DNA of 64,000 nt from Xanthomonas sacchari. GTDB lineage: Bacteria > Pseudomonadota > Gammaproteobacteria > Xanthomonadales > Xanthomonadaceae. Of the stretch, positions 1 through 64,000 are shown piece by piece. The translations under genes and the position numbers were made by a program. The stretch covers positions 3,391,001 to 3,455,000 of the forward strand of contig NZ_CP100647.1 of the NCBI RefSeq assembly GCF_024266585.1, read 5' to 3'. A model generated the notes under the pieces. That model did not search any database. It saw only the letters and a program-made list of their open reading frames with translations, and was not told the DNA's origin. How positions within the stretch are numbered: position 1 is the stretch's first letter; each line of letters starts with the position of its first letter.

Positions 1-700
1 CGCCGGCCTGCTGCGTTTCGCCTCCACCCATGGCAGCGACGGCACGCAAAACGTGTCGCTGGCCGACTACGTGGCGCGGATGCAGGACGGCCAGGACAAG
101 CTGTACTACCTGACCGGCGAGAGCTACGCGCAGATCAAGGACAGCCCGCACCTGGAGGTGTTCCGCAAGAAGGGCATCGAAGTGCTGCTGCTCACCGACC
201 GCATCGACGAGTGGCTGATGAGCTACCTCACCGAGTTCGACGGCAAGTCCTTCGTCGACGTGGCGCGCGGCGACCTGGACCTGGGCAAGCTCGACAGCGA
301 AGAAGAGAAGCAAGCCAAGGAAGAAGCCGCCAAGGCCAAGCAGGGCCTGGTCGAGCGCATCCAGAACGTGCTCAAGGACGACGTGGCCGAAGTGCGCGTC
401 TCGCACCGCCTGACCGACTCGCCGGCGATCCTCGCCATCGGCCAAGGCGACCTGGGCCTGCAGATGCGGCAGATCCTGGAAGCCAGCGGCCAGAAGCTGC
501 CGGAGAGCAAGCCGGTGTTCGAGTTCAACCCGGCGCACCCGCTGATCGAGAAGCTGGACTCGGAAGCCGATGGGGAGCGCTTCGGTGATCTGGCTCGGGT
601 GCTGTTCGATCAGGCTGCGTTGGCGGCTGGGGATAGCCTCAAGGACCCGGCAGCGTATGTGCGGCGGCTCAATAAGCTGTTGTTGGAGTTGTCGGTATAG
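1..700 (+). CDS. htpG: HtpG (Hsp90) molecular chaperone, C-terminal part
   Basis: This is the 3' part of the bacterial Hsp90 chaperone HtpG, an ATP-dependent cytosolic dimeric chaperone. The open frame runs in from the left edge (first full codon at base 2), so the N-terminal ATPase domain lies outside the window. The visible part begins with [12 protein letters not shown], continues through [10 protein letters not shown] and [11 protein letters not shown], and has the [16 protein letters not shown] stretch typical of the HtpG middle domain. A charged linker rich in E and K follows, then the C-terminal dimerisation segment with SHRLTDSPA and [10 protein letters not shown]. The stop is at 698-700 and an intrinsic terminator follows within 30 bases. 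Identification is by family sequence pattern and is very secure. Confidence 0.97.
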
Positions 701-728
701 GCCTGAGACGTGTGATCACGAAAGAACG

Positions 729-756
729 AAGCCGGCATCTGCCGGCTTTGTTTTTT
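729..756 (+). terminator. Rho-independent terminator of htpG
   Basis: A perfect stem AAGCCGGCA / TGCCGGCTT with a 2-nt loop is followed by TGTTTTTT. It starts 28 bases after the htpG stop codon, in the right orientation to end htpG transcription. Confidence 0.9.
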
Positions 757-1151
757 ACACAGCCCACTCCGATTGCCCGAAGCCGAACAAACTTTGCGAG
801 ATTCTGGTGCCGTATTGAGATTATTGGCTCAAGGCAGAATACGGCGTAGGCACCAATTCGAGCCGGTCGGCGTGGTCACGGACGCGCCCCTTGGCACCAC
901 CAGAAAACACGCGCCCGATGGGACAAGGCGACTCTGGCGTGCGGCGCGACACGTATGCGTCGCCACACTATCTAATGCCTGTCTTACCCGACATCGCCTG
1001 CCACTTCCTCACGCTGACCAGCTTGCTACTTATCGCAAAAAATATGATAGATAGCAGCCACTAATGGAATTTAAGCCAACGACACATTAAATAAACCACC
1101 TTGACTTCAAAAGCCCATCAAAGCATGCACAGAAAACATTCCACCTTAAAT
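757..1151. other. Gene-free stretch, increasingly AT-rich
   Basis: No convincing gene is seen here. The short open frames have arginine-rich, low-complexity translations and no ribosome site. From about 1020 the base composition becomes clearly more AT-rich than the rest of the window, continuing into the small gene on the minus strand. This suggests a border of foreign or eroded DNA. Confidence 0.5.
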
Positions 1152-1442
1152 TCACTTAAGCTGCATATCAACTCTATTTATTGACTTCAACAAGATGCCG
1201 CAAATCAGCAGGAGACAAACACCACCAACAGCCATAGCATTCATCAAAAAAAGATCAAACCAACTCAAAAACACCAAATGGCCGTGTTGATTATATTCGT
1301 AGATCTTGCCAACCGAATAATCCGCAACCCGAGGACTCTTCGAAATGAGCACGCGAGTAATGTAAGGCTCGCCAAGAAAAATCATGGCCGCCCCAGTAAG
1401 AAAACTCGGCATTACGAAAAGCCTGGCAACTTTAGTCTTCAT
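1152..1442 (-). CDS. Small hypothetical membrane protein (96 aa)
   Basis: I do not recognise this gene. The 96-residue product has a short basic N-terminus (MKTKVARLF), a first hydrophobic segment at about residues 10-30 and a second at about residues 62-86 (NAMAVGGVCLLLICGILL). The two are separated by about 30 polar residues, so it looks like a two-pass inner-membrane protein with a short periplasmic loop. The translation has balanced, non-repetitive composition, unlike the alanine/arginine-rich shadow frames of the GC-rich regions, which argues for a real gene. The DNA is distinctly AT-richer than its neighbours and codon use differs accordingly, consistent with recent acquisition. No partner gene is adjacent. 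Whether it is expressed is unknown. Confidence 0.5.
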   Translation of the reverse strand: MKTKVARLFVMPSFLTGAAMIFLGEPYITRVLISKSPRVADYSVGKIYEYNQHGHLVFLSWFDLFLMNAMAVGGVCLLLICGILLKSINRVDMQLK

Positions 1443-1809
1443 TGATCACCGAACCATAAATTGCGCGCCAGCATGCATTGAAGCTTCCGCGCTACCCGGT
1501 CAAACGAAAATCCTCTGCAAGACCTATGATGACCTTGTCGAATTATCGAATCAGCTCAGGGATGGCTGTCAAGGAAATTCTAGGCGCCCGATGAACAGCC
1601 TCTCGCTTACTCGAAACCTTGGACGTCGTTAGTCTATCAACTGCACAATCCTTAGCGATCAGTCATTACGTTGACTCCGACGTGGTGCAGAGCATGCAAG
1701 ATATCTGCGCGGCATGCGGGTAAAGCCTCCAGGTGACCTGACGCTCCCAGTCTTCTCCCGAAGCGCCTTGCAGGCGAGAATCCGCCTTATTTCCTGGCCG
1801 CCTTCTTCG
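1443..1809. other. Gene-free stretch upstream of dpkA-like gene
   Basis: The first half is AT-rich and continues the atypical patch. No supported gene, clear promoter or repeat was seen. The longer frame that runs into the following gene from 1714 lacks family similarity before 1810, so this stretch is probably 5' noncoding. Confidence 0.45.
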
Positions 1810-2832
1810 ATGAACAGCAACCCCACCATCACGCTGTCCCTGGACCAGGCCACCACCCTGGTCGACCGCATCCTGTCCCACGCCGGCTTCAGCCCAGCGC
1901 ATGTGCACGCCCTCACCCACACAATCGTGGCCGGCGAGCGCGACGGCTGTGCCTCGCACGGGCTGTACCGGACGCTCGGCTGCGTGGCGACGCTGCGCAA
2001 CGGCAAGGTGATGGGCGATGCGGAGCCTGTCGTGCACGACCATGCGCCCGGCATCGTCCGGGTCGATGCGCGCGGCGGGTTCTCGCTGCTGGCGTTCGAA
2101 CGCGGGTTGCCGCTGTTGATCGAGAAGACGCGCGGCAATGGCCTGGCGGCGCTGGCGATCAATCATTGCGTGCATTTCTCCGCGCTATGGCCAGAGATGG
2201 AACGGCTCACCGAGGCCGGCTTAGTCGCGCTGATCTGCAACCCCAGCCATGCCTGGGTCACGCCGGCCGGCGGTCGTACGCCGCTGCTGGGCACCAATCC
2301 GCTGGCGTTCGGCTGGCCGCGCGTGGATGCGCCGCCGTTCGTGTTCGATTTCGCCACCAGCGCGGTGGCGCGCGGCGAGATCGAGCTGCGCCGCCGCGCC
2401 GGCCAGGCGATTCCCGAAGGCTGGGGCGTGGACGCGGCGGGCGCGCCGACCACCGATCCGGCCGCGGTCGCCGACGGCGGCGCGATGCTGACCTTCGGTG
2501 GACACAAGGGCTCGGCGCTGTCGGCGATGATCGAGCTGATCGCCGGCCCCTTGATCGGCGATCTCACCAGCGCCGAATCGTTGGCGCACGACGCCGGCGC
2601 CGGCGCGGCGCCCTACCACGGCGAGCTGATCCTGGCACTGGATCCGGCACGCTTCCTCGGCGCCGACCGGGCCACGCACCTGGCCCGAGCGGAAGCCTTT
2701 TTTGCGGCCTACGAGGCCACCGGGGCGCGCTTGCCGTCGCAACGCCGCTACCAGGCGCGGGCACGCAGCCGCAGCGAAGGCGTGCGGATTCCGCAGGCCC
2801 TGCACCAGGATCTGCTGGCGCTGCTCGATTGA
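1810..2832 (+). CDS. dpkA: Delta1-piperideine-2-carboxylate / delta1-pyrroline-2-carboxylate reductase (Ldh2 family)
   Basis: This is a cytosolic NAD(P)H-dependent cyclic-imine reductase of the malate/L-lactate dehydrogenase-2 fold. It converts delta1-piperideine-2-carboxylate or delta1-pyrroline-2-carboxylate to L-pipecolate or L-proline. The 340-residue product matches the DpkA type throughout. It has RDGCASHGLYR near residue 40, HFSALWPEMERLTEAGLVAL near 120, then GTNPLAFGWPR, FDFATSAVARGEI and GGHKGSALSAMIEL near 220. The ATG at 1810 is chosen because family similarity begins just after it; an in-frame start at 1714 would add 32 unrelated residues. The enzyme could serve D-lysine, D-proline or trans-3-hydroxyproline catabolism. 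A hydroxyproline operon lies 27 kb away, but no trans-3-hydroxyproline dehydratase is visible in the window, so the physiological substrate is open. Confidence 0.8.
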   Translation: MNSNPTITLSLDQATTLVDRILSHAGFSPAHVHALTHTIVAGERDGCASHGLYRTLGCVATLRNGKVMGDAEPVVHDHAPGIVRVDARGGFSLLAFERGLPLLIEKTRGNGLAALAINHCVHFSALWPEMERLTEAGLVALICNPSHAWVTPAGGRTPLLGTNPLAFGWPRVDAPPFVFDFATSAVARGEIELRRRAGQAIPEGWGVDAAGAPTTDPAAVADGGAMLTFGGHKGSALSAMIELIAGPLIGDLTSAESLAHDAGAGAAPYHGELILALDPARFLGADRATHLARAEAFFAAYEATGARLPSQRRYQARARSRSEGVRIPQALHQDLLALLD

Positions 2833-2887
2833 GGGGGATCTCCAACAACGCGCTTTGCCACGGCTCGGCGGGATACGTGGTTGTCGT

Positions 2888-3962
2888 GTAGGAGTCAACT
2901 GTCATGCCCCAGCGATAACCGGAGGGGCGTACGGTGCCTGATCGCGCGCGATGGCATTGAGCCAGCGCAGGAACTTGTGCATGCAGGCGACGATGGCGAC
3001 CTTGGCCGGCTTGCCGGCCGCGCGCAAGCGCGCGTAGGTGTTGGCCAAGGGGGATTTGGCGCGGATGCTGGCCCAGGTGGCCATGTACAGCACGCCTCGC
3101 ACGTCGGCACGGCCGCCTTTGATGCGACGTTGGCCTTTCCAGCAGCCGCTGTCGTGATTGAACGGGGCCAGCCCGACCAGGGCGGCGAGCTTGCGTGGCG
3201 GCAGCGTGCCCAGCTCTGGCAACCGCGCGGCCAGGACCGCGCGCAGGATCGTGCCGAGCCCAGGCACCTTGGGCAAGCTCGAGCAGGTCTTGCCCTGCTG
3301 CTCGATCTCCTGCGTCAATGTCTGGATCTGCTGGTTCAGCAGGGCGACCACCTCTCGGCAGCGGCGTTGCACCTTGGCGCTGGTGATGTGCTCCAGGCGC
3401 CGCCGATGGGCATCGCGCTGGCCCACCAGGGTGGCGCGTAGGTCCAGCAGTTCGCGCAGGGACTGAAGATGCTCGGGCACCACGGTCGTGGGCGTGGCCG
3501 GGATGTGCTGGGCGGCGATGGCCAGCAGGCGCGCGTCCAGGGCGTCGGTCTTGGCCTGCAGGCCCAAGGCTTGGGCTAGCTTGCGCGGACGATCGGCGGC
3601 CATCCGCACTGCCGGCAGGTCCGCCTCTCGGAGTACCTGCAGCACGGCATGTTCGTAGCCGCCACTGGCTTCCAGCACGATCCGCTCGCAGCCCAGCGCC
3701 GCCAGGCGTTGGGCCAGCGCACGCTGCCCCTGTGGCGTATTGGGTTGGGTCCAGGCCTGCTCGTCCGGCAGGACATGAATGACCAGTTCGGCCTTGGATA
3801 CATCGATCCCGACATAGCGCCGCATAGACGTTCTCCGCAGTAGACTCAGGAACGAGAGCACTCCTGCCGATGCCCATGCTTGTGGAGTTCGAGCTCGCGA
3901 CTCGGGCAACTGTTCGGGCTGATGAGGCAGGAGATACGGGGTGCGGCGGCGCTGACTCCTAC
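2888..3962 (-). mobile_element. IS110-family insertion sequence
   Basis: This segment holds a complete IS110-type transposase gene flanked by a perfect 10-bp inverted repeat: GTAGGAGTCA at 2888-2897 and its complement TGACTCCTAC at 3953-3962. Only 14 bases separate the left repeat from the transposase stop, while about 130 bases lie between the transposase start and the right repeat. IS110 elements usually lack true terminal repeats, and sub-terminal repeats are known in the IS1111 subgroup, so the exact ends may lie slightly outside. In this family the long noncoding end upstream of the transposase can encode a bridge RNA; its presence here is inference. Confidence 0.75.
2902..3825 (-). CDS. 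IS110-family transposase (DEDD recombinase)
   Basis: A 307-residue transposase beginning MRRYVGIDVSKAELVIHV, the RuvC-like DEDD N-terminal domain with its first Asp. It continues with the LEASGGYE segment and RPRKLAQALGLQAKTDALDA (further acidic residues), then a coiled central part. The C-terminal transposase_20 domain has LPKVPGLGTILRAVLAARLPE and LAALVGLAPFNHDSG, the region that holds the family's catalytic serine. The ATG at 3825 is preferred over an upstream in-frame start because family similarity begins exactly there. The frame is intact, so the element may be active. Target-site details cannot be judged from one copy. Confidence 0.93.
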   Translation of the reverse strand: MRRYVGIDVSKAELVIHVLPDEQAWTQPNTPQGQRALAQRLAALGCERIVLEASGGYEHAVLQVLREADLPAVRMAADRPRKLAQALGLQAKTDALDARLLAIAAQHIPATPTTVVPEHLQSLRELLDLRATLVGQRDAHRRRLEHITSAKVQRRCREVVALLNQQIQTLTQEIEQQGKTCSSLPKVPGLGTILRAVLAARLPELGTLPPRKLAALVGLAPFNHDSGCWKGQRRIKGGRADVRGVLYMATWASIRAKSPLANTYARLRAAGKPAKVAIVACMHKFLRWLNAIARDQAPYAPPVIAGA

Positions 3963-4040
3963 TCGTGCTTGCTGGCACTGCGGCTAAACGGCCTGCCGCA
4001 CTCCGCTCTCACCTATAACGATAGACCCTCATTTGACACA

Positions 4041-4100
4041 AGCGGCTTCAGCCGCAACTAGGCATGCCGGTAACGCCCGTCGCGGCTGAAGCCGCTCCTA
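4041..4100. repeat. REP-like palindrome (AGCGGCTTCAGCCGC family)
   Basis: A perfect 15-bp inverted repeat, AGCGGCTTCAGCCGC at 4041-4055 and its complement at 4082-4096, is separated by about 26 bases and followed by TCCTAC. The same GTAGGAGCGGCTTCAGCCGC core recurs at about 27.19, 45.01, 62.42 and 62.56 kb, so it belongs to a dispersed extragenic family. It lies just outside the insertion sequence. Confidence 0.85.
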
Positions 4101-4268
4101 CACGCGTGGGCTTCCGTCATTAGACGCTTTCTTGAAGCTGCGCGACGCGATCGAGTAATGCGCCATGCCGGATGTTAGACCGCGCAGGCATGGCGCCCGC
4201 GCGATCCGCACGCCGTGCCGGCCATCACCGCCGGCGCGCAATCGCGCCACTCGGGCGTCCCGCGGCGG

Positions 4269-4283
4269 CCCCCCCCCCCCCCC
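4269..4283. repeat. Homopolymer tract of 15 C residues
   Basis: An uninterrupted run of 15 C lies 45 bases beyond the stop codon of TonB receptor 1. Such runs are prone to slippage in replication and in sequencing. It is outside any supported gene, so no phase-variable product is evident. Confidence 0.9.
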
Positions 4284-4327
4284 GCCACGGCACCGGCACT
4301 CCGCTCACCGCGCCAACAGGCTCCGCC

Positions 4328-7204
4328 TCAGAACTTCACCGTCGCCCGCGCCCAGTAGTAGCGGCCGAGCAGATCGTAGGTGGCCACGTCGGTGTTGGCG
4401 TTGGTGACGTTGTTGGCGTAGTACAGCGGCGGCTGCCGGTCGGCCAGGTTGTCCACACCCACTTCGAAGCGCGTGTTCCACGGCTTGACCTGATAGCCCA
4501 CCTGCACGCTGTGGTAGACGTAGGCGCCGATGTCGCGGACCACGGCGGGCTGGTCGGCGTCGGCCGACAGGCTCTGCCGCGTATCGGCGCTGCCGATCTC
4601 GGTACGGCCGATGTAACGGACGCGCCACGACGCGCTCCAGTCGCCCAGGTTCCAGTTCAGCGTGCCCAGCGCGCGCCAGCGCGGGAAGTTGCCGTAGGCG
4701 TAGGTGTACTTGCCGGCATTGTGGATGGTGACAGTGCTGGGGTCGGTGGTGTCGGGGTTGATGTCGTAGCGGATCACATAGGTGCCGTTGAGGCCGGCGC
4801 TGAAGCTGCCCCAGGCGGTGTCCGGCAGCCGGTAGTTGAGGCTGAAGTCGGCGCCGCTGGCCCACAGCTTGCCCAGGTTCACGGTGGGCTCGGCGATGTA
4901 GTTGATGGTGCCATTGTCGTTGCGGTGGATCAGCGCGCAGAACGCGCTGGCGTCGTTGGCGTAGCACTGGTTGAGCACGGTCTGCGCCGAGACCTGGGTG
5001 ATGGTGTCCTTGAGGTTGATCCTCCACAGGTCCGCGCTCATCGACAGGCCCTCGACCCAACCCGGGTCGTAGACCACGCCGAAGTCGTAGGACATGCCGG
5101 TCTCCGGCTTGAGCTGGTAGCCGGCCACCGCCGCACCGGAGGCCTTGGCGCCGACCTGGTTGTCGGCCTGCTGGTAGCTGCCGTCGGTGGGCACGTTGGT
5201 GCAGGCCGCGGCATGACCGCCGGTATAGCCGTTGCACGGGTCGGTGACCGACGGCGAGTCGCCGGCCACGCCGGCATACAGCTCGCTGATGTTGGGCGCG
5301 CGGAACACCTGCGAGGCGGTGCCGCGCAGCAGCAGGTTCTCGATCGGGCGGTACTCCAGCGAAACCTTGCTGTTGGTCTTGCTGCCGACGGTGTCGTAGT
5401 CGGAGAAGCGGCTGCCGACGGTCAGGTTGAGCGAATGCACGCCGGGCAGGCCGGCCAGCAGCGGGAACAGCGCTTCGGCATAGGCTTCCTTGACGCTGAA
5501 GCTGCCGCCGAGCACGGAGGCGCAGAACTCGAGCACCCCGCACATGCCGTTCTCGTCGCCGGTCCACAGCGGATCGGCGGCGGTGCTGGTGCTTTCCTTG
5601 CGATAGGAGACACCCACGGCCAGGCTCGCGGTGCCGGCGGGCAGTGCGAACAGTTCGCCGTTGGCGTTGGCCTCGAACTGCTTGACCGTATAGACGTTGG
5701 TGACGATCGGGTTGACCACCAGCGCTTCCAGCGCGGCCTTGTTGCTGGCGGCGTTGAGGTTGAACACGTCGATCGGGGTGCAGCCGGCGATCACCGCGCC
5801 GGCGCTGCCGCACTTGACCGTGCCGTCGGCGGCCAGGAAAGACGGCCCCACAGCGGCATTGAAACCGGCGTAGTCGAGGAAACCGTAGTTGATCGACTTC
5901 TGCTTGACCTTGCCGTAGTTGAGGCTGGCATCCCATTGCCAGGAACTGTCGCCGAAGCTGCCGCGCAGGCCCGGATTGATCTGGAAATTGTAGGTGTTGT
6001 ACTCGTAGCGGCGGTTGCCCAGCACCGTGGCGCGCGTATTGAAGTTGTTGTACGAGGTGCCGGTGCTGCGATCGGTACCGAAGTTGACCCCGAACGGGTT
6101 GTAGTAGCTGGCCGAGGAGACCAGGAAGTTGTCGCCGTTGGCGAAGATCGGGATCGGCGCAATGATCGAGGACGAGGTGGTCTTGCTGAAGTAGCTGTTG
6201 ACGTAGCCTTCCAGGTGATCGTTGAAACGATAGCTGCCGAGCACGAAGGCGTTGGTGCGCTCCTGCGGGGTCTGCAGCAGGTTGTACGGCTGGTAGTTGT
6301 AGGAATCGGTCGAGGCGACGTAGCAGTGGTACTGGCTGGCGTTGGTCGGGCTGCTGCTGCCGCCGTTGAAGGTGACCCGCGAACAGCCGTTGCTCGCCGC
6401 CAGCGCCTTGGCCGCGGCCGAGCCGTCGTTGAAGCTGATGCTGCCGGTCGGCGTGGCCGAAGAGCCCTGCTTCACCCCGACGCCGTCGATCAGCGACAGC
6501 GCATCCTTGGAGTAGGCCCGCGCGCCGGCCGAGACCGGATCGATGTCGTGGTAGGACAGGCCGGCGACGATGCTGCCGCGCTCGCCGGTCTTGCCGGCGG
6601 TCAGCGAGAAATTGCGGCGGTTGCCGTCGCTGCGCGAGCTGGTGCCGAAATCGGCGCTGGCCTCGATGCCGTCGAAGCCCTTGCGCAGGATGAAATTGAC
6701 CACGCCGCCGATGGCGTCCGAACCGTACACCGCCGAGGCGCCGTCGCTGAGCACCTCCACCCGCTCGATCATGGTCGCCGGGATCGCGTTGACATCGTTG
6801 CTGGCCAGGCGCGTGCCGTTGACCAGGACCAGGGTGCGCTTCTCGCCGAGGCCGCGCAGCGAGATCACCGAGGCGCCGGTGCCGCCGCCGTTGTTGGTGT
6901 TGGGGTTGGTGGCGTTGCCGGCGATCGATGGCAACTCCTGCACCAGATCGCCGAGCGTGGCCTTGCCGGTGGCCTCGATCTGCGCGCGGCTGATGGTCAC
7001 GACCGGGTTGGCGGTCTCGGTGTCGACGCGGCGCAGGCGCGAACCGGTGACCACGACGCTGTCCAGGGTCTGGGTGGCGCTGTCGGCACTGGCCTCCTGC
7101 GCCTGTGCCGCTCCCGCGCTGCCCAGCGCCAAGGCGGTGGCGACCGCCAGCGCCAGCGGCGTCGCGGCATGGCGGAAACGAGGGCGTGACGGCGAAGACG
7201 ACAT
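4328..7204 (-). CDS. TonB-dependent receptor 1 (CUT-type outer-membrane transporter)
   Basis: A 958-residue outer-membrane receptor that should import an energy-rich ligand, probably arabino-oligosaccharide, using TonB. A signal peptide ends at AGAAQAQEA near residue 35. The plug domain follows with LDSVVVTGSRLRR, LGDLVQELPSIAGNA, RTLVLVNGTRLAS, DVNAIPATMIERVEVLSDGA and AVYGSDAIGGVVNFI, the signature of the large NMPF/CirA-like receptor class of Xanthomonas. The rest is a 22-strand barrel ending in RYYWARATVKF with a terminal Phe, as needed for BAM recognition. The ATG at 7204 is preceded by CAGGAGT. The gene is monocistronic and has the composite promoter described at 7511-7575. Its relative at 18557-21385 shares the layout and several loops (DPCNGYTGG), suggesting an old duplication with related ligands. 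Confidence 0.92.
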   Translation of the reverse strand: MSSSPSRPRFRHAATPLALAVATALALGSAGAAQAQEASADSATQTLDSVVVTGSRLRRVDTETANPVVTISRAQIEATGKATLGDLVQELPSIAGNATNPNTNNGGGTGASVISLRGLGEKRTLVLVNGTRLASNDVNAIPATMIERVEVLSDGASAVYGSDAIGGVVNFILRKGFDGIEASADFGTSSRSDGNRRNFSLTAGKTGERGSIVAGLSYHDIDPVSAGARAYSKDALSLIDGVGVKQGSSATPTGSISFNDGSAAAKALAASNGCSRVTFNGGSSSPTNASQYHCYVASTDSYNYQPYNLLQTPQERTNAFVLGSYRFNDHLEGYVNSYFSKTTSSSIIAPIPIFANGDNFLVSSASYYNPFGVNFGTDRSTGTSYNNFNTRATVLGNRRYEYNTYNFQINPGLRGSFGDSSWQWDASLNYGKVKQKSINYGFLDYAGFNAAVGPSFLAADGTVKCGSAGAVIAGCTPIDVFNLNAASNKAALEALVVNPIVTNVYTVKQFEANANGELFALPAGTASLAVGVSYRKESTSTAADPLWTGDENGMCGVLEFCASVLGGSFSVKEAYAEALFPLLAGLPGVHSLNLTVGSRFSDYDTVGSKTNSKVSLEYRPIENLLLRGTASQVFRAPNISELYAGVAGDSPSVTDPCNGYTGGHAAACTNVPTDGSYQQADNQVGAKASGAAVAGYQLKPETGMSYDFGVVYDPGWVEGLSMSADLWRINLKDTITQVSAQTVLNQCYANDASAFCALIHRNDNGTINYIAEPTVNLGKLWASGADFSLNYRLPDTAWGSFSAGLNGTYVIRYDINPDTTDPSTVTIHNAGKYTYAYGNFPRWRALGTLNWNLGDWSASWRVRYIGRTEIGSADTRQSLSADADQPAVVRDIGAYVYHSVQVGYQVKPWNTRFEVGVDNLADRQPPLYYANNVTNANTDVATYDLLGRYYWARATVKF

Positions 7205-7510
7205 GAGCGGACTCCTGGAGGGTGGGAAGACGGGACAGTGGACAAACGCAGGCCGAACGACGCCGTGCCGGCGCCATGCCGACGGACGGACCTGCTGACG
7301 GTGGCGCCTGCGCGGCGCCTGCGGTGGCGTGCCTGCGCCGGACCATGACGGTCTGGCGCACCGCGGGGAAGCCGATGTCCTGCGCGCACGGCTGGTGCGC
7401 GGCTCCCCCGCTACTGCGATGACGTCCGATGACGACGGCGGCGCTCCGGTGGCGCGCGCCGGCGCCACGGCCGGTACGACGATGCGATCAGATTTTCATC
7501 ACACGGTCAC

Positions 7511-7575
7511 ACTGTGACGTGGATACGCGGCCGCGTCTTGTCGCGATTCGCGGTTTCGCGTGCGGAATCATGCAT
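7511..7575 (-). promoter_or_regulatory. Composite promoter module, copy 1 (upstream of TonB receptor 1)
   Basis: Read on the minus strand, this has a half-site ending CCGCAC (palindrome position 7560-7575, the other half degenerate) and 18 nt. ACAAGACGC at 7541-7533 follows, then, 18 nt after CAAGAC, CACAGT at 7516-7511 followed by GTGACC. Three other units in the window share the same elements with almost the same spacing. CAAGAC and CACAGT sit at -35/-10 spacing, so I infer a promoter with an upstream operator. The module lies about 300 bases from the start codon; the 7205-7708 gap holds no other supported feature. Confidence 0.6.
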
Positions 7576-7708
7576 GGTCGTGCGCGGCTCGGCGCCGGCA
7601 CGCGGCAACCATGCCGCGGCATGGCGCTGTGTCGCGCAGACACGACCACGACAGGCACACGCTGCCATCGGCCGCGCGCGGCGATGCCGACGGTGCACGC
7701 AAGCCGCG

Positions 7709-10123
7709 TCACGCCGGGATCAGCCAGCCGCCGAACAGCGGGCCGGCGGTGTCGCCGTGCTGCGGTTCGATGCGCAAGGTCAGCATCTGCGCATCGCGGG
7801 TCAGCGCCGGCGGCAGCGGATAGTCGCGGTCGACGAAATCGATCACCTGGCCGCGTTCCACCGCCACCTCCACCGCCAATTGCCCGTTGACCAGGATGTT
7901 GAAGCGCCCCTTGTCGCTGCCCCAGAAGCGCAGGCGCAAGGCCAGCGGCTGCGTGCTGCCGCGCATGCGGAACTCGACGAAGCCCTTGCCGCGCACGTCG
8001 CGGCACTGCTGGCGGCGGTAGGCGCCGCCGAAGGAGGTGTCGCTGCGCAACTGGTGGGCCTGCTCGGATGCGTCGTCGCCGAACTGGATCATGTCCACCG
8101 CCGTGGCGCGCAAGCTGTCCTGCTCGGCCTGACGGCGCGCCCGCCGCTGCGCTTCCTGTTCCCATTGGGCAGGGTCCAGGCGCTTGAAGTACAGCGCACT
8201 GCGGCGTTCGTACTGGGCGTAGAACGGCACGAAGGTCAGGCCCGGCGGCTGCGTGGTGCTGGCCAGGAAATGGCCCGGCTGCGGCAACTCGGCAAAGCCA
8301 CGCAGCGGATCGGCGGCGGCCACCAGCGCCGGGTCGGGCGCGTCGTAGGGCATACTCACCGGCCCCAGGTCGGCGGCCAGCGCCAGCGGCCCACGCATCA
8401 CCACCACCGTGTCCGCATCGCCGGCGGCCTGCTCCAGCCGCAGCGGCGTGGCCAGCTCCAGGTCGACCACGTCGCCATCGCGCCAGTCGCGTTCCAGCGC
8501 CAGGTAGCCGTCGGCCAGCGCCGCACGTGCGGATTTGCCGTTCACGCGTAACGTGTAGCGCCCCTGGCTCCAGGCCGGCACCCGCAACAGCAGCCGGCGC
8601 GGCGTACGCGCGCCGGCACGCAGCACCTGCAGGCGCACCTTGCCGTTGTCGGGCACGCCGCTGTCCAGTTCCAGCGCCAGGTCGCGCTCGGGCCAGTCCA
8701 GGCGCGAAGGGATATAGAGATTCACGTACAGCGACGTGGCGTCATGCCAGTAGATCGCATCGCCGAACTGCGCATGCGCTTCCATGCCGCTGCCGACGCA
8801 GCACCAGAACGAATCGAACTTGTCGGAGAAGCCGCGTTCGCCGCCGCTGATCATCGGCGTCATGTAGGTGAACATGCCGGTGGCCGGATGCTGCGCAGCC
8901 ATGGTGTGGTTGTGCAGGGTCCGCTCGTAGTAATCGAAGTAGCGCGCCTGCGGCGTCCACTGGTACAGGTGCCGGGTCAGCTTGAGCATGTTGTAGCTGT
9001 TGCAATGCTCGCAGGTCTGCTCGGTCAGGAACGCGGCGATGGTGTCCGGTTCCTGGAAGTACTCACGGTCGGCATTGCCGCCGATCACGTAGCTGTAGTG
9101 CGCGGTCACCGTCTCCCAGAAGAAGCGCGCCGCCGCGGCCGCGTCGGCATCGCCGGCGACCTCGAACTGGCGGGCCTCGCCGATGAACTTGGGCACCTGG
9201 GTGTTGGCGTGGATGTGCGGCAAGGCATCGCGCCCGGCCGCGGCCGGGTCGATCACCTTCTCGTGGCGCAGGCGCTTGCCGATGGCGATCCAGCGCGCAT
9301 CGCCGGTGCGCGCGCCCAGCTCGATGTAGGACTCGTTGAGACCGCCGAACTCGGTGTCGAGCAGGGTCTGCATCTGCGCGTGGTCGAGCGCGTCGAACAC
9401 GCCGGCGGTGTACGTGGCCAGCGGCAACAGCACCGCCAGCGCCTGGGTGCTGCCGGCCAACGCATGCGCGTCGAGCAGGCCGGCGAACAGCTTGTGCTGG
9501 GTGTACAGCGGCGACCAACTGCCATTGAGGTTGAACTTGCTGCCCTTGATGATGCCGCGGCGCACGTCCTCCAGCACCGCCTTGCCGCCCTCGATCTCGC
9601 CCTTGTCGTTCTTGCGGGTGAAGCCGCCGACGTAGCCGTCCGGATCCTGCGCCTGCGCGCGCGCCAGTTCGGCGACGATGTAGTCGATGCGCTCGCGCAG
9701 CACGGGGTCGCGGGTCTGCGCGTGCATCTTCGCCAGTGCGCTGAGGTAATGGCCCAGCGTGTGGCCGGCGATGGTGTCGCCCTCCCAGCCGCCATACACC
9801 GCGCCCTTCGGCGGCAGGCCCGCGTACTGCAGGAAGTTGTGCAGCAGGCGGTCCGGCTCCAGTTCCAGCAGATAGCGGCGGTTGGTCTGCAGCGAATCCA
9901 GGAACAGCGACGGCTTCAGCGTGACCTGCTGCAACGGCAGCGCCTGCACCCGCCCGGGCATGGACGCGGCGGCGTCCAGCGGGAACCGCAGCATCCCGGC
10001 CGCCACCGCCAGCGCGCTCCATTGCAGGAAGCGACGCCGCGACGGATCCAGCGCAACGCCGGCCGCGCCGTCGACGGCATGCGCACACGCAGCGCCGTGC
10101 CGATGCGTGCCCTGCCCGCTCAT
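7709..10123 (-). CDS. GH127 beta-L-arabinofuranosidase (HypBA1-like), Tat-exported
   Basis: An 804-residue retaining glycosidase of family GH127 (old DUF1680). The characterised member HypBA1 splits beta-1,2-linked arabinofuranose disaccharide released from hydroxyproline-linked arabinans. A twin-arginine signal SRRRFLQWSALAVAAG lies near residues 29-44. The (alpha/alpha)6 domain has WEGDTIAGHTLGHYLSALA, TCEHCNSYN at about residue 370 and FWCCVGSGMEAHAQ at about residue 440. The E-x-C and CC cysteines match the zinc-binding and nucleophile residues of the family, so the enzyme looks active. The ATG at 10123 is chosen because GGGAGG sits 6 nt before it; an ATG 45 bases upstream has no such site. 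It is in its own transcription unit with promoter copy 2, between the receptor and an Svx-like gene. Confidence 0.9.
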   Translation of the reverse strand: MSGQGTHRHGAACAHAVDGAAGVALDPSRRRFLQWSALAVAAGMLRFPLDAAASMPGRVQALPLQQVTLKPSLFLDSLQTNRRYLLELEPDRLLHNFLQYAGLPPKGAVYGGWEGDTIAGHTLGHYLSALAKMHAQTRDPVLRERIDYIVAELARAQAQDPDGYVGGFTRKNDKGEIEGGKAVLEDVRRGIIKGSKFNLNGSWSPLYTQHKLFAGLLDAHALAGSTQALAVLLPLATYTAGVFDALDHAQMQTLLDTEFGGLNESYIELGARTGDARWIAIGKRLRHEKVIDPAAAGRDALPHIHANTQVPKFIGEARQFEVAGDADAAAAARFFWETVTAHYSYVIGGNADREYFQEPDTIAAFLTEQTCEHCNSYNMLKLTRHLYQWTPQARYFDYYERTLHNHTMAAQHPATGMFTYMTPMISGGERGFSDKFDSFWCCVGSGMEAHAQFGDAIYWHDATSLYVNLYIPSRLDWPERDLALELDSGVPDNGKVRLQVLRAGARTPRRLLLRVPAWSQGRYTLRVNGKSARAALADGYLALERDWRDGDVVDLELATPLRLEQAAGDADTVVVMRGPLALAADLGPVSMPYDAPDPALVAAADPLRGFAELPQPGHFLASTTQPPGLTFVPFYAQYERRSALYFKRLDPAQWEQEAQRRARRQAEQDSLRATAVDMIQFGDDASEQAHQLRSDTSFGGAYRRQQCRDVRGKGFVEFRMRGSTQPLALRLRFWGSDKGRFNILVNGQLAVEVAVERGQVIDFVDRDYPLPPALTRDAQMLTLRIEPQHGDTAGPLFGGWLIPA

Positions 10124-10243
10124 CGCCGGCCTCCCGCGTGCGACGCGGCCTGCGGGAAAGAAACGCATCGAGGCATGAGCTGCTCCTGTATGGGGTGGCG
10201 GGACACCGACGCTGCAGGGCACCTGACCGGCGGATCCGTTGTC

Positions 10244-10308
10244 ACTGTGTCATCCGGGTGACAACGCGTCTTGTCCCCCCTGCTGCGTGCAGATGCGGAT
10301 TTTTGCCG
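10244..10308 (-). promoter_or_regulatory. Composite promoter module, copy 2 (upstream of GH127)
   Basis: On the minus strand, ACAAGACGC at 10274-10266 is followed 18 nt after CAAGAC by CACAGT at 10249-10244. At the conserved 18-nt distance upstream there is a half-site CCGCAT (10298-10293), while the other half is degenerate. The downstream end is about 120 bases from the GH127 start. The rest of the 10124-10519 gap shows no gene. An imperfect TTGTCAC/GTGACAA inverted repeat overlaps the spacer at about 10239-10265. Confidence 0.6.
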
Positions 10309-10519
10309 AATCGCCGCGCCGACCCGCCACCGGCGATGGGACGTCGCGACCCAGCGCGCAGCAGGCGACCAGCCCATGCGCCCATTGCAAACGAACGTGC
10401 CAGCACGCCGCGCCCTTCCAGGTCAGCATCCCTGCGCGACAGGTTGCGTCACGCCAGCATCGGGAAAACTGCGGCGGTGCCGCAACCGCGACACCGCCGG
10501 CATTGCAGTCCTCAGTCGA

Positions 10520-12364
10520 TCAACGCGGCGTTGCCGTGACCTCCGGCACCGCGTCGGTCAGGTCGGCGCCATAGTCGGGATTGGTTACCGTCTCCGCATC
10601 CACGTAGCCGTAAAACACGCCCTTGCTGGCCGAAGCGCCACGCTGCTCGACATCGCCACGCAACTGCGCGGAACTGGACAGGGAGAACCCGCCGAACGCT
10701 CCCGAGGCCTTGAACACCGTGTGCAACTGAGCACGATCGGCGATCGTCACGCCGTCCTGCAGCAGGCTCAACCCGCCGACCACGGCGTCATCGCGCACTT
10801 CTCCTCCCAGGATCGTCGCGTGGTCCTCGATCCGAGCATCGCCGAGCACCTTCCCCGCCAGCACTTGCGCGTTCGGACCGACATAGGCCGTGGATGCGAC
10901 ATAGGCGTTCTGGGCGACCCAGCCACCGCCATTGGGGTGACGGCTGCCGACGCGGGTCGGGGTCGGCGCATCCGGCTGCAAACCGGACGGATAGGCATTT
11001 TCGAGCGCGATGCGCCATGGATAGCGGTAGATCGAATAGTAGGACTGATCCCACTTGATCTTCTGCATCTTGCTCGGCGTCCCCATGACCACCAGGTACA
11101 GACCGGTGTCGCTGTCGCTGACCTGGAACGAGAGCGACGCCTCTGCGCCCTGCTGCAAGGCGCTGTAGCGAGGCTTGCCGTTCGCATCGACCGCGACCAG
11201 CCCCCAGCGCCAATCCGAGTCCGGAGTACCGATGGTCTCCGGATCGTTCGCCAGCCCAGGCAACGTGTCCACCGCCGAGGCCTGCTGCACATTGCCGTGG
11301 AATCGCACCACGACCGTATCGGCGCCTTGCGCGGGCACCAGCCGGACCAGGTTGTACCCCCACCGTTGCGGCGCCCAGTCGAATGGCACCTGGTAGCTGC
11401 CCGCCTGCCCCTGGACCGGGTCCAAGCGGGTCAGGCGCAGTGCGCGGTCGCCATTGTCCGCGTCGGACGGGCGCTCCGGATCAAAAGCGGTATTGCTGCC
11501 ATAGCCCTGGCGCATCAAGGCACCATGATCGCGCCCATCCGGGTCGGTGTAGTCCCAGGTCACGTTGTGCATGGCCCATTGGCCCAGCACATCGTTGAGC
11601 TGCGACTGGCTCCAGCCCATGTTGTCGCGGATGATCGAGAACGGGTCGGCATCGGCCTGGCGGGAATCGCCGGGCTTGGGCGCCTTGGCCCACAGATCGT
11701 TGATGATCGCGTAACCGAAGCGATCCTTGAGGTACTCCATGAACTGCCAGTTGCAGTAGCGGTCGCGGGTCGAGCCAAGGTAAAGATGCGGGTAGTTCAC
11801 CAGCATTTCCGAACAGCCCAGATTGTCGTGCAGATACTGGTGCGCCATCCATTCGGCGTGCGATTCCCAGATCCAGCCGACGTACGGCGAGTCACGCAAC
11901 CCGTCCGTACTCCCCTGCAACGCATGGGTCAATTCGTGCGCCAGGCCCCAGTGGTACTCCAATTGATTCGGATTGATCCACATGCCCATGCCGCCACTGT
12001 CGGCGACGCCACCGTTCAGGCCGAAGCTGTCATCCAGAAAGACGCTGACCTTGTACTTTTTCTGCGAACTGCAGTAAGGCTCAGGAAAACCGATGCGGCC
12101 GAGATACGTGTTCCATATCTGTTCCAGTTCCTTGCCTGCCGAGGCGACACGATCCTGCGCAACATCCAATCCGTCCTTCCAGCGGAAGGCGAAGTGTTCG
12201 GTTTCGTAGCGGACGGCCGGCATGTCCGTGTCGTCGGGATTGGCGGTCCATTGGCCGGCAGTACAGGCGGCCGCCGCCTGCACACGCGGCGACGCCAGGG
12301 CCAGGACGAACGCAAGACATACCACGGAGGCCAGGCGGAAAAATCCAGCAGCGGTCGTTTCCAC
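10520..12364 (-). CDS. Svx/AvrXca-like secreted zinc-metalloprotease-type protein
   Basis: A 614-residue secreted protein that resembles the Svx/AvrXca virulence-avirulence family of plant pathogens. A signal peptide (FFRLASVVCLAFVLALAS, cut near VQA-AAA) precedes a domain with AHELTHALQGS near residue 143, a HExxH zinc site. A candidate third ligand lies in WIWESHAEWMAHQ about 25 residues later, as in gluzincins. The C-terminal 130 residues contain hexapeptide-like repeats (AYVASTAYVGPNAQVLAG), which suggest a left-handed beta-helix. The GTG at 12364 is chosen because AGAGGAA stands 9 nt before it and the signal peptide follows directly; an ATG 66 bases upstream would put extra polar residues before it. 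The family name is from memory and moderately sure. A cell-wall glycoprotein target would fit the neighbours, but that is inference. Confidence 0.7.
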   Translation of the reverse strand: METTAAGFFRLASVVCLAFVLALASPRVQAAAACTAGQWTANPDDTDMPAVRYETEHFAFRWKDGLDVAQDRVASAGKELEQIWNTYLGRIGFPEPYCSSQKKYKVSVFLDDSFGLNGGVADSGGMGMWINPNQLEYHWGLAHELTHALQGSTDGLRDSPYVGWIWESHAEWMAHQYLHDNLGCSEMLVNYPHLYLGSTRDRYCNWQFMEYLKDRFGYAIINDLWAKAPKPGDSRQADADPFSIIRDNMGWSQSQLNDVLGQWAMHNVTWDYTDPDGRDHGALMRQGYGSNTAFDPERPSDADNGDRALRLTRLDPVQGQAGSYQVPFDWAPQRWGYNLVRLVPAQGADTVVVRFHGNVQQASAVDTLPGLANDPETIGTPDSDWRWGLVAVDANGKPRYSALQQGAEASLSFQVSDSDTGLYLVVMGTPSKMQKIKWDQSYYSIYRYPWRIALENAYPSGLQPDAPTPTRVGSRHPNGGGWVAQNAYVASTAYVGPNAQVLAGKVLGDARIEDHATILGGEVRDDAVVGGLSLLQDGVTIADRAQLHTVFKASGAFGGFSLSSSAQLRGDVEQRGASASKGVFYGYVDAETVTNPDYGADLTDAVPEVTATPR

Positions 12365-12510
12365 GATTCTAAATTCCTCTTGTCCGGTGAAGTTAGAAGT
12401 TGGATTCGCGGACCGAATCCAGTGCGGCAACAGCGAATTTACCTTGCAGCGATCTTGATGCGATCAGCACCTCCTCTCACGATGTTTGGAAACCCGAACC
12501 CCCGTCACAA

Positions 12511-12546
12511 GCGCGCGTCCTGGCCGTTTCCGGCCAGGACGCGCGC
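12511..12546. other. Perfect 16-bp hairpin between GH43 and svx-like genes
   Basis: GCGCGCGTCCTGGCCG at 12511-12526 is followed by the loop TTTC and its exact complement at 12531-12546. On the minus strand the stem comes about 70 bases after the GH43 stop and is followed only by TTGTGACG, so it has no real U-tract. It may act as a transcript-stabilising 3' end or a Rho-assisted stop for the receptor-GH121-GH43 transcript. Confidence 0.7.
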
Positions 12547-12618
12547 GAATGCCGTCATGCCGAGCGTGCCGTCGTCGACGAAGACGAAACACCGGCGCGC
12601 TCGGCAGGCGCACGTCCA

Positions 12619-14214
12619 TCAACGCGCATCGCAGCGCTGCGCATCGGCGGCGCTGGGCAGCGGCAGGCGCTGCGCGTGCGGCGCCAGCATCTCCCACTCC
12701 TGCACCGCCAACGCGGCGTAACGGCCATCGCCGCCGGCAGCATCGAGCACTGCGCGCACACAGCGCGTGGTCACCGGCTCGAAGCGCAACGTCTGCCAAC
12801 GGCCGGCCGCCGGCGTGCGCCCGCTCTGCGCCAGCGGCCACCAGCGCCCATCGCGGCGGTATTCCAGCCGCCAGCGCACTGGCGGCGCCACGCCGCTGTC
12901 CGCACCTGGCGGATGGTCGGCCCAGAACAGGATGCGGCTGCGCTGCAGCGTCACCGGTTGCGCCCAGCTGTACTGCAGCCACTGCTGCGGCGGATTGTGT
13001 GGCGTCCAACTGCCCCACAGCTGCGGCGGCAAGGGATTGCGCTTGACCCGGCCGTCGTTGAGCGCGGCGATCCAGTACTGGTGCGGGATGTCCGGCCCGT
13101 TGGACGCGCTGGCCTGCGCGTAGCGGGCGAGGTTGCGTTGCGCCGGCAGCGGCGGTTGCGGCCGTCGCGTGGGCACCACCGGCACGATCCGCGCCGGCTG
13201 CCGGCTGTCGTCCCACTGCAATCGGTCGATCGCCACGCTGCGGCGGAAATGCCCGCCGCCCTTGGCATCGGCGGTGTGGTAGACCAGATACCACTGGCCC
13301 TCGAATTGCACGATGCCCGAATGCGAAGTCGTCGAGGACACCGGCGGCAGGATCACCCCGCGGTAGGTCCACGGCCCCAGCGGCGAGGGCGCGCTGCCGT
13401 AGGCGATGCAGGCGTGGTACAGCGTCGGCGTGCAGTCGGAGGCAGGCCCGGCACGGTTGCCGGCATAGGCCATGTAGTAGGTGCCGTTGCGCTTGAACAG
13501 CCAGGGCGCCTCGAAGTAGCCGTCCAGCGTGGTCACCGCCACCGCGGGGCCCTTCGGCGTGACCATGTCGCGTTCCAGCTCGATGCCGAACAGCTTGCCG
13601 AAGGTACCCCAGTACAGGTACACGCGGCCGTCGTCGTCGACCAGCACGGTCGGGTCGATGTTCTGGATGGCGTTGGGCGCCGGCCGCGATTGCGACAGGA
13701 TCGGCCCCTGCGGATGCGCGTCGCGCCATGGCCCCAGCGGGCTGTCGGCCACCGCCACACCGATCGCGAACGGATCGGCGTTGCGCGAGTGCGCTTCCTG
13801 CACCGGCGCATACAGGTAGTAGCGCCGGTCCGGGCCCTGCACGATCTGCGCGCCGTAGGCATGTCCGGGCGCGGCCCAGGCGAACACCTGCTGCGGGCGC
13901 AGCAGCGCCGGATAGTAGGTCCAGCGGCCGCTGCCGACGTCGTCGGTGACCAGCAGTTGCCAGCGGTCCATGACGAAGTCGTTGACCTCCGGCGACGCTT
14001 CGTCGCGGCCGGCGATGATATAGAGCTTGCCGTCGGCGACCAGCGGCGCCGGGTCGGCCGCATAGTCGCGGCCGTCGGCCAGGATCGGATTGCCTGGCGC
14101 CTGCACCTGACGCGACCACGGCACTGCCAGCGCCGCGGCCGCGGCCAGACCGATGCAAGCGGCGCACGCCAGCAACAGGCAGGCGACCATGCTGCGCACG
14201 AGAGGGCGGCTCAT
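12619..14214 (-). CDS. GH43-family arabinofuranosidase with C-terminal discoidin-like domain (HypAA candidate)
   Basis: A 531-residue exported five-bladed beta-propeller glycosidase. An N-terminal hydrophobic segment (VACLLLACAACIGLAAAAALA) serves as a signal peptide or anchor. The GH43 catalytic acids are visible: Asp in RDYAADPAPLV near residue 56, Asp in NIDPTVLVDDDG near 186, and Glu in YFEAPWLFKRNG near 234. A C-terminal galactose-binding-like module of about 150 residues has QLWGSWTPHNPPQQWLQYSW. HypAA of Bifidobacterium, which removes the terminal alpha-1,3-arabinofuranose from Hyp-Ara4, is also GH43. Assignment to that activity is inference from the GH121-like and GH127 neighbours. 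The ATG overlaps the stop of the upstream GH121-like gene in ATGA, so translation is probably coupled. Confidence 0.82.
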   Translation of the reverse strand: MSRPLVRSMVACLLLACAACIGLAAAAALAVPWSRQVQAPGNPILADGRDYAADPAPLVADGKLYIIAGRDEASPEVNDFVMDRWQLLVTDDVGSGRWTYYPALLRPQQVFAWAAPGHAYGAQIVQGPDRRYYLYAPVQEAHSRNADPFAIGVAVADSPLGPWRDAHPQGPILSQSRPAPNAIQNIDPTVLVDDDGRVYLYWGTFGKLFGIELERDMVTPKGPAVAVTTLDGYFEAPWLFKRNGTYYMAYAGNRAGPASDCTPTLYHACIAYGSAPSPLGPWTYRGVILPPVSSTTSHSGIVQFEGQWYLVYHTADAKGGGHFRRSVAIDRLQWDDSRQPARIVPVVPTRRPQPPLPAQRNLARYAQASASNGPDIPHQYWIAALNDGRVKRNPLPPQLWGSWTPHNPPQQWLQYSWAQPVTLQRSRILFWADHPPGADSGVAPPVRWRLEYRRDGRWWPLAQSGRTPAAGRWQTLRFEPVTTRCVRAVLDAAGGDGRYAALAVQEWEMLAPHAQRLPLPSAADAQRCDAR

Positions 14215-17200
14215 GGCACCTCCGCCTCGATCACCAACTCCAGCCGCACCGGCAGTTCGCCGCTGCCCTCGCGCCCCTGCGCCTGCCCGACCAGGCTCAG
14301 GCGTCCGGCCGTCGCATAGGCGGCCAGCGCCAGCGGCGGCCAGCGCACCGGCACGCGCTCGCGCGAGCCGTCGTTGTACTGCACGGCAACCAGTTCCGGC
14401 AGCGTCGGCGCCTGCCCTACAGGCACGTGCAACGGCGGCGGCGCCTGCACCGTGGTGAGCTGGCCAGGTGCGGTCGCGCGGACCCAGACGCTGGCCGTCA
14501 CCGGCACGCCGCCGTCGGCCAGGCCCTGCACCTGCACGCGGCCCTCGCCGGCCAGCGTCGCCGGATCCGGTGGCGACCAGCGCACGCTCAGCCAGCCCCA
14601 ACTGCCGTCGGCGAAGTAGCCGGCGATGTGCGCCGGCAGCGCCGGCACTTGCCCGGGCGCGATGCGTACGTCCACCGCTTCGGTGGCTACCGCACGCTCG
14701 GCGAACACCTGCCATTCGTCCAGGCCGACCGCGTAACGGCCCTCGCCCTGCGCCGCGGTCTGCAACACCGCACGCAAGGCCGTGGTGACCACCGGCGCGA
14801 ACGTCACCCGGCTTGGCGCGCCATCGCCCTGCACCGGATAGCCGCCGCGTACCGCGATGTCGCGCCACTGCGTGCCGTCGAGGTACTGCAGCGTCCACGC
14901 GCGCGGCAGCGCCACCCCGCCCTGTGGCTGGTCGTCCCAGAAGTACAGCGCCGCCGCGTTCAACCGCTGCGGTTGCGGCCACCGGTACTGCACCCACACC
15001 GAGGCGGGCTGCGCACGTCCCCAACTGCCCCAGCGGCGGTCGGCGGCCGGCACCTGGTCCGGTGCCGGCAGCAGCCCATCGTTGAGCGCCTGCAGCCGGT
15101 GGTGGCCGGCGGTGAACTGTGCACTCGGCGTGGCCTCGCCCTGCACCTGCAGGGTCTGCCCGGCCGGCGTGGCCGCGGCGATCACCGCGACCGCGGCCTG
15201 GCCCTGCAGCGCGCCATCGTCGGCCTGCAATTGCAGGGTGTAGGCGCCGGGCGCGGTGAAGCGCACCTCGGTCGCTGCTGCCTGCGGCTGCTCGAACAGC
15301 GCGGCGCCGCCAGGCGGCGCCTGCAGCGTGCGCCAATGCAGCGCCAGCGTGCCGTTCGGCAACGCATCGTCGCCGACCCGGCCGACCAGGCGCATCACGC
15401 CGCCGGCAGCGCCGCCGTCCTGCTGCCAGGCCTCGACCCGCGGCGCCTGGTTGCCGTGCGCCACCGGTGCCGCGGCGCCGCTGGCATAGGCCTGGATCTC
15501 CTTGATGCCGGTACGCAGCGTGCCGGCATGGGTCACTTGCAGGCGCCAACGCTGCGCGCGCAGCGGCGGGAAGCGAATGCGGTTGCGGTTGCCCTGCGCG
15601 ATCGGCGCATCGCGCACCTGCCCGGGCACGGTCTTCCATGCGCCGGCATCGAAATACTGCAGCACGTACATCCACGGCGGCGCGTAGCCGGCACGCGTGC
15701 CCGACGGGAAGCCGTGCTGTTCGCCCGGCGGCGAGGAACTGCGATAGAAGTACACGCGCACGTCGTCCAGGCTCTGCGGCCGGCCCAGATCCAGTTCCAG
15801 CCAGTCGCGGGTGTTGCCCGAACCGGCCGTGCCCCAGAACGGCTCATTGGCGGTGCTGCCGTCGACCGCGGCGGTGGCCGGAAATCCGTCGGCGGTATAG
15901 CTGGCGCTGACCGCCGCGCCCTGCGCCAGGTTGCGCGCACCCGGCGGCAGCGCGGTGTCGAGTCCGGCATCGGCCAGCACCTCGCCGATCCGCGCCGCGC
16001 CGGGAAAGCGCACCTGCTGCGGCGCCTGCAGCGCCAGCGGATGCGCGGCCAGCACGCGCAGCGGCGCCGTGCCGGCGTTGATCGCGTCCGGCAACGCCTG
16101 CACGCGGCCGCTGGCCGGGTCGTACAGCACGTGTGCCAGGCGATCGACGGTGAAGGCCAGGCGCCCGTCCAGGTACAGCGAATAGCCTTTCGGCGCGGCC
16201 CCGCGGTAATGGCGGCCGTCGCGGTCCCAGACGATGCTCAGGTCGCGGTCGCGGTAGCGCAGGCGGTCGGCGGCGAAATGGTCCCAGCCGATGTCGATCG
16301 GATACAACTCGATTTTGGCGTCGCTGCGCGGGCGCAAGCCCATCGCATCCTCGATCACGGTGAAGTTGGTGGCGCCGAGCTGGGTATGGTGGATCCACGA
16401 GCGGTAGCCGATGCGGCCGCCGTCGGCGGCGCTGCCCTGCGCCCAGAATTCGTTCTGGTCCGGGTAGCGGTTGTCGCCGTCGATGTAGTGCGCCCACGCG
16501 TTCCAGTACAGCAGCGTGCGATAACTGGACGCGTCCAGGTACGGACTCGGGTAATCACGCAACACGCTGCCGAGCAGGCGGAACGCCACGGTGGCGTTGA
16601 TCACCGAGAAATTGTTGCTGCCGCCCTCCCCGCGCGCCTGCGCATCGGCTTGGTTGGCGGTGTAGAACGGGAACAGCGGGAACTGCCGGGCGTCGGCGAA
16701 CAGGCGCAGCGCGCGCACGTACTTGGGATCGTCGTCGGCATCGCCGTGCTTGGGCATCAGGCCGACGCTGAAGGGGGAGTAGTTGTTGGTCTCCTTCCAG
16801 TCCACCGGCAGGCGCGGCCCATCGGCCTGGCGCTGCTTGAGCAGGTCGCCGTGCAGGCCCATGCCGTCGGCCTGCGCACTGCGGTCCTGCCACAGCACCT
16901 CGAGCACGGCGCAGCGGATCTTCGCCGCCAGCGCCTGCATGCTTACTGCGGTGGCAGCATCGCCAGCCACATGCGCAGCCTGTGCGGCGGCCAGCGCATT
17001 GGCGTACACGTACGCGCTCTCGCTGCGATCCATGCGTGGCGCGCCGTGGCGCTTGGCCCAATCGAAGGAGACCGCATCGGCGTCGTTGCCGGTCATCGCC
17101 GCCCAGTCGTACTCGATCAGGCCGTTGCCGTTGCGATCGTAGGCGCGCAGCAGCGCCTCCACGTCTTCGCTGGCGTAGCGCGCCAGTTGCCCTGCGATCG

Positions 17201-18560
17201 CCGGCGGCCCGCCATGCACCTGGTAGGCGCGCCAAGCGGCGGCACTGAGGTACTGGGCGTAGGAATTGGACCAGTTCTCCGGCGCGCCGGGATTGTCCAC
17301 GTACTTGCCGCCGCCGGCGGTCTCGCCGGTACCGAGCCAGGAGCCGTACGCGTAGAGCGGATCGCGCAGGTACTTGAGGTCGTCGATGAACATGCCGGTG
17401 GTCAGCACGATGGCGTTGTCGTAGCCGAGCACGCCTTCGATCGCCACCGGGAACTGGTAGTCGTTGCCGGGAACCGCGGCATCGAGGAAATTGAAGCGCA
17501 GCAGCCACCAGCGATAGAACAGGGTCTTGTCGAGATTGTCCTCGGGCGTATCCAGGTACGGCAGGTTGTCGGCCCACCAGCGGTTGTAGGCGACGACATG
17601 GTCGCGGTAGGCCTGCTGCGGCGATTGCGCGGCGATGCGCCGGTATTCCTGCAGCGAGGCCGGCAGTTCGTGCGCGATCAGCCCCAGTTGCACCTTCAGC
17701 GTTGGCGCGGACCCGTGCGCCGGCACGACCACCTGCCGCGCGATGTTCGCGCCTTGCACCGCGAAGCCGTCGCCGGACAGGCGCGGGAACAGCGTGGTGA
17801 TGGCGTTGTGGGTGACGAAGGCGCCGGTCAGCTCGGCGCCGTCGGGATGCGTGGCCATCGGCGAAACCGCGCGCATGGTCAGCGTGTGCGCGACGCTATC
17901 GGTACTGGACAGCGTGGCCTCGGCCACCGCCACGTTCTGCTCGCTGATGAACTTGACCAGTTGCAGGCGCACGCCGGCGCCGCTGTACACGCTGCTGAAG
18001 TAACTCGGCGTCTGCCGCCGCTGCGCGCTGTCCTCGACCAGTGGCACGGGCGCGCCGTCGCGTTCCACCTGCAAGCGGAACAGCGCGTCGTGGCCGGTCT
18101 TGTGCACGTAAGCCACGTCGCCGACGAAGCCGGGCTCCTCCGGCTTGTGCGTGTACAGGTAGGCGGCACGGCCGCGGGTGAACAGCCAGTTGTTGCTGTC
18201 GCCGAAACCGCCGCCGGTGCCCTGCCGCGCCAGCATGCGGTCGATCCAGAAATCGCGGCCGGGCGCACTGCCGGCGCCTGCCGCCAGGTCGGCGGCGAAC
18301 ACCCGCTGCAACTGGCCCTGCCGCTGCCCCGGCGCGAACGCCACGCCGCTGTCCGGCAGCGGGTGCGCATCGCCGCTGAAGCGCGGCATCCCGATCGCGG
18401 CGTTGCTGGCCTGCAGGCCTTCGCCGTCGCTGTCGCTGTCGGGCAGATTGCCAGCCGTGGCCGACGCAGCCGCAGCGGCGAACCACAGGCTAACCAGGAG
18501 GGCGGCAGCGCCGCGCCGCACGCGCGACGCGGCGCCACCGGGTGCAGAGGTGCGACTCAA
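14211..18560 (-). CDS. Large secreted (alpha/alpha)6 glycosidase with discoidin and Ig-like modules, GH121 (HypBA2) candidate
   Basis: A 1449-residue multidomain secreted hydrolase. The signal peptide (RRGAAALLVSLWFAAAAASA) is followed by a six-hairpin type catalytic region to about residue 850. It has NRWWADNLPYLDTPEDNLDK, a conserved acid in DWKETNNYSPF near residue 590, and RYPDQNEFWAQGS near 700. Downstream are a discoidin-like module (about 890-1010, FWGTAGSGNTRDWLELDLG), an Ig/PKD-like domain, a second discoidin-like module (WGSWGRAQPASVWVQYRW), and two Big_4-type repeats with YNDGSRERVPVRW. Size, module set and adjacency to GH43 and GH127 fit HypBA2, the GH121 beta-L-arabinobiosidase; only a profile search can confirm the family. 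The start is TTG at 18560, overlapping the receptor stop as TTGA with AGGA 7 nt upstream, so it is translationally coupled to the receptor. Confidence 0.75.
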   Translation of the reverse strand: MSRTSAPGGAASRVRRGAAALLVSLWFAAAAASATAGNLPDSDSDGEGLQASNAAIGMPRFSGDAHPLPDSGVAFAPGQRQGQLQRVFAADLAAGAGSAPGRDFWIDRMLARQGTGGGFGDSNNWLFTRGRAAYLYTHKPEEPGFVGDVAYVHKTGHDALFRLQVERDGAPVPLVEDSAQRRQTPSYFSSVYSGAGVRLQLVKFISEQNVAVAEATLSSTDSVAHTLTMRAVSPMATHPDGAELTGAFVTHNAITTLFPRLSGDGFAVQGANIARQVVVPAHGSAPTLKVQLGLIAHELPASLQEYRRIAAQSPQQAYRDHVVAYNRWWADNLPYLDTPEDNLDKTLFYRWWLLRFNFLDAAVPGNDYQFPVAIEGVLGYDNAIVLTTGMFIDDLKYLRDPLYAYGSWLGTGETAGGGKYVDNPGAPENWSNSYAQYLSAAAWRAYQVHGGPPAIAGQLARYASEDVEALLRAYDRNGNGLIEYDWAAMTGNDADAVSFDWAKRHGAPRMDRSESAYVYANALAAAQAAHVAGDAATAVSMQALAAKIRCAVLEVLWQDRSAQADGMGLHGDLLKQRQADGPRLPVDWKETNNYSPFSVGLMPKHGDADDDPKYVRALRLFADARQFPLFPFYTANQADAQARGEGGSNNFSVINATVAFRLLGSVLRDYPSPYLDASSYRTLLYWNAWAHYIDGDNRYPDQNEFWAQGSAADGGRIGYRSWIHHTQLGATNFTVIEDAMGLRPRSDAKIELYPIDIGWDHFAADRLRYRDRDLSIVWDRDGRHYRGAAPKGYSLYLDGRLAFTVDRLAHVLYDPASGRVQALPDAINAGTAPLRVLAAHPLALQAPQQVRFPGAARIGEVLADAGLDTALPPGARNLAQGAAVSASYTADGFPATAAVDGSTANEPFWGTAGSGNTRDWLELDLGRPQSLDDVRVYFYRSSSPPGEQHGFPSGTRAGYAPPWMYVLQYFDAGAWKTVPGQVRDAPIAQGNRNRIRFPPLRAQRWRLQVTHAGTLRTGIKEIQAYASGAAAPVAHGNQAPRVEAWQQDGGAAGGVMRLVGRVGDDALPNGTLALHWRTLQAPPGGAALFEQPQAAATEVRFTAPGAYTLQLQADDGALQGQAAVAVIAAATPAGQTLQVQGEATPSAQFTAGHHRLQALNDGLLPAPDQVPAADRRWGSWGRAQPASVWVQYRWPQPQRLNAAALYFWDDQPQGGVALPRAWTLQYLDGTQWRDIAVRGGYPVQGDGAPSRVTFAPVVTTALRAVLQTAAQGEGRYAVGLDEWQVFAERAVATEAVDVRIAPGQVPALPAHIAGYFADGSWGWLSVRWSPPDPATLAGEGRVQVQGLADGGVPVTASVWVRATAPGQLTTVQAPPPLHVPVGQAPTLPELVAVQYNDGSRERVPVRWPPLALAAYATAGRLSLVGQAQGREGSGELPVRLELVIEAEVP

Positions 18561-21385
18561 AACTCGGTCCTGATCCGCGCCCAGAAGTAGCGCCCCAGCG
18601 TGTCGTAGGTGAACGCGTCGGTATTGGCCGCACTGGCGTAGCCGTAGTAGCGCGGCGGCGTGCGGTCGCCTAGGTTGTTCACGCCCAGCGCCAGCGTGCT
18701 GTGCAGGCGCTCGAACTTCCGGCTCACGCTGGCGTCGTGGTAGGTCACCGTGCCGACCGGGAAGTACACGCAACTGCCGTCGGCGGCGGTGTTGACGCAG
18801 AAGTCCTCGTAGGCGCTGCCGACCGTGGTCCGTCCGATTAGGCGGGTGTTCCAGCTCGCATGCCAGGGGCCGTTGTCCCAGTCGACGGTGAAGTTGGCCC
18901 GCCAACGCGGCAGGTTGCCGTAGCTGGATTGTTCGCCCACGTAGTTGTGCGGGTCGCCGCTGAAACGGTAGCTGGACAGGTAGGTGGCATCGACGCCAAC
19001 CCGGAAGCGGCCCCAGGCGGTCTCGGGCAAGGCGTACTTGATGCCGACGTCGTCGCCGCGGATGTCGACCTTGCCGCTGTTGATCGCGAACGGCACGGTC
19101 ACGCTGACCAGTTGCCCGGTGGGGCCGCGCTTGATCAGCGGGCAATAGGCGCTCTGCCCGTCGTAGCAGTTCTGCAGCACCTGATCCAGGCCGACGCCGT
19201 TGATCATGTCGTCCAGGGTGACGCGCCAGCTGTCCAGGTTCAGCGACAGGCCCTCGGCCCAGCCCGGGTCGTACACCGCGCCGATGTTGTAGGAACGGCC
19301 CTGCTCGGGCTTGATCGCGAAACCGGCGTTGGCCGAGCCGGTGGTGAGCACGGTGAAGGTGGAGGTGTTGACGAAGCTGCCGTTGGTCGGCACGTTGGCG
19401 CAGGCGGCAGGATTGCCGCCGCCGGTGTAGCCGTTGCACGGATCGGTGTAGCTGCCGACGTCGTCGACCACGCCGTTGTACGGCGACCCGTACAGGTCGC
19501 CCAGCGCCGGCGCGCGAAATACCTGCGAGCCGGTGGCGCGGATCAGCAGGTTGTCGATCGGCCGCCACTCCAGCGCGACCTTGCTGTTGGTGGTGCTGCC
19601 CCAGTAGTCGTAGCGCGAGTAGCGCGTGCCGAGGTTGAGGTTCAGCGCCTGCGCGCCGGTCACGCCCTTGAGCAGCGGCACCAGCACTTCGGCGTAGGCT
19701 TCCTTGATGGTCTCGTCGTGGCCCTGGTTCATGATGCAGCCGTCGTTGTAGTCGCAGTTGCCTTCCGCATCGGCCGCCGCCACCGGGTTGCTGGTGCCCT
19801 GCGAGAAGCCGTTCTTGCGGAACGACAGGCCGAACGCGGCCTGCACCGCGCCGGCCGGCATCGCGAACAGGTCGCCGTTGACGCTGGCCTCGGCGAACTT
19901 CATGGTGCTCTCGTCGATCAGGTCGACCGCGCTCTGGGTGGCCTTGATGGCGGCGATGGTGGCCGGATCGTCGGGGTTGAACACGTTGATCGGGGTGCAG
20001 CCGGCGATCACGTTGCCCGGTGTGCCGCACTTGATGGTGCCGTCGCTGTCGCGGAACGAGGCGCCGACCGCGTTGTTCAGCGCCGAGGTAATGGAGAAGC
20101 CGTTGCGCACCAGGGTGTCCTTGTAGTGCGCGTAGCCGGCCGCCGCGTCCCACTGCCAGCTGCTGTCACCGACCTTGCCGCGCAGCCCGGCGACGATGTT
20201 GGTCTGGTACATCGTCGAGGTGTAGACGCGGGTGTTGGCCGGCACCGAGCGCAGCAGGTAGCGGCTGAGCTGGCTGCCGAAGGGGTTGTAGTAGTTCTGC
20301 GCGGCGTTGGGCAGTTCCAGGCCGTAGGCGGTGAGCTGCGAGGTGGTCTGGCTGCGGGTCCAGAACATGTCCAGGTAGCCCTGCACGTTCGGGGTGAAGT
20401 CGAAGCTGGCGTGCGCGGAGGCGTTGGTGCGCTGCACCGGGGTGATCAGGTACTGCCCGGTGTACGCGTTGTAGCCTTCGACCGCCTGGCTGTAGGTGTG
20501 GAAGTCGCTGGCGGTGACCTGGCCCGGCGGCAGGTCGGCGTTGGGGGTGAGCACGCTGCCGTTGCGGAGAAAGGCGCGGGTGCCGTTGCCGCGGCGTTCC
20601 AGCACCTGGCCGTTGAGGTAATTCTGCGCGGTGCGCGCGTAGTCGCGGTCGCTGTCGTACAGCGCGTTCATCGAGCTGCGGCTCACGCCCAGGATCAGCC
20701 CGCCGCGCTCCCAGGTCTTGCCCCACTCCAGGCCGAGCGAGCGCCGGTTGCCGTCGCCGTGCGTGCTCAGGCCGTAGTCGGCGGTGGCGGCGAAGCCGTC
20801 GTACTTGTCCTTGAGGATGATGTTGACCACGCCGGCGATGGCGTCGGAGCCGTACACCGACGAGGCGCCGTCGGTGAGCACCTCGATGCGCTCGACCATC
20901 GCCGCCGGAATCGCGTTGACGTCCACGCCGGGCGCGGCGGCGACGCTGCTGGCCGGGCCGGCCATGCGGTGGCCGTTGACCAGCACCAGGGTGCGCTCGG
21001 GTCCCAGGTTGCGCAGCGAGACCAGCGCACGGCCGTGGCTGAAGCCGGAGTTGAGCGCGACGTTGGGCATGTTGCCGGCCATCGCCGGCAGTTGCTGCAG
21101 CAACTGGCCGAGGGTGTCCTGGCCGCTGTCCTCGATGCGCTGACGATCGATGGTGATGACCGGGCTGGCGGTTTCCGCATCGACGCGGCGCAGGTGGCTG
21201 CCGGTGACGCTGATCCGTTCCAGCGTGGTCGCCTGCGTGTCCTGGGTCGACGCCTCCTGCGCCTGCGCCGCCGGCGCGAGCAGGGTCAGGACGGTGCAGA
21301 TCGCCGCACCCAATGGACCGGGCTGCGGCGCGGCGCGCCAGGGACACGGGAGCAGCGGCGCAACGCGTTCGAGCAAAGACGGCAT
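18557..21385 (-). CDS. TonB-dependent receptor 2 (CUT-type), first gene of the receptor-GH121-GH43 operon
   Basis: A 942-residue outer-membrane TonB-dependent receptor. The signal peptide ends near APAAQAQEA. The plug has LERISVTGSHLRRVDAE, LGQLLQQLPAMAGN, ERTLVLVNGHRMAG, DVNAIPAAMVERIEVLTDGA and SVYGSDAIAGVVNII. The barrel ends in RYFWARIRTEF with a C-terminal Phe. It is a clear paralogue of the receptor at 4328-7204, sharing DPCNGYTGG and CTPINVFN loops. The ATG at 21385 is preceded by CAGGAGA. Its stop overlaps the TTG start of the GH121-like gene. It should import oligosaccharides released by the enzymes it is co-transcribed with. Regulation is probably through promoter copy 3 and the inverted repeat at 21572-21605. 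Confidence 0.92.
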   Translation of the reverse strand: MPSLLERVAPLLPCPWRAAPQPGPLGAAICTVLTLLAPAAQAQEASTQDTQATTLERISVTGSHLRRVDAETASPVITIDRQRIEDSGQDTLGQLLQQLPAMAGNMPNVALNSGFSHGRALVSLRNLGPERTLVLVNGHRMAGPASSVAAAPGVDVNAIPAAMVERIEVLTDGASSVYGSDAIAGVVNIILKDKYDGFAATADYGLSTHGDGNRRSLGLEWGKTWERGGLILGVSRSSMNALYDSDRDYARTAQNYLNGQVLERRGNGTRAFLRNGSVLTPNADLPPGQVTASDFHTYSQAVEGYNAYTGQYLITPVQRTNASAHASFDFTPNVQGYLDMFWTRSQTTSQLTAYGLELPNAAQNYYNPFGSQLSRYLLRSVPANTRVYTSTMYQTNIVAGLRGKVGDSSWQWDAAAGYAHYKDTLVRNGFSITSALNNAVGASFRDSDGTIKCGTPGNVIAGCTPINVFNPDDPATIAAIKATQSAVDLIDESTMKFAEASVNGDLFAMPAGAVQAAFGLSFRKNGFSQGTSNPVAAADAEGNCDYNDGCIMNQGHDETIKEAYAEVLVPLLKGVTGAQALNLNLGTRYSRYDYWGSTTNSKVALEWRPIDNLLIRATGSQVFRAPALGDLYGSPYNGVVDDVGSYTDPCNGYTGGGNPAACANVPTNGSFVNTSTFTVLTTGSANAGFAIKPEQGRSYNIGAVYDPGWAEGLSLNLDSWRVTLDDMINGVGLDQVLQNCYDGQSAYCPLIKRGPTGQLVSVTVPFAINSGKVDIRGDDVGIKYALPETAWGRFRVGVDATYLSSYRFSGDPHNYVGEQSSYGNLPRWRANFTVDWDNGPWHASWNTRLIGRTTVGSAYEDFCVNTAADGSCVYFPVGTVTYHDASVSRKFERLHSTLALGVNNLGDRTPPRYYGYASAANTDAFTYDTLGRYFWARIRTEF

Positions 21386-21571
21386 CGGAAATCTCCTGAG
21401 CGGCAGCCTGGCGATCGCCGGAGCGCCGCCCTTCCCCAGGCGGGCGCCCCATCGCCAGCGCGTGTGGCGGATACGAAAACGGACGTGTCCACGCATGCGC
21501 CGCCGGACGGGACGATCCCGACGCCGCCTGCACGGCGACGCGCAGGAGCCATGCGCTGCGTCCCCGGTGAG

Positions 21572-21605
21572 GTGCAGTGAATCTCCCCCTGGACATTCAC
21601 TGCAC
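21572..21605. promoter_or_regulatory. Perfect 11-bp inverted repeat in the leader of TonB receptor 2
   Basis: GTGCAGTGAAT at 21572-21582 pairs exactly with ATTCACTGCAC at 21595-21605 across a 12-base spacer. It lies just downstream of the putative -10 of promoter copy 3 and about 190 bases before the receptor start. It could be a repressor operator or a leader-RNA hairpin. The arms show no similarity to the GTGCGG palindrome. Confidence 0.7.
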
Positions 21606-21611
21606 GGTCAC

Positions 21612-21677
21612 AATGTGCGCGTAGGACGCGCGCGGCGTCTTGTCGTATTTATCGGGAAAACGTGCGGAATACCGCAC
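21612..21677 (-). promoter_or_regulatory. Composite promoter module, copy 3 (upstream of TonB receptor 2), with full palindrome
   Basis: On the minus strand the module reads GTGCGG-TATT-CCGCAC (21677-21662), 18 nt, ACAAGACGC (21643-21635), then 19 nt after CAAGAC the element CACATT (21617-21612) followed by GTGACC. The palindrome is perfect. The arrangement equals copies 1, 2 and 4. Confidence 0.7.
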
Positions 21678-21718
21678 TGCCCCGCAGGCCGGCGGGACGT
21701 TTCCGACTTTTTCGCCAC

Positions 21719-24085
21719 TCAGCCGTAGACGGCCGAAATCGCCACCGTCGCCGCGCTCCCGGCCGGCACCAGCACACGTTCGTTGCGCGGCCCCGACAGC
21801 GCCGCCGGCTGCCCGTCCAGCCGCACCTCGTGCAGGCGGGTGCCGGCCGGCACGCGCAGGGTCAGCCAGGTCCGTGCCGGCCGCTGCGCCGGCAGTGTCA
21901 CGCTGCCGTCGATGCGCTTGCGCGCCGGATCCCCGTGCAGCGCCAGCGAGACCTTGCCCCAGCGCGTCGGCGCCGCGTCGATCGCGATCGTCTCGCCGCT
22001 GCCCAGCCAGTCGCGCGGCAGCGCACGCGCCAGGAACAGTTCCTCGCCGGCGCTGTCCTCGAACACCAGCATCCAGCGCAGCAGCAGCGGGATGGTCATC
22101 TGCGCCGGGATGCAGAACAGCGGCATGCCGCCGGTGATGCCGCTGACCTCGCCCGCCGTCCAGCTGCCGCGGGTATGCACGTGGTAGCGGTGCGCGTACA
22201 GGAACAGCAGGTATTCCTCGATGCGGTCCAGGCGCAGCAACTGCTGCGCATAGCCGTAGGAGATGAAGCCGAGCAGGTCGCGCGCCTCCGGCGTCGGCGC
22301 GGTGATGTTGCCGACCACGCCGAGGCTGGTGCCGCCGTGGCCGCGCACGCAGTCGATGACCAGGTGCGCCAGGTCGTCGGGCAGCACGTCGGCCTGCAGC
22401 AGTTCGGCGTAGGCGCGGTGCGGCCAGCCCTGCTCGCTGGGGTGTTCCTGCTGCAGCGATTGGCGGAAGGTGAGTTTCACCCCGGGCAGCGGACCGATGT
22501 AGGGCGGCTGCAGCTCGTGGCGGACGTTGCCGCGCAGCGTGCGCAGCAGTTGCGCGGACAGCTGCTGTGCGCGCCGCTGCCACTGCGCCGCGGCGGCCTG
22601 CCCGCCCGGCCCGGCGATGCCACTCCACACCGCGGCCAGGTCCTGCCAGCCGCGCACGGCCAGCGCGCTGTTGGCGTAGTACGGCTTCCACCACACCTGC
22701 GGATCGGGGAACAGGCAGGCATCGGATTCGTTCCAGCCGTGGATCAGGCCGTACCCGGGTGCCGACGCCGGCAGGCGCAGGCTGGCGTCGTGCAGTTCGG
22801 CCAGCACCTGCGCGGTGGCGGCGATCTTGTCGCGGTGCTTGCGCAGCAGTGCGGCATCGCCGGTGTAGCGCAGGTAGCGCGCCAGCAGCGACAGGGTCAG
22901 CCCGAACTGGCCGGTCTCCGGGCCGCGCATGTTGACCATGCCGTCGGCCTGCACGAAATCGCTGAAATAGCCGTCCAGCACCGCCGCCGCCTGACGGAAG
23001 CGGCCCCATTCCAGGTTGGCGTACAGCGAACTGGTGAAGGTGTCCTGGAAGCCGTCGTACTCGTTGCCGTAGTAGTCGCGATCCACTGCGCCGTACTTGG
23101 GATAGGTGCCGCCCGGGCGCACCACCAGCTCGCGGGCGAAGGCGAAGCGCGCCATGTCGCGCCAGCTCGGGTCCGGGGTCTGCGCCTGCACGGTGTCGGC
23201 GAGTTGCGCCTGCCAGTAGCCGGCGAAGGCGAGCAGGCCACGGTAGAACTCTTCGGCGCTGCGCGGACCGCGTCGCGGCGGATAGTCGGGATAGCTGTAG
23301 CCGTACACCACCTTGCTGATCTTGCCGTGCTCGACCAGCGCGCTGCGGTGCCAGGTCTGCACCACGAAACGGTCCTCGGCCAGCACGTCGGCGAACAGCA
23401 GGATGTCGTAGTAGCGATTGTCGCCAGCGGGCACCACCTTGCGCACCGCCGGCATCCAGCCGCCGAGCAGGCCTTCGCTACGCCGCCGCACCAGTTCGTC
23501 CTTGCCCAGTTCCGGGAACGATTGGATGGCGCGGTAGCAGCGGGTGCGCCCGTCCGGGTACACCGGCATGGTGTCGGCGCATTCGCGGGTGCCGATGAAG
23601 GTGGTCCACGGCAGGCGCCCGTTGTAGTCCTTGGGGTCCAGCTGCGAGGCCGGCGGCGGCGCCACGTCGCGCACCGCCTCGGCGCTCGGGTCGCCGTCGC
23701 GCAGCAGGCGATCGGCGAGCAGGTCGGCGTCGGCCATCGCCACCTCGGCCAGGGCCATGCCGAAGTACGGCGCCTGCGCGGCCGGGTACACCGCTTCGGT
23801 GCGCTTGCCCAGCACCAGCGCCCCGCCCGGCCCGAGCAGGGTCAGGTCGCCATCGGGCTGGCGCAGATCCTCGTACACCTCCCAGGTCGCGCCGGCCTCG
23901 ACGAAGCGGCACTGCAGGGTGTGCCCGGCGAGCGCGTCGGCCGCCAGTGGCTGCAGTTGCGGCGGCGCAGGCGCGCGCGCGGCGCTGGCGGCCGCCGGTG
24001 CCGCGGCGGCACGCCCGGCCAGCGCTTCCACGCCGGCGACCGCGCCGACCGCCAGGCCCTGACGCAGGAAATCTCTCCGATCCAT
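21719..24085 (-). CDS. Tat-exported putative (alpha/alpha)6-type glycosidase, family not recognised
   Basis: A 788-residue protein with a textbook twin-arginine signal (MDRRDFLRQGLAVGAVAG). I do not recognise its family. The middle and C-terminal parts look like an alpha-helical toroid of GH63/GH-G or rhamnosidase type, with WRDMARFAFARELVVRPGG, NEYDGFQDTFTSSLYANLEW, NMRGPETGQFGLTLSLLARY and GWNESDACLFPDPQVWWKP. A HTRGSWTAGEVSGITGG segment and a beta-rich tail follow. Acidic residues in WNESD and WTAGE are candidates for catalysis. It has its own copy of the shared promoter with a perfect palindrome, so it is probably co-regulated with the arabinan enzymes. It may remove a linkage in hydroxyproline-rich glycoproteins that GH43, GH121 and GH127 do not cover, or a galactosyl-serine; that is speculation. 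Confidence 0.75.
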   Translation of the reverse strand: MDRRDFLRQGLAVGAVAGVEALAGRAAAAPAAASAARAPAPPQLQPLAADALAGHTLQCRFVEAGATWEVYEDLRQPDGDLTLLGPGGALVLGKRTEAVYPAAQAPYFGMALAEVAMADADLLADRLLRDGDPSAEAVRDVAPPPASQLDPKDYNGRLPWTTFIGTRECADTMPVYPDGRTRCYRAIQSFPELGKDELVRRRSEGLLGGWMPAVRKVVPAGDNRYYDILLFADVLAEDRFVVQTWHRSALVEHGKISKVVYGYSYPDYPPRRGPRSAEEFYRGLLAFAGYWQAQLADTVQAQTPDPSWRDMARFAFARELVVRPGGTYPKYGAVDRDYYGNEYDGFQDTFTSSLYANLEWGRFRQAAAVLDGYFSDFVQADGMVNMRGPETGQFGLTLSLLARYLRYTGDAALLRKHRDKIAATAQVLAELHDASLRLPASAPGYGLIHGWNESDACLFPDPQVWWKPYYANSALAVRGWQDLAAVWSGIAGPGGQAAAAQWQRRAQQLSAQLLRTLRGNVRHELQPPYIGPLPGVKLTFRQSLQQEHPSEQGWPHRAYAELLQADVLPDDLAHLVIDCVRGHGGTSLGVVGNITAPTPEARDLLGFISYGYAQQLLRLDRIEEYLLFLYAHRYHVHTRGSWTAGEVSGITGGMPLFCIPAQMTIPLLLRWMLVFEDSAGEELFLARALPRDWLGSGETIAIDAAPTRWGKVSLALHGDPARKRIDGSVTLPAQRPARTWLTLRVPAGTRLHEVRLDGQPAALSGPRNERVLVPAGSAATVAISAVYG

Positions 24086-24115
24086 CTACCGTCCCCGATG
24101 CAATGCGATCGTCGC

Positions 24116-24180
24116 ATCGTGCGCCGCGCGCGCCGCAGCGTCTTGTGCGCTGTGCCGAGGATCGGTGCGGAAAACCGCAC
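24116..24180 (-). promoter_or_regulatory. Composite promoter module, copy 4 (upstream of Tat glycosidase-like gene), with full palindrome
   Basis: On the minus strand GTGCGG-TTTT-CCGCAC (24180-24165) is followed by 18 nt, ACAAGACGC (24146-24138), and 18 nt after CAAGAC by CACGAT (24121-24116). The start codon is 30 bases further on, the shortest leader of the four copies. Confidence 0.7.
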
Positions 24181-24235
24181 AGCCACGTGGTCGCGGCGGT
24201 GCTGCGTCACGGCAGCGCGACGCGGCGGTGACGGC

Positions 24236-24544
24236 TTAGGCGAGCACGTCGAGCAGGCTGCCGATGCTGTCGTCGGCCGCGCGCAGCACCCGCGCATTGG
24301 CCTGGAACGCGGTGCGCTCGGTCAGCGCGCCGACCATGTCGTCGACCAGATCGCTGCCCTGCCCGTCGGCCTGCTGCACCTGGCCGACCACGCCGCCGCC
24401 GGCGCTCGCCTGGTTCACCGGCACCGAGCGCTGGAAGCCGTCGGTGGCGAGATTGGCGATGTTGTTGGCGCGCACCTGCAGCCCCGACGCGGCGGCGCGC
24501 ATGCCGGACAGCGCGATCGAGGAGCTGGGAGCGATGGCGGTCAT
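24236..24544 (-). CDS. Short flagellar rod/hook-like protein
   Basis: A 102-residue protein that keeps both conserved ends of the FlgB/FlgC/FlgG-type axial proteins. Residues 9-35 carry IALSGMRAAASGLQVRANNI followed by ANLATDGFQR, the flagellar rod N-terminal motif. The C-terminus DLVDDMVGALTERTAFQAN...ADDSIGSLLDVL matches the amphipathic C-terminal helix. The central domain of real rod proteins is absent, so it is shorter than FlgC (about 135 residues). It stands alone with no flagellar operon in the window. It could be a specialised minor axial component or an evolutionary remnant. The ATG at 24544 starts just before the conserved N-terminal helix. Confidence 0.7.
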   Translation of the reverse strand: MTAIAPSSSIALSGMRAAASGLQVRANNIANLATDGFQRSVPVNQASAGGGVVGQVQQADGQGSDLVDDMVGALTERTAFQANARVLRAADDSIGSLLDVLA

Positions 24545-24606
24545 GGCAGACGGGGCGCGCAGGGAGGCTTGCCGGGGTATCGGCTGATGTGGCGATGTCT
24601 TTAGTG

Positions 24607-24836
24607 GCGGGGATTGGGGATTGGGGATTGGGGATTCGCAAGAGCAACTGCGGCGGCGCCGACGCTCAAAGCCCCTCTCCCCTCGGGAGAGGGATTGGGG
24701 TGAGGGTCCTGGAGCACCGCGATGCCCCAGAACCCAGTGCATCGCCCGTACCCTCATCCGCCCCTGCGGGGCACCTTCTCCCGAGGGGAGAAGGGAATCA
24801 ATGCGCTTTTGCGAATCCCCAATCCCCAATCCCAGC
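24607..24836. repeat. Repeat-filled intergenic region (GATTGGG heptamers and CCCTCACC/GGAGAAGG repeat)
   Basis: Starts with about four head-to-tail copies of the heptamer GATTGGG (24609-24638). Then comes the palindromic unit CCCTCTCCCCTCGGGAGAGGG with ATTGGGGTGAGGGTCC, followed by CCCTCATCCGCCCCTGCGGGGC and CTTCTCCCGAGGGGAGAAG. It ends with inverted heptamers (about 24813-24832). The same units recur at 28.9-29.3, 41.4-41.6 and 43.2-43.5 kb. No gene is supported in 24545-24839. Confidence 0.8.
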
Positions 24837-24839
24837 TCC

Positions 24840-27152
24840 CTACAGCCGGTTCCATGCCGGCGTCGGCTCCCCAAGCAAATGCCGCACGAAGAAGTCGTAC
24901 TGGCGCCGCTGCACATAGTCGATGGGACCGGTGGAGCGGCCGACGGAGTGTTCGCCGCCGGGCACGACCAGCAGATCGAAGTCCTTGCCGGCCTTGATCA
25001 GCGCGTCCACCACCTGCCCGGTCGAGGCCGGGTCGACGTTGCTGTCCTGCTCGCCGACGATCAGCAGCAGGTCGCCGCGCAGCTTGGCCGCATTGTCCAC
25101 GCCGGAGGCGCGCGCATAGCTGGCGTCCACCGGCCAGCCCATCCACTGCTCGTTCCAGCTGATCTTGTCCATGCGGTTGTCGTAGCACCCCGCATACGCC
25201 ACGCCGACCTTGTAGAAGTCCGGATGCCGCTCCAGCGCGCCCAGCGTGCTCTGCCCGCCGGCCGAAGCGCCGTAGATGCCGACACGGCCGATGTCGTAGG
25301 ACGGATCCTGCGCCGCCAGCGCCTTGTGCCAGGCGATGCGGTCGGGGAAGCCGGAATCGCCGAGGTTCTTCCAGGCCACATCGTGGAAGGCCTTGGAGCG
25401 GTTGGCGGTGCCCATGCCGTCGATCATCACCACGATGAAGCCCAGATCGGCCTGCGCCTGCATGCCGATCTGCTTGTCGCCGCCGGAGTGGTAGCCGAAC
25501 GGCCAGAAGGTCTTGGGCACGAAGGAATCGTGCGGGCCGGCGTAGATGTTCTCGATCACCGGATAGCGCTTGTGCGGGTCGTAGTCGCGCGGGCGCACCA
25601 CCATGCCCCAGATGTCGGTCTTGCCGTCGCGGCCCTTGGCGACGAAGGTCTGCGGCGCGCGCCAGCCGGCGGCCTGCAGCTTGCGGATGTCGCCGCGCTC
25701 GACCACCTGCAGCAGGCGCCCGTCGATCGCATGCAGTTCCATCACCGGCGCCATGTCCGGACGCGAATACACGTCCACGTAATGGCGACCGTCGTCGGCG
25801 ATCGCCACGTCGTGGTCGGCATCGGCCTCGGTCAGCCGGGTCAGGTGGCTGCCGTCGAAATCCACCGCGAACAATTGTCGATAGTACGGATCCTTGCCCG
25901 CATCCATGCCGCTGGCGGTGAACCAGATGCGCCGCTGCGCGTCGTCCACGCGCAACACGTCGCGCACGATCCACTCGCCCTTGGTGACCTGCGCCTTGAT
26001 GCGGCCGCTGGCGCCGTCGAACAGGTACAGGTGGCGCCAGCCGTCGCGCTCGGAGATCCACAGGATCTCCTTGCCCAGGCCATCGACATCGTGGCGGTAG
26101 CTGCGGTCGGCATAGACGAAGGTCTTGGCATCCTCGCCCACCGCCACGTGCGCCTTGCCGGTGGCCGCATCCACCGCGATCGCGCGCATGCGCTGGAAGC
26201 CGCGCTGCACGTAGTCGAACACGAAGCTGGCGCTGTCGCGGCGCCACTGGATCGGCGAGAGCTGGTAGGGGTTGGCGAACAAGGCATCGTCGATGGCCAG
26301 ACGCCTGGACGCACCGCCGCGTGCCAGCGCGCCGAGGTCGAACAGCACCGGCCGCTCGATGTCCACCGCATCGCCGGGCTTGGGATACAACTGGGTGCGC
26401 ACCACCGGCTGGCCGCCGCCGGGCGGCGCCGCCTCGACCCGGGTGACGCGGCGGGGAAAGCCGGGCTTCACCCGGTACAGCGCCAGCCGCTGCGAATCCG
26501 GCGACCAGGCGATCGTTTCCGGATCGTAGAAATCGTCGCTGCGGCCATCGTCGGCCAGACGCAACGTGCGCCCGTCGGCCACCGCGCGCAGCATCACCGC
26601 GTTGCCGTCGACGTAGGCGTCCCAGCGCCCGTCCGGCGAGCGCCGCGGGGTTGAATCGGCCGGCACGCTCAGGTCGCGCACCACGCCGAAGCCGCGCGGC
26701 CGCGGCTGTGGGCCGCTGTCGGCGCGGACGCAGACATAGGTGGTGAGGGTGCAACGCCACGGCGTTTCGTCGAGTTCGAAGGCGATCGCCGCCTGCGCCT
26801 GGCCGCCCTCGGCGACGTAGGCGAAACGCGCGAACGGCAGGCGCAGCGCCGCATAGTCGGTGCCGGTGGCCGCGCCCAGCGCACGCGCCAGCCGCGCCTG
26901 GTCGAACGCCGGCTGCTTGCGCTGGCTGGCCACGTCCTCGACCACGAAGGCGAAGCCGCCCGGCACGGTCTTGCGGTAGTAGAACGCGCCGTCGTCGCGC
27001 CACTGCGCCGGCCAGGTCACGTTCTCGGTCAGGCCGATCCAGGCCTCGCGCAACCCCAGCGAACGCTGGTAGTCGGCGACGCTGGGGGCGGCCTGTGCGG
27101 CACCGGCGCAGCATGCCAGGGCCATGACGATCGATACGACGAACTTGTTCAT
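24840..27152 (-). CDS. S9 family dipeptidyl/prolyl oligopeptidase-type serine peptidase, exported
   Basis: A 770-residue exported serine peptidase of the DPP-IV/prolyl oligopeptidase clan. The signal peptide is FVVSIVMALACCAGAAQA. An N-terminal beta-propeller (DPPIV_N) has SPDGRWDAYVDGNAVMLRA and TIAWSPDSQRLALYR. The C-terminal alpha/beta-hydrolase has the nucleophile in GIYGASAGGQS (Ser near residue 630), Asp in GEQDSNVDP near 704 and His in GGEHSVGR near 736. The ATG at 27152 is preceded by GGAAAC. Such enzymes cut after proline or alanine near the N-terminus, so it suits proline/hydroxyproline-rich peptides. That role is inferred from the APC permease and hydroxyproline operon on the same strand upstream. 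Confidence 0.9.
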   Translation of the reverse strand: MNKFVVSIVMALACCAGAAQAAPSVADYQRSLGLREAWIGLTENVTWPAQWRDDGAFYYRKTVPGGFAFVVEDVASQRKQPAFDQARLARALGAATGTDYAALRLPFARFAYVAEGGQAQAAIAFELDETPWRCTLTTYVCVRADSGPQPRPRGFGVVRDLSVPADSTPRRSPDGRWDAYVDGNAVMLRAVADGRTLRLADDGRSDDFYDPETIAWSPDSQRLALYRVKPGFPRRVTRVEAAPPGGGQPVVRTQLYPKPGDAVDIERPVLFDLGALARGGASRRLAIDDALFANPYQLSPIQWRRDSASFVFDYVQRGFQRMRAIAVDAATGKAHVAVGEDAKTFVYADRSYRHDVDGLGKEILWISERDGWRHLYLFDGASGRIKAQVTKGEWIVRDVLRVDDAQRRIWFTASGMDAGKDPYYRQLFAVDFDGSHLTRLTEADADHDVAIADDGRHYVDVYSRPDMAPVMELHAIDGRLLQVVERGDIRKLQAAGWRAPQTFVAKGRDGKTDIWGMVVRPRDYDPHKRYPVIENIYAGPHDSFVPKTFWPFGYHSGGDKQIGMQAQADLGFIVVMIDGMGTANRSKAFHDVAWKNLGDSGFPDRIAWHKALAAQDPSYDIGRVGIYGASAGGQSTLGALERHPDFYKVGVAYAGCYDNRMDKISWNEQWMGWPVDASYARASGVDNAAKLRGDLLLIVGEQDSNVDPASTGQVVDALIKAGKDFDLLVVPGGEHSVGRSTGPIDYVQRRQYDFFVRHLLGEPTPAWNRL

Positions 27153-27188
27153 ACTGTTTCCAATCACTTCGATAACACGCTTTTTTGC

Positions 27189-27271
27189 GTAGGAGCGGCT
27201 TCAGCCGCGACAGCCATTACCGGTAAAGCCCGTCGCGGCCAATCCCACAAAGGGGACAAGAACCGCTCCTA
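27189..27271. repeat. REP-like inverted element
   Basis: Starts GTAGGAGCGGCTTCAGCCGC and ends with CCGCTCCTA; inner arms around GTAATGG/CCGGTAA and GCGACA/CGTCGCGG are imperfect. It belongs to the same family as the element at 4041-4100. It fills most of the gap between the APC permease and S9 peptidase genes and could stabilise or terminate the permease mRNA. Confidence 0.8.
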
Positions 27272-27293
27272 AGCCCTTCCACACACGCAACGG

Positions 27294-28865
27294 TTATTCC
27301 CCGTCGTCCTCTTCCAGCGCCAGCTCCTCGGGGCGCAGGCCGCTGCGCGCACCCCAGTGATAGCAGCCCAGCGCGATCGCCGCCACGCACAGCGTGTCCC
27401 AGGGATGCGCGATCCAGCCGCTGCCGCCGAAGGTACCCAGGCGCGACACCACCAGCACCAGGGCGAAGAACACGATCAGCCACAGCACGCCGCGCACCTG
27501 CCGCCACAACCGCGCGCGGCCGGCGGCGTTGGGCAGGCGGTACAGCACGTACAGCGCGAACATCGCGATCTGCAGGCCGAGCAGCCACGACAGCGTGTTC
27601 CAGGTGGACCAGTACACGATCAGTCCTGCGACGATGAACGACAGCGGGCCGAGCAACGCCATGCCGCGCAGCCGGAACGGCCGCGGCAGTTCCGGCGCGC
27701 TGCGCCGCAACGCGGCCACGGTCACCGGCGCCACCGCGTAGCTCAGCACCAGCGCCGCCGACACCACGTTGATCAGCGCCTCCCACGAGGGGAATGGCAG
27801 GGTCCAGAACACCGACAGACCCAGGCTCAACCACAGCGCCGGGCGCGGAATGCCGGAGGCGGCATCCACCTTGGTCAGCACCGGCAGGAAGCCGCCGCTG
27901 CGCGCCCAGCCATAGACCACCCGCGGCGTGGCGTTCATGTAGATGTTGCCGGTGCCGCTGGGCGAGATCATCGCGTCGCAGATCACCAGCGCCGCCAGCC
28001 AGCCCATGCCCAGCGCCAGGGCGATGTCGTGGTACGGCAGCGAGAACGCCTTGTCGATGCCACCCCAGCCGTTGGCCAGGTGCTGCGCCGGCACCCCGCC
28101 CAGGAACGCCAGCTGCAGCAGCACGTAGATCACCGTGGACAGCGCCACCGACAGGATCAACGCGATCGGGATGTTGCGCTGCGGATCGCGCACTTCGCTG
28201 GCCACCGACACGATCGGGGTCAGCCCCAGGTAGGCGAAGATGATGCCGCCGGCGGAGATCGCCGCCTCCACCCCGGCCGCGCCGAACGGCGCAAAGCCCT
28301 GCACGTGCAGGTTGCGCGCATCGAAGTGCGCCATCAGCAGCACGATCACCAGCACCGGCACCAGGAACTTGAACACGCTGACGATGTTGTTGGCGGTGGC
28401 GAAGGTCTTGACGCTGTAGTAGTTGAGCAGGAAGAACGCCACCAGCAGCGCCAGCTGCAGCAGCCAGCCGGCGACGCTGGGATGGGTGCTGCCGGCCTGG
28501 TTGAGCCACGGGAACCACGCCGCCGCGTACTGCCGCGCCGCCTCCACCTCGATCGCGATCAGGCTGGAGAAGGCGATCAGGGTGATGAAGCCCATCAGCC
28601 AGCCCAGCAGCACGCCGTGCGAATACTCCGGGTAGCGCACCACGCCGCCGGCGCGCGGCAGCGCCGCACCCAGTTCGCAGTACACCAGGCCCAGCAGCAG
28701 GACCGCCACGCCGCCGGCGATCCACGAGACGATGCCGGCCGGCCCGGCGATCGCCGAGACGTGGCTGGCCGAGAACAGCCAACCGGAGCCGAAGATCGAG
28801 CCCAACCCGATGAAGGTCAGATCGGTCAGGCTCAAGCGCTTGTGGAACTTGCCTTGTGCGGCCAT
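27294..28865 (-). CDS. APC-superfamily amino-acid permease
   Basis: A 523-residue inner-membrane permease with about 12 to 14 hydrophobic segments. The N-terminal LSLTDLTFIGLGSIFGSGWLF matches the APC first helix with its unwound GSIFGSG substrate-binding segment. Further helices include GIVSWIAGGVAVLLLGLVY and ISAGGIIFAYLGLTPIVSVA. The soluble tail is acidic (EELALEEDDGE). The ATG at 28865 is preceded by GGGAGA at 4 nt spacing. The substrate cannot be read from the sequence. Its place between the hydroxyproline operon and an S9 peptidase, all on one strand, suggests proline, hydroxyproline or another amino acid from peptide breakdown. It is probably transcribed apart from the upstream operon because of the 560-bp repeat block. 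Confidence 0.9.
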   Translation of the reverse strand: MAAQGKFHKRLSLTDLTFIGLGSIFGSGWLFSASHVSAIAGPAGIVSWIAGGVAVLLLGLVYCELGAALPRAGGVVRYPEYSHGVLLGWLMGFITLIAFSSLIAIEVEAARQYAAAWFPWLNQAGSTHPSVAGWLLQLALLVAFFLLNYYSVKTFATANNIVSVFKFLVPVLVIVLLMAHFDARNLHVQGFAPFGAAGVEAAISAGGIIFAYLGLTPIVSVASEVRDPQRNIPIALILSVALSTVIYVLLQLAFLGGVPAQHLANGWGGIDKAFSLPYHDIALALGMGWLAALVICDAMISPSGTGNIYMNATPRVVYGWARSGGFLPVLTKVDAASGIPRPALWLSLGLSVFWTLPFPSWEALINVVSAALVLSYAVAPVTVAALRRSAPELPRPFRLRGMALLGPLSFIVAGLIVYWSTWNTLSWLLGLQIAMFALYVLYRLPNAAGRARLWRQVRGVLWLIVFFALVLVVSRLGTFGGSGWIAHPWDTLCVAAIALGCYHWGARSGLRPEELALEEDDGE

Positions 28866-28920
28866 GGCGTCTCCCGCTGGAAGTGGTGTCACTGGCGATT
28901 CAACGATCTGCGGCGCTCCC

Positions 28921-29300
28921 TACCCTCACCCCAACCCCTCTCCCGATGGGAGAGGGGCTACTCCCTTCTCCCTCCGGGAGAAGGTGCCCCGCAGGGGCGG
29001 ATGAGGGTCCGGGCGCAGCCTCGTGCAGTTGAAACACCGCATGCGCTTCGCGCCCCGACCCTCACCCCAACCCCTCTCCCGGTGGGAGAGGGGCTTGTAC
29101 CTCCCTTCTCCCTCCGGGAGAAGGTGCCCCGCAGGGGCGGATGAGGGTCCGGGCGCAGCCTCGTGCAGCTGAATCCCTCATGCGCTTCGCGCACTACCCT
29201 CACCCCAACCCCTCTCCCGAGGGAGAGGGGCTTGTACGTCCCTTCTCACTCCGGGAGAAGGTGCCCCGAAGGGGCGGATGAGGGTCCGGGCGTAGCCTCG
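28921..29300. repeat. Three tandem ~137-bp palindromic repeat units
   Basis: Three head-to-tail units begin with CCCTCACCCCAACCCCTCTC at 28923, 29059 and 29197 (periods 136 and 138). Each holds GGGAGAGGGGC, CCTTCTCCCTCCGGGAGAAG, GTGCCCCGCAGGGGCGGATG, AGGGTCCGGGCGCAGCCTCG and a TGCGCTTCGCGC linker. Several short palindromes lie inside each unit. The rest of the 28866-29431 gap (29301-29431) shows no gene or repeat I can identify. Confidence 0.9.
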
Positions 29301-29431
29301 TGCCAGTTCGACCGCTCAAGACTGCACCACGTCCCCTCACCCGCATCCCCTCGCTCGCATCTCCACCCTGCCCCATGGCCTCGAACGGCGGCGAGGGCCG
29401 TTCGCCATCCCGGCGCGTGGCGACGCGTTCG

Positions 29432-31273
29432 TCATGGCGCCATCGGTGCGTTCGTTGCGGCGCCCCACGGCGATTTCCCGCCCTCGGCGATGAACCGGTC
29501 GATGCGCTGCTCCAGCACCGGCAGCGGCACCGAGCCGGTCTCCAGCACCGCATCGTGGAAGGCGCGGATGTCGAACTTCTCGCCCAGCGCCTGCTCGGCC
29601 TTGCGCCGCAGCTCCAGGATCTTCAGCTCGCCCAGGTAGTAGGACAGCGCCTGTCCGGGCCAGGCGATGTAGCGGTCGACCTCGGTGGTCACCTCGTGCT
29701 CGCTGAGCGCGGTGTTGTCGCGCAGGAACGCCTGCGCCTGCTCCCGCGTCCAGCCGTCGTGATGGATGCCGGTGTCGATCACCAGCCGGCACGCGCGCCA
29801 CATCTGGTAGGTCAGGTAGCCGAAGCGGTCGTACGGGGTGTCGTACATCCCCATCTCCTGCCCCAGGTATTCCGAGTACACCGCCCAGCCCTCGCCGTAC
29901 GCGGAAATGAAGGTGTAGCGGCGGAAATCCGGCAGGTTGCCCTGCTCGGCCGCCAACGGCATCTGCAGCGCATGCCCGGGCGAGGACTCGTGCAGGGTCA
30001 GCGCGGTGAGGTTGTACAGCGGCCGCGACGGTAGATCGTAGGTGTTGACCAGGTAGATGCCGGGGCCGCCGCGGCCGCCGGTGTAGAACGGCGCCAGGTC
30101 CGCCGGCACCGGCTCGATCGCGAAGCGCTGCCGCGGCAGCCGGCCGATGTAGTCGCCGATCTTGCCGTCCACGCGCTTGGCGATCCACGCCGCATCCTTG
30201 AGCAGTTCCTCCGGGGTCTTGGCGTAGAACCTCGGGTCGGTGCGCAGGTAATGCAGGAACGCCGGGAACGTCTGCTGCCCGGGCGGGGTCTTGAAGCCGC
30301 TGTCGGCGATCGCTTGGTCCATCTCCTTGCGCAGCCGCGCCACTTCCTTCAGGCCCACCGCGTGGATCTGCTGGGGGCTGAGGTCGAGCGTGGTGTATTC
30401 GCGGATCTGCGCGCGGTAGTACGCCACGCCGTCGGGCAGCGATTCGGCTGCCAGCGCCGGGCGCGCCTTGGGCAGGTACTCCTCGCGCATGAAGCGCAGC
30501 AGCTTGGCGTAGGCCGGCACCACCTGCTGGGCAATCGCCGTGCGCGCCTGCGCGCGCAGCTGCGCCTGCAGCGGCGCCGGGATCGTCGCCGGCATCTGCT
30601 TGAACGGGGTGTAGAACAGGTTGCTTTCGCCCGGCGCCTGCGCCACCTCGGCGATCGACTGGTCGCGGCCCTGCAGCGTCACCGCCGGCTGCGCGAAACC
30701 GCGCGCCAGGCCGGCGCGCATGTTGGCGATCTGTTCGTCGAAGTAGCGCGGAATGTCGGCGAGCTGCCCGAGGTAGCGCTGGTAGTCCTCGCGGCTGCGC
30801 AGGGTGGCGCGCGCGGTGAAGCCCAGGTCGCTCCAGAACGCGGTATCGCTGTTGAACGGCATTTCCCAGACGCGGAAGCGCTGCTGGTCGAGCAGCACCT
30901 GCAGCTGCTGGCGATAGACCTGGTAGTTCACCTGGTCCTGCGCCGACAGCTGCCTGGGGTCGATCGCGTCCAGGTCGCGCAGCACCTGCTGCCAGTACGC
31001 GGTGCGCTGCGCCTGGGTGGCCGGATCGACCTTGGGCAGGTGATCGGCGGCCTGCCCCTGCGCGTCTTCGTCGTCGGCGCCGGCGAACTGCTCCTGGCGC
31101 CACTTCCACTCGCGCTGGTACAGGGCCTTGAAGCGCGCACCGGCATCGCTGGCGGGTGCAGCGGAGGCCGCGGCGGACGCCGCGGCCGGCGCGGCGGCGG
31201 CGGCGCCTTGCCAGGCCAGGGTGCAGGCGATGGCCAGGGCCAATGCGGTAGGCAGTCGGGAACGGGAAGTCAT
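29432..31273 (-). CDS. DUF885-family exported metallopeptidase-like protein A
   Basis: A 613-residue exported protein of the DUF885 family, related to M2/M3-like zinc peptidases. The signal peptide is LALAIACTLAWQGAAAA. The zinc-binding motif is visible as LHESSPGHALQM near residue 429 (HExxPGH type), followed by SAYGEGWAVYSEYLGQEMG, where the Glu of GEGW is the likely further ligand. The C-terminus holds WPGQALSYYLGELKILELR, typical of the family. Its start overlaps the stop of the DUF885 paralogue upstream as ATGA, so it is the last gene of the long hydroxyproline-peptidase operon. Substrates of the family are poorly known; short peptides are likely. Confidence 0.88.
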   Translation of the reverse strand: MTSRSRLPTALALAIACTLAWQGAAAAAPAAASAAASAAPASDAGARFKALYQREWKWRQEQFAGADDEDAQGQAADHLPKVDPATQAQRTAYWQQVLRDLDAIDPRQLSAQDQVNYQVYRQQLQVLLDQQRFRVWEMPFNSDTAFWSDLGFTARATLRSREDYQRYLGQLADIPRYFDEQIANMRAGLARGFAQPAVTLQGRDQSIAEVAQAPGESNLFYTPFKQMPATIPAPLQAQLRAQARTAIAQQVVPAYAKLLRFMREEYLPKARPALAAESLPDGVAYYRAQIREYTTLDLSPQQIHAVGLKEVARLRKEMDQAIADSGFKTPPGQQTFPAFLHYLRTDPRFYAKTPEELLKDAAWIAKRVDGKIGDYIGRLPRQRFAIEPVPADLAPFYTGGRGGPGIYLVNTYDLPSRPLYNLTALTLHESSPGHALQMPLAAEQGNLPDFRRYTFISAYGEGWAVYSEYLGQEMGMYDTPYDRFGYLTYQMWRACRLVIDTGIHHDGWTREQAQAFLRDNTALSEHEVTTEVDRYIAWPGQALSYYLGELKILELRRKAEQALGEKFDIRAFHDAVLETGSVPLPVLEQRIDRFIAEGGKSPWGAATNAPMAP

Positions 31274-33099
31274 CGCGGGGTCTCCGGAGTGGCGGGGGCG
31301 CCGGCCTGGACCTGGGCGATCCAGGCGTCGATGCGCGCGTTCAGCAGGTCCAGCGGCATCGCGCCGCCGCCGAGGACGGCATCGTGGAAGGCGCGGATGT
31401 CGAAGCGATCGCCCAGTGCGCGCTTGGCCTTCGCGCGCAGCGCCAGGATGTCCAGTTCGCCGAGCTTGTAGCCCAGTGCCTGGCCCGGCCAGACGATGTA
31501 GCGATCGGTCTCGGACTGGATGCTGGGTTCGTCGTCGGACGGATGCGCGTGGAAGAAGTCGATCATCTGCTGCCGGGTCCAGCGCTTGGCATGCACCCCG
31601 GTGTCCAGCACCAGCCGGTTGGCGCGCAACAGTTCACCGGCCAGGCGGCCGTAGTCGCTGTACGGATCGCGGTAGAAGCCCACTTCCTTGCCCAGCCGCT
31701 CGGCGTACAGCGCCCAGCCTTCCACATAGGCGTTGTAGCCGGACTGCTGGCGGAACGGCGGCAGCGGCAGGGTCTGGGCCAGCGAGATCTGCAGATGGTG
31801 GCCGGGCACGCCCTCGTGATACGCGGTGGCCTCGATGTTGACCAGGGTGCGGTGCGCGTAGTCGCTGGTGTTGACCATCACCAGCCCCGGCTTGCTGCCC
31901 TGCGCATCGCTCTGCCAGTACTCGGCGCCGGGCGCGGTGGCGCGGAACGCGGCCATCGCGCGCACCTCCAGCGGCGTCTTCGGCAAGGTGCCGAACAGCT
32001 TGGGCAGTTGCGGCTGCATCTGCGCGATGGCGTCGCGGTAGCGTTGCAGGATCTGCTCGGGCGAGGTGGCGAAGAAGCGGCGCTGCTGCGCCACCGCCTG
32101 GCGCAACGCCGCCAGGTCGGCGTAGCCGAGCTGTTTGGCGATGGCGCCCATTTCGCCCTCGATGCGCGCGACTTCGGCCAGGCCGGTCTGGTGGATCTGC
32201 TCGGGCGACTGATCGGTGGTGGTCTGGGTGTGGATCGCATAGCGGTAGCGGCGCGCGCCATCGGGCAGCGACCACAGGCCTTCGTGCAGGCGGCCCTGCG
32301 GTGCGTACTCGTCGGCGACGAAGTCGGCCAGCTTGCGGTAGGCCGGGCGCACCTGCTGGTCGATCGCCGCGATCATCGCCGCGCGTAGGCGTGGCCGCTC
32401 GGCCTCCGGCACCGCCGCCGGGAACTGCTGCAGCGGAAGCGCGAACGGGCTGTCGGCGCCGGCCGGCGCGGCGATCTCGCGCACCTGCGCGGGAATGCGC
32501 TCGAGCAGGTACTTCGGTTGCACCAGCCCGTCCCTGGCGCCGGCGCGCGACAGCGCCACCACCTGGTCGAGCAGCGCCGGGATCGCCTGCAGGCGCTTGA
32601 TGTAGTCCTCGTAGTCCTTGACGCTGGCGAACGGAAACGCCTGCGCATAACCCGGCAGTGCGACCTGGATGCCGCCCACCGGCTCCAGCGGCATCTCGTC
32701 GTTCTTCAGCGCGATCGCCTCCAGGCGGTCGCGCAGCTGCCGCTGCATCATCTGCAGGCTCAATTGCTCCTGCGCCGACAGCGCCTTGGCATCGACCGCA
32801 TCGAAGCGCGCCAGGAACGCCGTCGTCGCCTGGCGTTCGGCCTCCAGCGCGGCGGGCGAATAATCGCTCCAACGGTCGTTGTAGCGGGTGTCGCCGATGA
32901 TGCTGGCGAATTCGGGATGGTGCGCGAGGTGGTACTGCCATTGCGCATCGAGCAGCGCGGCGAAGGCCTGCGATGGCGACGCGGCCGCCTTTGCCGGCGC
33001 CGCGGCCGCCGGCGCGGAGGGCGCCGGCGGTGCGGACGGCTGGCAGGCGGTCAGGGCCAGCGCCAGCACGCTGGCGACGGGCAGGCGCAGGTGTTTCAT
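31270..33099 (-). CDS. DUF885-family lipoprotein, metallopeptidase-like protein B
   Basis: A 609-residue paralogue of the following gene. It carries a lipoprotein signal (SVLALALTAC, lipobox Cys at about 18) and a Pro/Ala-rich linker, so it is probably membrane-anchored facing the periplasm. The zinc motif is YHEGVPGHHLQISLAQ near residue 430, followed by YNAYVEGWALYAERLGKEVG with the likely Glu ligand. The C-terminus has WPGQALGYKLGELDILALR. The ATG at 33099 has GGAG 7 nt upstream and fits the lipobox spacing. An 82-bp gap separates it from the M24 peptidase gene, and its stop overlaps the start of the next DUF885 gene. Two divergent copies in one operon suggest different peptide specificities. 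Confidence 0.88.
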   Translation of the reverse strand: MKHLRLPVASVLALALTACQPSAPPAPSAPAAAAPAKAAASPSQAFAALLDAQWQYHLAHHPEFASIIGDTRYNDRWSDYSPAALEAERQATTAFLARFDAVDAKALSAQEQLSLQMMQRQLRDRLEAIALKNDEMPLEPVGGIQVALPGYAQAFPFASVKDYEDYIKRLQAIPALLDQVVALSRAGARDGLVQPKYLLERIPAQVREIAAPAGADSPFALPLQQFPAAVPEAERPRLRAAMIAAIDQQVRPAYRKLADFVADEYAPQGRLHEGLWSLPDGARRYRYAIHTQTTTDQSPEQIHQTGLAEVARIEGEMGAIAKQLGYADLAALRQAVAQQRRFFATSPEQILQRYRDAIAQMQPQLPKLFGTLPKTPLEVRAMAAFRATAPGAEYWQSDAQGSKPGLVMVNTSDYAHRTLVNIEATAYHEGVPGHHLQISLAQTLPLPPFRQQSGYNAYVEGWALYAERLGKEVGFYRDPYSDYGRLAGELLRANRLVLDTGVHAKRWTRQQMIDFFHAHPSDDEPSIQSETDRYIVWPGQALGYKLGELDILALRAKAKRALGDRFDIRAFHDAVLGGGAMPLDLLNARIDAWIAQVQAGAPATPETPR

Positions 33100-33181
33100 C
33101 GGTGGACTCCGCGGGACGGGGCGTGTCCGCTGCACGGCGCGGCACACGCCGCGCAAGCTGCCGGGGCCGCCGCCGCCCGCA

Positions 33182-34390
33182 TCAGGCGAACGGCCGGTCG
33201 ATCGCCGGCGACGGCGGCGTGAACCACTGCGCGCCGTCTTCGGTGACGTAGAAATGATCCTCCAGGCGCACGCCGAACTCGCCCGGCACCACGATCATCG
33301 GTTCGTTGCTGCAGCACATGCCCGGGGCCAGCGGCAAGGCATTGCCGCGCACCAGATACGGCGCCTCGTGGATGCTCATGCCGCAGCCGTGGCCGGTGCG
33401 GTGCGGCAGCCCGGGCAGTTGGTAGTCCGGGCCGAGTCCGGCACGCTGCAGCACCTTGCGCGCGGCCTCGTCCACCACCGCGCAGGCCACGCCCGGACGC
33501 ACCGCGGCGAACGCCGCCGCCTGCGCGTCGTGCTCCAGTTGCCAGATGCGCCGCTGCTTCTCGCTGGGCTCGCCGAAGATGTAGGTGCGGGTGATGTCGG
33601 AGTGGTAGCCCTGCACGGTGCAGCCGGTGTCGATCAGCACCAGCTCGCCCGGGCGCAGCGCCTGCACGCCGGGAATGCCGTGCGGATACGCGGTGGCGTG
33701 ACCGAACTGCACGATGCAGAAGGTCGAGCCGTTGTCGGCGCCGAGCGCGCGGTGCGCCTGGTCGATGAAGCGGGTCAGTTCCGCGGTGGTGATGCCCTCG
33801 CGGATCAGCCCGGCGGCCAGCCGCTGCACCTGCAGGGTCATGTCGCAGGCCTGCTGCATCAGCGCCAGTTCCGCCGGCGACTTGCGCATGCGGCAGCCGT
33901 CGACGATTGCCGTCGCATCGCGGATCGCGATCCGGCCCAGCACCGCGGCCAGGCCGGTATGCACCGCGAAGGCCACGCCCGGGTCCAGCGCCAGGGTCTG
34001 CGCGTCCAGTTCCAGCAAGGCCTCGGCGACCAGTGCGTGCGGATCCTCGTGTTCCTGCCACAGGCGCTTGCGCACCGGCAGGCACAGCACCGCGTCCAGC
34101 GAGCCTTCCTCGAACGCCGGGCAGATCAGCAGCGGATCGCCTTCGGCGGTCAGCAGCATCGCCACCAGGCGCTCGCTGGCGCCCCACGGCACCCCGGTGA
34201 AGTAGCGCAGCGAAGCGCCGGCGCCGATCAGCAGCGCGTCGGCGCCGTGCGCGCGCATCAGCGCGCGCGCGTTGGCCAGGCGTTGCCGGTATTCCTGCTC
34301 GTGGATCGCGGGCGCGCGCTGCGGCCACGGCGCCAGTTGCGCATGCGCCTGCTCCAGGGTCAGCCCGCCGATCTGGCTGTGCTCGCTCAT
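33182..34390 (-). CDS. M24-family Xaa-Pro-type aminopeptidase/dipeptidase
   Basis: A 402-residue cytosolic metallopeptidase with the creatinase N-domain and pita-bread fold. The five metal ligands are visible: Asp in LVLIDTGCTV near residue 253, Asp in YHSDITRTYIFGEP, His in LPHRTGHGCGMSIHE, Glu in CSNEPMIVVPGE, and Glu in GVRLEDHFYV. No signal peptide is present. Its start overlaps the stop of the semialdehyde dehydrogenase gene as ATGA, so it is part of the hydroxyproline operon. The likely role is to split Xaa-Pro or Xaa-Hyp dipeptides and feed free hydroxyproline to the pathway. Creatinase-like activity is a less likely alternative. Confidence 0.9.
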   Translation of the reverse strand: MSEHSQIGGLTLEQAHAQLAPWPQRAPAIHEQEYRQRLANARALMRAHGADALLIGAGASLRYFTGVPWGASERLVAMLLTAEGDPLLICPAFEEGSLDAVLCLPVRKRLWQEHEDPHALVAEALLELDAQTLALDPGVAFAVHTGLAAVLGRIAIRDATAIVDGCRMRKSPAELALMQQACDMTLQVQRLAAGLIREGITTAELTRFIDQAHRALGADNGSTFCIVQFGHATAYPHGIPGVQALRPGELVLIDTGCTVQGYHSDITRTYIFGEPSEKQRRIWQLEHDAQAAAFAAVRPGVACAVVDEAARKVLQRAGLGPDYQLPGLPHRTGHGCGMSIHEAPYLVRGNALPLAPGMCCSNEPMIVVPGEFGVRLEDHFYVTEDGAQWFTPPSPAIDRPFA

Positions 34391-35979
34391 GCGCTGCGCT
34401 CCACGTCGGCGGTGCTCCAGATGCCGTCGATCAACCGCTGCACGCCGCCGGGATTGCGGTCGCGCAGCAGCGCCGGCAGCAGCGCGTCGGGCACGCCGTC
34501 GTAGCTGTGCAGCGCGGCGAAGCGGCGGATCGCCGCGGGCATGCCGACCGCGGTGAAGCCCGGATGGCCGGTGCTCGGATACGGGCCGCCATGGTTCATC
34601 GCCGGGCTCACCGCCACGCCGGTCGGCATCTTGTTGCAGATCAGGCGCCCCACCCGCGGCCGCAGCGCCGCGGCCAGCGCGGCGAAGGCCGGGTCGTCGC
34701 TGCCGTCGGCGGCACGATAGAGGGTGCCGGTGAGGTTGCCCTCGAAGCTGCGCGCCAGGGCGGTCAACTGCCCCAGCCCGCCGCCGCGCACGATCAGGCT
34801 GACCGGGCCGAAGGCCTCGGTCTGCAGCGCCTCGGGCTGCTGCAGGAACGCCTCGGCCGATACTTCCAGCAGGGTCGGCGCATGTCGGTAACCCGGCCCC
34901 GCGGCGGCCTCGCCGCCGGCCAGCACCGTGGCACCGGCATCGCGCAGCGTGCCCACGCTGCGCTGCAGATGCTCCAGCACGCCGCGCGAGAACAGCAGCG
35001 CCGGCGCGGCCGCGGCGAAATGCGCGGTGGCCGCGGCGACGAAGGCATCGCCGGCCTCGCCCTCGGGCACCACCACGATGCCCGGGTTGGTGCAGAACTG
35101 GCCGCTGCCCATGGTGCAGGAGGCGAAGAACTCCTGCGCCAGCGCCGCGCCGCGTTCGGCCAGCGCGCCCGGCAGCAGGAACACCGGATTGACGCTGGAC
35201 AGCTCGACGTAGGCCGGCACGCCGGCCCGGTCGGCGGCGGCCTTCAGCGCCAGCCCGCCGGCACGGCTGCCGGTGAAGCCGATCGCGCCCAGCCGCGGAT
35301 CGCCGGCCAGTTCCAGGCCCAGCGTGCTATCGAAGTGATACAGCAACTGCACCGTCGCCGCCGGCAGGTCGTGCGCCAGCAGCGCCTGGTGCGCGAGCTG
35401 GGCCAGGCGCTGGCTGGTGGCAGGATGCGAGGGATGCGCCTTGGCGATGACCGGATTGCGCGCGGCGATCGCCGAGGCGAAATCGCTGCCGGCCACCGCG
35501 TTGAACGCGAACGGGAAATTGTTCGGGCCGAACACCAGCACCGGCTTGTGCAGCGGCCCCAGCTGCGCGCGCAGGCCGGCCGCGGTGTCGATCACCGGCT
35601 GCGCCCAGCTGTGGCTGCGCACCGCCTGCGCGGCCTGGCGCAACTGCCCGCTGGCGCGCGGCAGTTCCACCTTGGCCAGGCGCGGCTCCACCGGCAGCCC
35701 GGTCTCGGCATGCGCCAGCGCCACCAGCTGCGCGAGGTCGGCGTCGATCGCGTCGGCGTACGCCTCCAGGAACCCGGCGATGCGTTCCGGCGCGGCCGCG
35801 GCCAGCGCATCGGCGCTCAGCGCCGCCGCGCTCAGCGCCGCTTCCAGGTCGGCGGCGCCGCTGACCGGGAACGACGGGCCGAATTCGCTCCCGTCGCGCG
35901 GATCCTCGGCGCGGAAACTGCCGCGCTCCTCCAGCGACGCCTGCCAGTGGCCGGCCAGCAACAGCGGTTGCATGCTCAT
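34387..35979 (-). CDS. 2-oxoglutarate semialdehyde (2,5-dioxovalerate) dehydrogenase
   Basis: A 530-residue NAD(P)-dependent aldehyde dehydrogenase that oxidises 2-oxoglutarate semialdehyde to 2-oxoglutarate, the last step of hydroxyproline breakdown. Features are VLVFGPNNFPFAFNAVAGSD, AKAHPSHPATSQRLA, the Rossmann GFTGSRAGG, the Glu in PAYVELSSVNPVF near residue 259 and the nucleophilic Cys in GSGQFCTNPGIV near residue 296. The GFTAVGMPAAIRRFAALHSYDG tail is typical of the KGSADH group that works in hydroxyproline and sugar-acid operons. It starts one base after the deaminase stop and ends overlapping the M24 peptidase start. Confidence 0.93.
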   Translation of the reverse strand: MSMQPLLLAGHWQASLEERGSFRAEDPRDGSEFGPSFPVSGAADLEAALSAAALSADALAAAAPERIAGFLEAYADAIDADLAQLVALAHAETGLPVEPRLAKVELPRASGQLRQAAQAVRSHSWAQPVIDTAAGLRAQLGPLHKPVLVFGPNNFPFAFNAVAGSDFASAIAARNPVIAKAHPSHPATSQRLAQLAHQALLAHDLPAATVQLLYHFDSTLGLELAGDPRLGAIGFTGSRAGGLALKAAADRAGVPAYVELSSVNPVFLLPGALAERGAALAQEFFASCTMGSGQFCTNPGIVVVPEGEAGDAFVAAATAHFAAAAPALLFSRGVLEHLQRSVGTLRDAGATVLAGGEAAAGPGYRHAPTLLEVSAEAFLQQPEALQTEAFGPVSLIVRGGGLGQLTALARSFEGNLTGTLYRAADGSDDPAFAALAAALRPRVGRLICNKMPTGVAVSPAMNHGGPYPSTGHPGFTAVGMPAAIRRFAALHSYDGVPDALLPALLRDRNPGGVQRLIDGIWSTADVERSA

Positions 35980-35980
35980 C

Positions 35981-36886
35981 TCAGTGCCCGGGATGGGTGG
36001 CGATGGCGTGGTCGATCACCTTCAGCGCGGCTTCGCGCTCGGCGCCTTCCAGCACCAGCCGCGGCGCGCGCACGCGCTCGCTGCCCAGGCCGACCTTCTC
36101 CTGCACCAGCTTGATCAGCTGCACGAACTTGGGCACGGTATCCAGGCGCAGCAGCGGCAGGAACCAGTCGTACAGCGCCTTGGCCGCCGGGTAGCCGCCG
36201 TCGCGGGCAAGCTCGAACAGCTTCACCGACTCCTTCGGATACGCGTTGACCAGGCCGGCGATCCAGCCCTTGGCTCCCATGCTCAGGCCTTCGACGATCG
36301 CATCGTCCATGCCCACCAGCAGCACCAGGCGGTCGCCGAGCAGCTCGCCCAGCGCGGCGAAGCGGCGCACGTCGCCGGAGGATTCCTTGACCGCCTGCAG
36401 GTTCGGGAACTCGGCCGCCAGCTCGGCGATCTGCGCCGGGCTGAAATCGGTCTTGTAGGCGATCGGATTGTTGTACAGGATCGCCGGCAGGTCGGTGGCG
36501 GCGATCACCGCGCGCATGTGCGCGCCCATCTCGCGCCAGTCGGTGGAATACACGTACGGCGGCAGCACCATGATGCCCCCGCAGCCGACCTGCTTGGCCG
36601 CCTGCGCCAGGCGCACCGCTTCGTCGGTGGACAGCGCGGCGATGCCCGGCACCACCGGGATGCGGCCGTCGACTGCCTGCACCAGGGTCTTCAGGATCGC
36701 CAGCTTGTCGTCGAAGCTCAGCGTGGCCGCCTCGCCCAGCGAACCCAGCGGCACGATCGCGGTGCAGCCGGCGTCGACCATGAGCTGCGCATGCTTGGCC
36801 AGGAACGCGTGGTCGATGCTGCCGTCGGCGTTGAACGGGGTGGTGATGGCCGGCAGCACGCCGTACCAGAAGGAAGCCTTGCTCAT
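35981..36886 (-). CDS. Delta1-pyrroline-4-hydroxy-2-carboxylate deaminase (DapA superfamily)
   Basis: A 301-residue TIM-barrel Schiff-base enzyme of the DHDPS/NAL superfamily. The GxxGE-like motif is PLGSLGEAATLS. The conserved Tyr is in AILYNNPIAYKT near residue 139 and the Schiff-base Lys in LQAVKESSGDVRRF near residue 165. In hydroxyproline operons this family converts delta1-pyrroline-4-hydroxy-2-carboxylate to 2-oxoglutarate semialdehyde with release of ammonia. The assignment rests on the complete pathway around it; by sequence alone it could also be an aldolase of related type. The ATG at 36886 overlaps the stop of the upstream FAD oxidoreductase gene as ATGA. Confidence 0.88.
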   Translation of the reverse strand: MSKASFWYGVLPAITTPFNADGSIDHAFLAKHAQLMVDAGCTAIVPLGSLGEAATLSFDDKLAILKTLVQAVDGRIPVVPGIAALSTDEAVRLAQAAKQVGCGGIMVLPPYVYSTDWREMGAHMRAVIAATDLPAILYNNPIAYKTDFSPAQIAELAAEFPNLQAVKESSGDVRRFAALGELLGDRLVLLVGMDDAIVEGLSMGAKGWIAGLVNAYPKESVKLFELARDGGYPAAKALYDWFLPLLRLDTVPKFVQLIKLVQEKVGLGSERVRAPRLVLEGAEREAALKVIDHAIATHPGH

Positions 36887-38253
36887 GGAAGTACACCTTG
36901 TGGAGAGTTGCGAAGGGATGCCGCGCACGAAGGCGCGGCGCAAGCGGTGTCCGGACCCGGGTCCGGACAGGGATGGGCCAGCGCGTGCAGCCGCGCCGGG
37001 AACAGCGGCGGCCGGCGGCCGTCGTCGGAGAAATCGTCGGCGCGCGCGGCCAGCCCCAGTTCGGTCAGCGCACTGCCGCAGATGCGGCCCTGGCAGGCGC
37101 CCATGCCGCAGCGCGAAGCCAGCTTGGCGTCGCGCAGATCGGTGTGGCCGCGCAGCGCCGCCAGCGGCACGTCCTCGCAGCGGCACACCAGCGTGTCCGG
37201 CGCGGCCAGTGCATGAATGCGCGGGTCCAGCGCGAACTGCCGCTGCAGCAACGCGGCGAAGGCGCGCGCACGGCGCCGCCGCGGCTGCAGCGCCTGCGCC
37301 GCGGCATCCTGGCCGGCGGCCAGGTGGCCGGCGATCGCGCCTTCCGCGCGCGCGCAATCGCGCCCGCCGATGCCCAGCGCCTCGCCGGCGGCGTACACGC
37401 CGTCGACGCTGGTGCGCAACTGCGCATCCACCGCCACGCACGGGTGCACGCCGCTGCGCCCCAGTCGGCAGCCCAGCAGTTGCGCCAGTTCCACGTTCGG
37501 CACCAGGCCGTAGCCCACCGACAGTTGATCGCAGGCCAGACGGCGGCGACCGCGCGGGCCGTCGATCTCCACTTCCTGCACGCGGCCCTCGCCGTGCGCG
37601 GCCAGCACCACGCTGCCGGCGTGGTAGCCGACCCCGGCCAGTTGCGTGCGCAGCGCCAGCGCCTGCAGCGCCTTGTCCGGCCAGCGCAGCGGCAATTGCG
37701 CGGCGAATGCGGCCAGCGCGCGCCACGGCGCCTGTTCGACGATGCCCAGCACCTGCGCGCCATGGCGCTGCAGCGTCGCCGCCGAGGCCAGCAGCAGCGG
37801 CCCGCTGCCGGCGACCAGCACGCGCCGCCCGTGCAGCGGCCAGCCCTGCTTGGCCAGCGCCTGCGCGCCGCCGGCGCCGGTCACCCCGGGCAGGGTCCAG
37901 CCCGGGAACGGCAACAGCAATTCGCGCGCGCCGGTGGCCAGCACCAGCGCGTCGTAGCCCAGCCAGCGCGGGCCGTCCGGGCCATCGGTGAGCAACTGCC
38001 GGTCCTGCGCCAGCAGCACCTGGGTCTGCGGCAGGAACGTCACCGCGCTGGCCGCCAGTTGCGCCAGCGCACGCGCGGCCAGGCGCGGCGGCGCCTGGGC
38101 CACGTCGTGGCGCCAGATCTGGCCGCCGGCACGCGCCTGCAGATCGACCAGGCCGACGCGGCGGCCATGCCCTGCCGCGGCCAGCGCCGCCGCCAGCCCG
38201 GCCGGGCCGGCGCCGATCACCAGTACCTCGTAGTGGGCGCGCGGCTCAGCCAT
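36883..38253 (-). CDS. D-hydroxyproline dehydrogenase subunit: FAD/NAD(P)-binding protein with BFD-like Fe-S domain
   Basis: A 456-residue flavoprotein subunit of the HcnB/OoxA type. The N-terminal FAD-binding loop is VLVIGAGPAGLAAALAAAGH, followed by GGQIWRHDV. The second dinucleotide fold is RRVLVAGSGPLLLASAATL, and the DGVYAAGEALGIGG motif closes the flavin site. The C-terminal cysteines in LVCRCEDVPL and CGMGACQGRICG mark a BFD-like [2Fe-2S] domain. With the small [2Fe-2S] protein and the DAO-type FAD protein encoded just upstream it should form the heteromeric cis-4-hydroxy-D-proline dehydrogenase that reduces a membrane electron carrier. Its start overlaps the previous gene by 8 bases and its stop overlaps the deaminase start. 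Confidence 0.87.
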   Translation of the reverse strand: MAEPRAHYEVLVIGAGPAGLAAALAAAGHGRRVGLVDLQARAGGQIWRHDVAQAPPRLAARALAQLAASAVTFLPQTQVLLAQDRQLLTDGPDGPRWLGYDALVLATGARELLLPFPGWTLPGVTGAGGAQALAKQGWPLHGRRVLVAGSGPLLLASAATLQRHGAQVLGIVEQAPWRALAAFAAQLPLRWPDKALQALALRTQLAGVGYHAGSVVLAAHGEGRVQEVEIDGPRGRRRLACDQLSVGYGLVPNVELAQLLGCRLGRSGVHPCVAVDAQLRTSVDGVYAAGEALGIGGRDCARAEGAIAGHLAAGQDAAAQALQPRRRRARAFAALLQRQFALDPRIHALAAPDTLVCRCEDVPLAALRGHTDLRDAKLASRCGMGACQGRICGSALTELGLAARADDFSDDGRRPPLFPARLHALAHPCPDPGPDTACAAPSCAASLRNSPQGVLP

Positions 38254-38494
38254 CGGTCCACACCTGCATGCCGTCGCGCGCCGGGGTGATGCAGGCGCGC
38301 AACTGGCCGACGCGGTCGATGCGCACCCGGCATTCGGCGCACACGCCCATGCCGCACAGCGGCGCACGCGGCTGGCCGCTGCGCGAGCGGCGGAAATGCG
38401 GGGCGACCTGCGCCACCGCCGCGGCCACGCTGCTGCCGTCGAGTACTTCGACGTCGCGGCCATCGACCTGCAGGCGCAGCATCCGCGCGCTCAT
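38246..38494 (-). CDS. D-hydroxyproline dehydrogenase small [2Fe-2S] subunit
   Basis: An 82-residue ferredoxin-like protein of the HcnA/SoxA-type small subunit family. The four cluster cysteines are in LCGMGVCAECRVRID and QLRACIT (spacing C-x4-C-x2-C-x11-C). The gene sits between the two flavoprotein subunits, overlapping the upstream one as ATGA and the downstream one by 8 bases. This order matches heteromeric amino-acid dehydrogenases such as LhpBEF. Its likely role is electron transfer between the flavins. Confidence 0.87.
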   Translation of the reverse strand: MSARMLRLQVDGRDVEVLDGSSVAAAVAQVAPHFRRSRSGQPRAPLCGMGVCAECRVRIDRVGQLRACITPARDGMQVWTDG

Positions 38495-39594
38495 GCCAGC
38501 GCCCGCGCCGGCGCGTACGGCGCCGGATCGATCGCCGCGGGCCGCTGCAGCAGTTGGTCCAGCAGCAGGCGCGCACTGCCCAGCGCGGTGGTCACGCCCA
38601 AGCCTTCGTGGCCGGCCGCGACCCACACGTCGCGCCGCTCCGGCACCACGCCCAGGTACGGGCGCCCGTCCGGCGTGGCCGGACGTAGGCCGGTCCACAC
38701 CCGGATCGCCTGCAGTTGCCGCAGGCCCGGCAGGAACGCGAAGGCGCGCTCCAGCATCCGCTGCAGCATCGGCATCGACACCGCGCGGTCGGTCGCATCG
38801 AATTCGCGCGAGGAGCCGATCAGGATCTGCCCGGTCGGCCGCGGCTGCACGTTGAACGCCACGCTGCTGCCGTCGCTGCCGTGCGCGCTGTCGGCATAGC
38901 CCAGCTCCAGCAATTGATGGGCGACGAAGCCCGGATAGCGATCGGTGATCACCAATTGTCCCTTGCGCGCCCGCATCGGCAGTTCCGGCAACAGTTCCGG
39001 CAGGGCGCAGCCGGTGGCGACCAGCACCGGGCCATGCAGCGCGCTGCCGTCGTCCAGGCGCACGCCGGCAGCGACCAGCGCGGTGGCGCGGCGCCCGGCG
39101 TACAGTTGCGCGCCGGCGGCGCAGGCGCGCTCGACCAGGTAGCGCGCCATCCGCGGCGGATACACCACCGCCTCGGCGGCCACGCGCATGCCGCCGGCCA
39201 GGCCCGGCACCAGCGCCGGCTCCAGTTGATACAAGCGCTGCGCATCGAGCGCTTCGGCGTGCACGCCGGCCGCGGCCAGGCGCTGGATCTTGGCCGGAAT
39301 CGCCGCCAGCTCGCGCGCCTCGCGCGCCACCCACAGCGTGCCGCAGCGGCTGAACTCGGCCTGCGGCAGCGGCGCGAACTCTTCCCACAGGCGCAGCGAG
39401 TACGCCGACAGCGCCAGTTCCGCCGGATCGTCGTCCATCGCCACCAGATGGCCCATGGCCGCGGCGGTGGAACCGCCGCCGATGCTGCCCGACTCGACGA
39501 TCGCCACGCGCAGGCCGGCGGCCGCCGCCGCATCGGCGCAGGCCGCGCCGACGATGCCGGCGCCGACGACGATCAGGTCGAAACCGCTGCTCAT
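38491..39594 (-). CDS. lhpB: D-hydroxyproline dehydrogenase catalytic FAD subunit (DAO family)
   Basis: A 367-residue FAD-dependent oxidoreductase of the D-amino-acid oxidase/glycine oxidase family. The FAD loop is [20 protein letters not shown], followed by [18 protein letters not shown]. Later motifs are VTGC-like [18 protein letters not shown]-type [13 protein letters not shown] and [14 protein letters not shown] with HEGLGVTTA, all of the family. It should oxidise cis-4-hydroxy-D-proline to delta1-pyrroline-4-hydroxy-2-carboxylate. The symbol follows the Pseudomonas LhpBEF naming; the other two subunits are encoded directly downstream. The gene overlaps both neighbours by 4 bases. Confidence 0.87.
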
Positions 39595-40532
39595 GCGGCG
39601 CCGATGCCCCAGGCGAACGGATCCTGCGGATCGAGCAGCAACTGTGCGCGGGCGGTGATGAAGGCCTGCCCGGTGATGCGTGGCAATACCCCGCGGGTGC
39701 CGGGCGCATAGCTGCCCTCGAACACGCTGCCGAGGATGCCCTGCTGGCGCCACACCTGGCCCGGCGCCAGCTTGCCGTCGGCGGCCAGGCACGCCAGCTT
39801 GGCGCTGGTGCCGGTGCCGCACGGCGAACGGTCGTAGGCCAGGCCCGGGCACAGCACGAAGTTGCGCGCATCGGCGCTGGCGTCCGGCGCCGGCCCGTTG
39901 ATCTCGATATGGTCGATCTCGCCGCCGTCGGCGCCGCGGATGCCCGCCGCCTCCAGCGCCAGCCGCACCGCCTCGGTATAGGCGGTCAGCGCGCGCTGGT
40001 GGCGCAGCTCCAGCGCGCACGGCGTCTGTTCGGTGATGAAGAACCAGTTGCCGCCCCAGGCGACGTCGCCGCGCACGCGCCCGTACTCGGGCACCAGCAC
40101 GTCGATGCCGGTGGCATGGCGGTAGCTCTCGACGTTGTCGACCGAGACCCGGCCGTCGGCATGCAGTTCCACGCCGACCGTGCCCACCGGCGTCTCGATG
40201 CGGTGCGTGCCCGGGCTCAGCCGGCCCAGGTCGGCCAGCGTGCGCACCAGGCCGATGGTGCCGTGGCCGCACATGCCCAGGTAGCCGACGTTGTTGAAGA
40301 AGATCACCGCCGCGCAGGCATCGGCGGCCACCGGCGGCAGCAGCAGCGCGCCGACCATGGTGTCCGAGCCGCGCGGCTCGCAGGCGATGGCGCTGCGCCA
40401 GCGGTCGAAGCGCGTGCGGAACAGTTCGCGGCGTTGGGCCAGGGAACCGGTTCCCAGATCGGGGAAGCCGGAGACGACGACACGGGTCGGTTCGCCGGCG
40501 CTGTGCGAGTCGATGACATCGAGTGTATGCAT
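39591..40532 (-). CDS. lhpA: 4-hydroxyproline 2-epimerase (proline racemase family)
   Basis: A 313-residue cofactor-independent epimerase that converts trans-4-hydroxy-L-proline to cis-4-hydroxy-D-proline, the first step of the pathway. Both catalytic cysteines are present: Cys near residue 88 in [13 protein letters not shown] and Cys near residue 236 in [20 protein letters not shown]. The first being Cys rather than Ser/Thr fits epimerases and not trans-3-hydroxyproline dehydratases. The N-terminus [19 protein letters not shown] is typical. The ATG at 40532 is the first gene of the operon, and its stop overlaps the start of lhpB. A palindrome related to the arabinan-side operators lies about 55 bases upstream. 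Confidence 0.93.
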
Positions 40533-40587
40533 GGCGCCATGCTCACATTCGGCCCCGCCGCCGGCTAGCAGCGTTTGCCTGTCGCAA

Positions 40588-40603
40588 ATGCGGAAATTCG
40601 CAC
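40588..40603. promoter_or_regulatory. Operator-like palindrome in the divergent lhpA / araC-type region
   Basis: ATGCGG-AAAT-TCGCAC differs from GTGCGG-N4-CCGCAC at two of twelve specified positions. It lies in the 171-bp divergent region between the hydroxyproline operon (start 40532) and its likely regulator (start 40704). The CAAGACGC element that accompanies the palindrome elsewhere is not found at the expected distance here, so only the operator part is shared. Confidence 0.5.
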
Positions 40604-40703
40604 AACCCGACAACGCCGGGCAGCGCCGACTTAGGCTAGCATCGACATCCGGGGACGCGCGGCAGCGCGCCCGCGCCGCCACCCACTCCCCCAGGTGAAC
40701 GCC

Positions 40704-41411
40704 ATGGACACTCTGATTTCGGCACTGGAACTGCAGACGCTGTTCGACGCCTTGCCGGACGTGGTGTTCTTCGTGAAGGATCGCGACGGCCGCTACACCC
40801 ACGTCAACCTGACCCTGGTGCGGCGGCTGGGCAAGAAACACCGCGCCGACCTGATCGGCAAATCGGCCGCGGACGTGTTCCCGCTGCCGCTGGGCGGCAG
40901 CTACCTCATGCAGGACCGGCGCGTGCTGTGCGGCGAGGTGATCGAGAACCAGCTGGAAGTGCACCTGTTCCCGAACCGTACCCCCGGCTGGTGCCTGACC
41001 TTCAAGCGCCCGCTGTGCGAGGGCGACGAGGTGATCGGCGTGGTCGGCATCTCCCGCGACCTGGGCCAGCCGGACAGCCGCCATTCCGCCTACGAGCGCA
41101 TCAGCCGCGCGATGGAGCACATGCAGGCGCACTACGGCGACAACCTGCGCGTGCAGACCCTGGCCGACCTGGCCGAGCTGTCGGTGGCGCAACTGGAGCG
41201 GCACTTCCGCCGCGTGTTCCAGCTGACCCCGCAGCAACTGCTGACCAAGATGCGCATCGAAGCGGCGATGCGCCTGCTGCACGGCGACGACAGCATCGCC
41301 AGCATCGGCCAGCTGTGCGGCTTCGCCGACCAGAGCGCCTTCGCCCGCCAGTTCAAGGCCACTGTCGGCATGACCCCGCGCGACTACCGGTCGATGAAGG
41401 GCAAGCTGTGA
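40704..41411 (+). CDS. PAS-AraC transcriptional regulator of the hydroxyproline operon
   Basis: A 235-residue regulator. Residues about 10-125 form a PAS-like sensor domain ([40 protein letters not shown]). Residues about 135-235 form an AraC/XylS helix-turn-helix pair, with [20 protein letters not shown] as the first and [20 protein letters not shown] as the second, ending in [13 protein letters not shown]. The ATG at 40704 has AGGTGA 6 nt upstream; a GTG nine bases earlier is possible. It is transcribed away from lhpA across 171 bp. This family and arrangement are common for hydroxyproline catabolic operons, so it is probably the pathway activator. The sensed ligand is not known. Confidence 0.88.
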
Positions 41412-41640
41412 AGAGCTGGGAATGGGGATTGGGGATTGGGGATTCGTTTTTTGGCTGAATGCGGGCGTTGGGATCGCGGCGCTACGAATGCAGAGCCCCT
41501 CTCCCTCCGGGGCGAAAGGGCACGGTTTGCGCGCCATTGGCGCGCGTGCCCTTGAGCGCCCGCGCCGCAAGCGCTGGCCGGGGCGAGGAGCGGGGGTTGG
41601 GGTGAGGGTCCGGCGCAGCCATTGCGTCGAAACACCATGA
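41412..41640. repeat. Repeat block: GATTGGG heptamers and first copy of a ~125-bp element
   Basis: Heptamers GATTGGG at 41418-41445 are followed by a long element at about 41495-41619. It starts GCCCCTCTCCCTCCGGGGCG and contains the inner arms GGGCACG...TTGCGCGCCA and TGGCGCGCGTGCCC. It ends with GGTTGGGGTGAGGGTCC. A near-identical copy in the same orientation lies at 43228-43350, so the two bracket ftsY as direct repeats. No gene is supported in 41412-41833. Confidence 0.8.
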
Positions 41641-41833
41641 CAAATCCGCGCTTGCCCTGAGAGGATGGCTTCACCGGGAGCGCCCGATCGCGACTGAAGA
41701 AACGCGTCCACCTACGCACACGCGTTCACGACGCACTAATCCCATCCCGCCAACCATCCCAGCCTGCCCCCGCTGCACAGGCCGCTCAGGTCGCAAGTGG
41801 TAGCATTCCGCGTTTCCGGTCCACGCGTCATCC

Positions 41834-43222
41834 ATGGTCAGCCTATTCCGCCGCAACAAGCCCCAGGACAACGCCGGCGAGAGCCGCACGCAGCGTTACA
41901 GCATCGAGGAACTGGCCGCCGCCTTCCCCAAGCCGGCAAGCGCCGAACCGGCGGCGCCTGCGCCGTCGGCGCCGCCTGCCACTGAGGCCGCGCCCGCCGC
42001 TCCCGTCCCCGCCGCTGCCCCGGAGCCGACGCCCGCGCCGGTCGCCGAACACCCCGTCCAGGCGCCCGCCCCGGTCGCGGTCCCGCAGCCACAACCGACG
42101 CCGCTGCCGCCCGCAGCGCCCACCCCGCCGCCGCAGGCCTATGTGCCGACGCCGGCCGCCGCGCCGGCGCCGAGCGTGCCGCAGCCGACACCCGTTCCCG
42201 CCCAGCCTTCCGCCGCGGTACCCGCGCCGTCGCCTGTCGCCGCGTCCGTGCCCGCCGCCGACGCCGACCTGGCACGCAGCGACGCGCTGCCCGCCGCGCC
42301 GGCCGGCAAGCCCGGCTGGCGCGAGCGCCTGCGCAACAGCAGCTTCGCGCGCAGCGTCGGCAGCCTGTTCTCGCGCAACCCCAAGCTCGACGACGACCTG
42401 CTCGACGAGATCGAGACCGCGCTGATCACCGCCGACGTCGGCATCCCCGCCACCACCGCGCTGATCGAGAGCCTGCGCAAGCGCATGAAGGCGCGCGAGT
42501 TCGCCGACGCCCGGGCGCTGCAGCAGGCGCTGCGCGCCGACCTGCTGGCGATCCTGCAGCCGGTGGCGCAGCCGCTGCGCATCGACCGCAACGCCAAGCC
42601 CTTCGTGGTGCTGACCGTCGGCGTCAACGGCGTCGGCAAGACCACCACCATCGGCAAGCTGGCCAAGCGCTTCAAGGACGAGGGCCACAGCCTGATGCTG
42701 GCCGCCGGCGACACCTTCCGCGCCGCGGCGGTGGCGCAGCTGCAGGCCTGGGGCGAGCGCAACGGCGTGAGCGTGATCGCGCAGGGCCAGAACGCCGACG
42801 CCGCCTCGGTGGCCTTCGACGCGCTGCAGGCCGGCAAGGCGCGCGGCACCGATGTGCTGATCGCCGACACCGCCGGCCGCCTGCACACCCAGACCGGGCT
42901 GATGAACGAGTTGGGCAAGATCCGCCGGGTGCTCGGCAAGCTGGACCCCAGCGCCCCGCACGAGGTGCTGATGGTGATCGACGGCACCACCGGCCAGAAC
43001 GCGCTGTCGCAGCTGCGCCAGTTCCACGCCGCGGTCGGCGTCACCGGCCTGGTGGTGACCAAGCTCGACGGCACCGCCAAGGGCGGCGTGGTGTTCGCCC
43101 TGGCCCGCGAGTTCGGCATCCCGATCCGCTTCGCCGGCATCGGCGAACGCCCCGAAGACCTGCGCGTGTTCGACGCCGAGGCCTTCGTCGACGCCTTGCT
43201 GCCGGAGGCATTGGGCGGCTGA
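41834..43222 (+). CDS. ftsY: Signal recognition particle receptor FtsY
   Basis: A 462-residue GTPase that docks the SRP-ribosome complex at the inner membrane. After a basic start (MVSLFRRNKPQ) come about 130 residues made almost only of Pro, Ala and Val, replacing the acidic A-domain seen in E. coli. The N domain starts near residue 150. The G domain has the P-loop GVNGVGKTTTIGKLAKRF near residue 260, DTFRAAAVAQL, DTAGRLHTQ and TKLDGTAKGG, and it ends FVDALLPEALGG. All catalytic motifs are intact. The gene is followed closely by repeats and mutY on the same strand. Confidence 0.96.
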   Translation: MVSLFRRNKPQDNAGESRTQRYSIEELAAAFPKPASAEPAAPAPSAPPATEAAPAAPVPAAAPEPTPAPVAEHPVQAPAPVAVPQPQPTPLPPAAPTPPPQAYVPTPAAAPAPSVPQPTPVPAQPSAAVPAPSPVAASVPAADADLARSDALPAAPAGKPGWRERLRNSSFARSVGSLFSRNPKLDDDLLDEIETALITADVGIPATTALIESLRKRMKAREFADARALQQALRADLLAILQPVAQPLRIDRNAKPFVVLTVGVNGVGKTTTIGKLAKRFKDEGHSLMLAAGDTFRAAAVAQLQAWGERNGVSVIAQGQNADAASVAFDALQAGKARGTDVLIADTAGRLHTQTGLMNELGKIRRVLGKLDPSAPHEVLMVIDGTTGQNALSQLRQFHAAVGVTGLVVTKLDGTAKGGVVFALAREFGIPIRFAGIGERPEDLRVFDAEAFVDALLPEALGG

Positions 43223-43225
43223 TTG

Positions 43226-43497
43226 AAGCCCCTCTCCCCCCCGGGGCGACAGGGCACGGCTTGCGCGCCACTGGCGCGCGTGCCCTGGAGCGCCCGCGCC
43301 GCAAGCGCGGGCCGGGGCGCGGAGCGGGGTTGGGGTGTAGGGTGCGGCGCGAAGCGTCTCGCGGAATCAAGTGCACTAGGCTTCGCGCGCACCCTCATCC
43401 GGCCCTTCGGGCCACCTTCTCCCGAGGGGAGAAGGAATAGCCCTCCCCTCATCCGCCCCTGCGGGGCACCTTCTCCCGAGGGGAGAAGGAACTTTGA
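43226..43497. repeat. Second ~125-bp element plus two CCCTCATCC/GGAGAAGG units
   Basis: 43228-43350 repeats the element seen at 41495-41619 in direct orientation with a few differences (for example an 8-C run instead of CCCTCC). It is followed by two adjacent units, each with CCCTCATCC and CACCTTCTCCCGAGGGGAGA (about 43391-43437 and 43444-43492). These sit directly upstream of mutY, so the ribosome-binding region of mutY borders the repeat. Confidence 0.85.
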
Positions 43498-43504
43498 AGC
43501 CAGC

Positions 43505-44566
43505 ATGCGCCAGCCCTCTGACACCTTCCCCGCCCGCCTGCTCGCCTGGTTCGACCGCCACGGGCGCCACGACCTGCCCTGGCAGCATCCGCGCAGCCCG
43601 TACCGGGTCTGGCTGTCGGAGATCATGCTGCAGCAGACCCAGGTGGCGGTGGTCATCCCCTACTTCCTGCGCTTCCTGCAGCACTTCCCGACCCTGCCGG
43701 CGCTGGCCGCCGCCGACAACGACGCGGTGATGGCGCAATGGGCCGGGCTCGGCTACTACGCCCGCGCGCGCAACCTGCATGCCGCCGCCAAGCGCTGCGT
43801 GGAATTGCACGGCGGCGAGCTGCCGCGCGATTTCGAGGCCCTGCACGCGCTGCCCGGGATCGGCCGCAGCACCGCTGGCGCGATCCTCAGCCAGGCCTGG
43901 AACGACCGTTTCCCGATCCTCGACGGCAACGTCAAGCGCGTGCTGACCCGCTACCACGGCATCGCCGGCTACCCCGGCCTGCCGGCGGTGGAAAAGCCGC
44001 TGTGGGCGCTCGCGCAGTCGCATGTGGACGCCGTGCCCGACCGGCGCATGGCCGACTACACCCAGGCGCAGATGGATTTCGGCGCCACCCTGTGCACCCG
44101 CGCCAACCCCGCCTGCGTGCTGTGCCCGCTGCAGGACGACTGCGTGGCGCGCCGCGACGGCCTGGTCGAGGCGCTGCCCACGCCCAAGCCGGGCAAGACC
44201 CTGCCCGAGCGCGAGGCGCTGGCGCTGCTGCTGGAGAACGCCGCCGGCGAACTGCTGCTGCAGCGGCGTCCGCCGACCGGCATCTGGGCCTCGCTGTGGA
44301 CCCTGCCGCAGGCCGACACCGACAGCGAACTGCGCGCCTGGTACGCGCGCTGGATGCGCGGGCGCGCCTACGACGACGCCGAAGCGCTGCCGCCGATCGT
44401 GCACACCTTCAGCCATTACCGCCTGCATCTGCAGCCGCTGCGCCTGCGCAAGGTCGCCATGGGCGATGCGCTGGGCGACAATGCCGACCTGCGCTGGGTG
44501 GCGCGCGCCGACCTGTCGACGCTGGGCCTGCCCGCACCGATCCGCAAACTGCTCGACGGCCTCTAG
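43505..44566 (+). CDS. mutY: A/G-specific adenine DNA glycosylase MutY
   Basis: A 353-residue base-excision repair enzyme that removes adenine mispaired with 8-oxoguanine. The N-terminal catalytic Glu is in [12 protein letters not shown]. The helix-hairpin-helix is [15 protein letters not shown] and the catalytic Asp lies in [12 protein letters not shown]. Four cysteines in [17 protein letters not shown] form the [4Fe-4S] cluster. The C-terminal NUDIX-like domain recognises 8-oxoG ([16 protein letters not shown]). The ATG at 43505 begins the conserved part; no strong Shine-Dalgarno lies close to it, the nearest being GAAGGA about 15 bases upstream inside the repeat. Confidence 0.96.
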
Positions 44567-44609
44567 CGCGCACCGGCGCGCGGCGCCGCGCGCATCGCCA
44601 GGAATTGCC

Positions 44610-44888
44610 ATGTCCCGCACCGTCTTCTGCCAGTACCAGCAACGCGACGCCGAAGGGCTCGACTACGTGCCGTATCCCGGCGAGCTCGGCAAGCGCGTGT
44701 TCGCGCACATCGGCAAGGCCGGCTGGCAGGCGTGGCTGGCGCACCAGACCATGCTGATCAACGAGAACCGGCTGTCGCCGCGCGACCCCAAGCACCGCGC
44801 GTTCCTAGAAGCGGAACTGGAGAAGTTCCTGTTCCAGGGCGGCGCCGCCAAGCCCGACGGCTACGTGGCGCCCGACCAGGCGCCCTGA
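44610..44888 (+). CDS. yggX: Probable Fe(2+)-trafficking protein YggX
   Basis: A 92-residue cytosolic protein of the YggX family that protects Fe-S clusters and helps iron handling. The conserved [19 protein letters not shown] with its single Cys, [30 protein letters not shown] and [12 protein letters not shown] are present. The ATG at 44610 has AGGA 6 nt upstream. It follows mutY by 43 bases, the usual mutY-yggX gene order in gammaproteobacteria, so both are probably co-transcribed; MutY itself carries an Fe-S cluster. Confidence 0.95.
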
Positions 44889-44960
44889 GCGGCGGCGCCG
44901 CGTCGTCGCGTCGCGCGCGCACACCACCAACCACGCACTTCGTCAGCATCACGCCATCGC

Positions 44961-45070
44961 GCAGGAGCGGCTTCAGGGCACCTCAATAACGCCGGGACGC
45001 GCCCTGTGGGAGCGGCTTCAGCCACGACGGGCGTTACCGGCAAGCCCGTCGCGGCTGAAGCCGCTCCCAC
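44961..45070. repeat. REP-like elements: half copy and full inverted repeat
   Basis: A half element GCAGGAGCGGCTTCAGG stands at 44961-44977. It is followed by a full palindrome with perfect 18-bp arms, GTGGGAGCGGCTTCAGCC at 45006-45023 and its complement at 45053-45070. The element lies in the 336-bp gap between the convergent yggX and lipoprotein genes and may act as a transcription end for one or both. Nothing else is seen in 44889-45224. Confidence 0.85.
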
Positions 45071-45224
45071 GCGTGCGCCCTGCGGCTATCAGGGCGTGCG
45101 CACATTTTCCGCCACACCTAACGCACCAGGCTGCAACCCGTAGCGCCAGGGAGGAGCGGCAGCGCAACCCCGCACTCGCCCCGCCGCCCCGCCGCCTAGC
45201 GAATCCCAAATCCCGAATCCCGGC

Positions 45225-45683
45225 TCAGCCCCCAGGCACCTGCTGCGCCCGCTCCTGCACCTTCGCCTCGCGCAGTTCCTTCTCCGAGGCACGCAGTGCC
45301 TTGACGTCGAGCGGGCGGATGCTGTCGATGCGGCACGGCAGGCGAATCGCGCCGGGGCCGCCGCCGAGCACCAGCACGTCGTCGAACTTCGCCGAGACCT
45401 GGCTGCCGAAATGGGTGATGGCGATGCTGGGCGCGAAATCCAGGTCCTGGCAGGGACCGGCGAACTCCAGCAGATAGGCCTGGTTCGGACGCGTCCACAC
45501 CGCCAGCGCGCTGTCGCCGAGCGCGGTCCAGCCGTTGAGTTGGTTGAAGTACTGGAAGTCGCGCACCGGCGCACCGGCGTGGGCGCGATACAGGGCCAGG
45601 CGCTCGTCGTCGCTGAGCCGGTTGGTGGCGCAGCCGCCCAGTGCGGCCGTGGCGAAGAGAGCGGACAGCAGCAGGCGTTTCAT
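45225..45683 (-). CDS. Small lipoprotein, DUF6491-like
   Basis: A 152-residue lipoprotein with the signal LLLSALFATAALGGC (lipobox LGGC, Cys near residue 18). The mature part has two further Cys, in GPCQDLDF and RLPCRID, that could form a disulfide. It also has YFNQLNGWTALGDSALAVWT and a charged C-terminal helix (ASEKELREAKVQERAQQ). The pattern fits the DUF6491 family of small Xanthomonadales envelope proteins, a call from memory. No function is known. Its neighbours (M48 protease, SUMF1-like lipoprotein) are also envelope proteins on the same strand but are not tightly linked. Confidence 0.7.
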   Translation of the reverse strand: MKRLLLSALFATAALGGCATNRLSDDERLALYRAHAGAPVRDFQYFNQLNGWTALGDSALAVWTRPNQAYLLEFAGPCQDLDFAPSIAITHFGSQVSAKFDDVLVLGGGPGAIRLPCRIDSIRPLDVKALRASEKELREAKVQERAQQVPGG

Positions 45684-45787
45684 GGCAGTGCTCCTGATGG
45701 TGTGGAACGCATCATGCGCCCGCCGCCGCGCACGCGCGCATGGGCGCGCGCGCGGCGTTCAGCGACAAGGCAGCCAGGCGCGGACCG

Positions 45788-46699
45788 TCACTGCGCGGTG
45801 CTGCGCGCCGATTCGCAGAAGCGTTGCCGGTACTCCAGCGCCTTGGGCATCAGCGCCTGCAGGTTCTGGATGCGGGTGCCCGGATTGGGATGGGTGGAGG
45901 CGAACTCCGGCGGCGCCTGGCCGCCGCTGCTGGCGCTCATCCGCTGCCACAGCGGCACCGCCTCGCGCGGGTCGAAACAGGCCGCCGCGGCCAGCATCAG
46001 GCCCACTTCGTCGGCCTGGGTCTCGTGACTGCGCGCGTATGGCAGCAGGTAGCCGTAGCCCATCGCCGCCATCGCCATCTGCTGCTGTTGCGGGTCCAGG
46101 CCGCCGGCGGCGCCGGCCATCTGCCCGATCTGGGTCAGCTTCTGCTGGGCCATGCGCTGCGCGCCATGCCGCAGCAGCGCATGCGCGATCTCGTGGCCCA
46201 TCACCACCGCCATCGCATCGGCATTGCCGGCGACCGGGAACAGGCCGGTGTAGACCGCCATCTTGCCGCCGGGCAGGCAGAACGCGTTGGCCTGCTCGGA
46301 CGGAATCACGTTGACGTCCCAGTCGAAACTGCGCGCGGCGTGCTGCGCCTGCATGCCGTGTTCGGCGGCCAGCGCGTCCTCGACCACGTCGACCTTGGCG
46401 ATCAGCCGCTGCGCGATCGCGCGCACCCGCTGCGCCTGCGGCGCCTGCGGGTCCAGCGGCCGTTCCTGCGCCAGGATCTCGCGATAGGCCTGCAGGCCCA
46501 GCGCCTTCTCGTCCTCCACGTTCAACGAGCGGTCGATCAGCACCCGCTCGCCGGTATACGGATCCTCGCTGCGGTTGGAGAACCAGTAGTACCCGGCATA
46601 GACCGCAAACCCCAGCAGCACCAGCCAGCGCACCCCGCCCAACGGCCCGCGGCGGCCGCCTCCCGGTTCGCCGCCCTGGCGGCCGAAGACCTCGTTCAT
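45788..46699 (-). CDS. M48-family zinc metalloprotease
   Basis: A 303-residue membrane-anchored protease. A basic, Gly-rich N-terminus is followed by one transmembrane segment (WLVLLGFAVYAGYYWF, about residues 26-41). The M48 domain has the zinc site VVMGHEIAHALLRHG, the further Glu ligand in SHETQADEVGLMLA, and THPNPGTRIQNL near the end. It also has ANAFCLPGGKMAVYTGLF, typical of the Oma1/LoiP/BepA-like group. It probably works in envelope protein quality control. It ends 104 bases before the lipoprotein gene. Confidence 0.9.
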   Translation of the reverse strand: MNEVFGRQGGEPGGGRRGPLGGVRWLVLLGFAVYAGYYWFSNRSEDPYTGERVLIDRSLNVEDEKALGLQAYREILAQERPLDPQAPQAQRVRAIAQRLIAKVDVVEDALAAEHGMQAQHAARSFDWDVNVIPSEQANAFCLPGGKMAVYTGLFPVAGNADAMAVVMGHEIAHALLRHGAQRMAQQKLTQIGQMAGAAGGLDPQQQQMAMAAMGYGYLLPYARSHETQADEVGLMLAAAACFDPREAVPLWQRMSASSGGQAPPEFASTHPNPGTRIQNLQALMPKALEYRQRFCESARSTAQ

Positions 46700-46755
46700 C
46701 CCGTTCCCCTCGCTGACTGGTGAGGCAATCTAGCGTCGGCACCGACTTGGCGGCG

Positions 46756-48648
46756 TCAAATGCCGCGCACCAGGCGGAACCCGACGCGCGCGCTGGTGCT
46801 GTCCGAATCCTGCATCAGCCGCCATGCCGCGCGGGTCTGTTCCGGCGCGTTGGCCCAGTTGCCGCCGCGCACCACCCGCGAGCGGCAGCCCGGGTTGTAC
46901 CAGGCCGCGCCGTCGGCCGGCGCGCGGCGGTAGCTGGCATGCCAGCAGTCGGCGACCCACTCGCTGAGGTTGCCGGCCATGTCGTGCAGGCCCCAGGCAT
47001 TGGCGGAAAAACTGGCGACCGGGGCCGGGCCCCAGAATCCGTCGGTGTAGCCGACGAAGGCGTTGCGCCAGTGCCGGCCGCTGGGCGAGACATCGCCGCC
47101 GCCGGTGAAGTTGCCGCTGCCGCGCGGCGGCGTGCCGGCGTTGCCCCAGGGATAGCGGCCGCGGCTGCCGGCGCGCAGGGCGTATTCGAACTCGGCCTCG
47201 CTGGGCAGCCGGTAGTGCCGCCCGGTCTGCTGCGACAGCCAGGCCGCGTAGGCTTCGGCGTCGCGCACGCTGACGTGCATTACCGGGCTGTTCGGCGCGG
47301 CGCGCGCGCCCTGGTAGTCCGACTGCCAGTCCACCCCGTTGCGGCGCACGAAGTTGCCGCTGCGCTCGTCGTAGACGGTGGAATGGCCGCGCCGGGTGGC
47401 GCGCGGACGCGCCTTGGTCGCCTCCACGAAGCGGCGGAACTCGGCCACGGTGACCTCGGTGATCGACATGGCGAAACCGCGGTCGAAGCGCACGTAGTGC
47501 TGCGGCATCTCCGCCGGCGAGGCGCCGGGTTCGCTCTCGGCCGCGCCCATGCGGAAGCCGCCGTGCGGCACCACGATCATCTGCGGGCCGCGGCCGCCGT
47601 CGCGCATGCCGTCGGTGAACACCTGGCCGGGGCGGAAACTGCCGTAGTGGGTGGCCAGGTCGATGCGTTCGCGCAGCATCGCCGCCACCGGATCGCCGGG
47701 ATCGGCGATGCGCAGCACATCGCCCAGGCGCTCGCGCGCCGACTTCAACCCGGCCGGCGTGACCAGATCGCGCAGGCCGGCATCGCGCAAGGCGGCGATG
47801 CGCGCCACGCGCACCTGCTCCACGCGCGCGCGCGCGTCGCGCACCGTGGGCGCGTCCTCGCGCACCCGCGCCGCGCGCGCCAGCCAGCTGCCGGCCGCGG
47901 CGAAATCCGAGGCCGCCGCAGCCGCCTCGGCGCGGCGGATCAACGCGCTCTCCACCGCCGCCACGCCCTGCCGCGCGCGCGCATCGTCGGCATCCAGCAG
48001 CAGCGCCTCGCGAAAATTGGCCAGCGCGCCGTTGCCGTCCTCGCCCAGGCGGCCGCCGCGCAGGTCGTCCTCGCCGGCGCGGTTGTAGGCCAGCACGCGC
48101 GAAGCGGTCTCCACCCGCTGCTGCAGGCGCCGCACCGCCGGGTCTTCGGCATCCAGCCACAGCGCCACCATCGCGATGCGCGCGGCCTGCTCGAGCGTGC
48201 GCTCGGAGAGTTCCGGATCGCCCAGCGCCTGCGCGCCGAGCTGCAGCAGGCGCCGCCGCGCCTTGCGCAGGCCGTCCTGCGCGACGCGATCGTGCGGTGC
48301 GAGGCTGCGGATCGCCAGGTACAACGGAATCGCCGACTGCGCATCGGCGAACAGGCGGTCCTCGGCCAGCGCGCGCGCCGCCTGGCGCCGCGCCTGCGGC
48401 AGGCCGCTGCGGGTCAAGACCGGCAACGGCGGCTGCCAGCGCGCCACGGTCTCGGCCGCATCCTCGCCGCCGATGGTCACGCTGGGCGCCTGCACCGGTT
48501 TGGCCGGCGTCGGCGCGCGCGCGGCGGCGGCCTTGGGCACGGAGGCTTTGGGCGCGGCGTCGGTCGGCGGCGCGGGCGGCTGCCGTGCGCAGCCGGCCAG
48601 CAACGCCGCCAGCACGGTCCAGACCATCACAACGCCGCTGCTGCGCAC
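46756..48648 (-). CDS. Lipoprotein with SUMF1/formylglycine-generating-enzyme-like domain
   Basis: A 630-residue protein. The N-terminus is a lipoprotein signal (VWTVLAALLAGC) with a Pro/Ala-rich linker. Residues about 60-330 are alpha-helical, alanine/arginine-rich repeats of TPR-like character. The C-terminal 270 residues are an FGE-sulfatase domain with PHGGFRMGAAESEPGASPAE, PVMHVSVRDAEAYAAWLS, RHYRLPSEAEFEYALRAG, YPWGN, GLHDMAGNLSEWVADCW and VVRGGNWANAPEQTRAAWR. No sulfatase gene is nearby, so a role other than sulfatase maturation is likely, such as a scaffold or sensor as for many bacterial SUMF1 proteins. This is inference. Confidence 0.88.
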   Translation of the reverse strand: MRSSGVVMVWTVLAALLAGCARQPPAPPTDAAPKASVPKAAAARAPTPAKPVQAPSVTIGGEDAAETVARWQPPLPVLTRSGLPQARRQAARALAEDRLFADAQSAIPLYLAIRSLAPHDRVAQDGLRKARRRLLQLGAQALGDPELSERTLEQAARIAMVALWLDAEDPAVRRLQQRVETASRVLAYNRAGEDDLRGGRLGEDGNGALANFREALLLDADDARARQGVAAVESALIRRAEAAAAASDFAAAGSWLARAARVREDAPTVRDARARVEQVRVARIAALRDAGLRDLVTPAGLKSARERLGDVLRIADPGDPVAAMLRERIDLATHYGSFRPGQVFTDGMRDGGRGPQMIVVPHGGFRMGAAESEPGASPAEMPQHYVRFDRGFAMSITEVTVAEFRRFVEATKARPRATRRGHSTVYDERSGNFVRRNGVDWQSDYQGARAAPNSPVMHVSVRDAEAYAAWLSQQTGRHYRLPSEAEFEYALRAGSRGRYPWGNAGTPPRGSGNFTGGGDVSPSGRHWRNAFVGYTDGFWGPAPVASFSANAWGLHDMAGNLSEWVADCWHASYRRAPADGAAWYNPGCRSRVVRGGNWANAPEQTRAAWRLMQDSDSTSARVGFRLVRGI

Positions 48649-48766
48649 CCTTCCTCCGAATCATGGCCCTGGCGACGCCGTCCCGCCCGGCGCGCCGTGC
48701 GGCCGGCGGAGCGACGTTAGGCTATTCTCGCCTGCCTGAGCAAACCCTGCATTCGACGGAAATCAC

Positions 48767-49852
48767 GTGCCATATTGGATCAAGCAACCTGCCGAGCTGA
48801 GCGAGCGGCTGGCGCAGCGCCCGGCCCGCATCGGCCTAGATACCGAATTCGTCCGCGAGCGGACCTACTGGCCGCAACTGGCGCTGGTGCAGATGGCGGT
48901 GGGCGACGAGATCCTGCTGATCGACCCGCTGATCCCGGGCATGCCGCAGGCGCTGGCGCCGTGGCTGAGCGCCCCGGACATCCTCAAGATCATGCACAGC
49001 GCCAGCGAAGACCTGGTCGCCTTCAAGTGCGCGTGCGGTACCTTGCCGCGGCCGCTGTTCGACACCCAGATCGCCGCCGGCCTGGCCGGACTCGGCGCCG
49101 GTATGGGCTACCAGAAGCTGGTACTGGAGATCACCGGCGTGCACCTGGCCAAGGGCGAGACCCGCTCGGACTGGCTGCGCCGCCCGCTGTCGCCGGCGCA
49201 ACTGGAGTACGCCGCCGACGACGTCCGCCATCTGTTCGCAATGCACGACGCGCTGCAGACGCGGCTGCAGGCCCTGGACCGCAGCGCCTGGCTGCACGAG
49301 GACGGCGAGCGCCTGCTCGGCACCGTCGAGCAGGACGACGGCGAGCGCTGGCCGCACCTGGGCATGCGCTCGGCGCAGTTCATGGACCGCCCCGCGCAGC
49401 TGCGCCTGCTGCGCCTGTTGCGCTGGCGCGACGCGCAGGCCCGGCACAGCGACAAGCCGCGCAGCTGGATCCTGGACAACGAACTGGCCGCCACCCTGGC
49501 GCGGTTTCCGCCGGACGACCGGCAGGCGCTGCTGGCGCTGTTCGACAAGCACCCCAAGGCGCCACGCAAGCTCAGCGATGCGCTGTGGCAGGCGCTGACC
49601 ACGCCGCTGGCCGACGAGGCCGACGCGCCGCTGGCGCTGGCCGCCAGCGACGACAACAAGGCGGCGCTGAAGCGGCTGCAGGACGCGGTGGCCGCGCGCA
49701 GCGCCGAACTCGGCCTGCCCGACGGCCTGCTGGCCTCGCGCAAGCACCTGGAAGCCCTGCTGGAAAGCGCGCAGTGGCCGCAGCCGCTGGCGGGCTGGCG
49801 CCGGCGCGAACTGGAACCGCGGCTGCAGCCGCTGCTGGGCGGCGCACGCTGA
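48767..49852 (+). CDS. rnd: Ribonuclease D
   Basis: A 361-residue 3'-5' exoribonuclease for tRNA and small RNA 3' maturation. The DEDDy catalytic residues are visible in RIGLDTEFVRER, IMHSASEDLVAFK (preceded by DTQ in LFDTQIAAGLAGLG) and YAADDVRHLFAMH. HRDC domains follow, with DKPRSWILDNELAATLARFP and LPDGLLASRKHLEALL. The start is GTG at 48767; the conserved family start PYWIKQPAELSERL follows directly. The gene diverges from the SUMF1-like lipoprotein and ends before a bidirectional terminator. Confidence 0.95.
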   Translation: MPYWIKQPAELSERLAQRPARIGLDTEFVRERTYWPQLALVQMAVGDEILLIDPLIPGMPQALAPWLSAPDILKIMHSASEDLVAFKCACGTLPRPLFDTQIAAGLAGLGAGMGYQKLVLEITGVHLAKGETRSDWLRRPLSPAQLEYAADDVRHLFAMHDALQTRLQALDRSAWLHEDGERLLGTVEQDDGERWPHLGMRSAQFMDRPAQLRLLRLLRWRDAQARHSDKPRSWILDNELAATLARFPPDDRQALLALFDKHPKAPRKLSDALWQALTTPLADEADAPLALAASDDNKAALKRLQDAVAARSAELGLPDGLLASRKHLEALLESAQWPQPLAGWRRRELEPRLQPLLGGAR

Positions 49853-49934
49853 AGGCGCGCGGCCGAATCGCTGCGGCTGCCGCCGCACGCCGCGCGCCGC
49901 GCGCCGCGCGCCTCCATAAAAACGCGCGCCCATG

Positions 49935-49964
49935 AAAAAAGGCCAGGAATCCCTGGCCTTTTTT
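49935..49964. terminator. Bidirectional intrinsic terminator between rnd and the H-NS-like gene
   Basis: AAAAAAGGCCAGG, a short loop and CCTGGCCTTTTTT form a GC-rich stem with an A-run on one side and a T-run on the other. It lies between the converging rnd and H-NS-like genes and can serve both. Confidence 0.9.
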
Positions 49965-49971
49965 CGTCTGC

Positions 49972-50376
49972 TCAGTACTTGAACAGCGGGAACTTCAGGT
50001 CCGGATGCCGCGCCTTCCATTCGTTGTAGGCGGCGGTGCCTTCCCAGGCCGCGAAGGCCTTGGGCGTGCGGCCGCGGCCGGACCAGGTTTCGCCGGTGTG
50101 CGGCAACTGGTACTTCGGCTTGACCTCGCTGCGGCCGCCGGCGGACTTGCTGCTGGCCGGCTTGGACGCCGCGCTGGTCACGTAGGCGGCGATCTCGTTG
50201 CGCTGCTTGGCGCTGAAGAACTCGGCGAACTGCTCCAGCAGCGACAGCACGTTGGCATGCGCGGCATTGGTTTCGCCCTCGCGCGCCTGCCGTTCCTGCT
50301 CTTCCAGCTTGCGCATTTCTTCCTGCAGCTTGGCCTTGGCTTCGGCGATCTGTTGCAAGTTGCGAACTTCCGTCAT
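49972..50376 (-). CDS. H-NS-family nucleoid-associated protein
   Basis: A 134-residue DNA-binding protein. Residues about 5-60 form a charged coiled-coil oligomerisation region (LQQIAEAKAKLQEEMRKLEE). After a flexible linker (SKPASSKSAGGRSEVKPKY) comes the C-terminal H-NS DNA-binding domain with GETWSGRGRTPKAFAAW and the KARHPDLKFPLFKY end. WSGRGRTPKAF corresponds to the AT-hook-like core loop, in place of the QGR motif of enterobacterial H-NS. In Xanthomonas such proteins silence AT-rich acquired DNA and affect virulence genes. The ATG at 50376 begins at the coiled coil. Confidence 0.92.
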   Translation of the reverse strand: MTEVRNLQQIAEAKAKLQEEMRKLEEQERQAREGETNAAHANVLSLLEQFAEFFSAKQRNEIAAYVTSAASKPASSKSAGGRSEVKPKYQLPHTGETWSGRGRTPKAFAAWEGTAAYNEWKARHPDLKFPLFKY

Positions 50377-50604
50377 GTTGAAAAGACCCGTATCTGTAAA
50401 AAGTGTTTGAAGCGGACGGAATATTTCATCCGGGACGAAATCGCCTGAGGCGGGATTTCGGCCGCCGAGTATATCGGCTCCATGCCGACACTGTAGACAA
50501 CAGGGCGGTCGCACATGGCATCGGCCCGATCGGCGGCGCGCGGCGGAGTTGCACTCCCCCCTTGGCATGCGGCCCCGCGCCCAGTTACACTACGCGTCTG
50601 ATGT

Positions 50605-50680
<76 letters not shown>

Positions 50681-50700
50681 TCTTGCAAACTAGGTCAGAA

Positions 50701-50727
50701 AGCCACCAGGCTCTCTGGCCTTTTTTG
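50701..50727 (+). terminator. Probable terminator of tRNA-Ala
   Basis: The sequence GCCACCAGGCTCTCTGGCC followed by TTTTTT lies 20 bases after the tRNA end. The stem CCAG/CTGG with flanking G-C pairs is imperfect but the T-run is clear. The following 50728-51007 holds no supported gene. Confidence 0.65.
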
Positions 50728-51007
50728 TTGGCGGCGCGCCAGGACCCGCGTGGCCCTGCGTGTGGCGTACTGCCGTGCGAACGCGGCAGCCTCACCCAGC
50801 CGTTGTCGCAATCTGGCCGACTCGATCGCATGGAAGCCTGGTTGGCATGTCCTGCCGCCCGTGCAGGAGTCCCCAGCGCCAGGGCATGCCAACCACGTAG
50901 CTATCGCCTGCCGCCGCGCCGCATGCGCGATACCGCAGACGGCACGCGGCCAACATCCCTATCGCTCGGACGCTGGCGCCGCCGCGCCCGCGTCCCCGCG
51001 GCGGCCG

Positions 51008-51190
51008 TCAGCCCTTGTCGTCCTGCGCGATCTCGCCGTGGCCGGAACGCGGGCCGCGCTCGTGCGCGTCGCGCAGTTTCTGGTCCTCCAGGCCGGGCCG
51101 CTGCTTGGCGGTGTCGTCCTGAGCGCGATCCTGCTGGCCCTCGTGGATGCCCTGCTGCTTGCCGGACTCGGTGGTCTCGTTGTTCGCCAT
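51008..51190 (-). CDS. Small hydrophilic hypothetical protein (60 aa)
   Basis: I do not recognise a named family. The 60-residue product (starting MANNETTESGKQQGIHEGQQ) is made almost only of polar and charged residues, has no hydrophobic core and no Cys, and is predicted to be disordered, like small stress-response proteins. The ATG at 51190 has AGGTG 7 nt upstream, which supports translation. The composition (Q, D, E, K, G) is unlike the Ala/Arg-rich shadow frames of this GC-rich DNA. It stands alone between tRNA-Ala and cheW. Confidence 0.55.
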   Translation of the reverse strand: MANNETTESGKQQGIHEGQQDRAQDDTAKQRPGLEDQKLRDAHERGPRSGHGEIAQDDKG

Positions 51191-51275
51191 GGTGTGCACC
51201 TCGCTGGGGCGGATGCCCGTGCTTCACCACCCTAGCGAGGCCGCCGTGATGCACGGATCACGGCGTGACAGGACG

Positions 51276-51797
51276 TTACGCTGCCAACGCCGGTACGCCG
51301 GATTCGGCGATGTCGTCGCTGCGCAGCAGCCGCGCGCGATCCAGCAGGATCACCAGCCGATCCTCCAGCTTGCCCATGCCCTGCAGCAGATCGCGGCGGA
51401 TGTCGCTGCCGAAGGCCGGCGGCGCCTCGATCTGCTGCGGCGACAGCTCCAGCACCTCGTTGACCGCGTCCACCAGCAGGCCGAAGGACTGCGCGCCGCC
51501 GCCCTCGTCGGTGGCGCCGGTAGCGATGACGATGCAACTGCGCCGGGTGACCTGGCTGGGCGCGCGACCAAGCCGCGACTGCAGATCCACCACCGGCACC
51601 ACCGCGCCACGCAGGTTGATCACCCCGCGCACGCAGGCCGGCATGGTCGGCACCGGGGTGGGCGGACGGTACTCGATGATCTCGTGGATGCCGGCGATGT
51701 TGAGCCCGAACAGGTCGCGATCCAGTTGGAAGGTCAGGAACTGCAAGGCGCCCTGCGGCGCGTGCTCGGCCACGCTCTCGTAACGATCGTTGTACAT
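51276..51797 (-). CDS. cheW: CheW-type chemotaxis coupling protein
   Basis: A 173-residue cytosolic adaptor that links receptors to the CheA kinase. CheW features are FLTFQLDRDLFGLNIAGIHE, the VPTMPACVRGVINLRGAVVP core and FGLLVDAVNEVLELSPQQI. It begins 11 bases after the stop of the upstream MCP gene, so it is the last gene of an MCP-MCP-CheW unit. No CheA, CheY or CheR gene is in the window, so it must feed an array encoded elsewhere. Confidence 0.94.
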   Translation of the reverse strand: MYNDRYESVAEHAPQGALQFLTFQLDRDLFGLNIAGIHEIIEYRPPTPVPTMPACVRGVINLRGAVVPVVDLQSRLGRAPSQVTRRSCIVIATGATDEGGGAQSFGLLVDAVNEVLELSPQQIEAPPAFGSDIRRDLLQGMGKLEDRLVILLDRARLLRSDDIAESGVPALAA

Positions 51798-51808
51798 GCG
51801 CTTCCCCT

Positions 51809-53491
51809 TCAGAAGTTGACGAACTGGCCTTCGTCCGGCGCATCCGCCAGCGTGTAGGCCGGAACCGGGCGTGCCCGCGGGCGCAGGCCCTTGCCGGCGC
51901 TGCGCACCGGCCGCGTGGCGGCCGGCCTGGGCGCCGCCGGCGCGGCGCGGCGTGGCCCGGCCACGTCCTGTTCGCGGCTGAGGCGGAAGAAGGCCATCGC
52001 CTGCTGCAGCGATTCGGCCTGGGTGCTCATCTGCTCGGCGGTCGCCGCCAGTTGCTCGGAGGCCGCGGCATTCTGCTGCGTGGCCTGGCTGAGCTGGGCC
52101 ACCGCCAGGTTGATCTGGGTGACCCCGGAGGACTGCTCCTGCGAAGCGGCCGCGATCTCCTGCACCAGGTCCGAGGTCTTCTTGATGCTGGGCACGATGG
52201 TGCCGAGCAGGTTGCCGGCGCGATCGGCCAGGCCCACGCTGCTGGCGGCGACCTCGCCGATCTCCTGCGCCGCCACCTGGCTGCGCTCGGCCAGCTTGCG
52301 CACCTCGGCGGCGACCACGGCGAAGCCCTTGCCGTGTTCGCCGGCGCGCGCGGCCTCGATCGCCGCGTTCAGCGCCAACAGGTTGGTCTGGTAGGCGATG
52401 TCGTCGATGATGCCGATCTTCTGCGCGATCTGCTTCATCGCGTGGGTGGAGGCCAGCACCGCCTCGCCGCCCTCCACCGCCTCCTTCGCCGCCTGCGCCG
52501 ACATGCCCTCGGTGACCTTGGCGTTGTCGGTGTTCTGCGCGATCGACGCGGTCATCTGCTCCAGCGAGGCGCTGGTCTCTTCCACGCCGGAGGCCTGCTC
52601 GGTGGCGGCCTGGCTCAGCGATTGCGCGGTGGCGCTGACTTCCTCGGACGAACCGGCCAGCGACTGCGCGCCGGCATTGACCTCGCCGACCACCTCCGCC
52701 AGGCGCTCCACCATCGCCTGCAGCGCCACCATCGCGCTGGTGCTGTCGTTGGCGCGGGTCGGCACCTGCACGGTGAGATCGCCACGCGCGATCCGCGAGG
52801 CGACTTCCATCACCGTGCTCGGCTCGCCGCCGAGTTCGCGCATCAGCGAGCGCGCGATCAGGAAGCCGATCAGCGAGGCGCACAGCGCCGCGACCAGGCT
52901 GCCCGCGATCAGGGTGAGGTTGGTGCGCTGCTGCAACTGCTCGGCCTCGGCGGCGCGCACGGCCAGCAATTCGCTTTCGGCGCGGCGCACTTCGGCCATG
53001 CGATCGCGCATCGCATCCATGTAGGCCTTGCCCTTGGAGGCGCGCACCGCGGCGCTCAGCGCTTCCATCGTCGCCTGGCCGCTGTTGACGTTCTGGCGCA
53101 GCGCGATCTGCGGATGCACCGCCTGGCTGAGCCACTGCGCCTGGGTCTGCTTCAACGCATTCAGGCGCTCCTGCTGCTTGGGATTGTCCGCGGTCAATTC
53201 CTGCGCCGTGCGCAGGTGGCTGTCGAAGCTGGCGACGCCGTCGCGGTAGGGCTGCAGGAACGCATCCTCGCCGGTCAGCGAGAAGCCGCGCGTGCCGGTC
53301 TCGATGTTGATCAGGCTGCTGAGCGCGGCATCGACTTCGGCGATCACCTTGTAGGTGTGGGTGTTCCAGTAGTTGGCCTGCGACAACGCCGACACGTTGA
53401 AGTAGGCGACGCCGGCCAGGGCCAGCAGGATGCACAGGACCACGGCGAAGCCGCCGTAGAGTTTGGTTGCGATCTTGAGATTCTTGAACAC
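51809..53491 (-). CDS. Methyl-accepting chemotaxis protein with CHASE3-like sensor domain
   Basis: A 560-residue chemoreceptor. TM1 is at about residues 10-30 ([20 protein letters not shown]). The periplasmic domain of about 150 residues resembles CHASE3 ([20 protein letters not shown]). TM2 is at about 190-213 ([19 protein letters not shown]), then HAMP. The signalling hairpin has the invariant tip [20 protein letters not shown] followed by [20 protein letters not shown]. The start GTG at 53491 is chosen because GGGAGAG stands close upstream; an in-frame ATG 45 bases earlier would place a charged stretch before TM1. It follows another MCP by 81 bases. The C-terminus lacks a clear NWETF-type CheR-binding pentapeptide. 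Confidence 0.93.
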
Positions 53492-53572
53492 GGCACTCTC
53501 CCGACGATGGGGCAGTTGTGACAACGACAGCGACATGGAGCGGCGGCGCGACCGGCGCCGCCACGAAAAGGA

Positions 53573-55240
53573 TCAGGCGTGGCCCAGCAGCGCGTCGCTG
53601 CGGTCGTGATTGCCTGCACCGGCACGGCGCGCGACGGCCGATGGCGCACGCGCCGTCCAGCGCGTGCTGGCCACGCGCAACGGCAGCGACGCCTCGTGTT
53701 CATCCAGCATCTGCGCGGCGCGGCGCGCGCCGGCGGACAACTGGAAGAAGGCCATGCTGTCCTGCAGTTGCACGGCCTGCGTGCTCATCGATTCGGCGGT
53801 CGCGGCCAGCTCTTCGGAGGCGGTGGCGTTCTGCTGGGTGATCTGGCTCAGCTGCACCACCGCCGCGTTGATCTGAGTGACGCCGGAGGACTGCTCCTGC
53901 GAGGCGGCAGCGATTTCCTGCACCAGGTCCGAGGTCTTCCTGATGCTGGGCACGATGGTCTCCAGCAGCTGACCGGCGCGTTCGGCCAATTCCACGCTGG
54001 AGCCGGCGACCTCGCCGATCTCCTGCGCGGCCACCTGGCTGCGCTCGGCCAGCTTGCGCACTTCCGCGGCGACCACGGCAAAGCCCTTGCCGTGCTCGCC
54101 GGCGCGCGCGGCCTCGATCGCCGCGTTCAACGCCAGCAGGTTGGTCTGGTAGGCGATGTCGTCGATGATGCCGATCTTGTGCGCGATCTGCTTCATCGCC
54201 GCCACCGTGGCCACCACCGCCTCGCCGCCTTCCAGGGTCTCGCGGGCCGCCTGCGCGGCCATGCCGTCGGTGATCTTGGCGTTGTCGGTGTTCTGCGCGA
54301 TCGAGGCGGTCATCTGCTCCAGCGAAGCGCTGGTCTCTTCCACGCCGGCAGCCTGCTCGGTCGAGGCCTGGCTCAAGGACTGCGCGGTGGCGCTGACTTC
54401 TTCCGACGCGCCTGCGAGGCTCTGCGCACTGGCGTTGACCTCGCCGACCACCTGCTGCAGCTTGGCGACCATGCGCTGCATCGCCAGCAGCAACTGCGCG
54501 GTCTCGTCGCGGCCGCGCACGTCGATCGACATGCTCAGGTCGCCCGCGGACAGCGCATTGGCCACGCCGACCGCCTTGCCGATCGGCCGGGTCACGCTGC
54601 GGCTGATGAACACGCCCAGGCCCACGCCGAGCAACACGCCGCCGATCACGATGGCCAGCATGGTGCGGGTGCTGCTGGCGTAGATCTCGTCGGTGGCGGT
54701 GTTGGCCTTGGACGCATTCGCCTCCTTGATTTCGCTCAGTTCCGACATCAGCGCGTCCAGTTCGTCGGAGCTGCTGCGCACGCTCTTCGACAGTTCCGCG
54801 AGCTGCGCATTGCCTTCCGGCAGCGGCTCGCGCATCACCGAGTCGACGAACTGGCCGCGCCGCTCCAGATAGGTCTTCCAGACCTGGTCGAAGCGCGCCA
54901 GCTTGGCCTGCGTCGCCGGCCCGTCCAGCGACGCCCTGGCCTTGCCCATGTGCTCGACCACGTTGGCTGTGTACTTGTCGAGATTGGCCACGTGCTTGGC
55001 CCGGTCTTCCGCCGTGCTGGCCAACTGCAGATTGAGGCGCGCGCGACCGGCATTGAGCAGATTGATGTTGGCCTCTTTCAGGTGCGACAGGCCGAGCAGT
55101 TCGCGCTCGTACAGCACCGTGGCGTAGTCGTTGATCCGGCCCGAATTGCGGATGCCGACCCAGCCGATGCAGGCGCCGATCGCCGCCACGATCAGGAACG
55201 CCACCGTCAGCCTGACCCCGATTTTCATATTGCCCAACAT
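53573..55240 (-). CDS. Methyl-accepting chemotaxis protein with four-helix-bundle sensor domain
   Basis: A 555-residue chemoreceptor, first gene of the MCP-MCP-cheW unit. TM1 is [20 protein letters not shown]. The periplasmic part is of the 4HB_MCP type ([20 protein letters not shown]). TM2 is [24 protein letters not shown] follows, then the signalling domain with [20 protein letters not shown] and [20 protein letters not shown]. The signalling half is almost the same as that of the next MCP, while the sensor halves differ, a typical sign of duplication followed by sensor swap. The ATG at 55240 has GGGGAA upstream. A FliA-type promoter stands about 140 bases before it. Confidence 0.93.
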
Positions 55241-55376
55241 GATGTTCCCCAAGTTCTTCGTGTACGTCCGGTGGCGCCAGCAGCGCCTCCGGACCTGTTC
55301 CGCAGCGCCTCGCGGAGTGGACACACCCGCCCTGCTGCGAGCGAGGACGCTGCGCCGCAACGTCTGTGCGTGAGGG

Positions 55377-55403
55377 CTATCGGCGTCATTGACGGCGCCT
55401 TTA
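55377..55403 (-). promoter_or_regulatory. FliA (sigma-28) promoter of the MCP-MCP-cheW unit
   Basis: On the minus strand TAAAGGCG is followed by 11 nt and GCCGATAG, against the consensus TAAAGTTT-N11-GCCGATAA. The -35 core TAAAG and seven of eight -10 bases match, with exact spacing. It lies 137 bases upstream of the first MCP gene and would place the chemotaxis unit in the late flagellar class. Confidence 0.88.
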
Positions 55404-55416
55404 AAACGCGTGAAAA

Positions 55417-55432
55417 CTGCGGAATTCCGCAT
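55417..55432. promoter_or_regulatory. Perfect palindrome TGCGGAATTCCGCA upstream of the FliA promoter
   Basis: The 14-bp perfect palindrome at 55418-55431 matches the core TGCGG-N4-CCGCA of the operators at 21.67 and 24.17 kb, with the same A/T-only centre. It is 14 bases upstream of the FliA -35 box. The rest of 55241-55679 shows no gene. Confidence 0.5.
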
Positions 55433-55679
55433 AGCGCAGGCGCCGCGGCGGCGTGGCATGAATACGCAGCAGGCGTTGCGGCGCAGCACGCGAAGCGACG
55501 AAGAAGCACGCTTGGCGCATGCGGCGCGGATGCCGTAGTTGTTCTGCAATGGCAGAACGCCCCGGTCTTGCGCCGAGGACGATGTGGGATATCAACCCCG
55601 TTAATTTGTAGACAGAACGTGAAGCGACCCCGGCCCGCGCGCACTGGCGCTGCGCAGGCGCGCGCATGCGGCAGCGCCT

Positions 55680-58600
55680 TCACACAGTAGGCAGCGCCAG
55701 CGCTGTGCGCCGCTCCGCCGCCGTGCCACCACGCAACAGCCGCTGCGCGAGCGCGCGCTCCTCGGCCCCCAGGTCCTGCAGCGGCTCGAAACGCTCGCCG
55801 ACCCAGCTCGCCATCGGCACGCCGTCGCGGTACAGCACCCGCGCCCCCGCCACCCGCGGCACCCGCGTACCGGGCAACACGCTGCCGAGCAGATTGGCCG
55901 GATCGGCGGCGGCCACGCACAGCCAGCTGCCGTCGCCGGGCTGGCGGCGGAGTTGCCGCAGCAGGCCGATCGCCTCCGGCAGGGCGAACTGCTCGCCGGA
56001 CAGGCCATCGATGAAGCGGCCACCGCGGATCTCGCCGCGCGCCTCCAGCCGTTGGTAGACCCGCAGCAGCTCGCGCCACGGCGGCAACCATGCCGCCTCG
56101 CGCTCGAGCAGGCGCCAGCAGACCACGCCGTAGCGGCGCAGCAGGGTGCGCGCGACGTGCTCGACCGCCTCGCTGCGCGCGGCCGGGTCGTCGGCCTCGC
56201 TACCGGCGCGCAGTACCGCCCAGCGCCCAGCGTCCTCGATGCCGCCGTACCGCGCCATCCGCGGCCGCCGCCGCGACAGCGCCGAGGGCCGCTTCGAGGC
56301 CGGCACCAGCAAGGCGCGCAGGCCGGCGTAGCTGTCGCAATGGACCCGGCCGGCGGCGACCAGTTCGGCCAGCGCCGCCTCCAGTTCGGTGGACAGCAGC
56401 CGGGTGGCCTCGGCGATCTCGTCGAAGAACGAGGCGCCGTGCGCCTCGAGATGGTCGGCGACCTTGCGCGCGCGCGAGCCCAGCGCGTCGGCTTGCGGCG
56501 GTGGCGACAGCCGCGACCAATGCCCGGCGCTGCGCCGCGGCAGCAGCAGAATCGGCGTGCTGCGCAGCGTCAGCGCTGCGCCGCCGGCGCCGGGGCGCAG
56601 CCGCGTCCACAGCGTGCGGCCGGCGCTGCAGGCCTCGTCCAGCCACGCCGGACGATAGTCGCGCACCCGCGCCGGCAACAATTCCGCCTCCCACAGCGGC
56701 GCCGCGGCCTCGACGCCCTCCAGTTGCGCCAGCACCGCGGCCAGCGCGTCGGCGCCGGCGACCTGGCCCTGCGCATCCAGATGCTGCCAGCGGAACAGGA
56801 AGCGCGCGTAGTCGCGCGGCGCCACCGGCTCGATCTCGCGGCGCAGGCGGCCGAGGGTGTAGCGATGGATCCGCGCCAGCAGATGCCGCTCGCACCATTC
56901 CTCGGCCTCGGCATCGGCGCTGAAACGCCCGCCCAGCACATAGCCGTCCTGTTGCAGCGCCAGCAGTCCGGCCTGCACCTCGCGCAGCGGCAGGTGCAGC
57001 GGCGCCGCCAGCGCGGCCGCGGTGACCGGCCCCAGCCCTGCAAGGCGCCAGCGCAGCAGTTCGCGCAACGCGCTGTCGCGGTCCCAGTCGGCGACCGCAT
57101 AGCCCTCGGGAATCGCGATCGCCGGCTGCGCGTGGCCCCGCGGGTACAGCGGCGCCACCGCCGCCAGCGCTTCGGCGGTCACCCACAGCGCCGCGGCGGC
57201 GCCATCGACGCCGTGCAGGCAGGTGGCGCGCGCGTCGCCGGCCAGTTCGCCTAACCATTGCTGCCACTGCGGCCGCGCGGCGGCCTCGTCCGCGCTCACC
57301 ACACCGAGCGTGAGCAAGGCCTCGTGCATCTCGTCGCGACTGCGCGGCTGCGGCCAGGCCTCCTCGCGCACCGCGGCGATCGCCTGCGGGTCGAGTTGGC
57401 CGAGATCGTCGGCGCTGTCCGGATCCTGGTAGCGGCGGCTGTGCACCGCCTGGGTCCGCCGTTCCTCCAGCGGCGCGTCGTCGAGGAAGGCATAGGGCCG
57501 CGCATCCAGGGCCTCGGCCGCCAGCGGCGACGGCGCGGTCAGCTCGCGCGCCAGCACCCGCACCTGGCCGGCCTCGATGCCGCGGAGCAGCTGCAGCCAG
57601 CCGCCGCTGTCCATCGCCTCGTCCAGGCAATCACGCAGGGTCTGCGCCACCAGCGGATGGTCGGGAATCTCGCGTTCGCCGACCAAATTCTCCGCGCACG
57701 CCACCTGGTCCGGAAACACCGTGGCCAGCAGGTCCTCGGACTTCATCCGCTGCAGTTGCGGGGCGACCTTGCGCCCGCCGGTGAAGCGCGGCAACGCCAG
57801 CGCGTTGGTGGCGTTCCAGCGCCAGCGCACGCCGAACAGCGGCGCGTCCAGCAGCGCCTGCACCAGCACGTCCAGCGCCGAAGCGGCGCGCAGGTAGCGC
57901 GCCACCTCGTCCAGGGCGAAGCTGTGCCGGGTCGACAGCGACAGCACGATCGCGTCCTCGGTCGCCGCCGCCTGCAGCTCGAAATTGAAGGTGCGGCAGA
58001 AGCGCTTGCGCAGGGCCAGGCCCCAGGCGCGGTTGATGCGGCTGCCGTAGACGCTGTGGATCACCAGTTGCGTACTGCCTGTAGCGTCGAAGAAGCGCTC
58101 CAGCACGATGCACTGCTGGGTCGGCAAGGCGCCCAGCGCCGCATGCGCGCGGCCCAGGTAGTCGACGATCTGCTGCGCGGCGGCGGCGTCCAGCGCCAGC
58201 GGGCCGCACAGCCAGGCCAGCGCCTGCGCCGCCCCACCCTGCTCCAGCACCTGCGCGACCTCGGCGCGCAGCCGCGACACCCCCAGCGACAACGCGTCGC
58301 TGCGCCCGGGCGCCTCGCCGATCCAGAACGGGATGTTGGGCGGCGCGCCGCGCGCGTCCTCCACCCGCACCCGCCCCGCTTCCACGCGCAGGATGCGGTA
58401 GCTGGCGTTGCCGAGCTGGAACACGTCCCCGCCCAGGCTCTCCACCGCGAAATCCTCGTTGACCGTGCCGATGGTCTGCGCCTGCGGCTCCAGCACCACG
58501 CTGTAGTCGCCGGTCTCGGGGATGGTGCCGCCGGAGGTCAGTGCCGCCATCCGCGCGCCACGGCGCTGGCGCACGCGGCGATGCACCGCATCGCGATGCA

Positions 58601-60023
58601 GGTAGCCGGCGCGCGGCCCCAGCCGCGTGCTGAAGCCATCGCTGAGCATGCGCAGCACCGCATCGAACTGCGCGCGCGGCAGCGCCGCATACGGCCAGGC
58701 GCCACGCACCAGCGCGTACAGCGCGTCCTCCTCCCACTCCTGGCAGGCCACCTCGGCGACGAGCTGCTGGGCGAGCACGTCCAGCGGCGCATCGAGCATG
58801 CGCAGCGCGTCCAGTTCGCCGCGGCGCACGCAATCCAGCAAGGCCGCGCACTCGACCAGGTCGTCGCGCGACTGCGGAAACAGCCGCGCCTTCGGCGTAC
58901 CGCCCACCGCATGCCCGGAACGGCCGGCGCGCTGCAGGAACGCGGCGATCGAACGCGGCGAGCCGAGCTGGCAGACCAGGTCGACATCGCCGATGTCCAG
59001 GCCCAGTTCCAGCGAGGCGGTGGCCACCAGCACCTGCAGGTCGCCGGCCTTGAGCCGGCGCTCGGCGAGCAGCCGGGTCTCGCGTGCCAGGCTGCCGTGA
59101 TGCGCCGCCACCGCCTGCACGCCGAGCAGTTCGCCCAGGTGCCGCGCGGTCCGCTCGGCCATGCGCCGGGTGTTGACGAACACCAGCGTGGTACGGTGCG
59201 CGCGCACCAGCTCGGCCAGGCGCGCGTACGCCTGCTGCCATTGGTCGGCGGACATGGTCACGCTGAGCGGCGTCGGCGGCACCTCCAGCGCCAGGTCGCG
59301 GGCGCGCGCATAGCCGATGTCGACGATGGCGCAGTCGGCCTCGCCATCTCGCACCGCCGCGCTGCCGACCAGAAAGCGCGCGACCGCCGCGATCGGCTTC
59401 TGCGTCGCCGACAGGCCGATGCGCAACGGCGGTACCTCGCACAGGTGTTGCAGGCGCTGCAGCGACAGCGCCAGATGGCTGCCGCGCTTGTTCGCCGCCA
59501 GCGCATGGATCTCGTCGACGATCACCGTGCGCACATGCCGCAGCGATTCACGCCCGGACACCGATCCCAGCAACACGTACAGCGACTCCGGCGTGGTCAC
59601 CAGCACATGCGGCGGCCGCCGCCGCGCCTGCGCGCGCTCGCGCTGCGGCGTGTCGCCGGTGCGCACCGCGGTGCGGATCTGCACATCCGGCAAGCCCAGC
59701 GCCGCCAGTTCGGCGCGGATGCCCTGCAGCGGCGCCTCGAGATTGAGCTGGATGTCGTTTGAAAGCGCTTTCAGCGGCGACACGTACAGCACCTGGGTGC
59801 GGTCCTGCAGTCCGCCGTCGCGCAAGCCCTCGCGCACCAGCGCATCCAGCGCGGCGAGGAATGCGGTCAGGGTCTTGCCGGAGCCGGTCGGCGCGGCGAC
59901 CAGCGTGTGCCGTCCGGCCTGGATCGCCGGCCACGCGCGCTCCTGCGCCGGCGTGGGCGCAGCGAAACGCCGCTCGAACCAACGTGCAACGGCGGGATGG
60001 AAGCGCGTTTGCGCCAACGACAT
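55680..60023 (-). CDS. lhr: Lhr-type ATP-dependent DNA helicase (large helicase-related protein)
   Basis: A 1447-residue superfamily-2 helicase. Motif I is AAPTGSGKTLTAFLAALDAL near residue 45, motif Ia YVSPLKALSNDI, motif II DEIHALAANKRGSHL, motif III LSATQ, and motif VI QRAGRSGHAVGGTPKARLF. The Lhr-specific winged-helix and beta-barrel regions and a long C-terminal extension follow, in line with the about 1500-residue Lhr of gammaproteobacteria and not the short Lhr-core. It is a 3'-5' translocase linked to DNA repair. The ATG at 60023 has AGGAGA 5 nt upstream. It stands alone on the minus strand. Confidence 0.93.
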   Translation of the reverse strand: MSLAQTRFHPAVARWFERRFAAPTPAQERAWPAIQAGRHTLVAAPTGSGKTLTAFLAALDALVREGLRDGGLQDRTQVLYVSPLKALSNDIQLNLEAPLQGIRAELAALGLPDVQIRTAVRTGDTPQRERAQARRRPPHVLVTTPESLYVLLGSVSGRESLRHVRTVIVDEIHALAANKRGSHLALSLQRLQHLCEVPPLRIGLSATQKPIAAVARFLVGSAAVRDGEADCAIVDIGYARARDLALEVPPTPLSVTMSADQWQQAYARLAELVRAHRTTLVFVNTRRMAERTARHLGELLGVQAVAAHHGSLARETRLLAERRLKAGDLQVLVATASLELGLDIGDVDLVCQLGSPRSIAAFLQRAGRSGHAVGGTPKARLFPQSRDDLVECAALLDCVRRGELDALRMLDAPLDVLAQQLVAEVACQEWEEDALYALVRGAWPYAALPRAQFDAVLRMLSDGFSTRLGPRAGYLHRDAVHRRVRQRRGARMAALTSGGTIPETGDYSVVLEPQAQTIGTVNEDFAVESLGGDVFQLGNASYRILRVEAGRVRVEDARGAPPNIPFWIGEAPGRSDALSLGVSRLRAEVAQVLEQGGAAQALAWLCGPLALDAAAAQQIVDYLGRAHAALGALPTQQCIVLERFFDATGSTQLVIHSVYGSRINRAWGLALRKRFCRTFNFELQAAATEDAIVLSLSTRHSFALDEVARYLRAASALDVLVQALLDAPLFGVRWRWNATNALALPRFTGGRKVAPQLQRMKSEDLLATVFPDQVACAENLVGEREIPDHPLVAQTLRDCLDEAMDSGGWLQLLRGIEAGQVRVLARELTAPSPLAAEALDARPYAFLDDAPLEERRTQAVHSRRYQDPDSADDLGQLDPQAIAAVREEAWPQPRSRDEMHEALLTLGVVSADEAAARPQWQQWLGELAGDARATCLHGVDGAAAALWVTAEALAAVAPLYPRGHAQPAIAIPEGYAVADWDRDSALRELLRWRLAGLGPVTAAALAAPLHLPLREVQAGLLALQQDGYVLGGRFSADAEAEEWCERHLLARIHRYTLGRLRREIEPVAPRDYARFLFRWQHLDAQGQVAGADALAAVLAQLEGVEAAAPLWEAELLPARVRDYRPAWLDEACSAGRTLWTRLRPGAGGAALTLRSTPILLLPRRSAGHWSRLSPPPQADALGSRARKVADHLEAHGASFFDEIAEATRLLSTELEAALAELVAAGRVHCDSYAGLRALLVPASKRPSALSRRRPRMARYGGIEDAGRWAVLRAGSEADDPAARSEAVEHVARTLLRRYGVVCWRLLEREAAWLPPWRELLRVYQRLEARGEIRGGRFIDGLSGEQFALPEAIGLLRQLRRQPGDGSWLCVAAADPANLLGSVLPGTRVPRVAGARVLYRDGVPMASWVGERFEPLQDLGAEERALAQRLLRGGTAAERRTALALPTV

Positions 60024-60561
60024 GCGATCTCCTGTGCCGCCGCCGCAACGAACGTGCGGCGCGCCGGCGATGCCACCTGTGCGCATTGTCCACGCGACTG
60101 TCTCGCGCCATCGCCTCGACGATGAAAATGGTGACGTTATCCCGACGATCAAGCACACCGCCACACGGCCGCTGTTTTTAAGGGGTTTTCCATTAAGCGT
60201 TCATCCGACGACACAATGTCTACCACGCGCTCCGCGCAGCGCGGTTATGTTGTCGAAGGCATCACGTATCCCGGCCTAGCGTTTGCGCATCACACGCAAG
60301 CTTCGCCTTTGGGAACGGAATGCGGCACGGCACCACCAGCGAACAACGGCATCGCCCATCACGCGCGCGGGACGCTGCACCACCCGCGCACGCGAATGCG
60401 GCGGCGCGCGTTCGCCTCCGCCTCCGTCTCCCTTCGATGTCGAACTGTCCTCGCCTTGCGGCGTGTGGCAGCGGTGGCGGCGGCATCCGCCACTGGGTCC
60501 TGCACTGCGGGACTGCGCATGCGTTGCACCTTCCATCCGCCATCGCCAAGGAGCATCACCA
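60024..60561. other. Gene-free divergent region between lhr and the DUF3175 gene
   Basis: It must hold promoters for both flanking genes, but I see no convincing boxes. The many overlapping open frames here are arginine-rich shadows. No repeat family of this window is present. Confidence 0.5.
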
Positions 60562-60882
60562 ATGGCACAGAGCAGCCCTTACCGCTCTCACAACGACCTC
60601 AACCAGCACCGCAGCAGCGACCCGCAACCGTCGCTCGGCGTTGCGCCGAACGTGTTCGAAGGCCACGATCCAGCCGCCATCGCACGCGCGCTCAAGCAAT
60701 CGGCCGACCTGCACGCACGCCGCCGCACGGGACCGTATCGTTCGGCCATGTCGATGCTGACCTTCTACATCAATCGCGCCGGCGACCAGTTGCCGGCGCA
60801 GCGCCGCCAGGTCCTGGAGCAGGCCAAGGACGAGTTGCGCAGCCTGTATGGCAAACCGCGCAAGGGCAGCGCCGGCGACTGA
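60562..60882 (+). CDS. DUF3175-family small protein
   Basis: A 106-residue basic protein. The conserved part runs from about residue 30 (VFEGHDPAAIARALKQSADL) through RRTGPYRSAMSMLTFYINRA to QVLEQAKDELRSLYGKPRKG. This pattern fits DUF3175, a family without known function that is often encoded near stress or DNA-related genes; the name is from memory. The ATG at 60562 has AAGGAG 8 nt upstream. The N-terminal 30 residues are polar and likely disordered. Confidence 0.78.
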   Translation: MAQSSPYRSHNDLNQHRSSDPQPSLGVAPNVFEGHDPAAIARALKQSADLHARRRTGPYRSAMSMLTFYINRAGDQLPAQRRQVLEQAKDELRSLYGKPRKGSAGD

Positions 60883-60990
60883 GCACGCGCGCTCGCGCAG
60901 CGTGATGGAGCGATCAGTTCCGCACGCTGCCCATGCCAGGCGCACGTCGCCCGATTGCCGTCCTCCGACGCAGTGCCACATGATGTGGAC

Positions 60991-62334
60991 ATGGCCAAGG
61001 CATCCGACATGTCGGACCTCATCCAGCACGCCGCCGTCGCGACACAGGACGACGCGGCGCTGCTGTCGCGCATCATCCTGGCGCAGGGCGAGATCGCCGC
61101 GGCCGGCGGCGATCCGCTGCAGGTGGTCGACGTGGTCACCCGCCGCGCGCAGGAGCTGACCCGCTCCAGCGGCGCGGTAGTGGAGATGTGCGACGGCAAG
61201 GACATGCTGTACTGGTCGGCCAGCGGCATCGCCGAGCGCCACCTCGGCCTGCGCCTGCCCAGCAACGGCAGCCTGTCCGGGCTGTGCATGCGCACCGGCC
61301 AGGTCTTGCGCTGCGACGATTCGGAAGAGGATCCGCGGGTCGATCGCGCGGCGTGCCGGCGCATCGGCCTGCGTTCGATGCTGGTGGTGCCGCTGCGCTA
61401 CGGCGACCGCAGCATCGGCGTGCTCAAGGTGATGGCGCCGCAGCCGGGCGCGTACAGCGCGCAGGACGTGCGCACGCTGGAGCTGCTGGCGACCCTGGTC
61501 GGCGCGACGCTGGCGCTGGCGATGGACCGCGCCGCGCTGCAGACCGACATCGCGCGCCGCCAGAACGCGGAAAAACACGCGTTCCGCGAGAAGGCGGCGA
61601 TCGCCACGCGCATCCGCGAAACCGTCGCCGGGGCGCGCCTGCAGATCGTGACCCAACCGGTGCTGGCATTGCCCTCGCAGCGCATCGTCGGCGTGGAAGC
61701 ACTATCGCGCTTTCCCGCGCAGCCGGCGCTGCCGCCGCTGCGCTGGTTCGACGACGCCAGCCGGGTCGGGCTGGCGCTGGAGCTGGAACTGGCCGCCGCG
61801 CGCAAGGCGCTGGAGCTGCTGACGCAGTTGCCGGCGCCGCTGTATCTGGCGATCAACGTGTCCGCGCCGACGCTGCTGCATCCGCAACTGCAGGCGCTGC
61901 TGCACGGCCATGACCTGTCGCGGATCGTGCTGGAAATCACCGAGCAACTGCAGGCGCCGGACTATCCGCGCCTGTCCGAGTCCATCGGCCTGCTGCAGCG
62001 GCAGGGCCTGCGCATCGCCCTGGACGACGCGGGCACCGGCTTCGCCAGCCTGCGCCACCTGCTGCACCTGGCGCCGGACATCATCAAGCTGGACCTGACC
62101 CTGACCCGCGGCATCGACGCCGAGCCGCGCCGGCAGCGGCTGGCGATGGCGATCCTGTCCTTCGCCGCGGAAACCAATGCCGACGTGGTCGTCGAAGGCA
62201 TCGAGAGCGAGAGCGAACTGGCGACGCTGCAGGCGCTGGGCGCGCGCTACGGCCAGGGCTACCACCTCGCCCATCCCGGGCCGCTGTCGGCGCATCTGGC
62301 GCGCTATCCGGCGATCGGCGACGGCCTCGGCTGA
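60991..62334 (+). CDS. GAF-EAL protein, probable c-di-GMP phosphodiesterase
   Basis: A soluble signalling protein of about 447 residues. An N-terminal GAF domain (about residues 20-185, with RAQELTRSSGAVVEM and LRSMLVVPLRYGDRSIGVLK) precedes an EAL domain (about 200-440). EAL residues needed for metal binding and catalysis appear intact: VEALSRF, INVSAPTL, LEITEQL, LDDAGTGFASL, IIKLDLTL, VEGIESESE and QGYHLAHPG. DDAGTG replaces the usual DDFGTG, a conservative change. No GGDEF domain is present. The start is uncertain: ATG 60991 is used, but ATG 61009 has a better AAGG upstream and a TTG at 60955 is also open. It follows the DUF3175 gene by about 110 bases. Confidence 0.88.
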   Translation: MAKASDMSDLIQHAAVATQDDAALLSRIILAQGEIAAAGGDPLQVVDVVTRRAQELTRSSGAVVEMCDGKDMLYWSASGIAERHLGLRLPSNGSLSGLCMRTGQVLRCDDSEEDPRVDRAACRRIGLRSMLVVPLRYGDRSIGVLKVMAPQPGAYSAQDVRTLELLATLVGATLALAMDRAALQTDIARRQNAEKHAFREKAAIATRIRETVAGARLQIVTQPVLALPSQRIVGVEALSRFPAQPALPPLRWFDDASRVGLALELELAAARKALELLTQLPAPLYLAINVSAPTLLHPQLQALLHGHDLSRIVLEITEQLQAPDYPRLSESIGLLQRQGLRIALDDAGTGFASLRHLLHLAPDIIKLDLTLTRGIDAEPRRQRLAMAILSFAAETNADVVVEGIESESELATLQALGARYGQGYHLAHPGPLSAHLARYPAIGDGLG

Positions 62335-62420
62335 GAACGTCCACCACAGGCGCGGCGCTTGTCCCCGGTGCGGGATCAGCCGCGACCGGATATCCCGATA
62401 GATCGCCATGCCAGCCCGGT

Positions 62421-62441
62421 CGCGGCTGAAGCCGCTCCTAC
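62421..62441. repeat. REP-like half element
   Basis: CGCGGCTGAAGCCGCTCCTAC is the inverse of the GTAGGAGCGGCTTCAGCCGC core found elsewhere. It lies about 90 bases after the EAL gene and just before the eroded duplicate of that gene's 3' end. Confidence 0.8.
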
Positions 62442-62460
62442 GCAAGCGTGCGCTACCCAC

Positions 62461-62531
62461 CCTCGCCGATCCTGGGCCGCTGTCAGTGCATCTGGAGACG
62501 CTCTCAAGCGATCGGCGACGGCCTCGGCTCA
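62461..62531 (+). pseudogene. Eroded duplicate of the 3' end of the GAF-EAL gene
   Basis: About 71 bases resemble the last 70 bases of the EAL gene (62265-62334) with scattered substitutions and a one-base indel. CCTCGCC, GGGCCGCTGTC and GCATCTGG are shared, and the final GCGATCGGCGACGGCCTCGG is identical. It has no start, no domain and sits between two REP-like elements at 62421 and 62556, so it looks like a remnant of a local duplication. Confidence 0.75.
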
Positions 62532-62555
62532 GTCGCGGGCCAAGCGTCATCCTGC

Positions 62556-62612
62556 GTAGGAGCGGCTTCAGCCGCGACAGGGCGTCACCGTTGACGCGCC
62601 GTCGCGGCCGAC
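62556..62612. repeat. REP-like element
   Basis: GTAGGAGCGGCTTCAGCCGC followed by GACAGGGCGTCACCGTTGAC and GCGCCGTCGCGGCC, an imperfect palindrome of the same family as at 4041, 27189 and 45006. It lies just beyond the pnp terminator. Confidence 0.8.
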
Positions 62613-62629
62613 GCAAACGCCGGGCAAGA

Positions 62630-62655
62630 AAAAAGCGGGCCGAAGCCCGCTTTTT
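62630..62655 (-). terminator. Intrinsic terminator of pnp
   Basis: On the minus strand GCGGGC-TTCG-GCCCGC with a TTCG tetraloop is followed by TTTTTTC. It lies about 30 bases after the pnp stop codon and is also preceded by an A-run, so it can act in both directions. Confidence 0.92.
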
Positions 62656-62682
62656 CCTGGAACGACGCTGGCAGCGTGCGGC

Positions 62683-64000
<1,318 letters not shown>

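Follow-up and report, generated by a model that had tools for sequence, protein, structure and literature searches.

A region of the Xanthomonas sacchari genome is likely to be a conserved locus for utilising hydroxyproline-rich glycoproteins of the extensin type. In this reading, removal of arabinose chiefly unmasks the polypeptide, and one factor probably acts at both halves of the locus, the one for sugars and the one for hydroxyproline. We analysed a window of 64,000 nt (GCF_024266585.1, NZ_CP100647.1, 3,391,001-3,455,000), and all coordinates are window positions. It has receptors, degradative enzymes and a shared element, which make it a candidate TonB-receptor utilisation locus (CUT/PUL-like) with putative transport and regulation.

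Results

Profile and structure matches recovered every gene type listed by the original prediction, on the minus strand and close to where it had placed them (Table 1). The inventory needed amending in that its "GH127" enzyme is of GH146 type, P788, sited among the listed genes, had been left out, and the PAS-AraC regulator lies just beyond the region it covered.

Table 1. Features of the locus in window positions, with E-values after each match
Feature	Position	Strand	Evidence
Ldh_2, DpkA-like delta1-pyrroline/piperideine-2-carboxylate reductase	1714..2832	+	PF02615 9.3e-92; 1wtj 2.6e-74
TBDR1, TonB-dependent receptor	4328..7468	-	PF00593 1.9e-37, PF07715 4.2e-23
Element upstream of TBDR1	7535..7574	-	TGCATGATTCCGCA-N19-ACAAGAC
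GH146-type beta-L-arabinofuranosidase, XeHypBA1 counterpart	7709..10222	-	PF07944 1.5e-125; 5opj 6.5e-130
Svx-like DUF6055 protein	10520..12364	-	PF19527 6.8e-89; HELTH at residue 143
GH43, HypAA counterpart	12619..14214	-	PF04616 1.4e-34
GH121 beta-L-arabinobiosidase, HypBA2 counterpart	14211..18563	-	6m5a 1e-211; exact start uncertain
TBDR2, TonB-dependent receptor	18557..21496	-	PF00593 8.2e-32, PF07715 4.2e-20
Element upstream of TBDR2-GH121-GH43	21637..21676	-	TGCGGTATTCCGCA-N19-ACAAGAC
P788, 788 aa, Tat-type N-terminus	21719..24085	-	no Pfam/NCBIfam family; predicted models and fold matches
Element upstream of P788	24140..24179	-	TGCGGTTTTCCGCA-N19-ACAAGAC
S9 (DPPIV-like) peptidase	24840..27167	-	PF00930 2.3e-53, PF00326 2.2e-47; GASAGG at 633
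APC amino acid permease	27294..28892	-	PF13520 9.5e-45
DUF885a protein	29432..31273	-	PF05960 1.2e-160
DUF885b protein	31270..33156	-	PF05960 6e-173; lipobox-like LTAC close to N-terminus
M24 Xaa-Pro-type peptidase	33182..34390	-	PF00557 7.9e-60
Aldehyde dehydrogenase family, putative 2-oxoglutarate semialdehyde dehydrogenase	34387..35979	-	PF00171 8.9e-39
DHDPS family, putative hydroxy-D-proline imine deaminase	35981..36886	-	PF00701 2.7e-61
Pyr_redox_2 subunit, putative D-hydroxyproline dehydrogenase	36883..38253	-	PF07992 1.2e-28
2Fe-2S (Fer2_4) subunit	38246..38494	-	PF13510 2.4e-22
DAO-family FAD subunit	38491..39594	-	PF01266 1.8e-64
4-hydroxyproline epimerase	39591..40532	-	NF010577; 4juu 7.1e-167; both Cys motifs
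Element upstream of epimerase operon	40589..40602	-	TGCGAATTTCCGCA
PAS_4 + HTH_18 (AraC-type) regulator, LhpR-like layout	40695..41411	+	
Further element upstream of MCP (chemoreceptor) gene	55418-55431		

The GH127 label was rejected: the protein matches the GH146-type structures 5opj (E = 6.5e-130), which we take to be a GH146 structure, and 8k7x (8.8e-49) more closely than the GH127 structures 4qjy (9.6e-21) and 3wkw (6.9e-14). The structure-match listing also labels 8k7y as GH146. The protein carries E405, C407, C474 and C475, placed by what we assume to be the spacing of the HypBA1 residues and corresponding to the Zn-binding Cys3-Glu site with Cys nucleophile of GH146 (clan GH-P). XeHypBA1 of X. 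euvesicatoria is a GH146 member, and the residue roles are taken from the same source (PMC10850190). The GH43 protein scores 120.2 bits against PF04616 (cut-off 32.2), with HypAA-type activity putative. The GH121 protein is homologous to 6m5a (E = 1e-211), and its E376, D494 and E705 align with the catalytic residues; HypBA2 has three conserved acidic residues, E383, D515 and E713 (PMC7263609). The TBDR2 and GH121 genes overlap by 7 nt.

The DUF6055 protein is called Svx-like, a name kept from the original prediction. The N-terminus of the S9 peptidase resembles a signal peptide, and no obvious signal peptide was found at that of the M24 peptidase. DUF885a is a putative peptidase. Outside the main run, the Ldh_2 gene is separated from the locus by an IS110 element; it adjoins TBDR1 in six relatives and is a possible associate of the locus.

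Six genes (34387-40532, minus strand) form a 4-hydroxyproline operon. By family and spacing it has the lhp-type layout of epimerase, DAO + Fer2 + Pyr_redox_2 dehydrogenase, DHDPS deaminase and KGSADH, and the same features give its enzymes their putative activities. From the epimerase through M24, the overlaps between adjacent genes are 4 or 8 nt, bar one 1-base gap; DUF885b starts 25 nt past M24 and overlaps DUF885a by 4 nt. 4-Hydroxyproline epimerases have two active-site Cys motifs, and trans-3-Hyp dehydratases have Cys/Thr; the epimerase here carries GMCGHGT and DRSPCGTGT. Its longer reading frame scores 443.4 bits against NF010577 (cut-off 442), and its match 4juu (X. campestris) is counted among 4HypE structures (PMC4113996). 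The aldehyde dehydrogenase falls under every NCBIfam cut-off among the matches listed. Divergent from the epimerase, the PAS-AraC protein agrees with LhpR in both domains and position, making it a candidate LhpR-like regulator of the operon. LhpR itself is reported to contain a PAS domain (PMC8694187).

P788 returned zero matches to Pfam and NCBIfam profiles at E 0.001. On the strength of weak predicted models, it is a candidate (alpha/alpha)6 glycoside hydrolase whose family is unnamed. The original prediction called the system "complete", which is too strong because the families recognised here include no alpha-galactosidase that would act on the galactose linked to extensin serine, a step that P788 may supply. 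In Novosphingobium clusters, an alpha-galactosidase gene adjoins S9.

The element TGCGnnnTTCCGCA precedes the hydroxyproline operon as well as P788 and TBDR2-GH121-GH43, and is therefore common to both halves. Its longer form, TTCCGCA-N19-ACAAGAC, has three copies in the whole genome, all inside the locus, as are 52/52 copies across 18 genomes of the genus. At the hydroxyproline promoter the TGCGnnnTTCCGCA part is present and the ACAAGAC half is absent. Within the window, no element was found upstream of S9, APC, GH146 or Svx. The proposal of one regulon therefore finds support at four units, the hydroxyproline operon, P788, TBDR2-GH121-GH43 and TBDR1, and does not extend to those four genes.

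We considered whether two independent loci, one with arabinosidase and TonB genes and the other the hydroxyproline operon, were inherited side by side and are functionally uncoupled. Shared descent alone could explain the near-identical order within the genus, where the GH121-epimerase distance is 19-23 kb in 20/20 genomes and 13 genes (the regulator, and epimerase to TBDR2 with DUF885b left out) are kept in 19/19 relatives; this order may reflect inheritance rather than selection. In one relative (G019), GH121 is broken and GH43 is missing. The genes that lack the element also favour uncoupling, as do two Pseudoxanthomonas (L065/L066) and two Stenotrophomonas (L084/L085) loci with the hydroxyproline operon and S9 and no arabinosidase in view. 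Against it stand the locus-concentrated element common to both halves and the return of GH146 together with hydroxyproline genes, rearranged, in Stenotrophomonas and Luteimonas and in more distant genomes. On balance, we regard uncoupled loci as unlikely.

The wider surveys bear on the same question. GH121 is found in 12 of 149 Xanthomonadaceae; the epimerase accompanies it in 12/12 and lies at most 27 kb away in 11. All 17 of the 149 with a close GH146 also have the epimerase, at 17-40 kb in 15/17. In a 398-genome sample of the phylum, a Pro_racemase-family gene lies within 30 kb in 5/6 genomes that carry a close GH146. Distant GH146/GH127 homologues make a weak control, since only 3/11 could be assigned to the contig that holds the epimerase. 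Novosphingobium and one Caulobacter carry arabinosidases with DUF885, DHDPS, a racemase-family gene and S9 in other gene orders. These racemase-family genes have both epimerase Cys motifs; their identity is only ~34-36%, which counts against the glycoprotein-utilisation reading. Because the arrangement recurs in other genomes, it is more than chance. The original prediction was to fall if the halves adjoined only in this strain; they adjoin in 20/20 genus genomes and lie close in other genera, and this objection therefore fails.

L-arabinose isomerase (AraA, PF02610) was not found in 20/20 genus genomes, and X. euvesicatoria is reported to be unable to use L-arabinose (PMC6085000). The carbon gain from arabinose that had been predicted is thus doubtful, on evidence that covers the isomerase route. 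With AraA absent, we take the role of the arabinosidases to be the unmasking of the polypeptide, the food being hydroxyproline and amino acids. If the locus instead served chiefly to feed on the arabinose of glycoproteins or arabinans, and the hydroxyproline operon were a side branch for free hydroxyproline, the presence of three arabinosidases and both TonB receptors would be accounted for. A Bifidobacterium enzyme set of like kind serves arabinose nutrition (PMC6085000). However, M24 and DUF885 genes lie within the close-packed run of hydroxyproline genes, and together with the missing isomerase and the X. euvesicatoria phenotype this makes the arabinose reading very unlikely.

Weakening of the plant wall, also predicted, is not supported, as X. 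euvesicatoria single and triple deletion mutants remained pathogenic (PMC6085000). In that species HrpX and a PIP-box govern the GH121-GH43 operon, which is induced in plants (PMC6085000), and a PIP-like sequence lies upstream of Svx in our window. That sequence was not seen, by eye, in seven relatives, and the window holds 7 PIP-like matches against a shuffled mean of 3.02, with at least 7 in 6/100 shuffles, which is near chance. An HrpX-controlled plant-interaction (virulence) system with nutrition secondary is therefore highly improbable, the more so given related clusters in Stenotrophomonas, Luteimonas and Novosphingobium. The authors of that work report a neighbouring peptidase gene with a frameshift and, in X. 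phaseoli, a hypBA2 pseudogene, which they read as decay; they ask what the enzymes are for and suggest that these may have lost their use (PMC6085000). This decay and the HrpX control weigh against the utilisation reading.

Discussion

In the proposed utilisation locus, GH43, GH121 and GH146 would strip the Hyp-linked arabinose chain, as shown for their X. euvesicatoria counterparts, and P788 would probably take off another glycan. The Svx-like and S9 peptidases would then cleave the bared chain and the TonB receptors would import the products. The DUF885 and M24 proteins and the APC permease would supply free hydroxyproline, which the operon, judged by its enzyme families, would convert to 2-oxoglutarate in the expected order. 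The TGCGnnnTTCCGCA element before both halves is probably bound by a single factor, for which the divergently encoded, LhpR-like PAS-AraC protein is the likeliest candidate.

We hold a bolder version only tentatively and think it rather unlikely: that a hydroxyproline-sensing PAS-AraC regulon runs extensin uptake, deglycosylation, hydroxyproline catabolism and the chemoreceptor gene (MCP), and that P788 is the first member of a new glycoside hydrolase family and takes alpha-galactose off extensin serine, as an analogue of the Novosphingobium alpha-galactosidase.

The preferred reading, a glycoprotein utilisation locus, offers a testable answer to the puzzle of why Xanthomonas keeps Hyp-arabinofuranosidases although X. 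euvesicatoria cannot use L-arabinose and its mutants are still pathogenic (PMC6085000). It may explain arabinose-cutting enzymes in bacteria without the usual arabinose-eating gene. If true, past assays of virulence and arabinose measured the wrong output, and the relevant one is whether extensin or hydroxyproline supports growth as a source of carbon and nitrogen. The occurrence of related clusters in several proteobacterial families hints that this way of recycling plant wall protein is more widespread. A short DNA element, a candidate regulator and a protein of unnamed family (P788) are now open to assay.

The Pseudomonas lhp operon for trans-4-hydroxy-L-proline encodes an epimerase, a heteromeric D-Hyp dehydrogenase, a DHDPS-family deaminase and KGSADH, with LhpR, and has its enzyme families in common with the operon here. 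The locus here differs from lhp in also holding peptidases and, close by, deglycosylating enzymes and TonB receptors, with the element in common. GntR-type HypR regulons likewise control hydroxyproline catabolism (PMC5343134), whereas the regulator here is PAS-AraC. The XeHypBA1/XeHypAA/XeHypBA2 system of X. euvesicatoria is, like ours, a GH146 + GH43 + GH121 set; it removes Ara4-Hyp stepwise, and its authors noted an adjacent prolyl-oligopeptidase gene (PMC6085000). The sections of that paper on these enzymes treat them without a hydroxyproline operon, P788 or shared element. The word TonB is absent from its main text. Bifidobacterium longum HypBA1/HypBA2/HypAA shares the GH121 + GH43 logic on Hyp-linked arabinofuranosides, with GH121 catalytic residues conserved, but combines it with GH127 and an ABC importer, whereas the locus here has GH146 and TonB receptors, plus peptidases and hydroxyproline catabolism (PMC7263609, PMC6085000).

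Gene content of the locus

The window corresponds to G000:C1:3391001-3455000 in a genome of 4.89 Mb on a single contig. Gene starts and families were called from open reading frames, codon-position GC and Pfam/NCBIfam matches. On the minus strand, from high to low coordinate, the genes run epimerase, DAO, 2Fe-2S, Pyr_redox_2, DHDPS, aldehyde dehydrogenase (KGSADH), M24, DUF885b, DUF885a, APC, S9, P788, TBDR2, GH121, GH43, Svx-like, GH146 and TBDR1; a PAS and AraC-type regulator diverges from the epimerase. From epimerase to M24, neighbours share 4 or 8 nt, except for a single 1-base gap. A spacer of 25 nt separates M24 from DUF885b, which in turn shares 4 nt with DUF885a.

The gene list of the original prediction was correct apart from some corrections; for example, the GH127-clan enzyme is GH146-type, with its Glu and Cys residues retained. 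The X. euvesicatoria counterpart is assigned to GH146 in PMC10850190. GH121 aligns with the solved B. longum enzyme 6m5a at E 1e-211, and in this alignment HypBA2 E383, D515 and E713 correspond to E376, D494 and E705. PMC7263609 reports the three B. longum residues as conserved and essential. The epimerase has both Cys motifs, its closest structure is 4juu from X. campestris, and it narrowly passes the NCBIfam 4-hydroxyproline epimerase model (443.4 bits, cut-off 442).

P788, a 788-aa protein, had no match among PDB sequences up to E 10, and a lax Pfam scan gave nothing above cut-off, with weaker matches such as a Tat signal. A profile-profile comparison found no relationship to GH121 (probability 0.1%). 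Fold matches of P788 come from the poorer of its models, and absence from these lists does not rule a family out. We also rejected P788, DUF5695 and alpha-galactosidase as simple mutual replacements beside S9, because locus L073 carries P788 and DUF5695 together. The DUF5695 protein is possibly another glycan enzyme of the system.

Features noted in and around the locus (window positions; G and L handles denote genomes and loci of the genome collection)
Feature	Position	Strand	Observation
IS110-family transposase	2902-3978		separates DpkA-like gene from locus
PIP-like sequence	12413-12437		5' of Svx
P788	21719-24085	-	
P788-S9 gap	24180-24839		long match to GH35-like gene of L045 in five relatives, short remnant in three; no match in the window
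Repeat-like sequence	27168-27293		5' of S9; recurs in relatives
Repeat-like sequence	28893-29431		5' of APC; recurs in relatives
Perfect palindrome TGCGGAATTCCGCA	55418-55431		5' of MCP chemoreceptor gene (start near 55240)
Second GH127/GH146-clan gene (L002)	G000:C1:3312143-3313390		same genome, ~85 kb off
GH121 in pieces	G019:C1:1394691-1396691		GH43 absent; hydroxyproline genes all still matched
DUF5695 protein	L073:14565-17318		adjoins GH146 in Sphingomonas cluster
DUF5695 protein	L059:12385-15111		adjoins GH146 in Sphingomonas cluster

Co-occurrence of the sugar and hydroxyproline halves

All 20 genus genomes encode both epimerase and GH121, 19-23 kb apart by coordinates. We compared gene content in 40 kb from each of 19 relatives. 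Every one has the regulator (truncated by the stretch edge in G006 and G013), epimerase, dehydrogenase subunits, DHDPS, KGSADH, M24, DUF885a, APC, S9, P788 and TBDR2. GH43 is missing from one relative (G019) and present in 18, and GH146 was found in 18, lying outside the fetched stretch in G004. G001 and G012 lack DUF885b, and G015 and G019 keep a remnant of it. Seven relatives have an Svx-like match, and 12 have a further S9 copy at 46-50% identity.

With a cut-off of E 1e-90, the epimerase was detected in 28 of 149 sampled Xanthomonadaceae. Seventeen of the 149 encode a GH146 of at least 50% identity, and all of these also have the epimerase; the two genes lie 17-40 kb apart on one contig in 15 and on separate contigs in the other two (G048, a 520-contig assembly, and G030). 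GH121 occurs in 12 genomes, 12 of them with the epimerase, within 27 kb in 11 and on another contig in G048. As a control, none of 11 GH146 matches at 37-43% identity was seen near the epimerase; this control is weak, since only three were placeable (G003, G016, G082; same contig, at least 290 kb away), with five on other contigs and three in genomes without epimerase.

GH146 at 45% identity or more was found in six genomes of a 398-genome phylum sample, our own included. Five of them (own, G047, G505, G578, G638) have a Pro_racemase-family gene on the same contig, no more than 30 kb away, and G322 has none; G578 has a second such GH146 with no Pro_racemase-family gene nearby. The neighbourhoods in G505, G578 and G638 also hold M24, plus DUF885 or DpkA-like genes. 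Eight weaker GH146 matches all lacked a nearby Pro_racemase-family gene: one (G421) is on the same contig at ~0.6 Mb, two are on other contigs, and five are in genomes with no match over the cut-off. The linkage of sugar and hydroxyproline halves that had been claimed is real and widespread.

An S9 query of the genome collection matched at least 588 loci; other arrangements were seen among the best 80. Ten Xanthomonas loci keep KGSADH-M24-DUF885-APC-S9 together, followed by P788 in nine; in L049 the contig stops first. P788 and GH146 are additionally present in two Stenotrophomonas loci, L051 from Stenotrophomonas rhizophila and L097. In Stenotrophomonas L052 and L054 and Luteimonas L057 and L083, the hydroxyproline operon, APC, S9, a DUF885 gene, a TonB receptor and GH146 occur in rearranged order. 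GH146 was not in view in Pseudoxanthomonas L065/L066, Stenotrophomonas L084/L085 or Luteimonas L062. Novosphingobium L061, L090 and L094 combine DpkA-like, DUF885, GH43, DHDPS and racemase-family genes with an S9 gene adjoining a melibiase-type alpha-galactosidase; L094, the sole one checked for a TonB receptor, has it, and both L090 and L094 show a GH146 fragment at their edge. L063 and L067 carry GH146 with DHDPS, DUF885, S9 and a racemase-family gene. Both Cys motifs were present in all 17 racemase-family matches examined. S9 stands alone in many of the 80 loci and so is by itself no marker of the system.

A promoter element shared by both halves

Upstream alignments of the epimerase operon, TBDR2 and TBDR1 have a common block, TGCGnnnTTCCGCA. 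Our genome has six sites (seven rows, one palindrome being read on both strands): four at the epimerase, TBDR2, P788 and 5' of the MCP gene, and two in other places. The reversed pattern, run as a control, matched three times. The 20 genus genomes gave 141 rows, or 139 sites once the second strand of two palindromes is dropped. The reversed control gave 82 rows, so sites outside the locus are near background. Between -2 and +42 kb of the epimerase lie 62 of the 139, all 62 in operon orientation. The epimerase and TBDR2 sites served to define the block, so these (19 and 20 of the 62) do not count as independent. Among the remaining 100 sites, 23 fall in the locus against 0.9 expected; the genomes are related and hence not independent, and the probability calculated for this excess is not to be read at face value. 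Twelve of these are at P788 and 11 at the far end, three before a mapped TBDR1 (G001, G011, G012) and eight at or past the point where the stretch read stops, the presumed place of TBDR1. In G015, an exact site at the epimerase was not found.

The window has five copies of the relaxed form TGCN4TTCCGCA, one at each of the four locus promoters and one at the MCP gene. Nine loci of Stenotrophomonas, Luteimonas and Pseudoxanthomonas were examined; in eight it also precedes the epimerase, and in L062 the core is TTTCAACA. This links the core element to the regulator's own intergenic region and makes it a candidate binding site. The MCP gene is within the stretch in 9 of 11 relatives, with exact TGCN4TTCCGCA in six and a variant in three, and the sequence after its element resembles a flagellar sigma-28 promoter. 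The APC and S9 promoters gave repeat-like alignments, and no block in common with the epimerase promoter was seen. A second site for the epimerase-promoter block CAAACGCTGCTAGCC was rejected: five window matches at up to 3 mismatches, versus 2.67 expected, included none convincing.

A longer element, TTCCGCA-N19-ACAAGAC, lies 5' of TBDR1, TBDR2 and P788. We scanned 297 Xanthomonadaceae genomes, including 18 of the 20 genus genomes, with a spacer of 18-20. All three matches in our genome are in the locus, as are all 52 in the 18 genus genomes by coordinates (three in each of 16 genomes, two in G008 and G019). Overall, 108 matches occurred in 53 of the 297 genomes; the reversed control gave 11, with 0 in the 18. 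Matches outside any such locus in other genera (e.g. G107, G122, G148) are as background predicts. In five more Xanthomonas with known epimerase position (G035, G081, G108, G133, G154), 10 of 10 matches lie 17-37 kb from it. In other Xanthomonas, about 92 nt separate the long form from P788 downstream of it, and two Stenotrophomonas loci have the short palindrome at the same spacing to P788 in opposite orientation.

The arabinosidase/TonB locus and the hydroxyproline operon might merely have been inherited side by side. Relatedness among the genomes would suit such an account; with the core element at promoters of both halves and the pairing recurring in rearranged order in other genera, we consider it improbable. 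HrpX/PIP-box control was rejected, as PIP-like matches in the window are near chance in number, by-eye reading of 130 nt 5' of Svx in seven relatives saw none, and a stricter scan (-10 rule, operon strand only) found 0 across the 40-kb regions of the 19 relatives.

Fate of the sugar and comparison with known systems

AraA (PF02610) was absent in 20 of 20 genus genomes and detected in 5 of 14 control genomes. According to PMC6085000, X. euvesicatoria is unable to use L-arabinose and stays pathogenic with all three arabinosidase genes deleted, and its authors pose the question why the arabinosidases exist. As described in PMC5371791, the serines of extensin bear alpha-galactose and its hydroxyprolines carry chains of arabinofuranose. 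Taken together, these points suggest that the arabinosidases would open the polypeptide to peptidases. We infer that the locus probably serves glycoprotein utilisation, with the peptide and its hydroxyproline as the nutrient.

Our searches, with subscription journals mostly outside their coverage, found no literature linking Xanthomonas arabinosidases with the hydroxyproline operon. The individual parts are already known; within the reach of these searches, their combination with a shared element has no earlier description.
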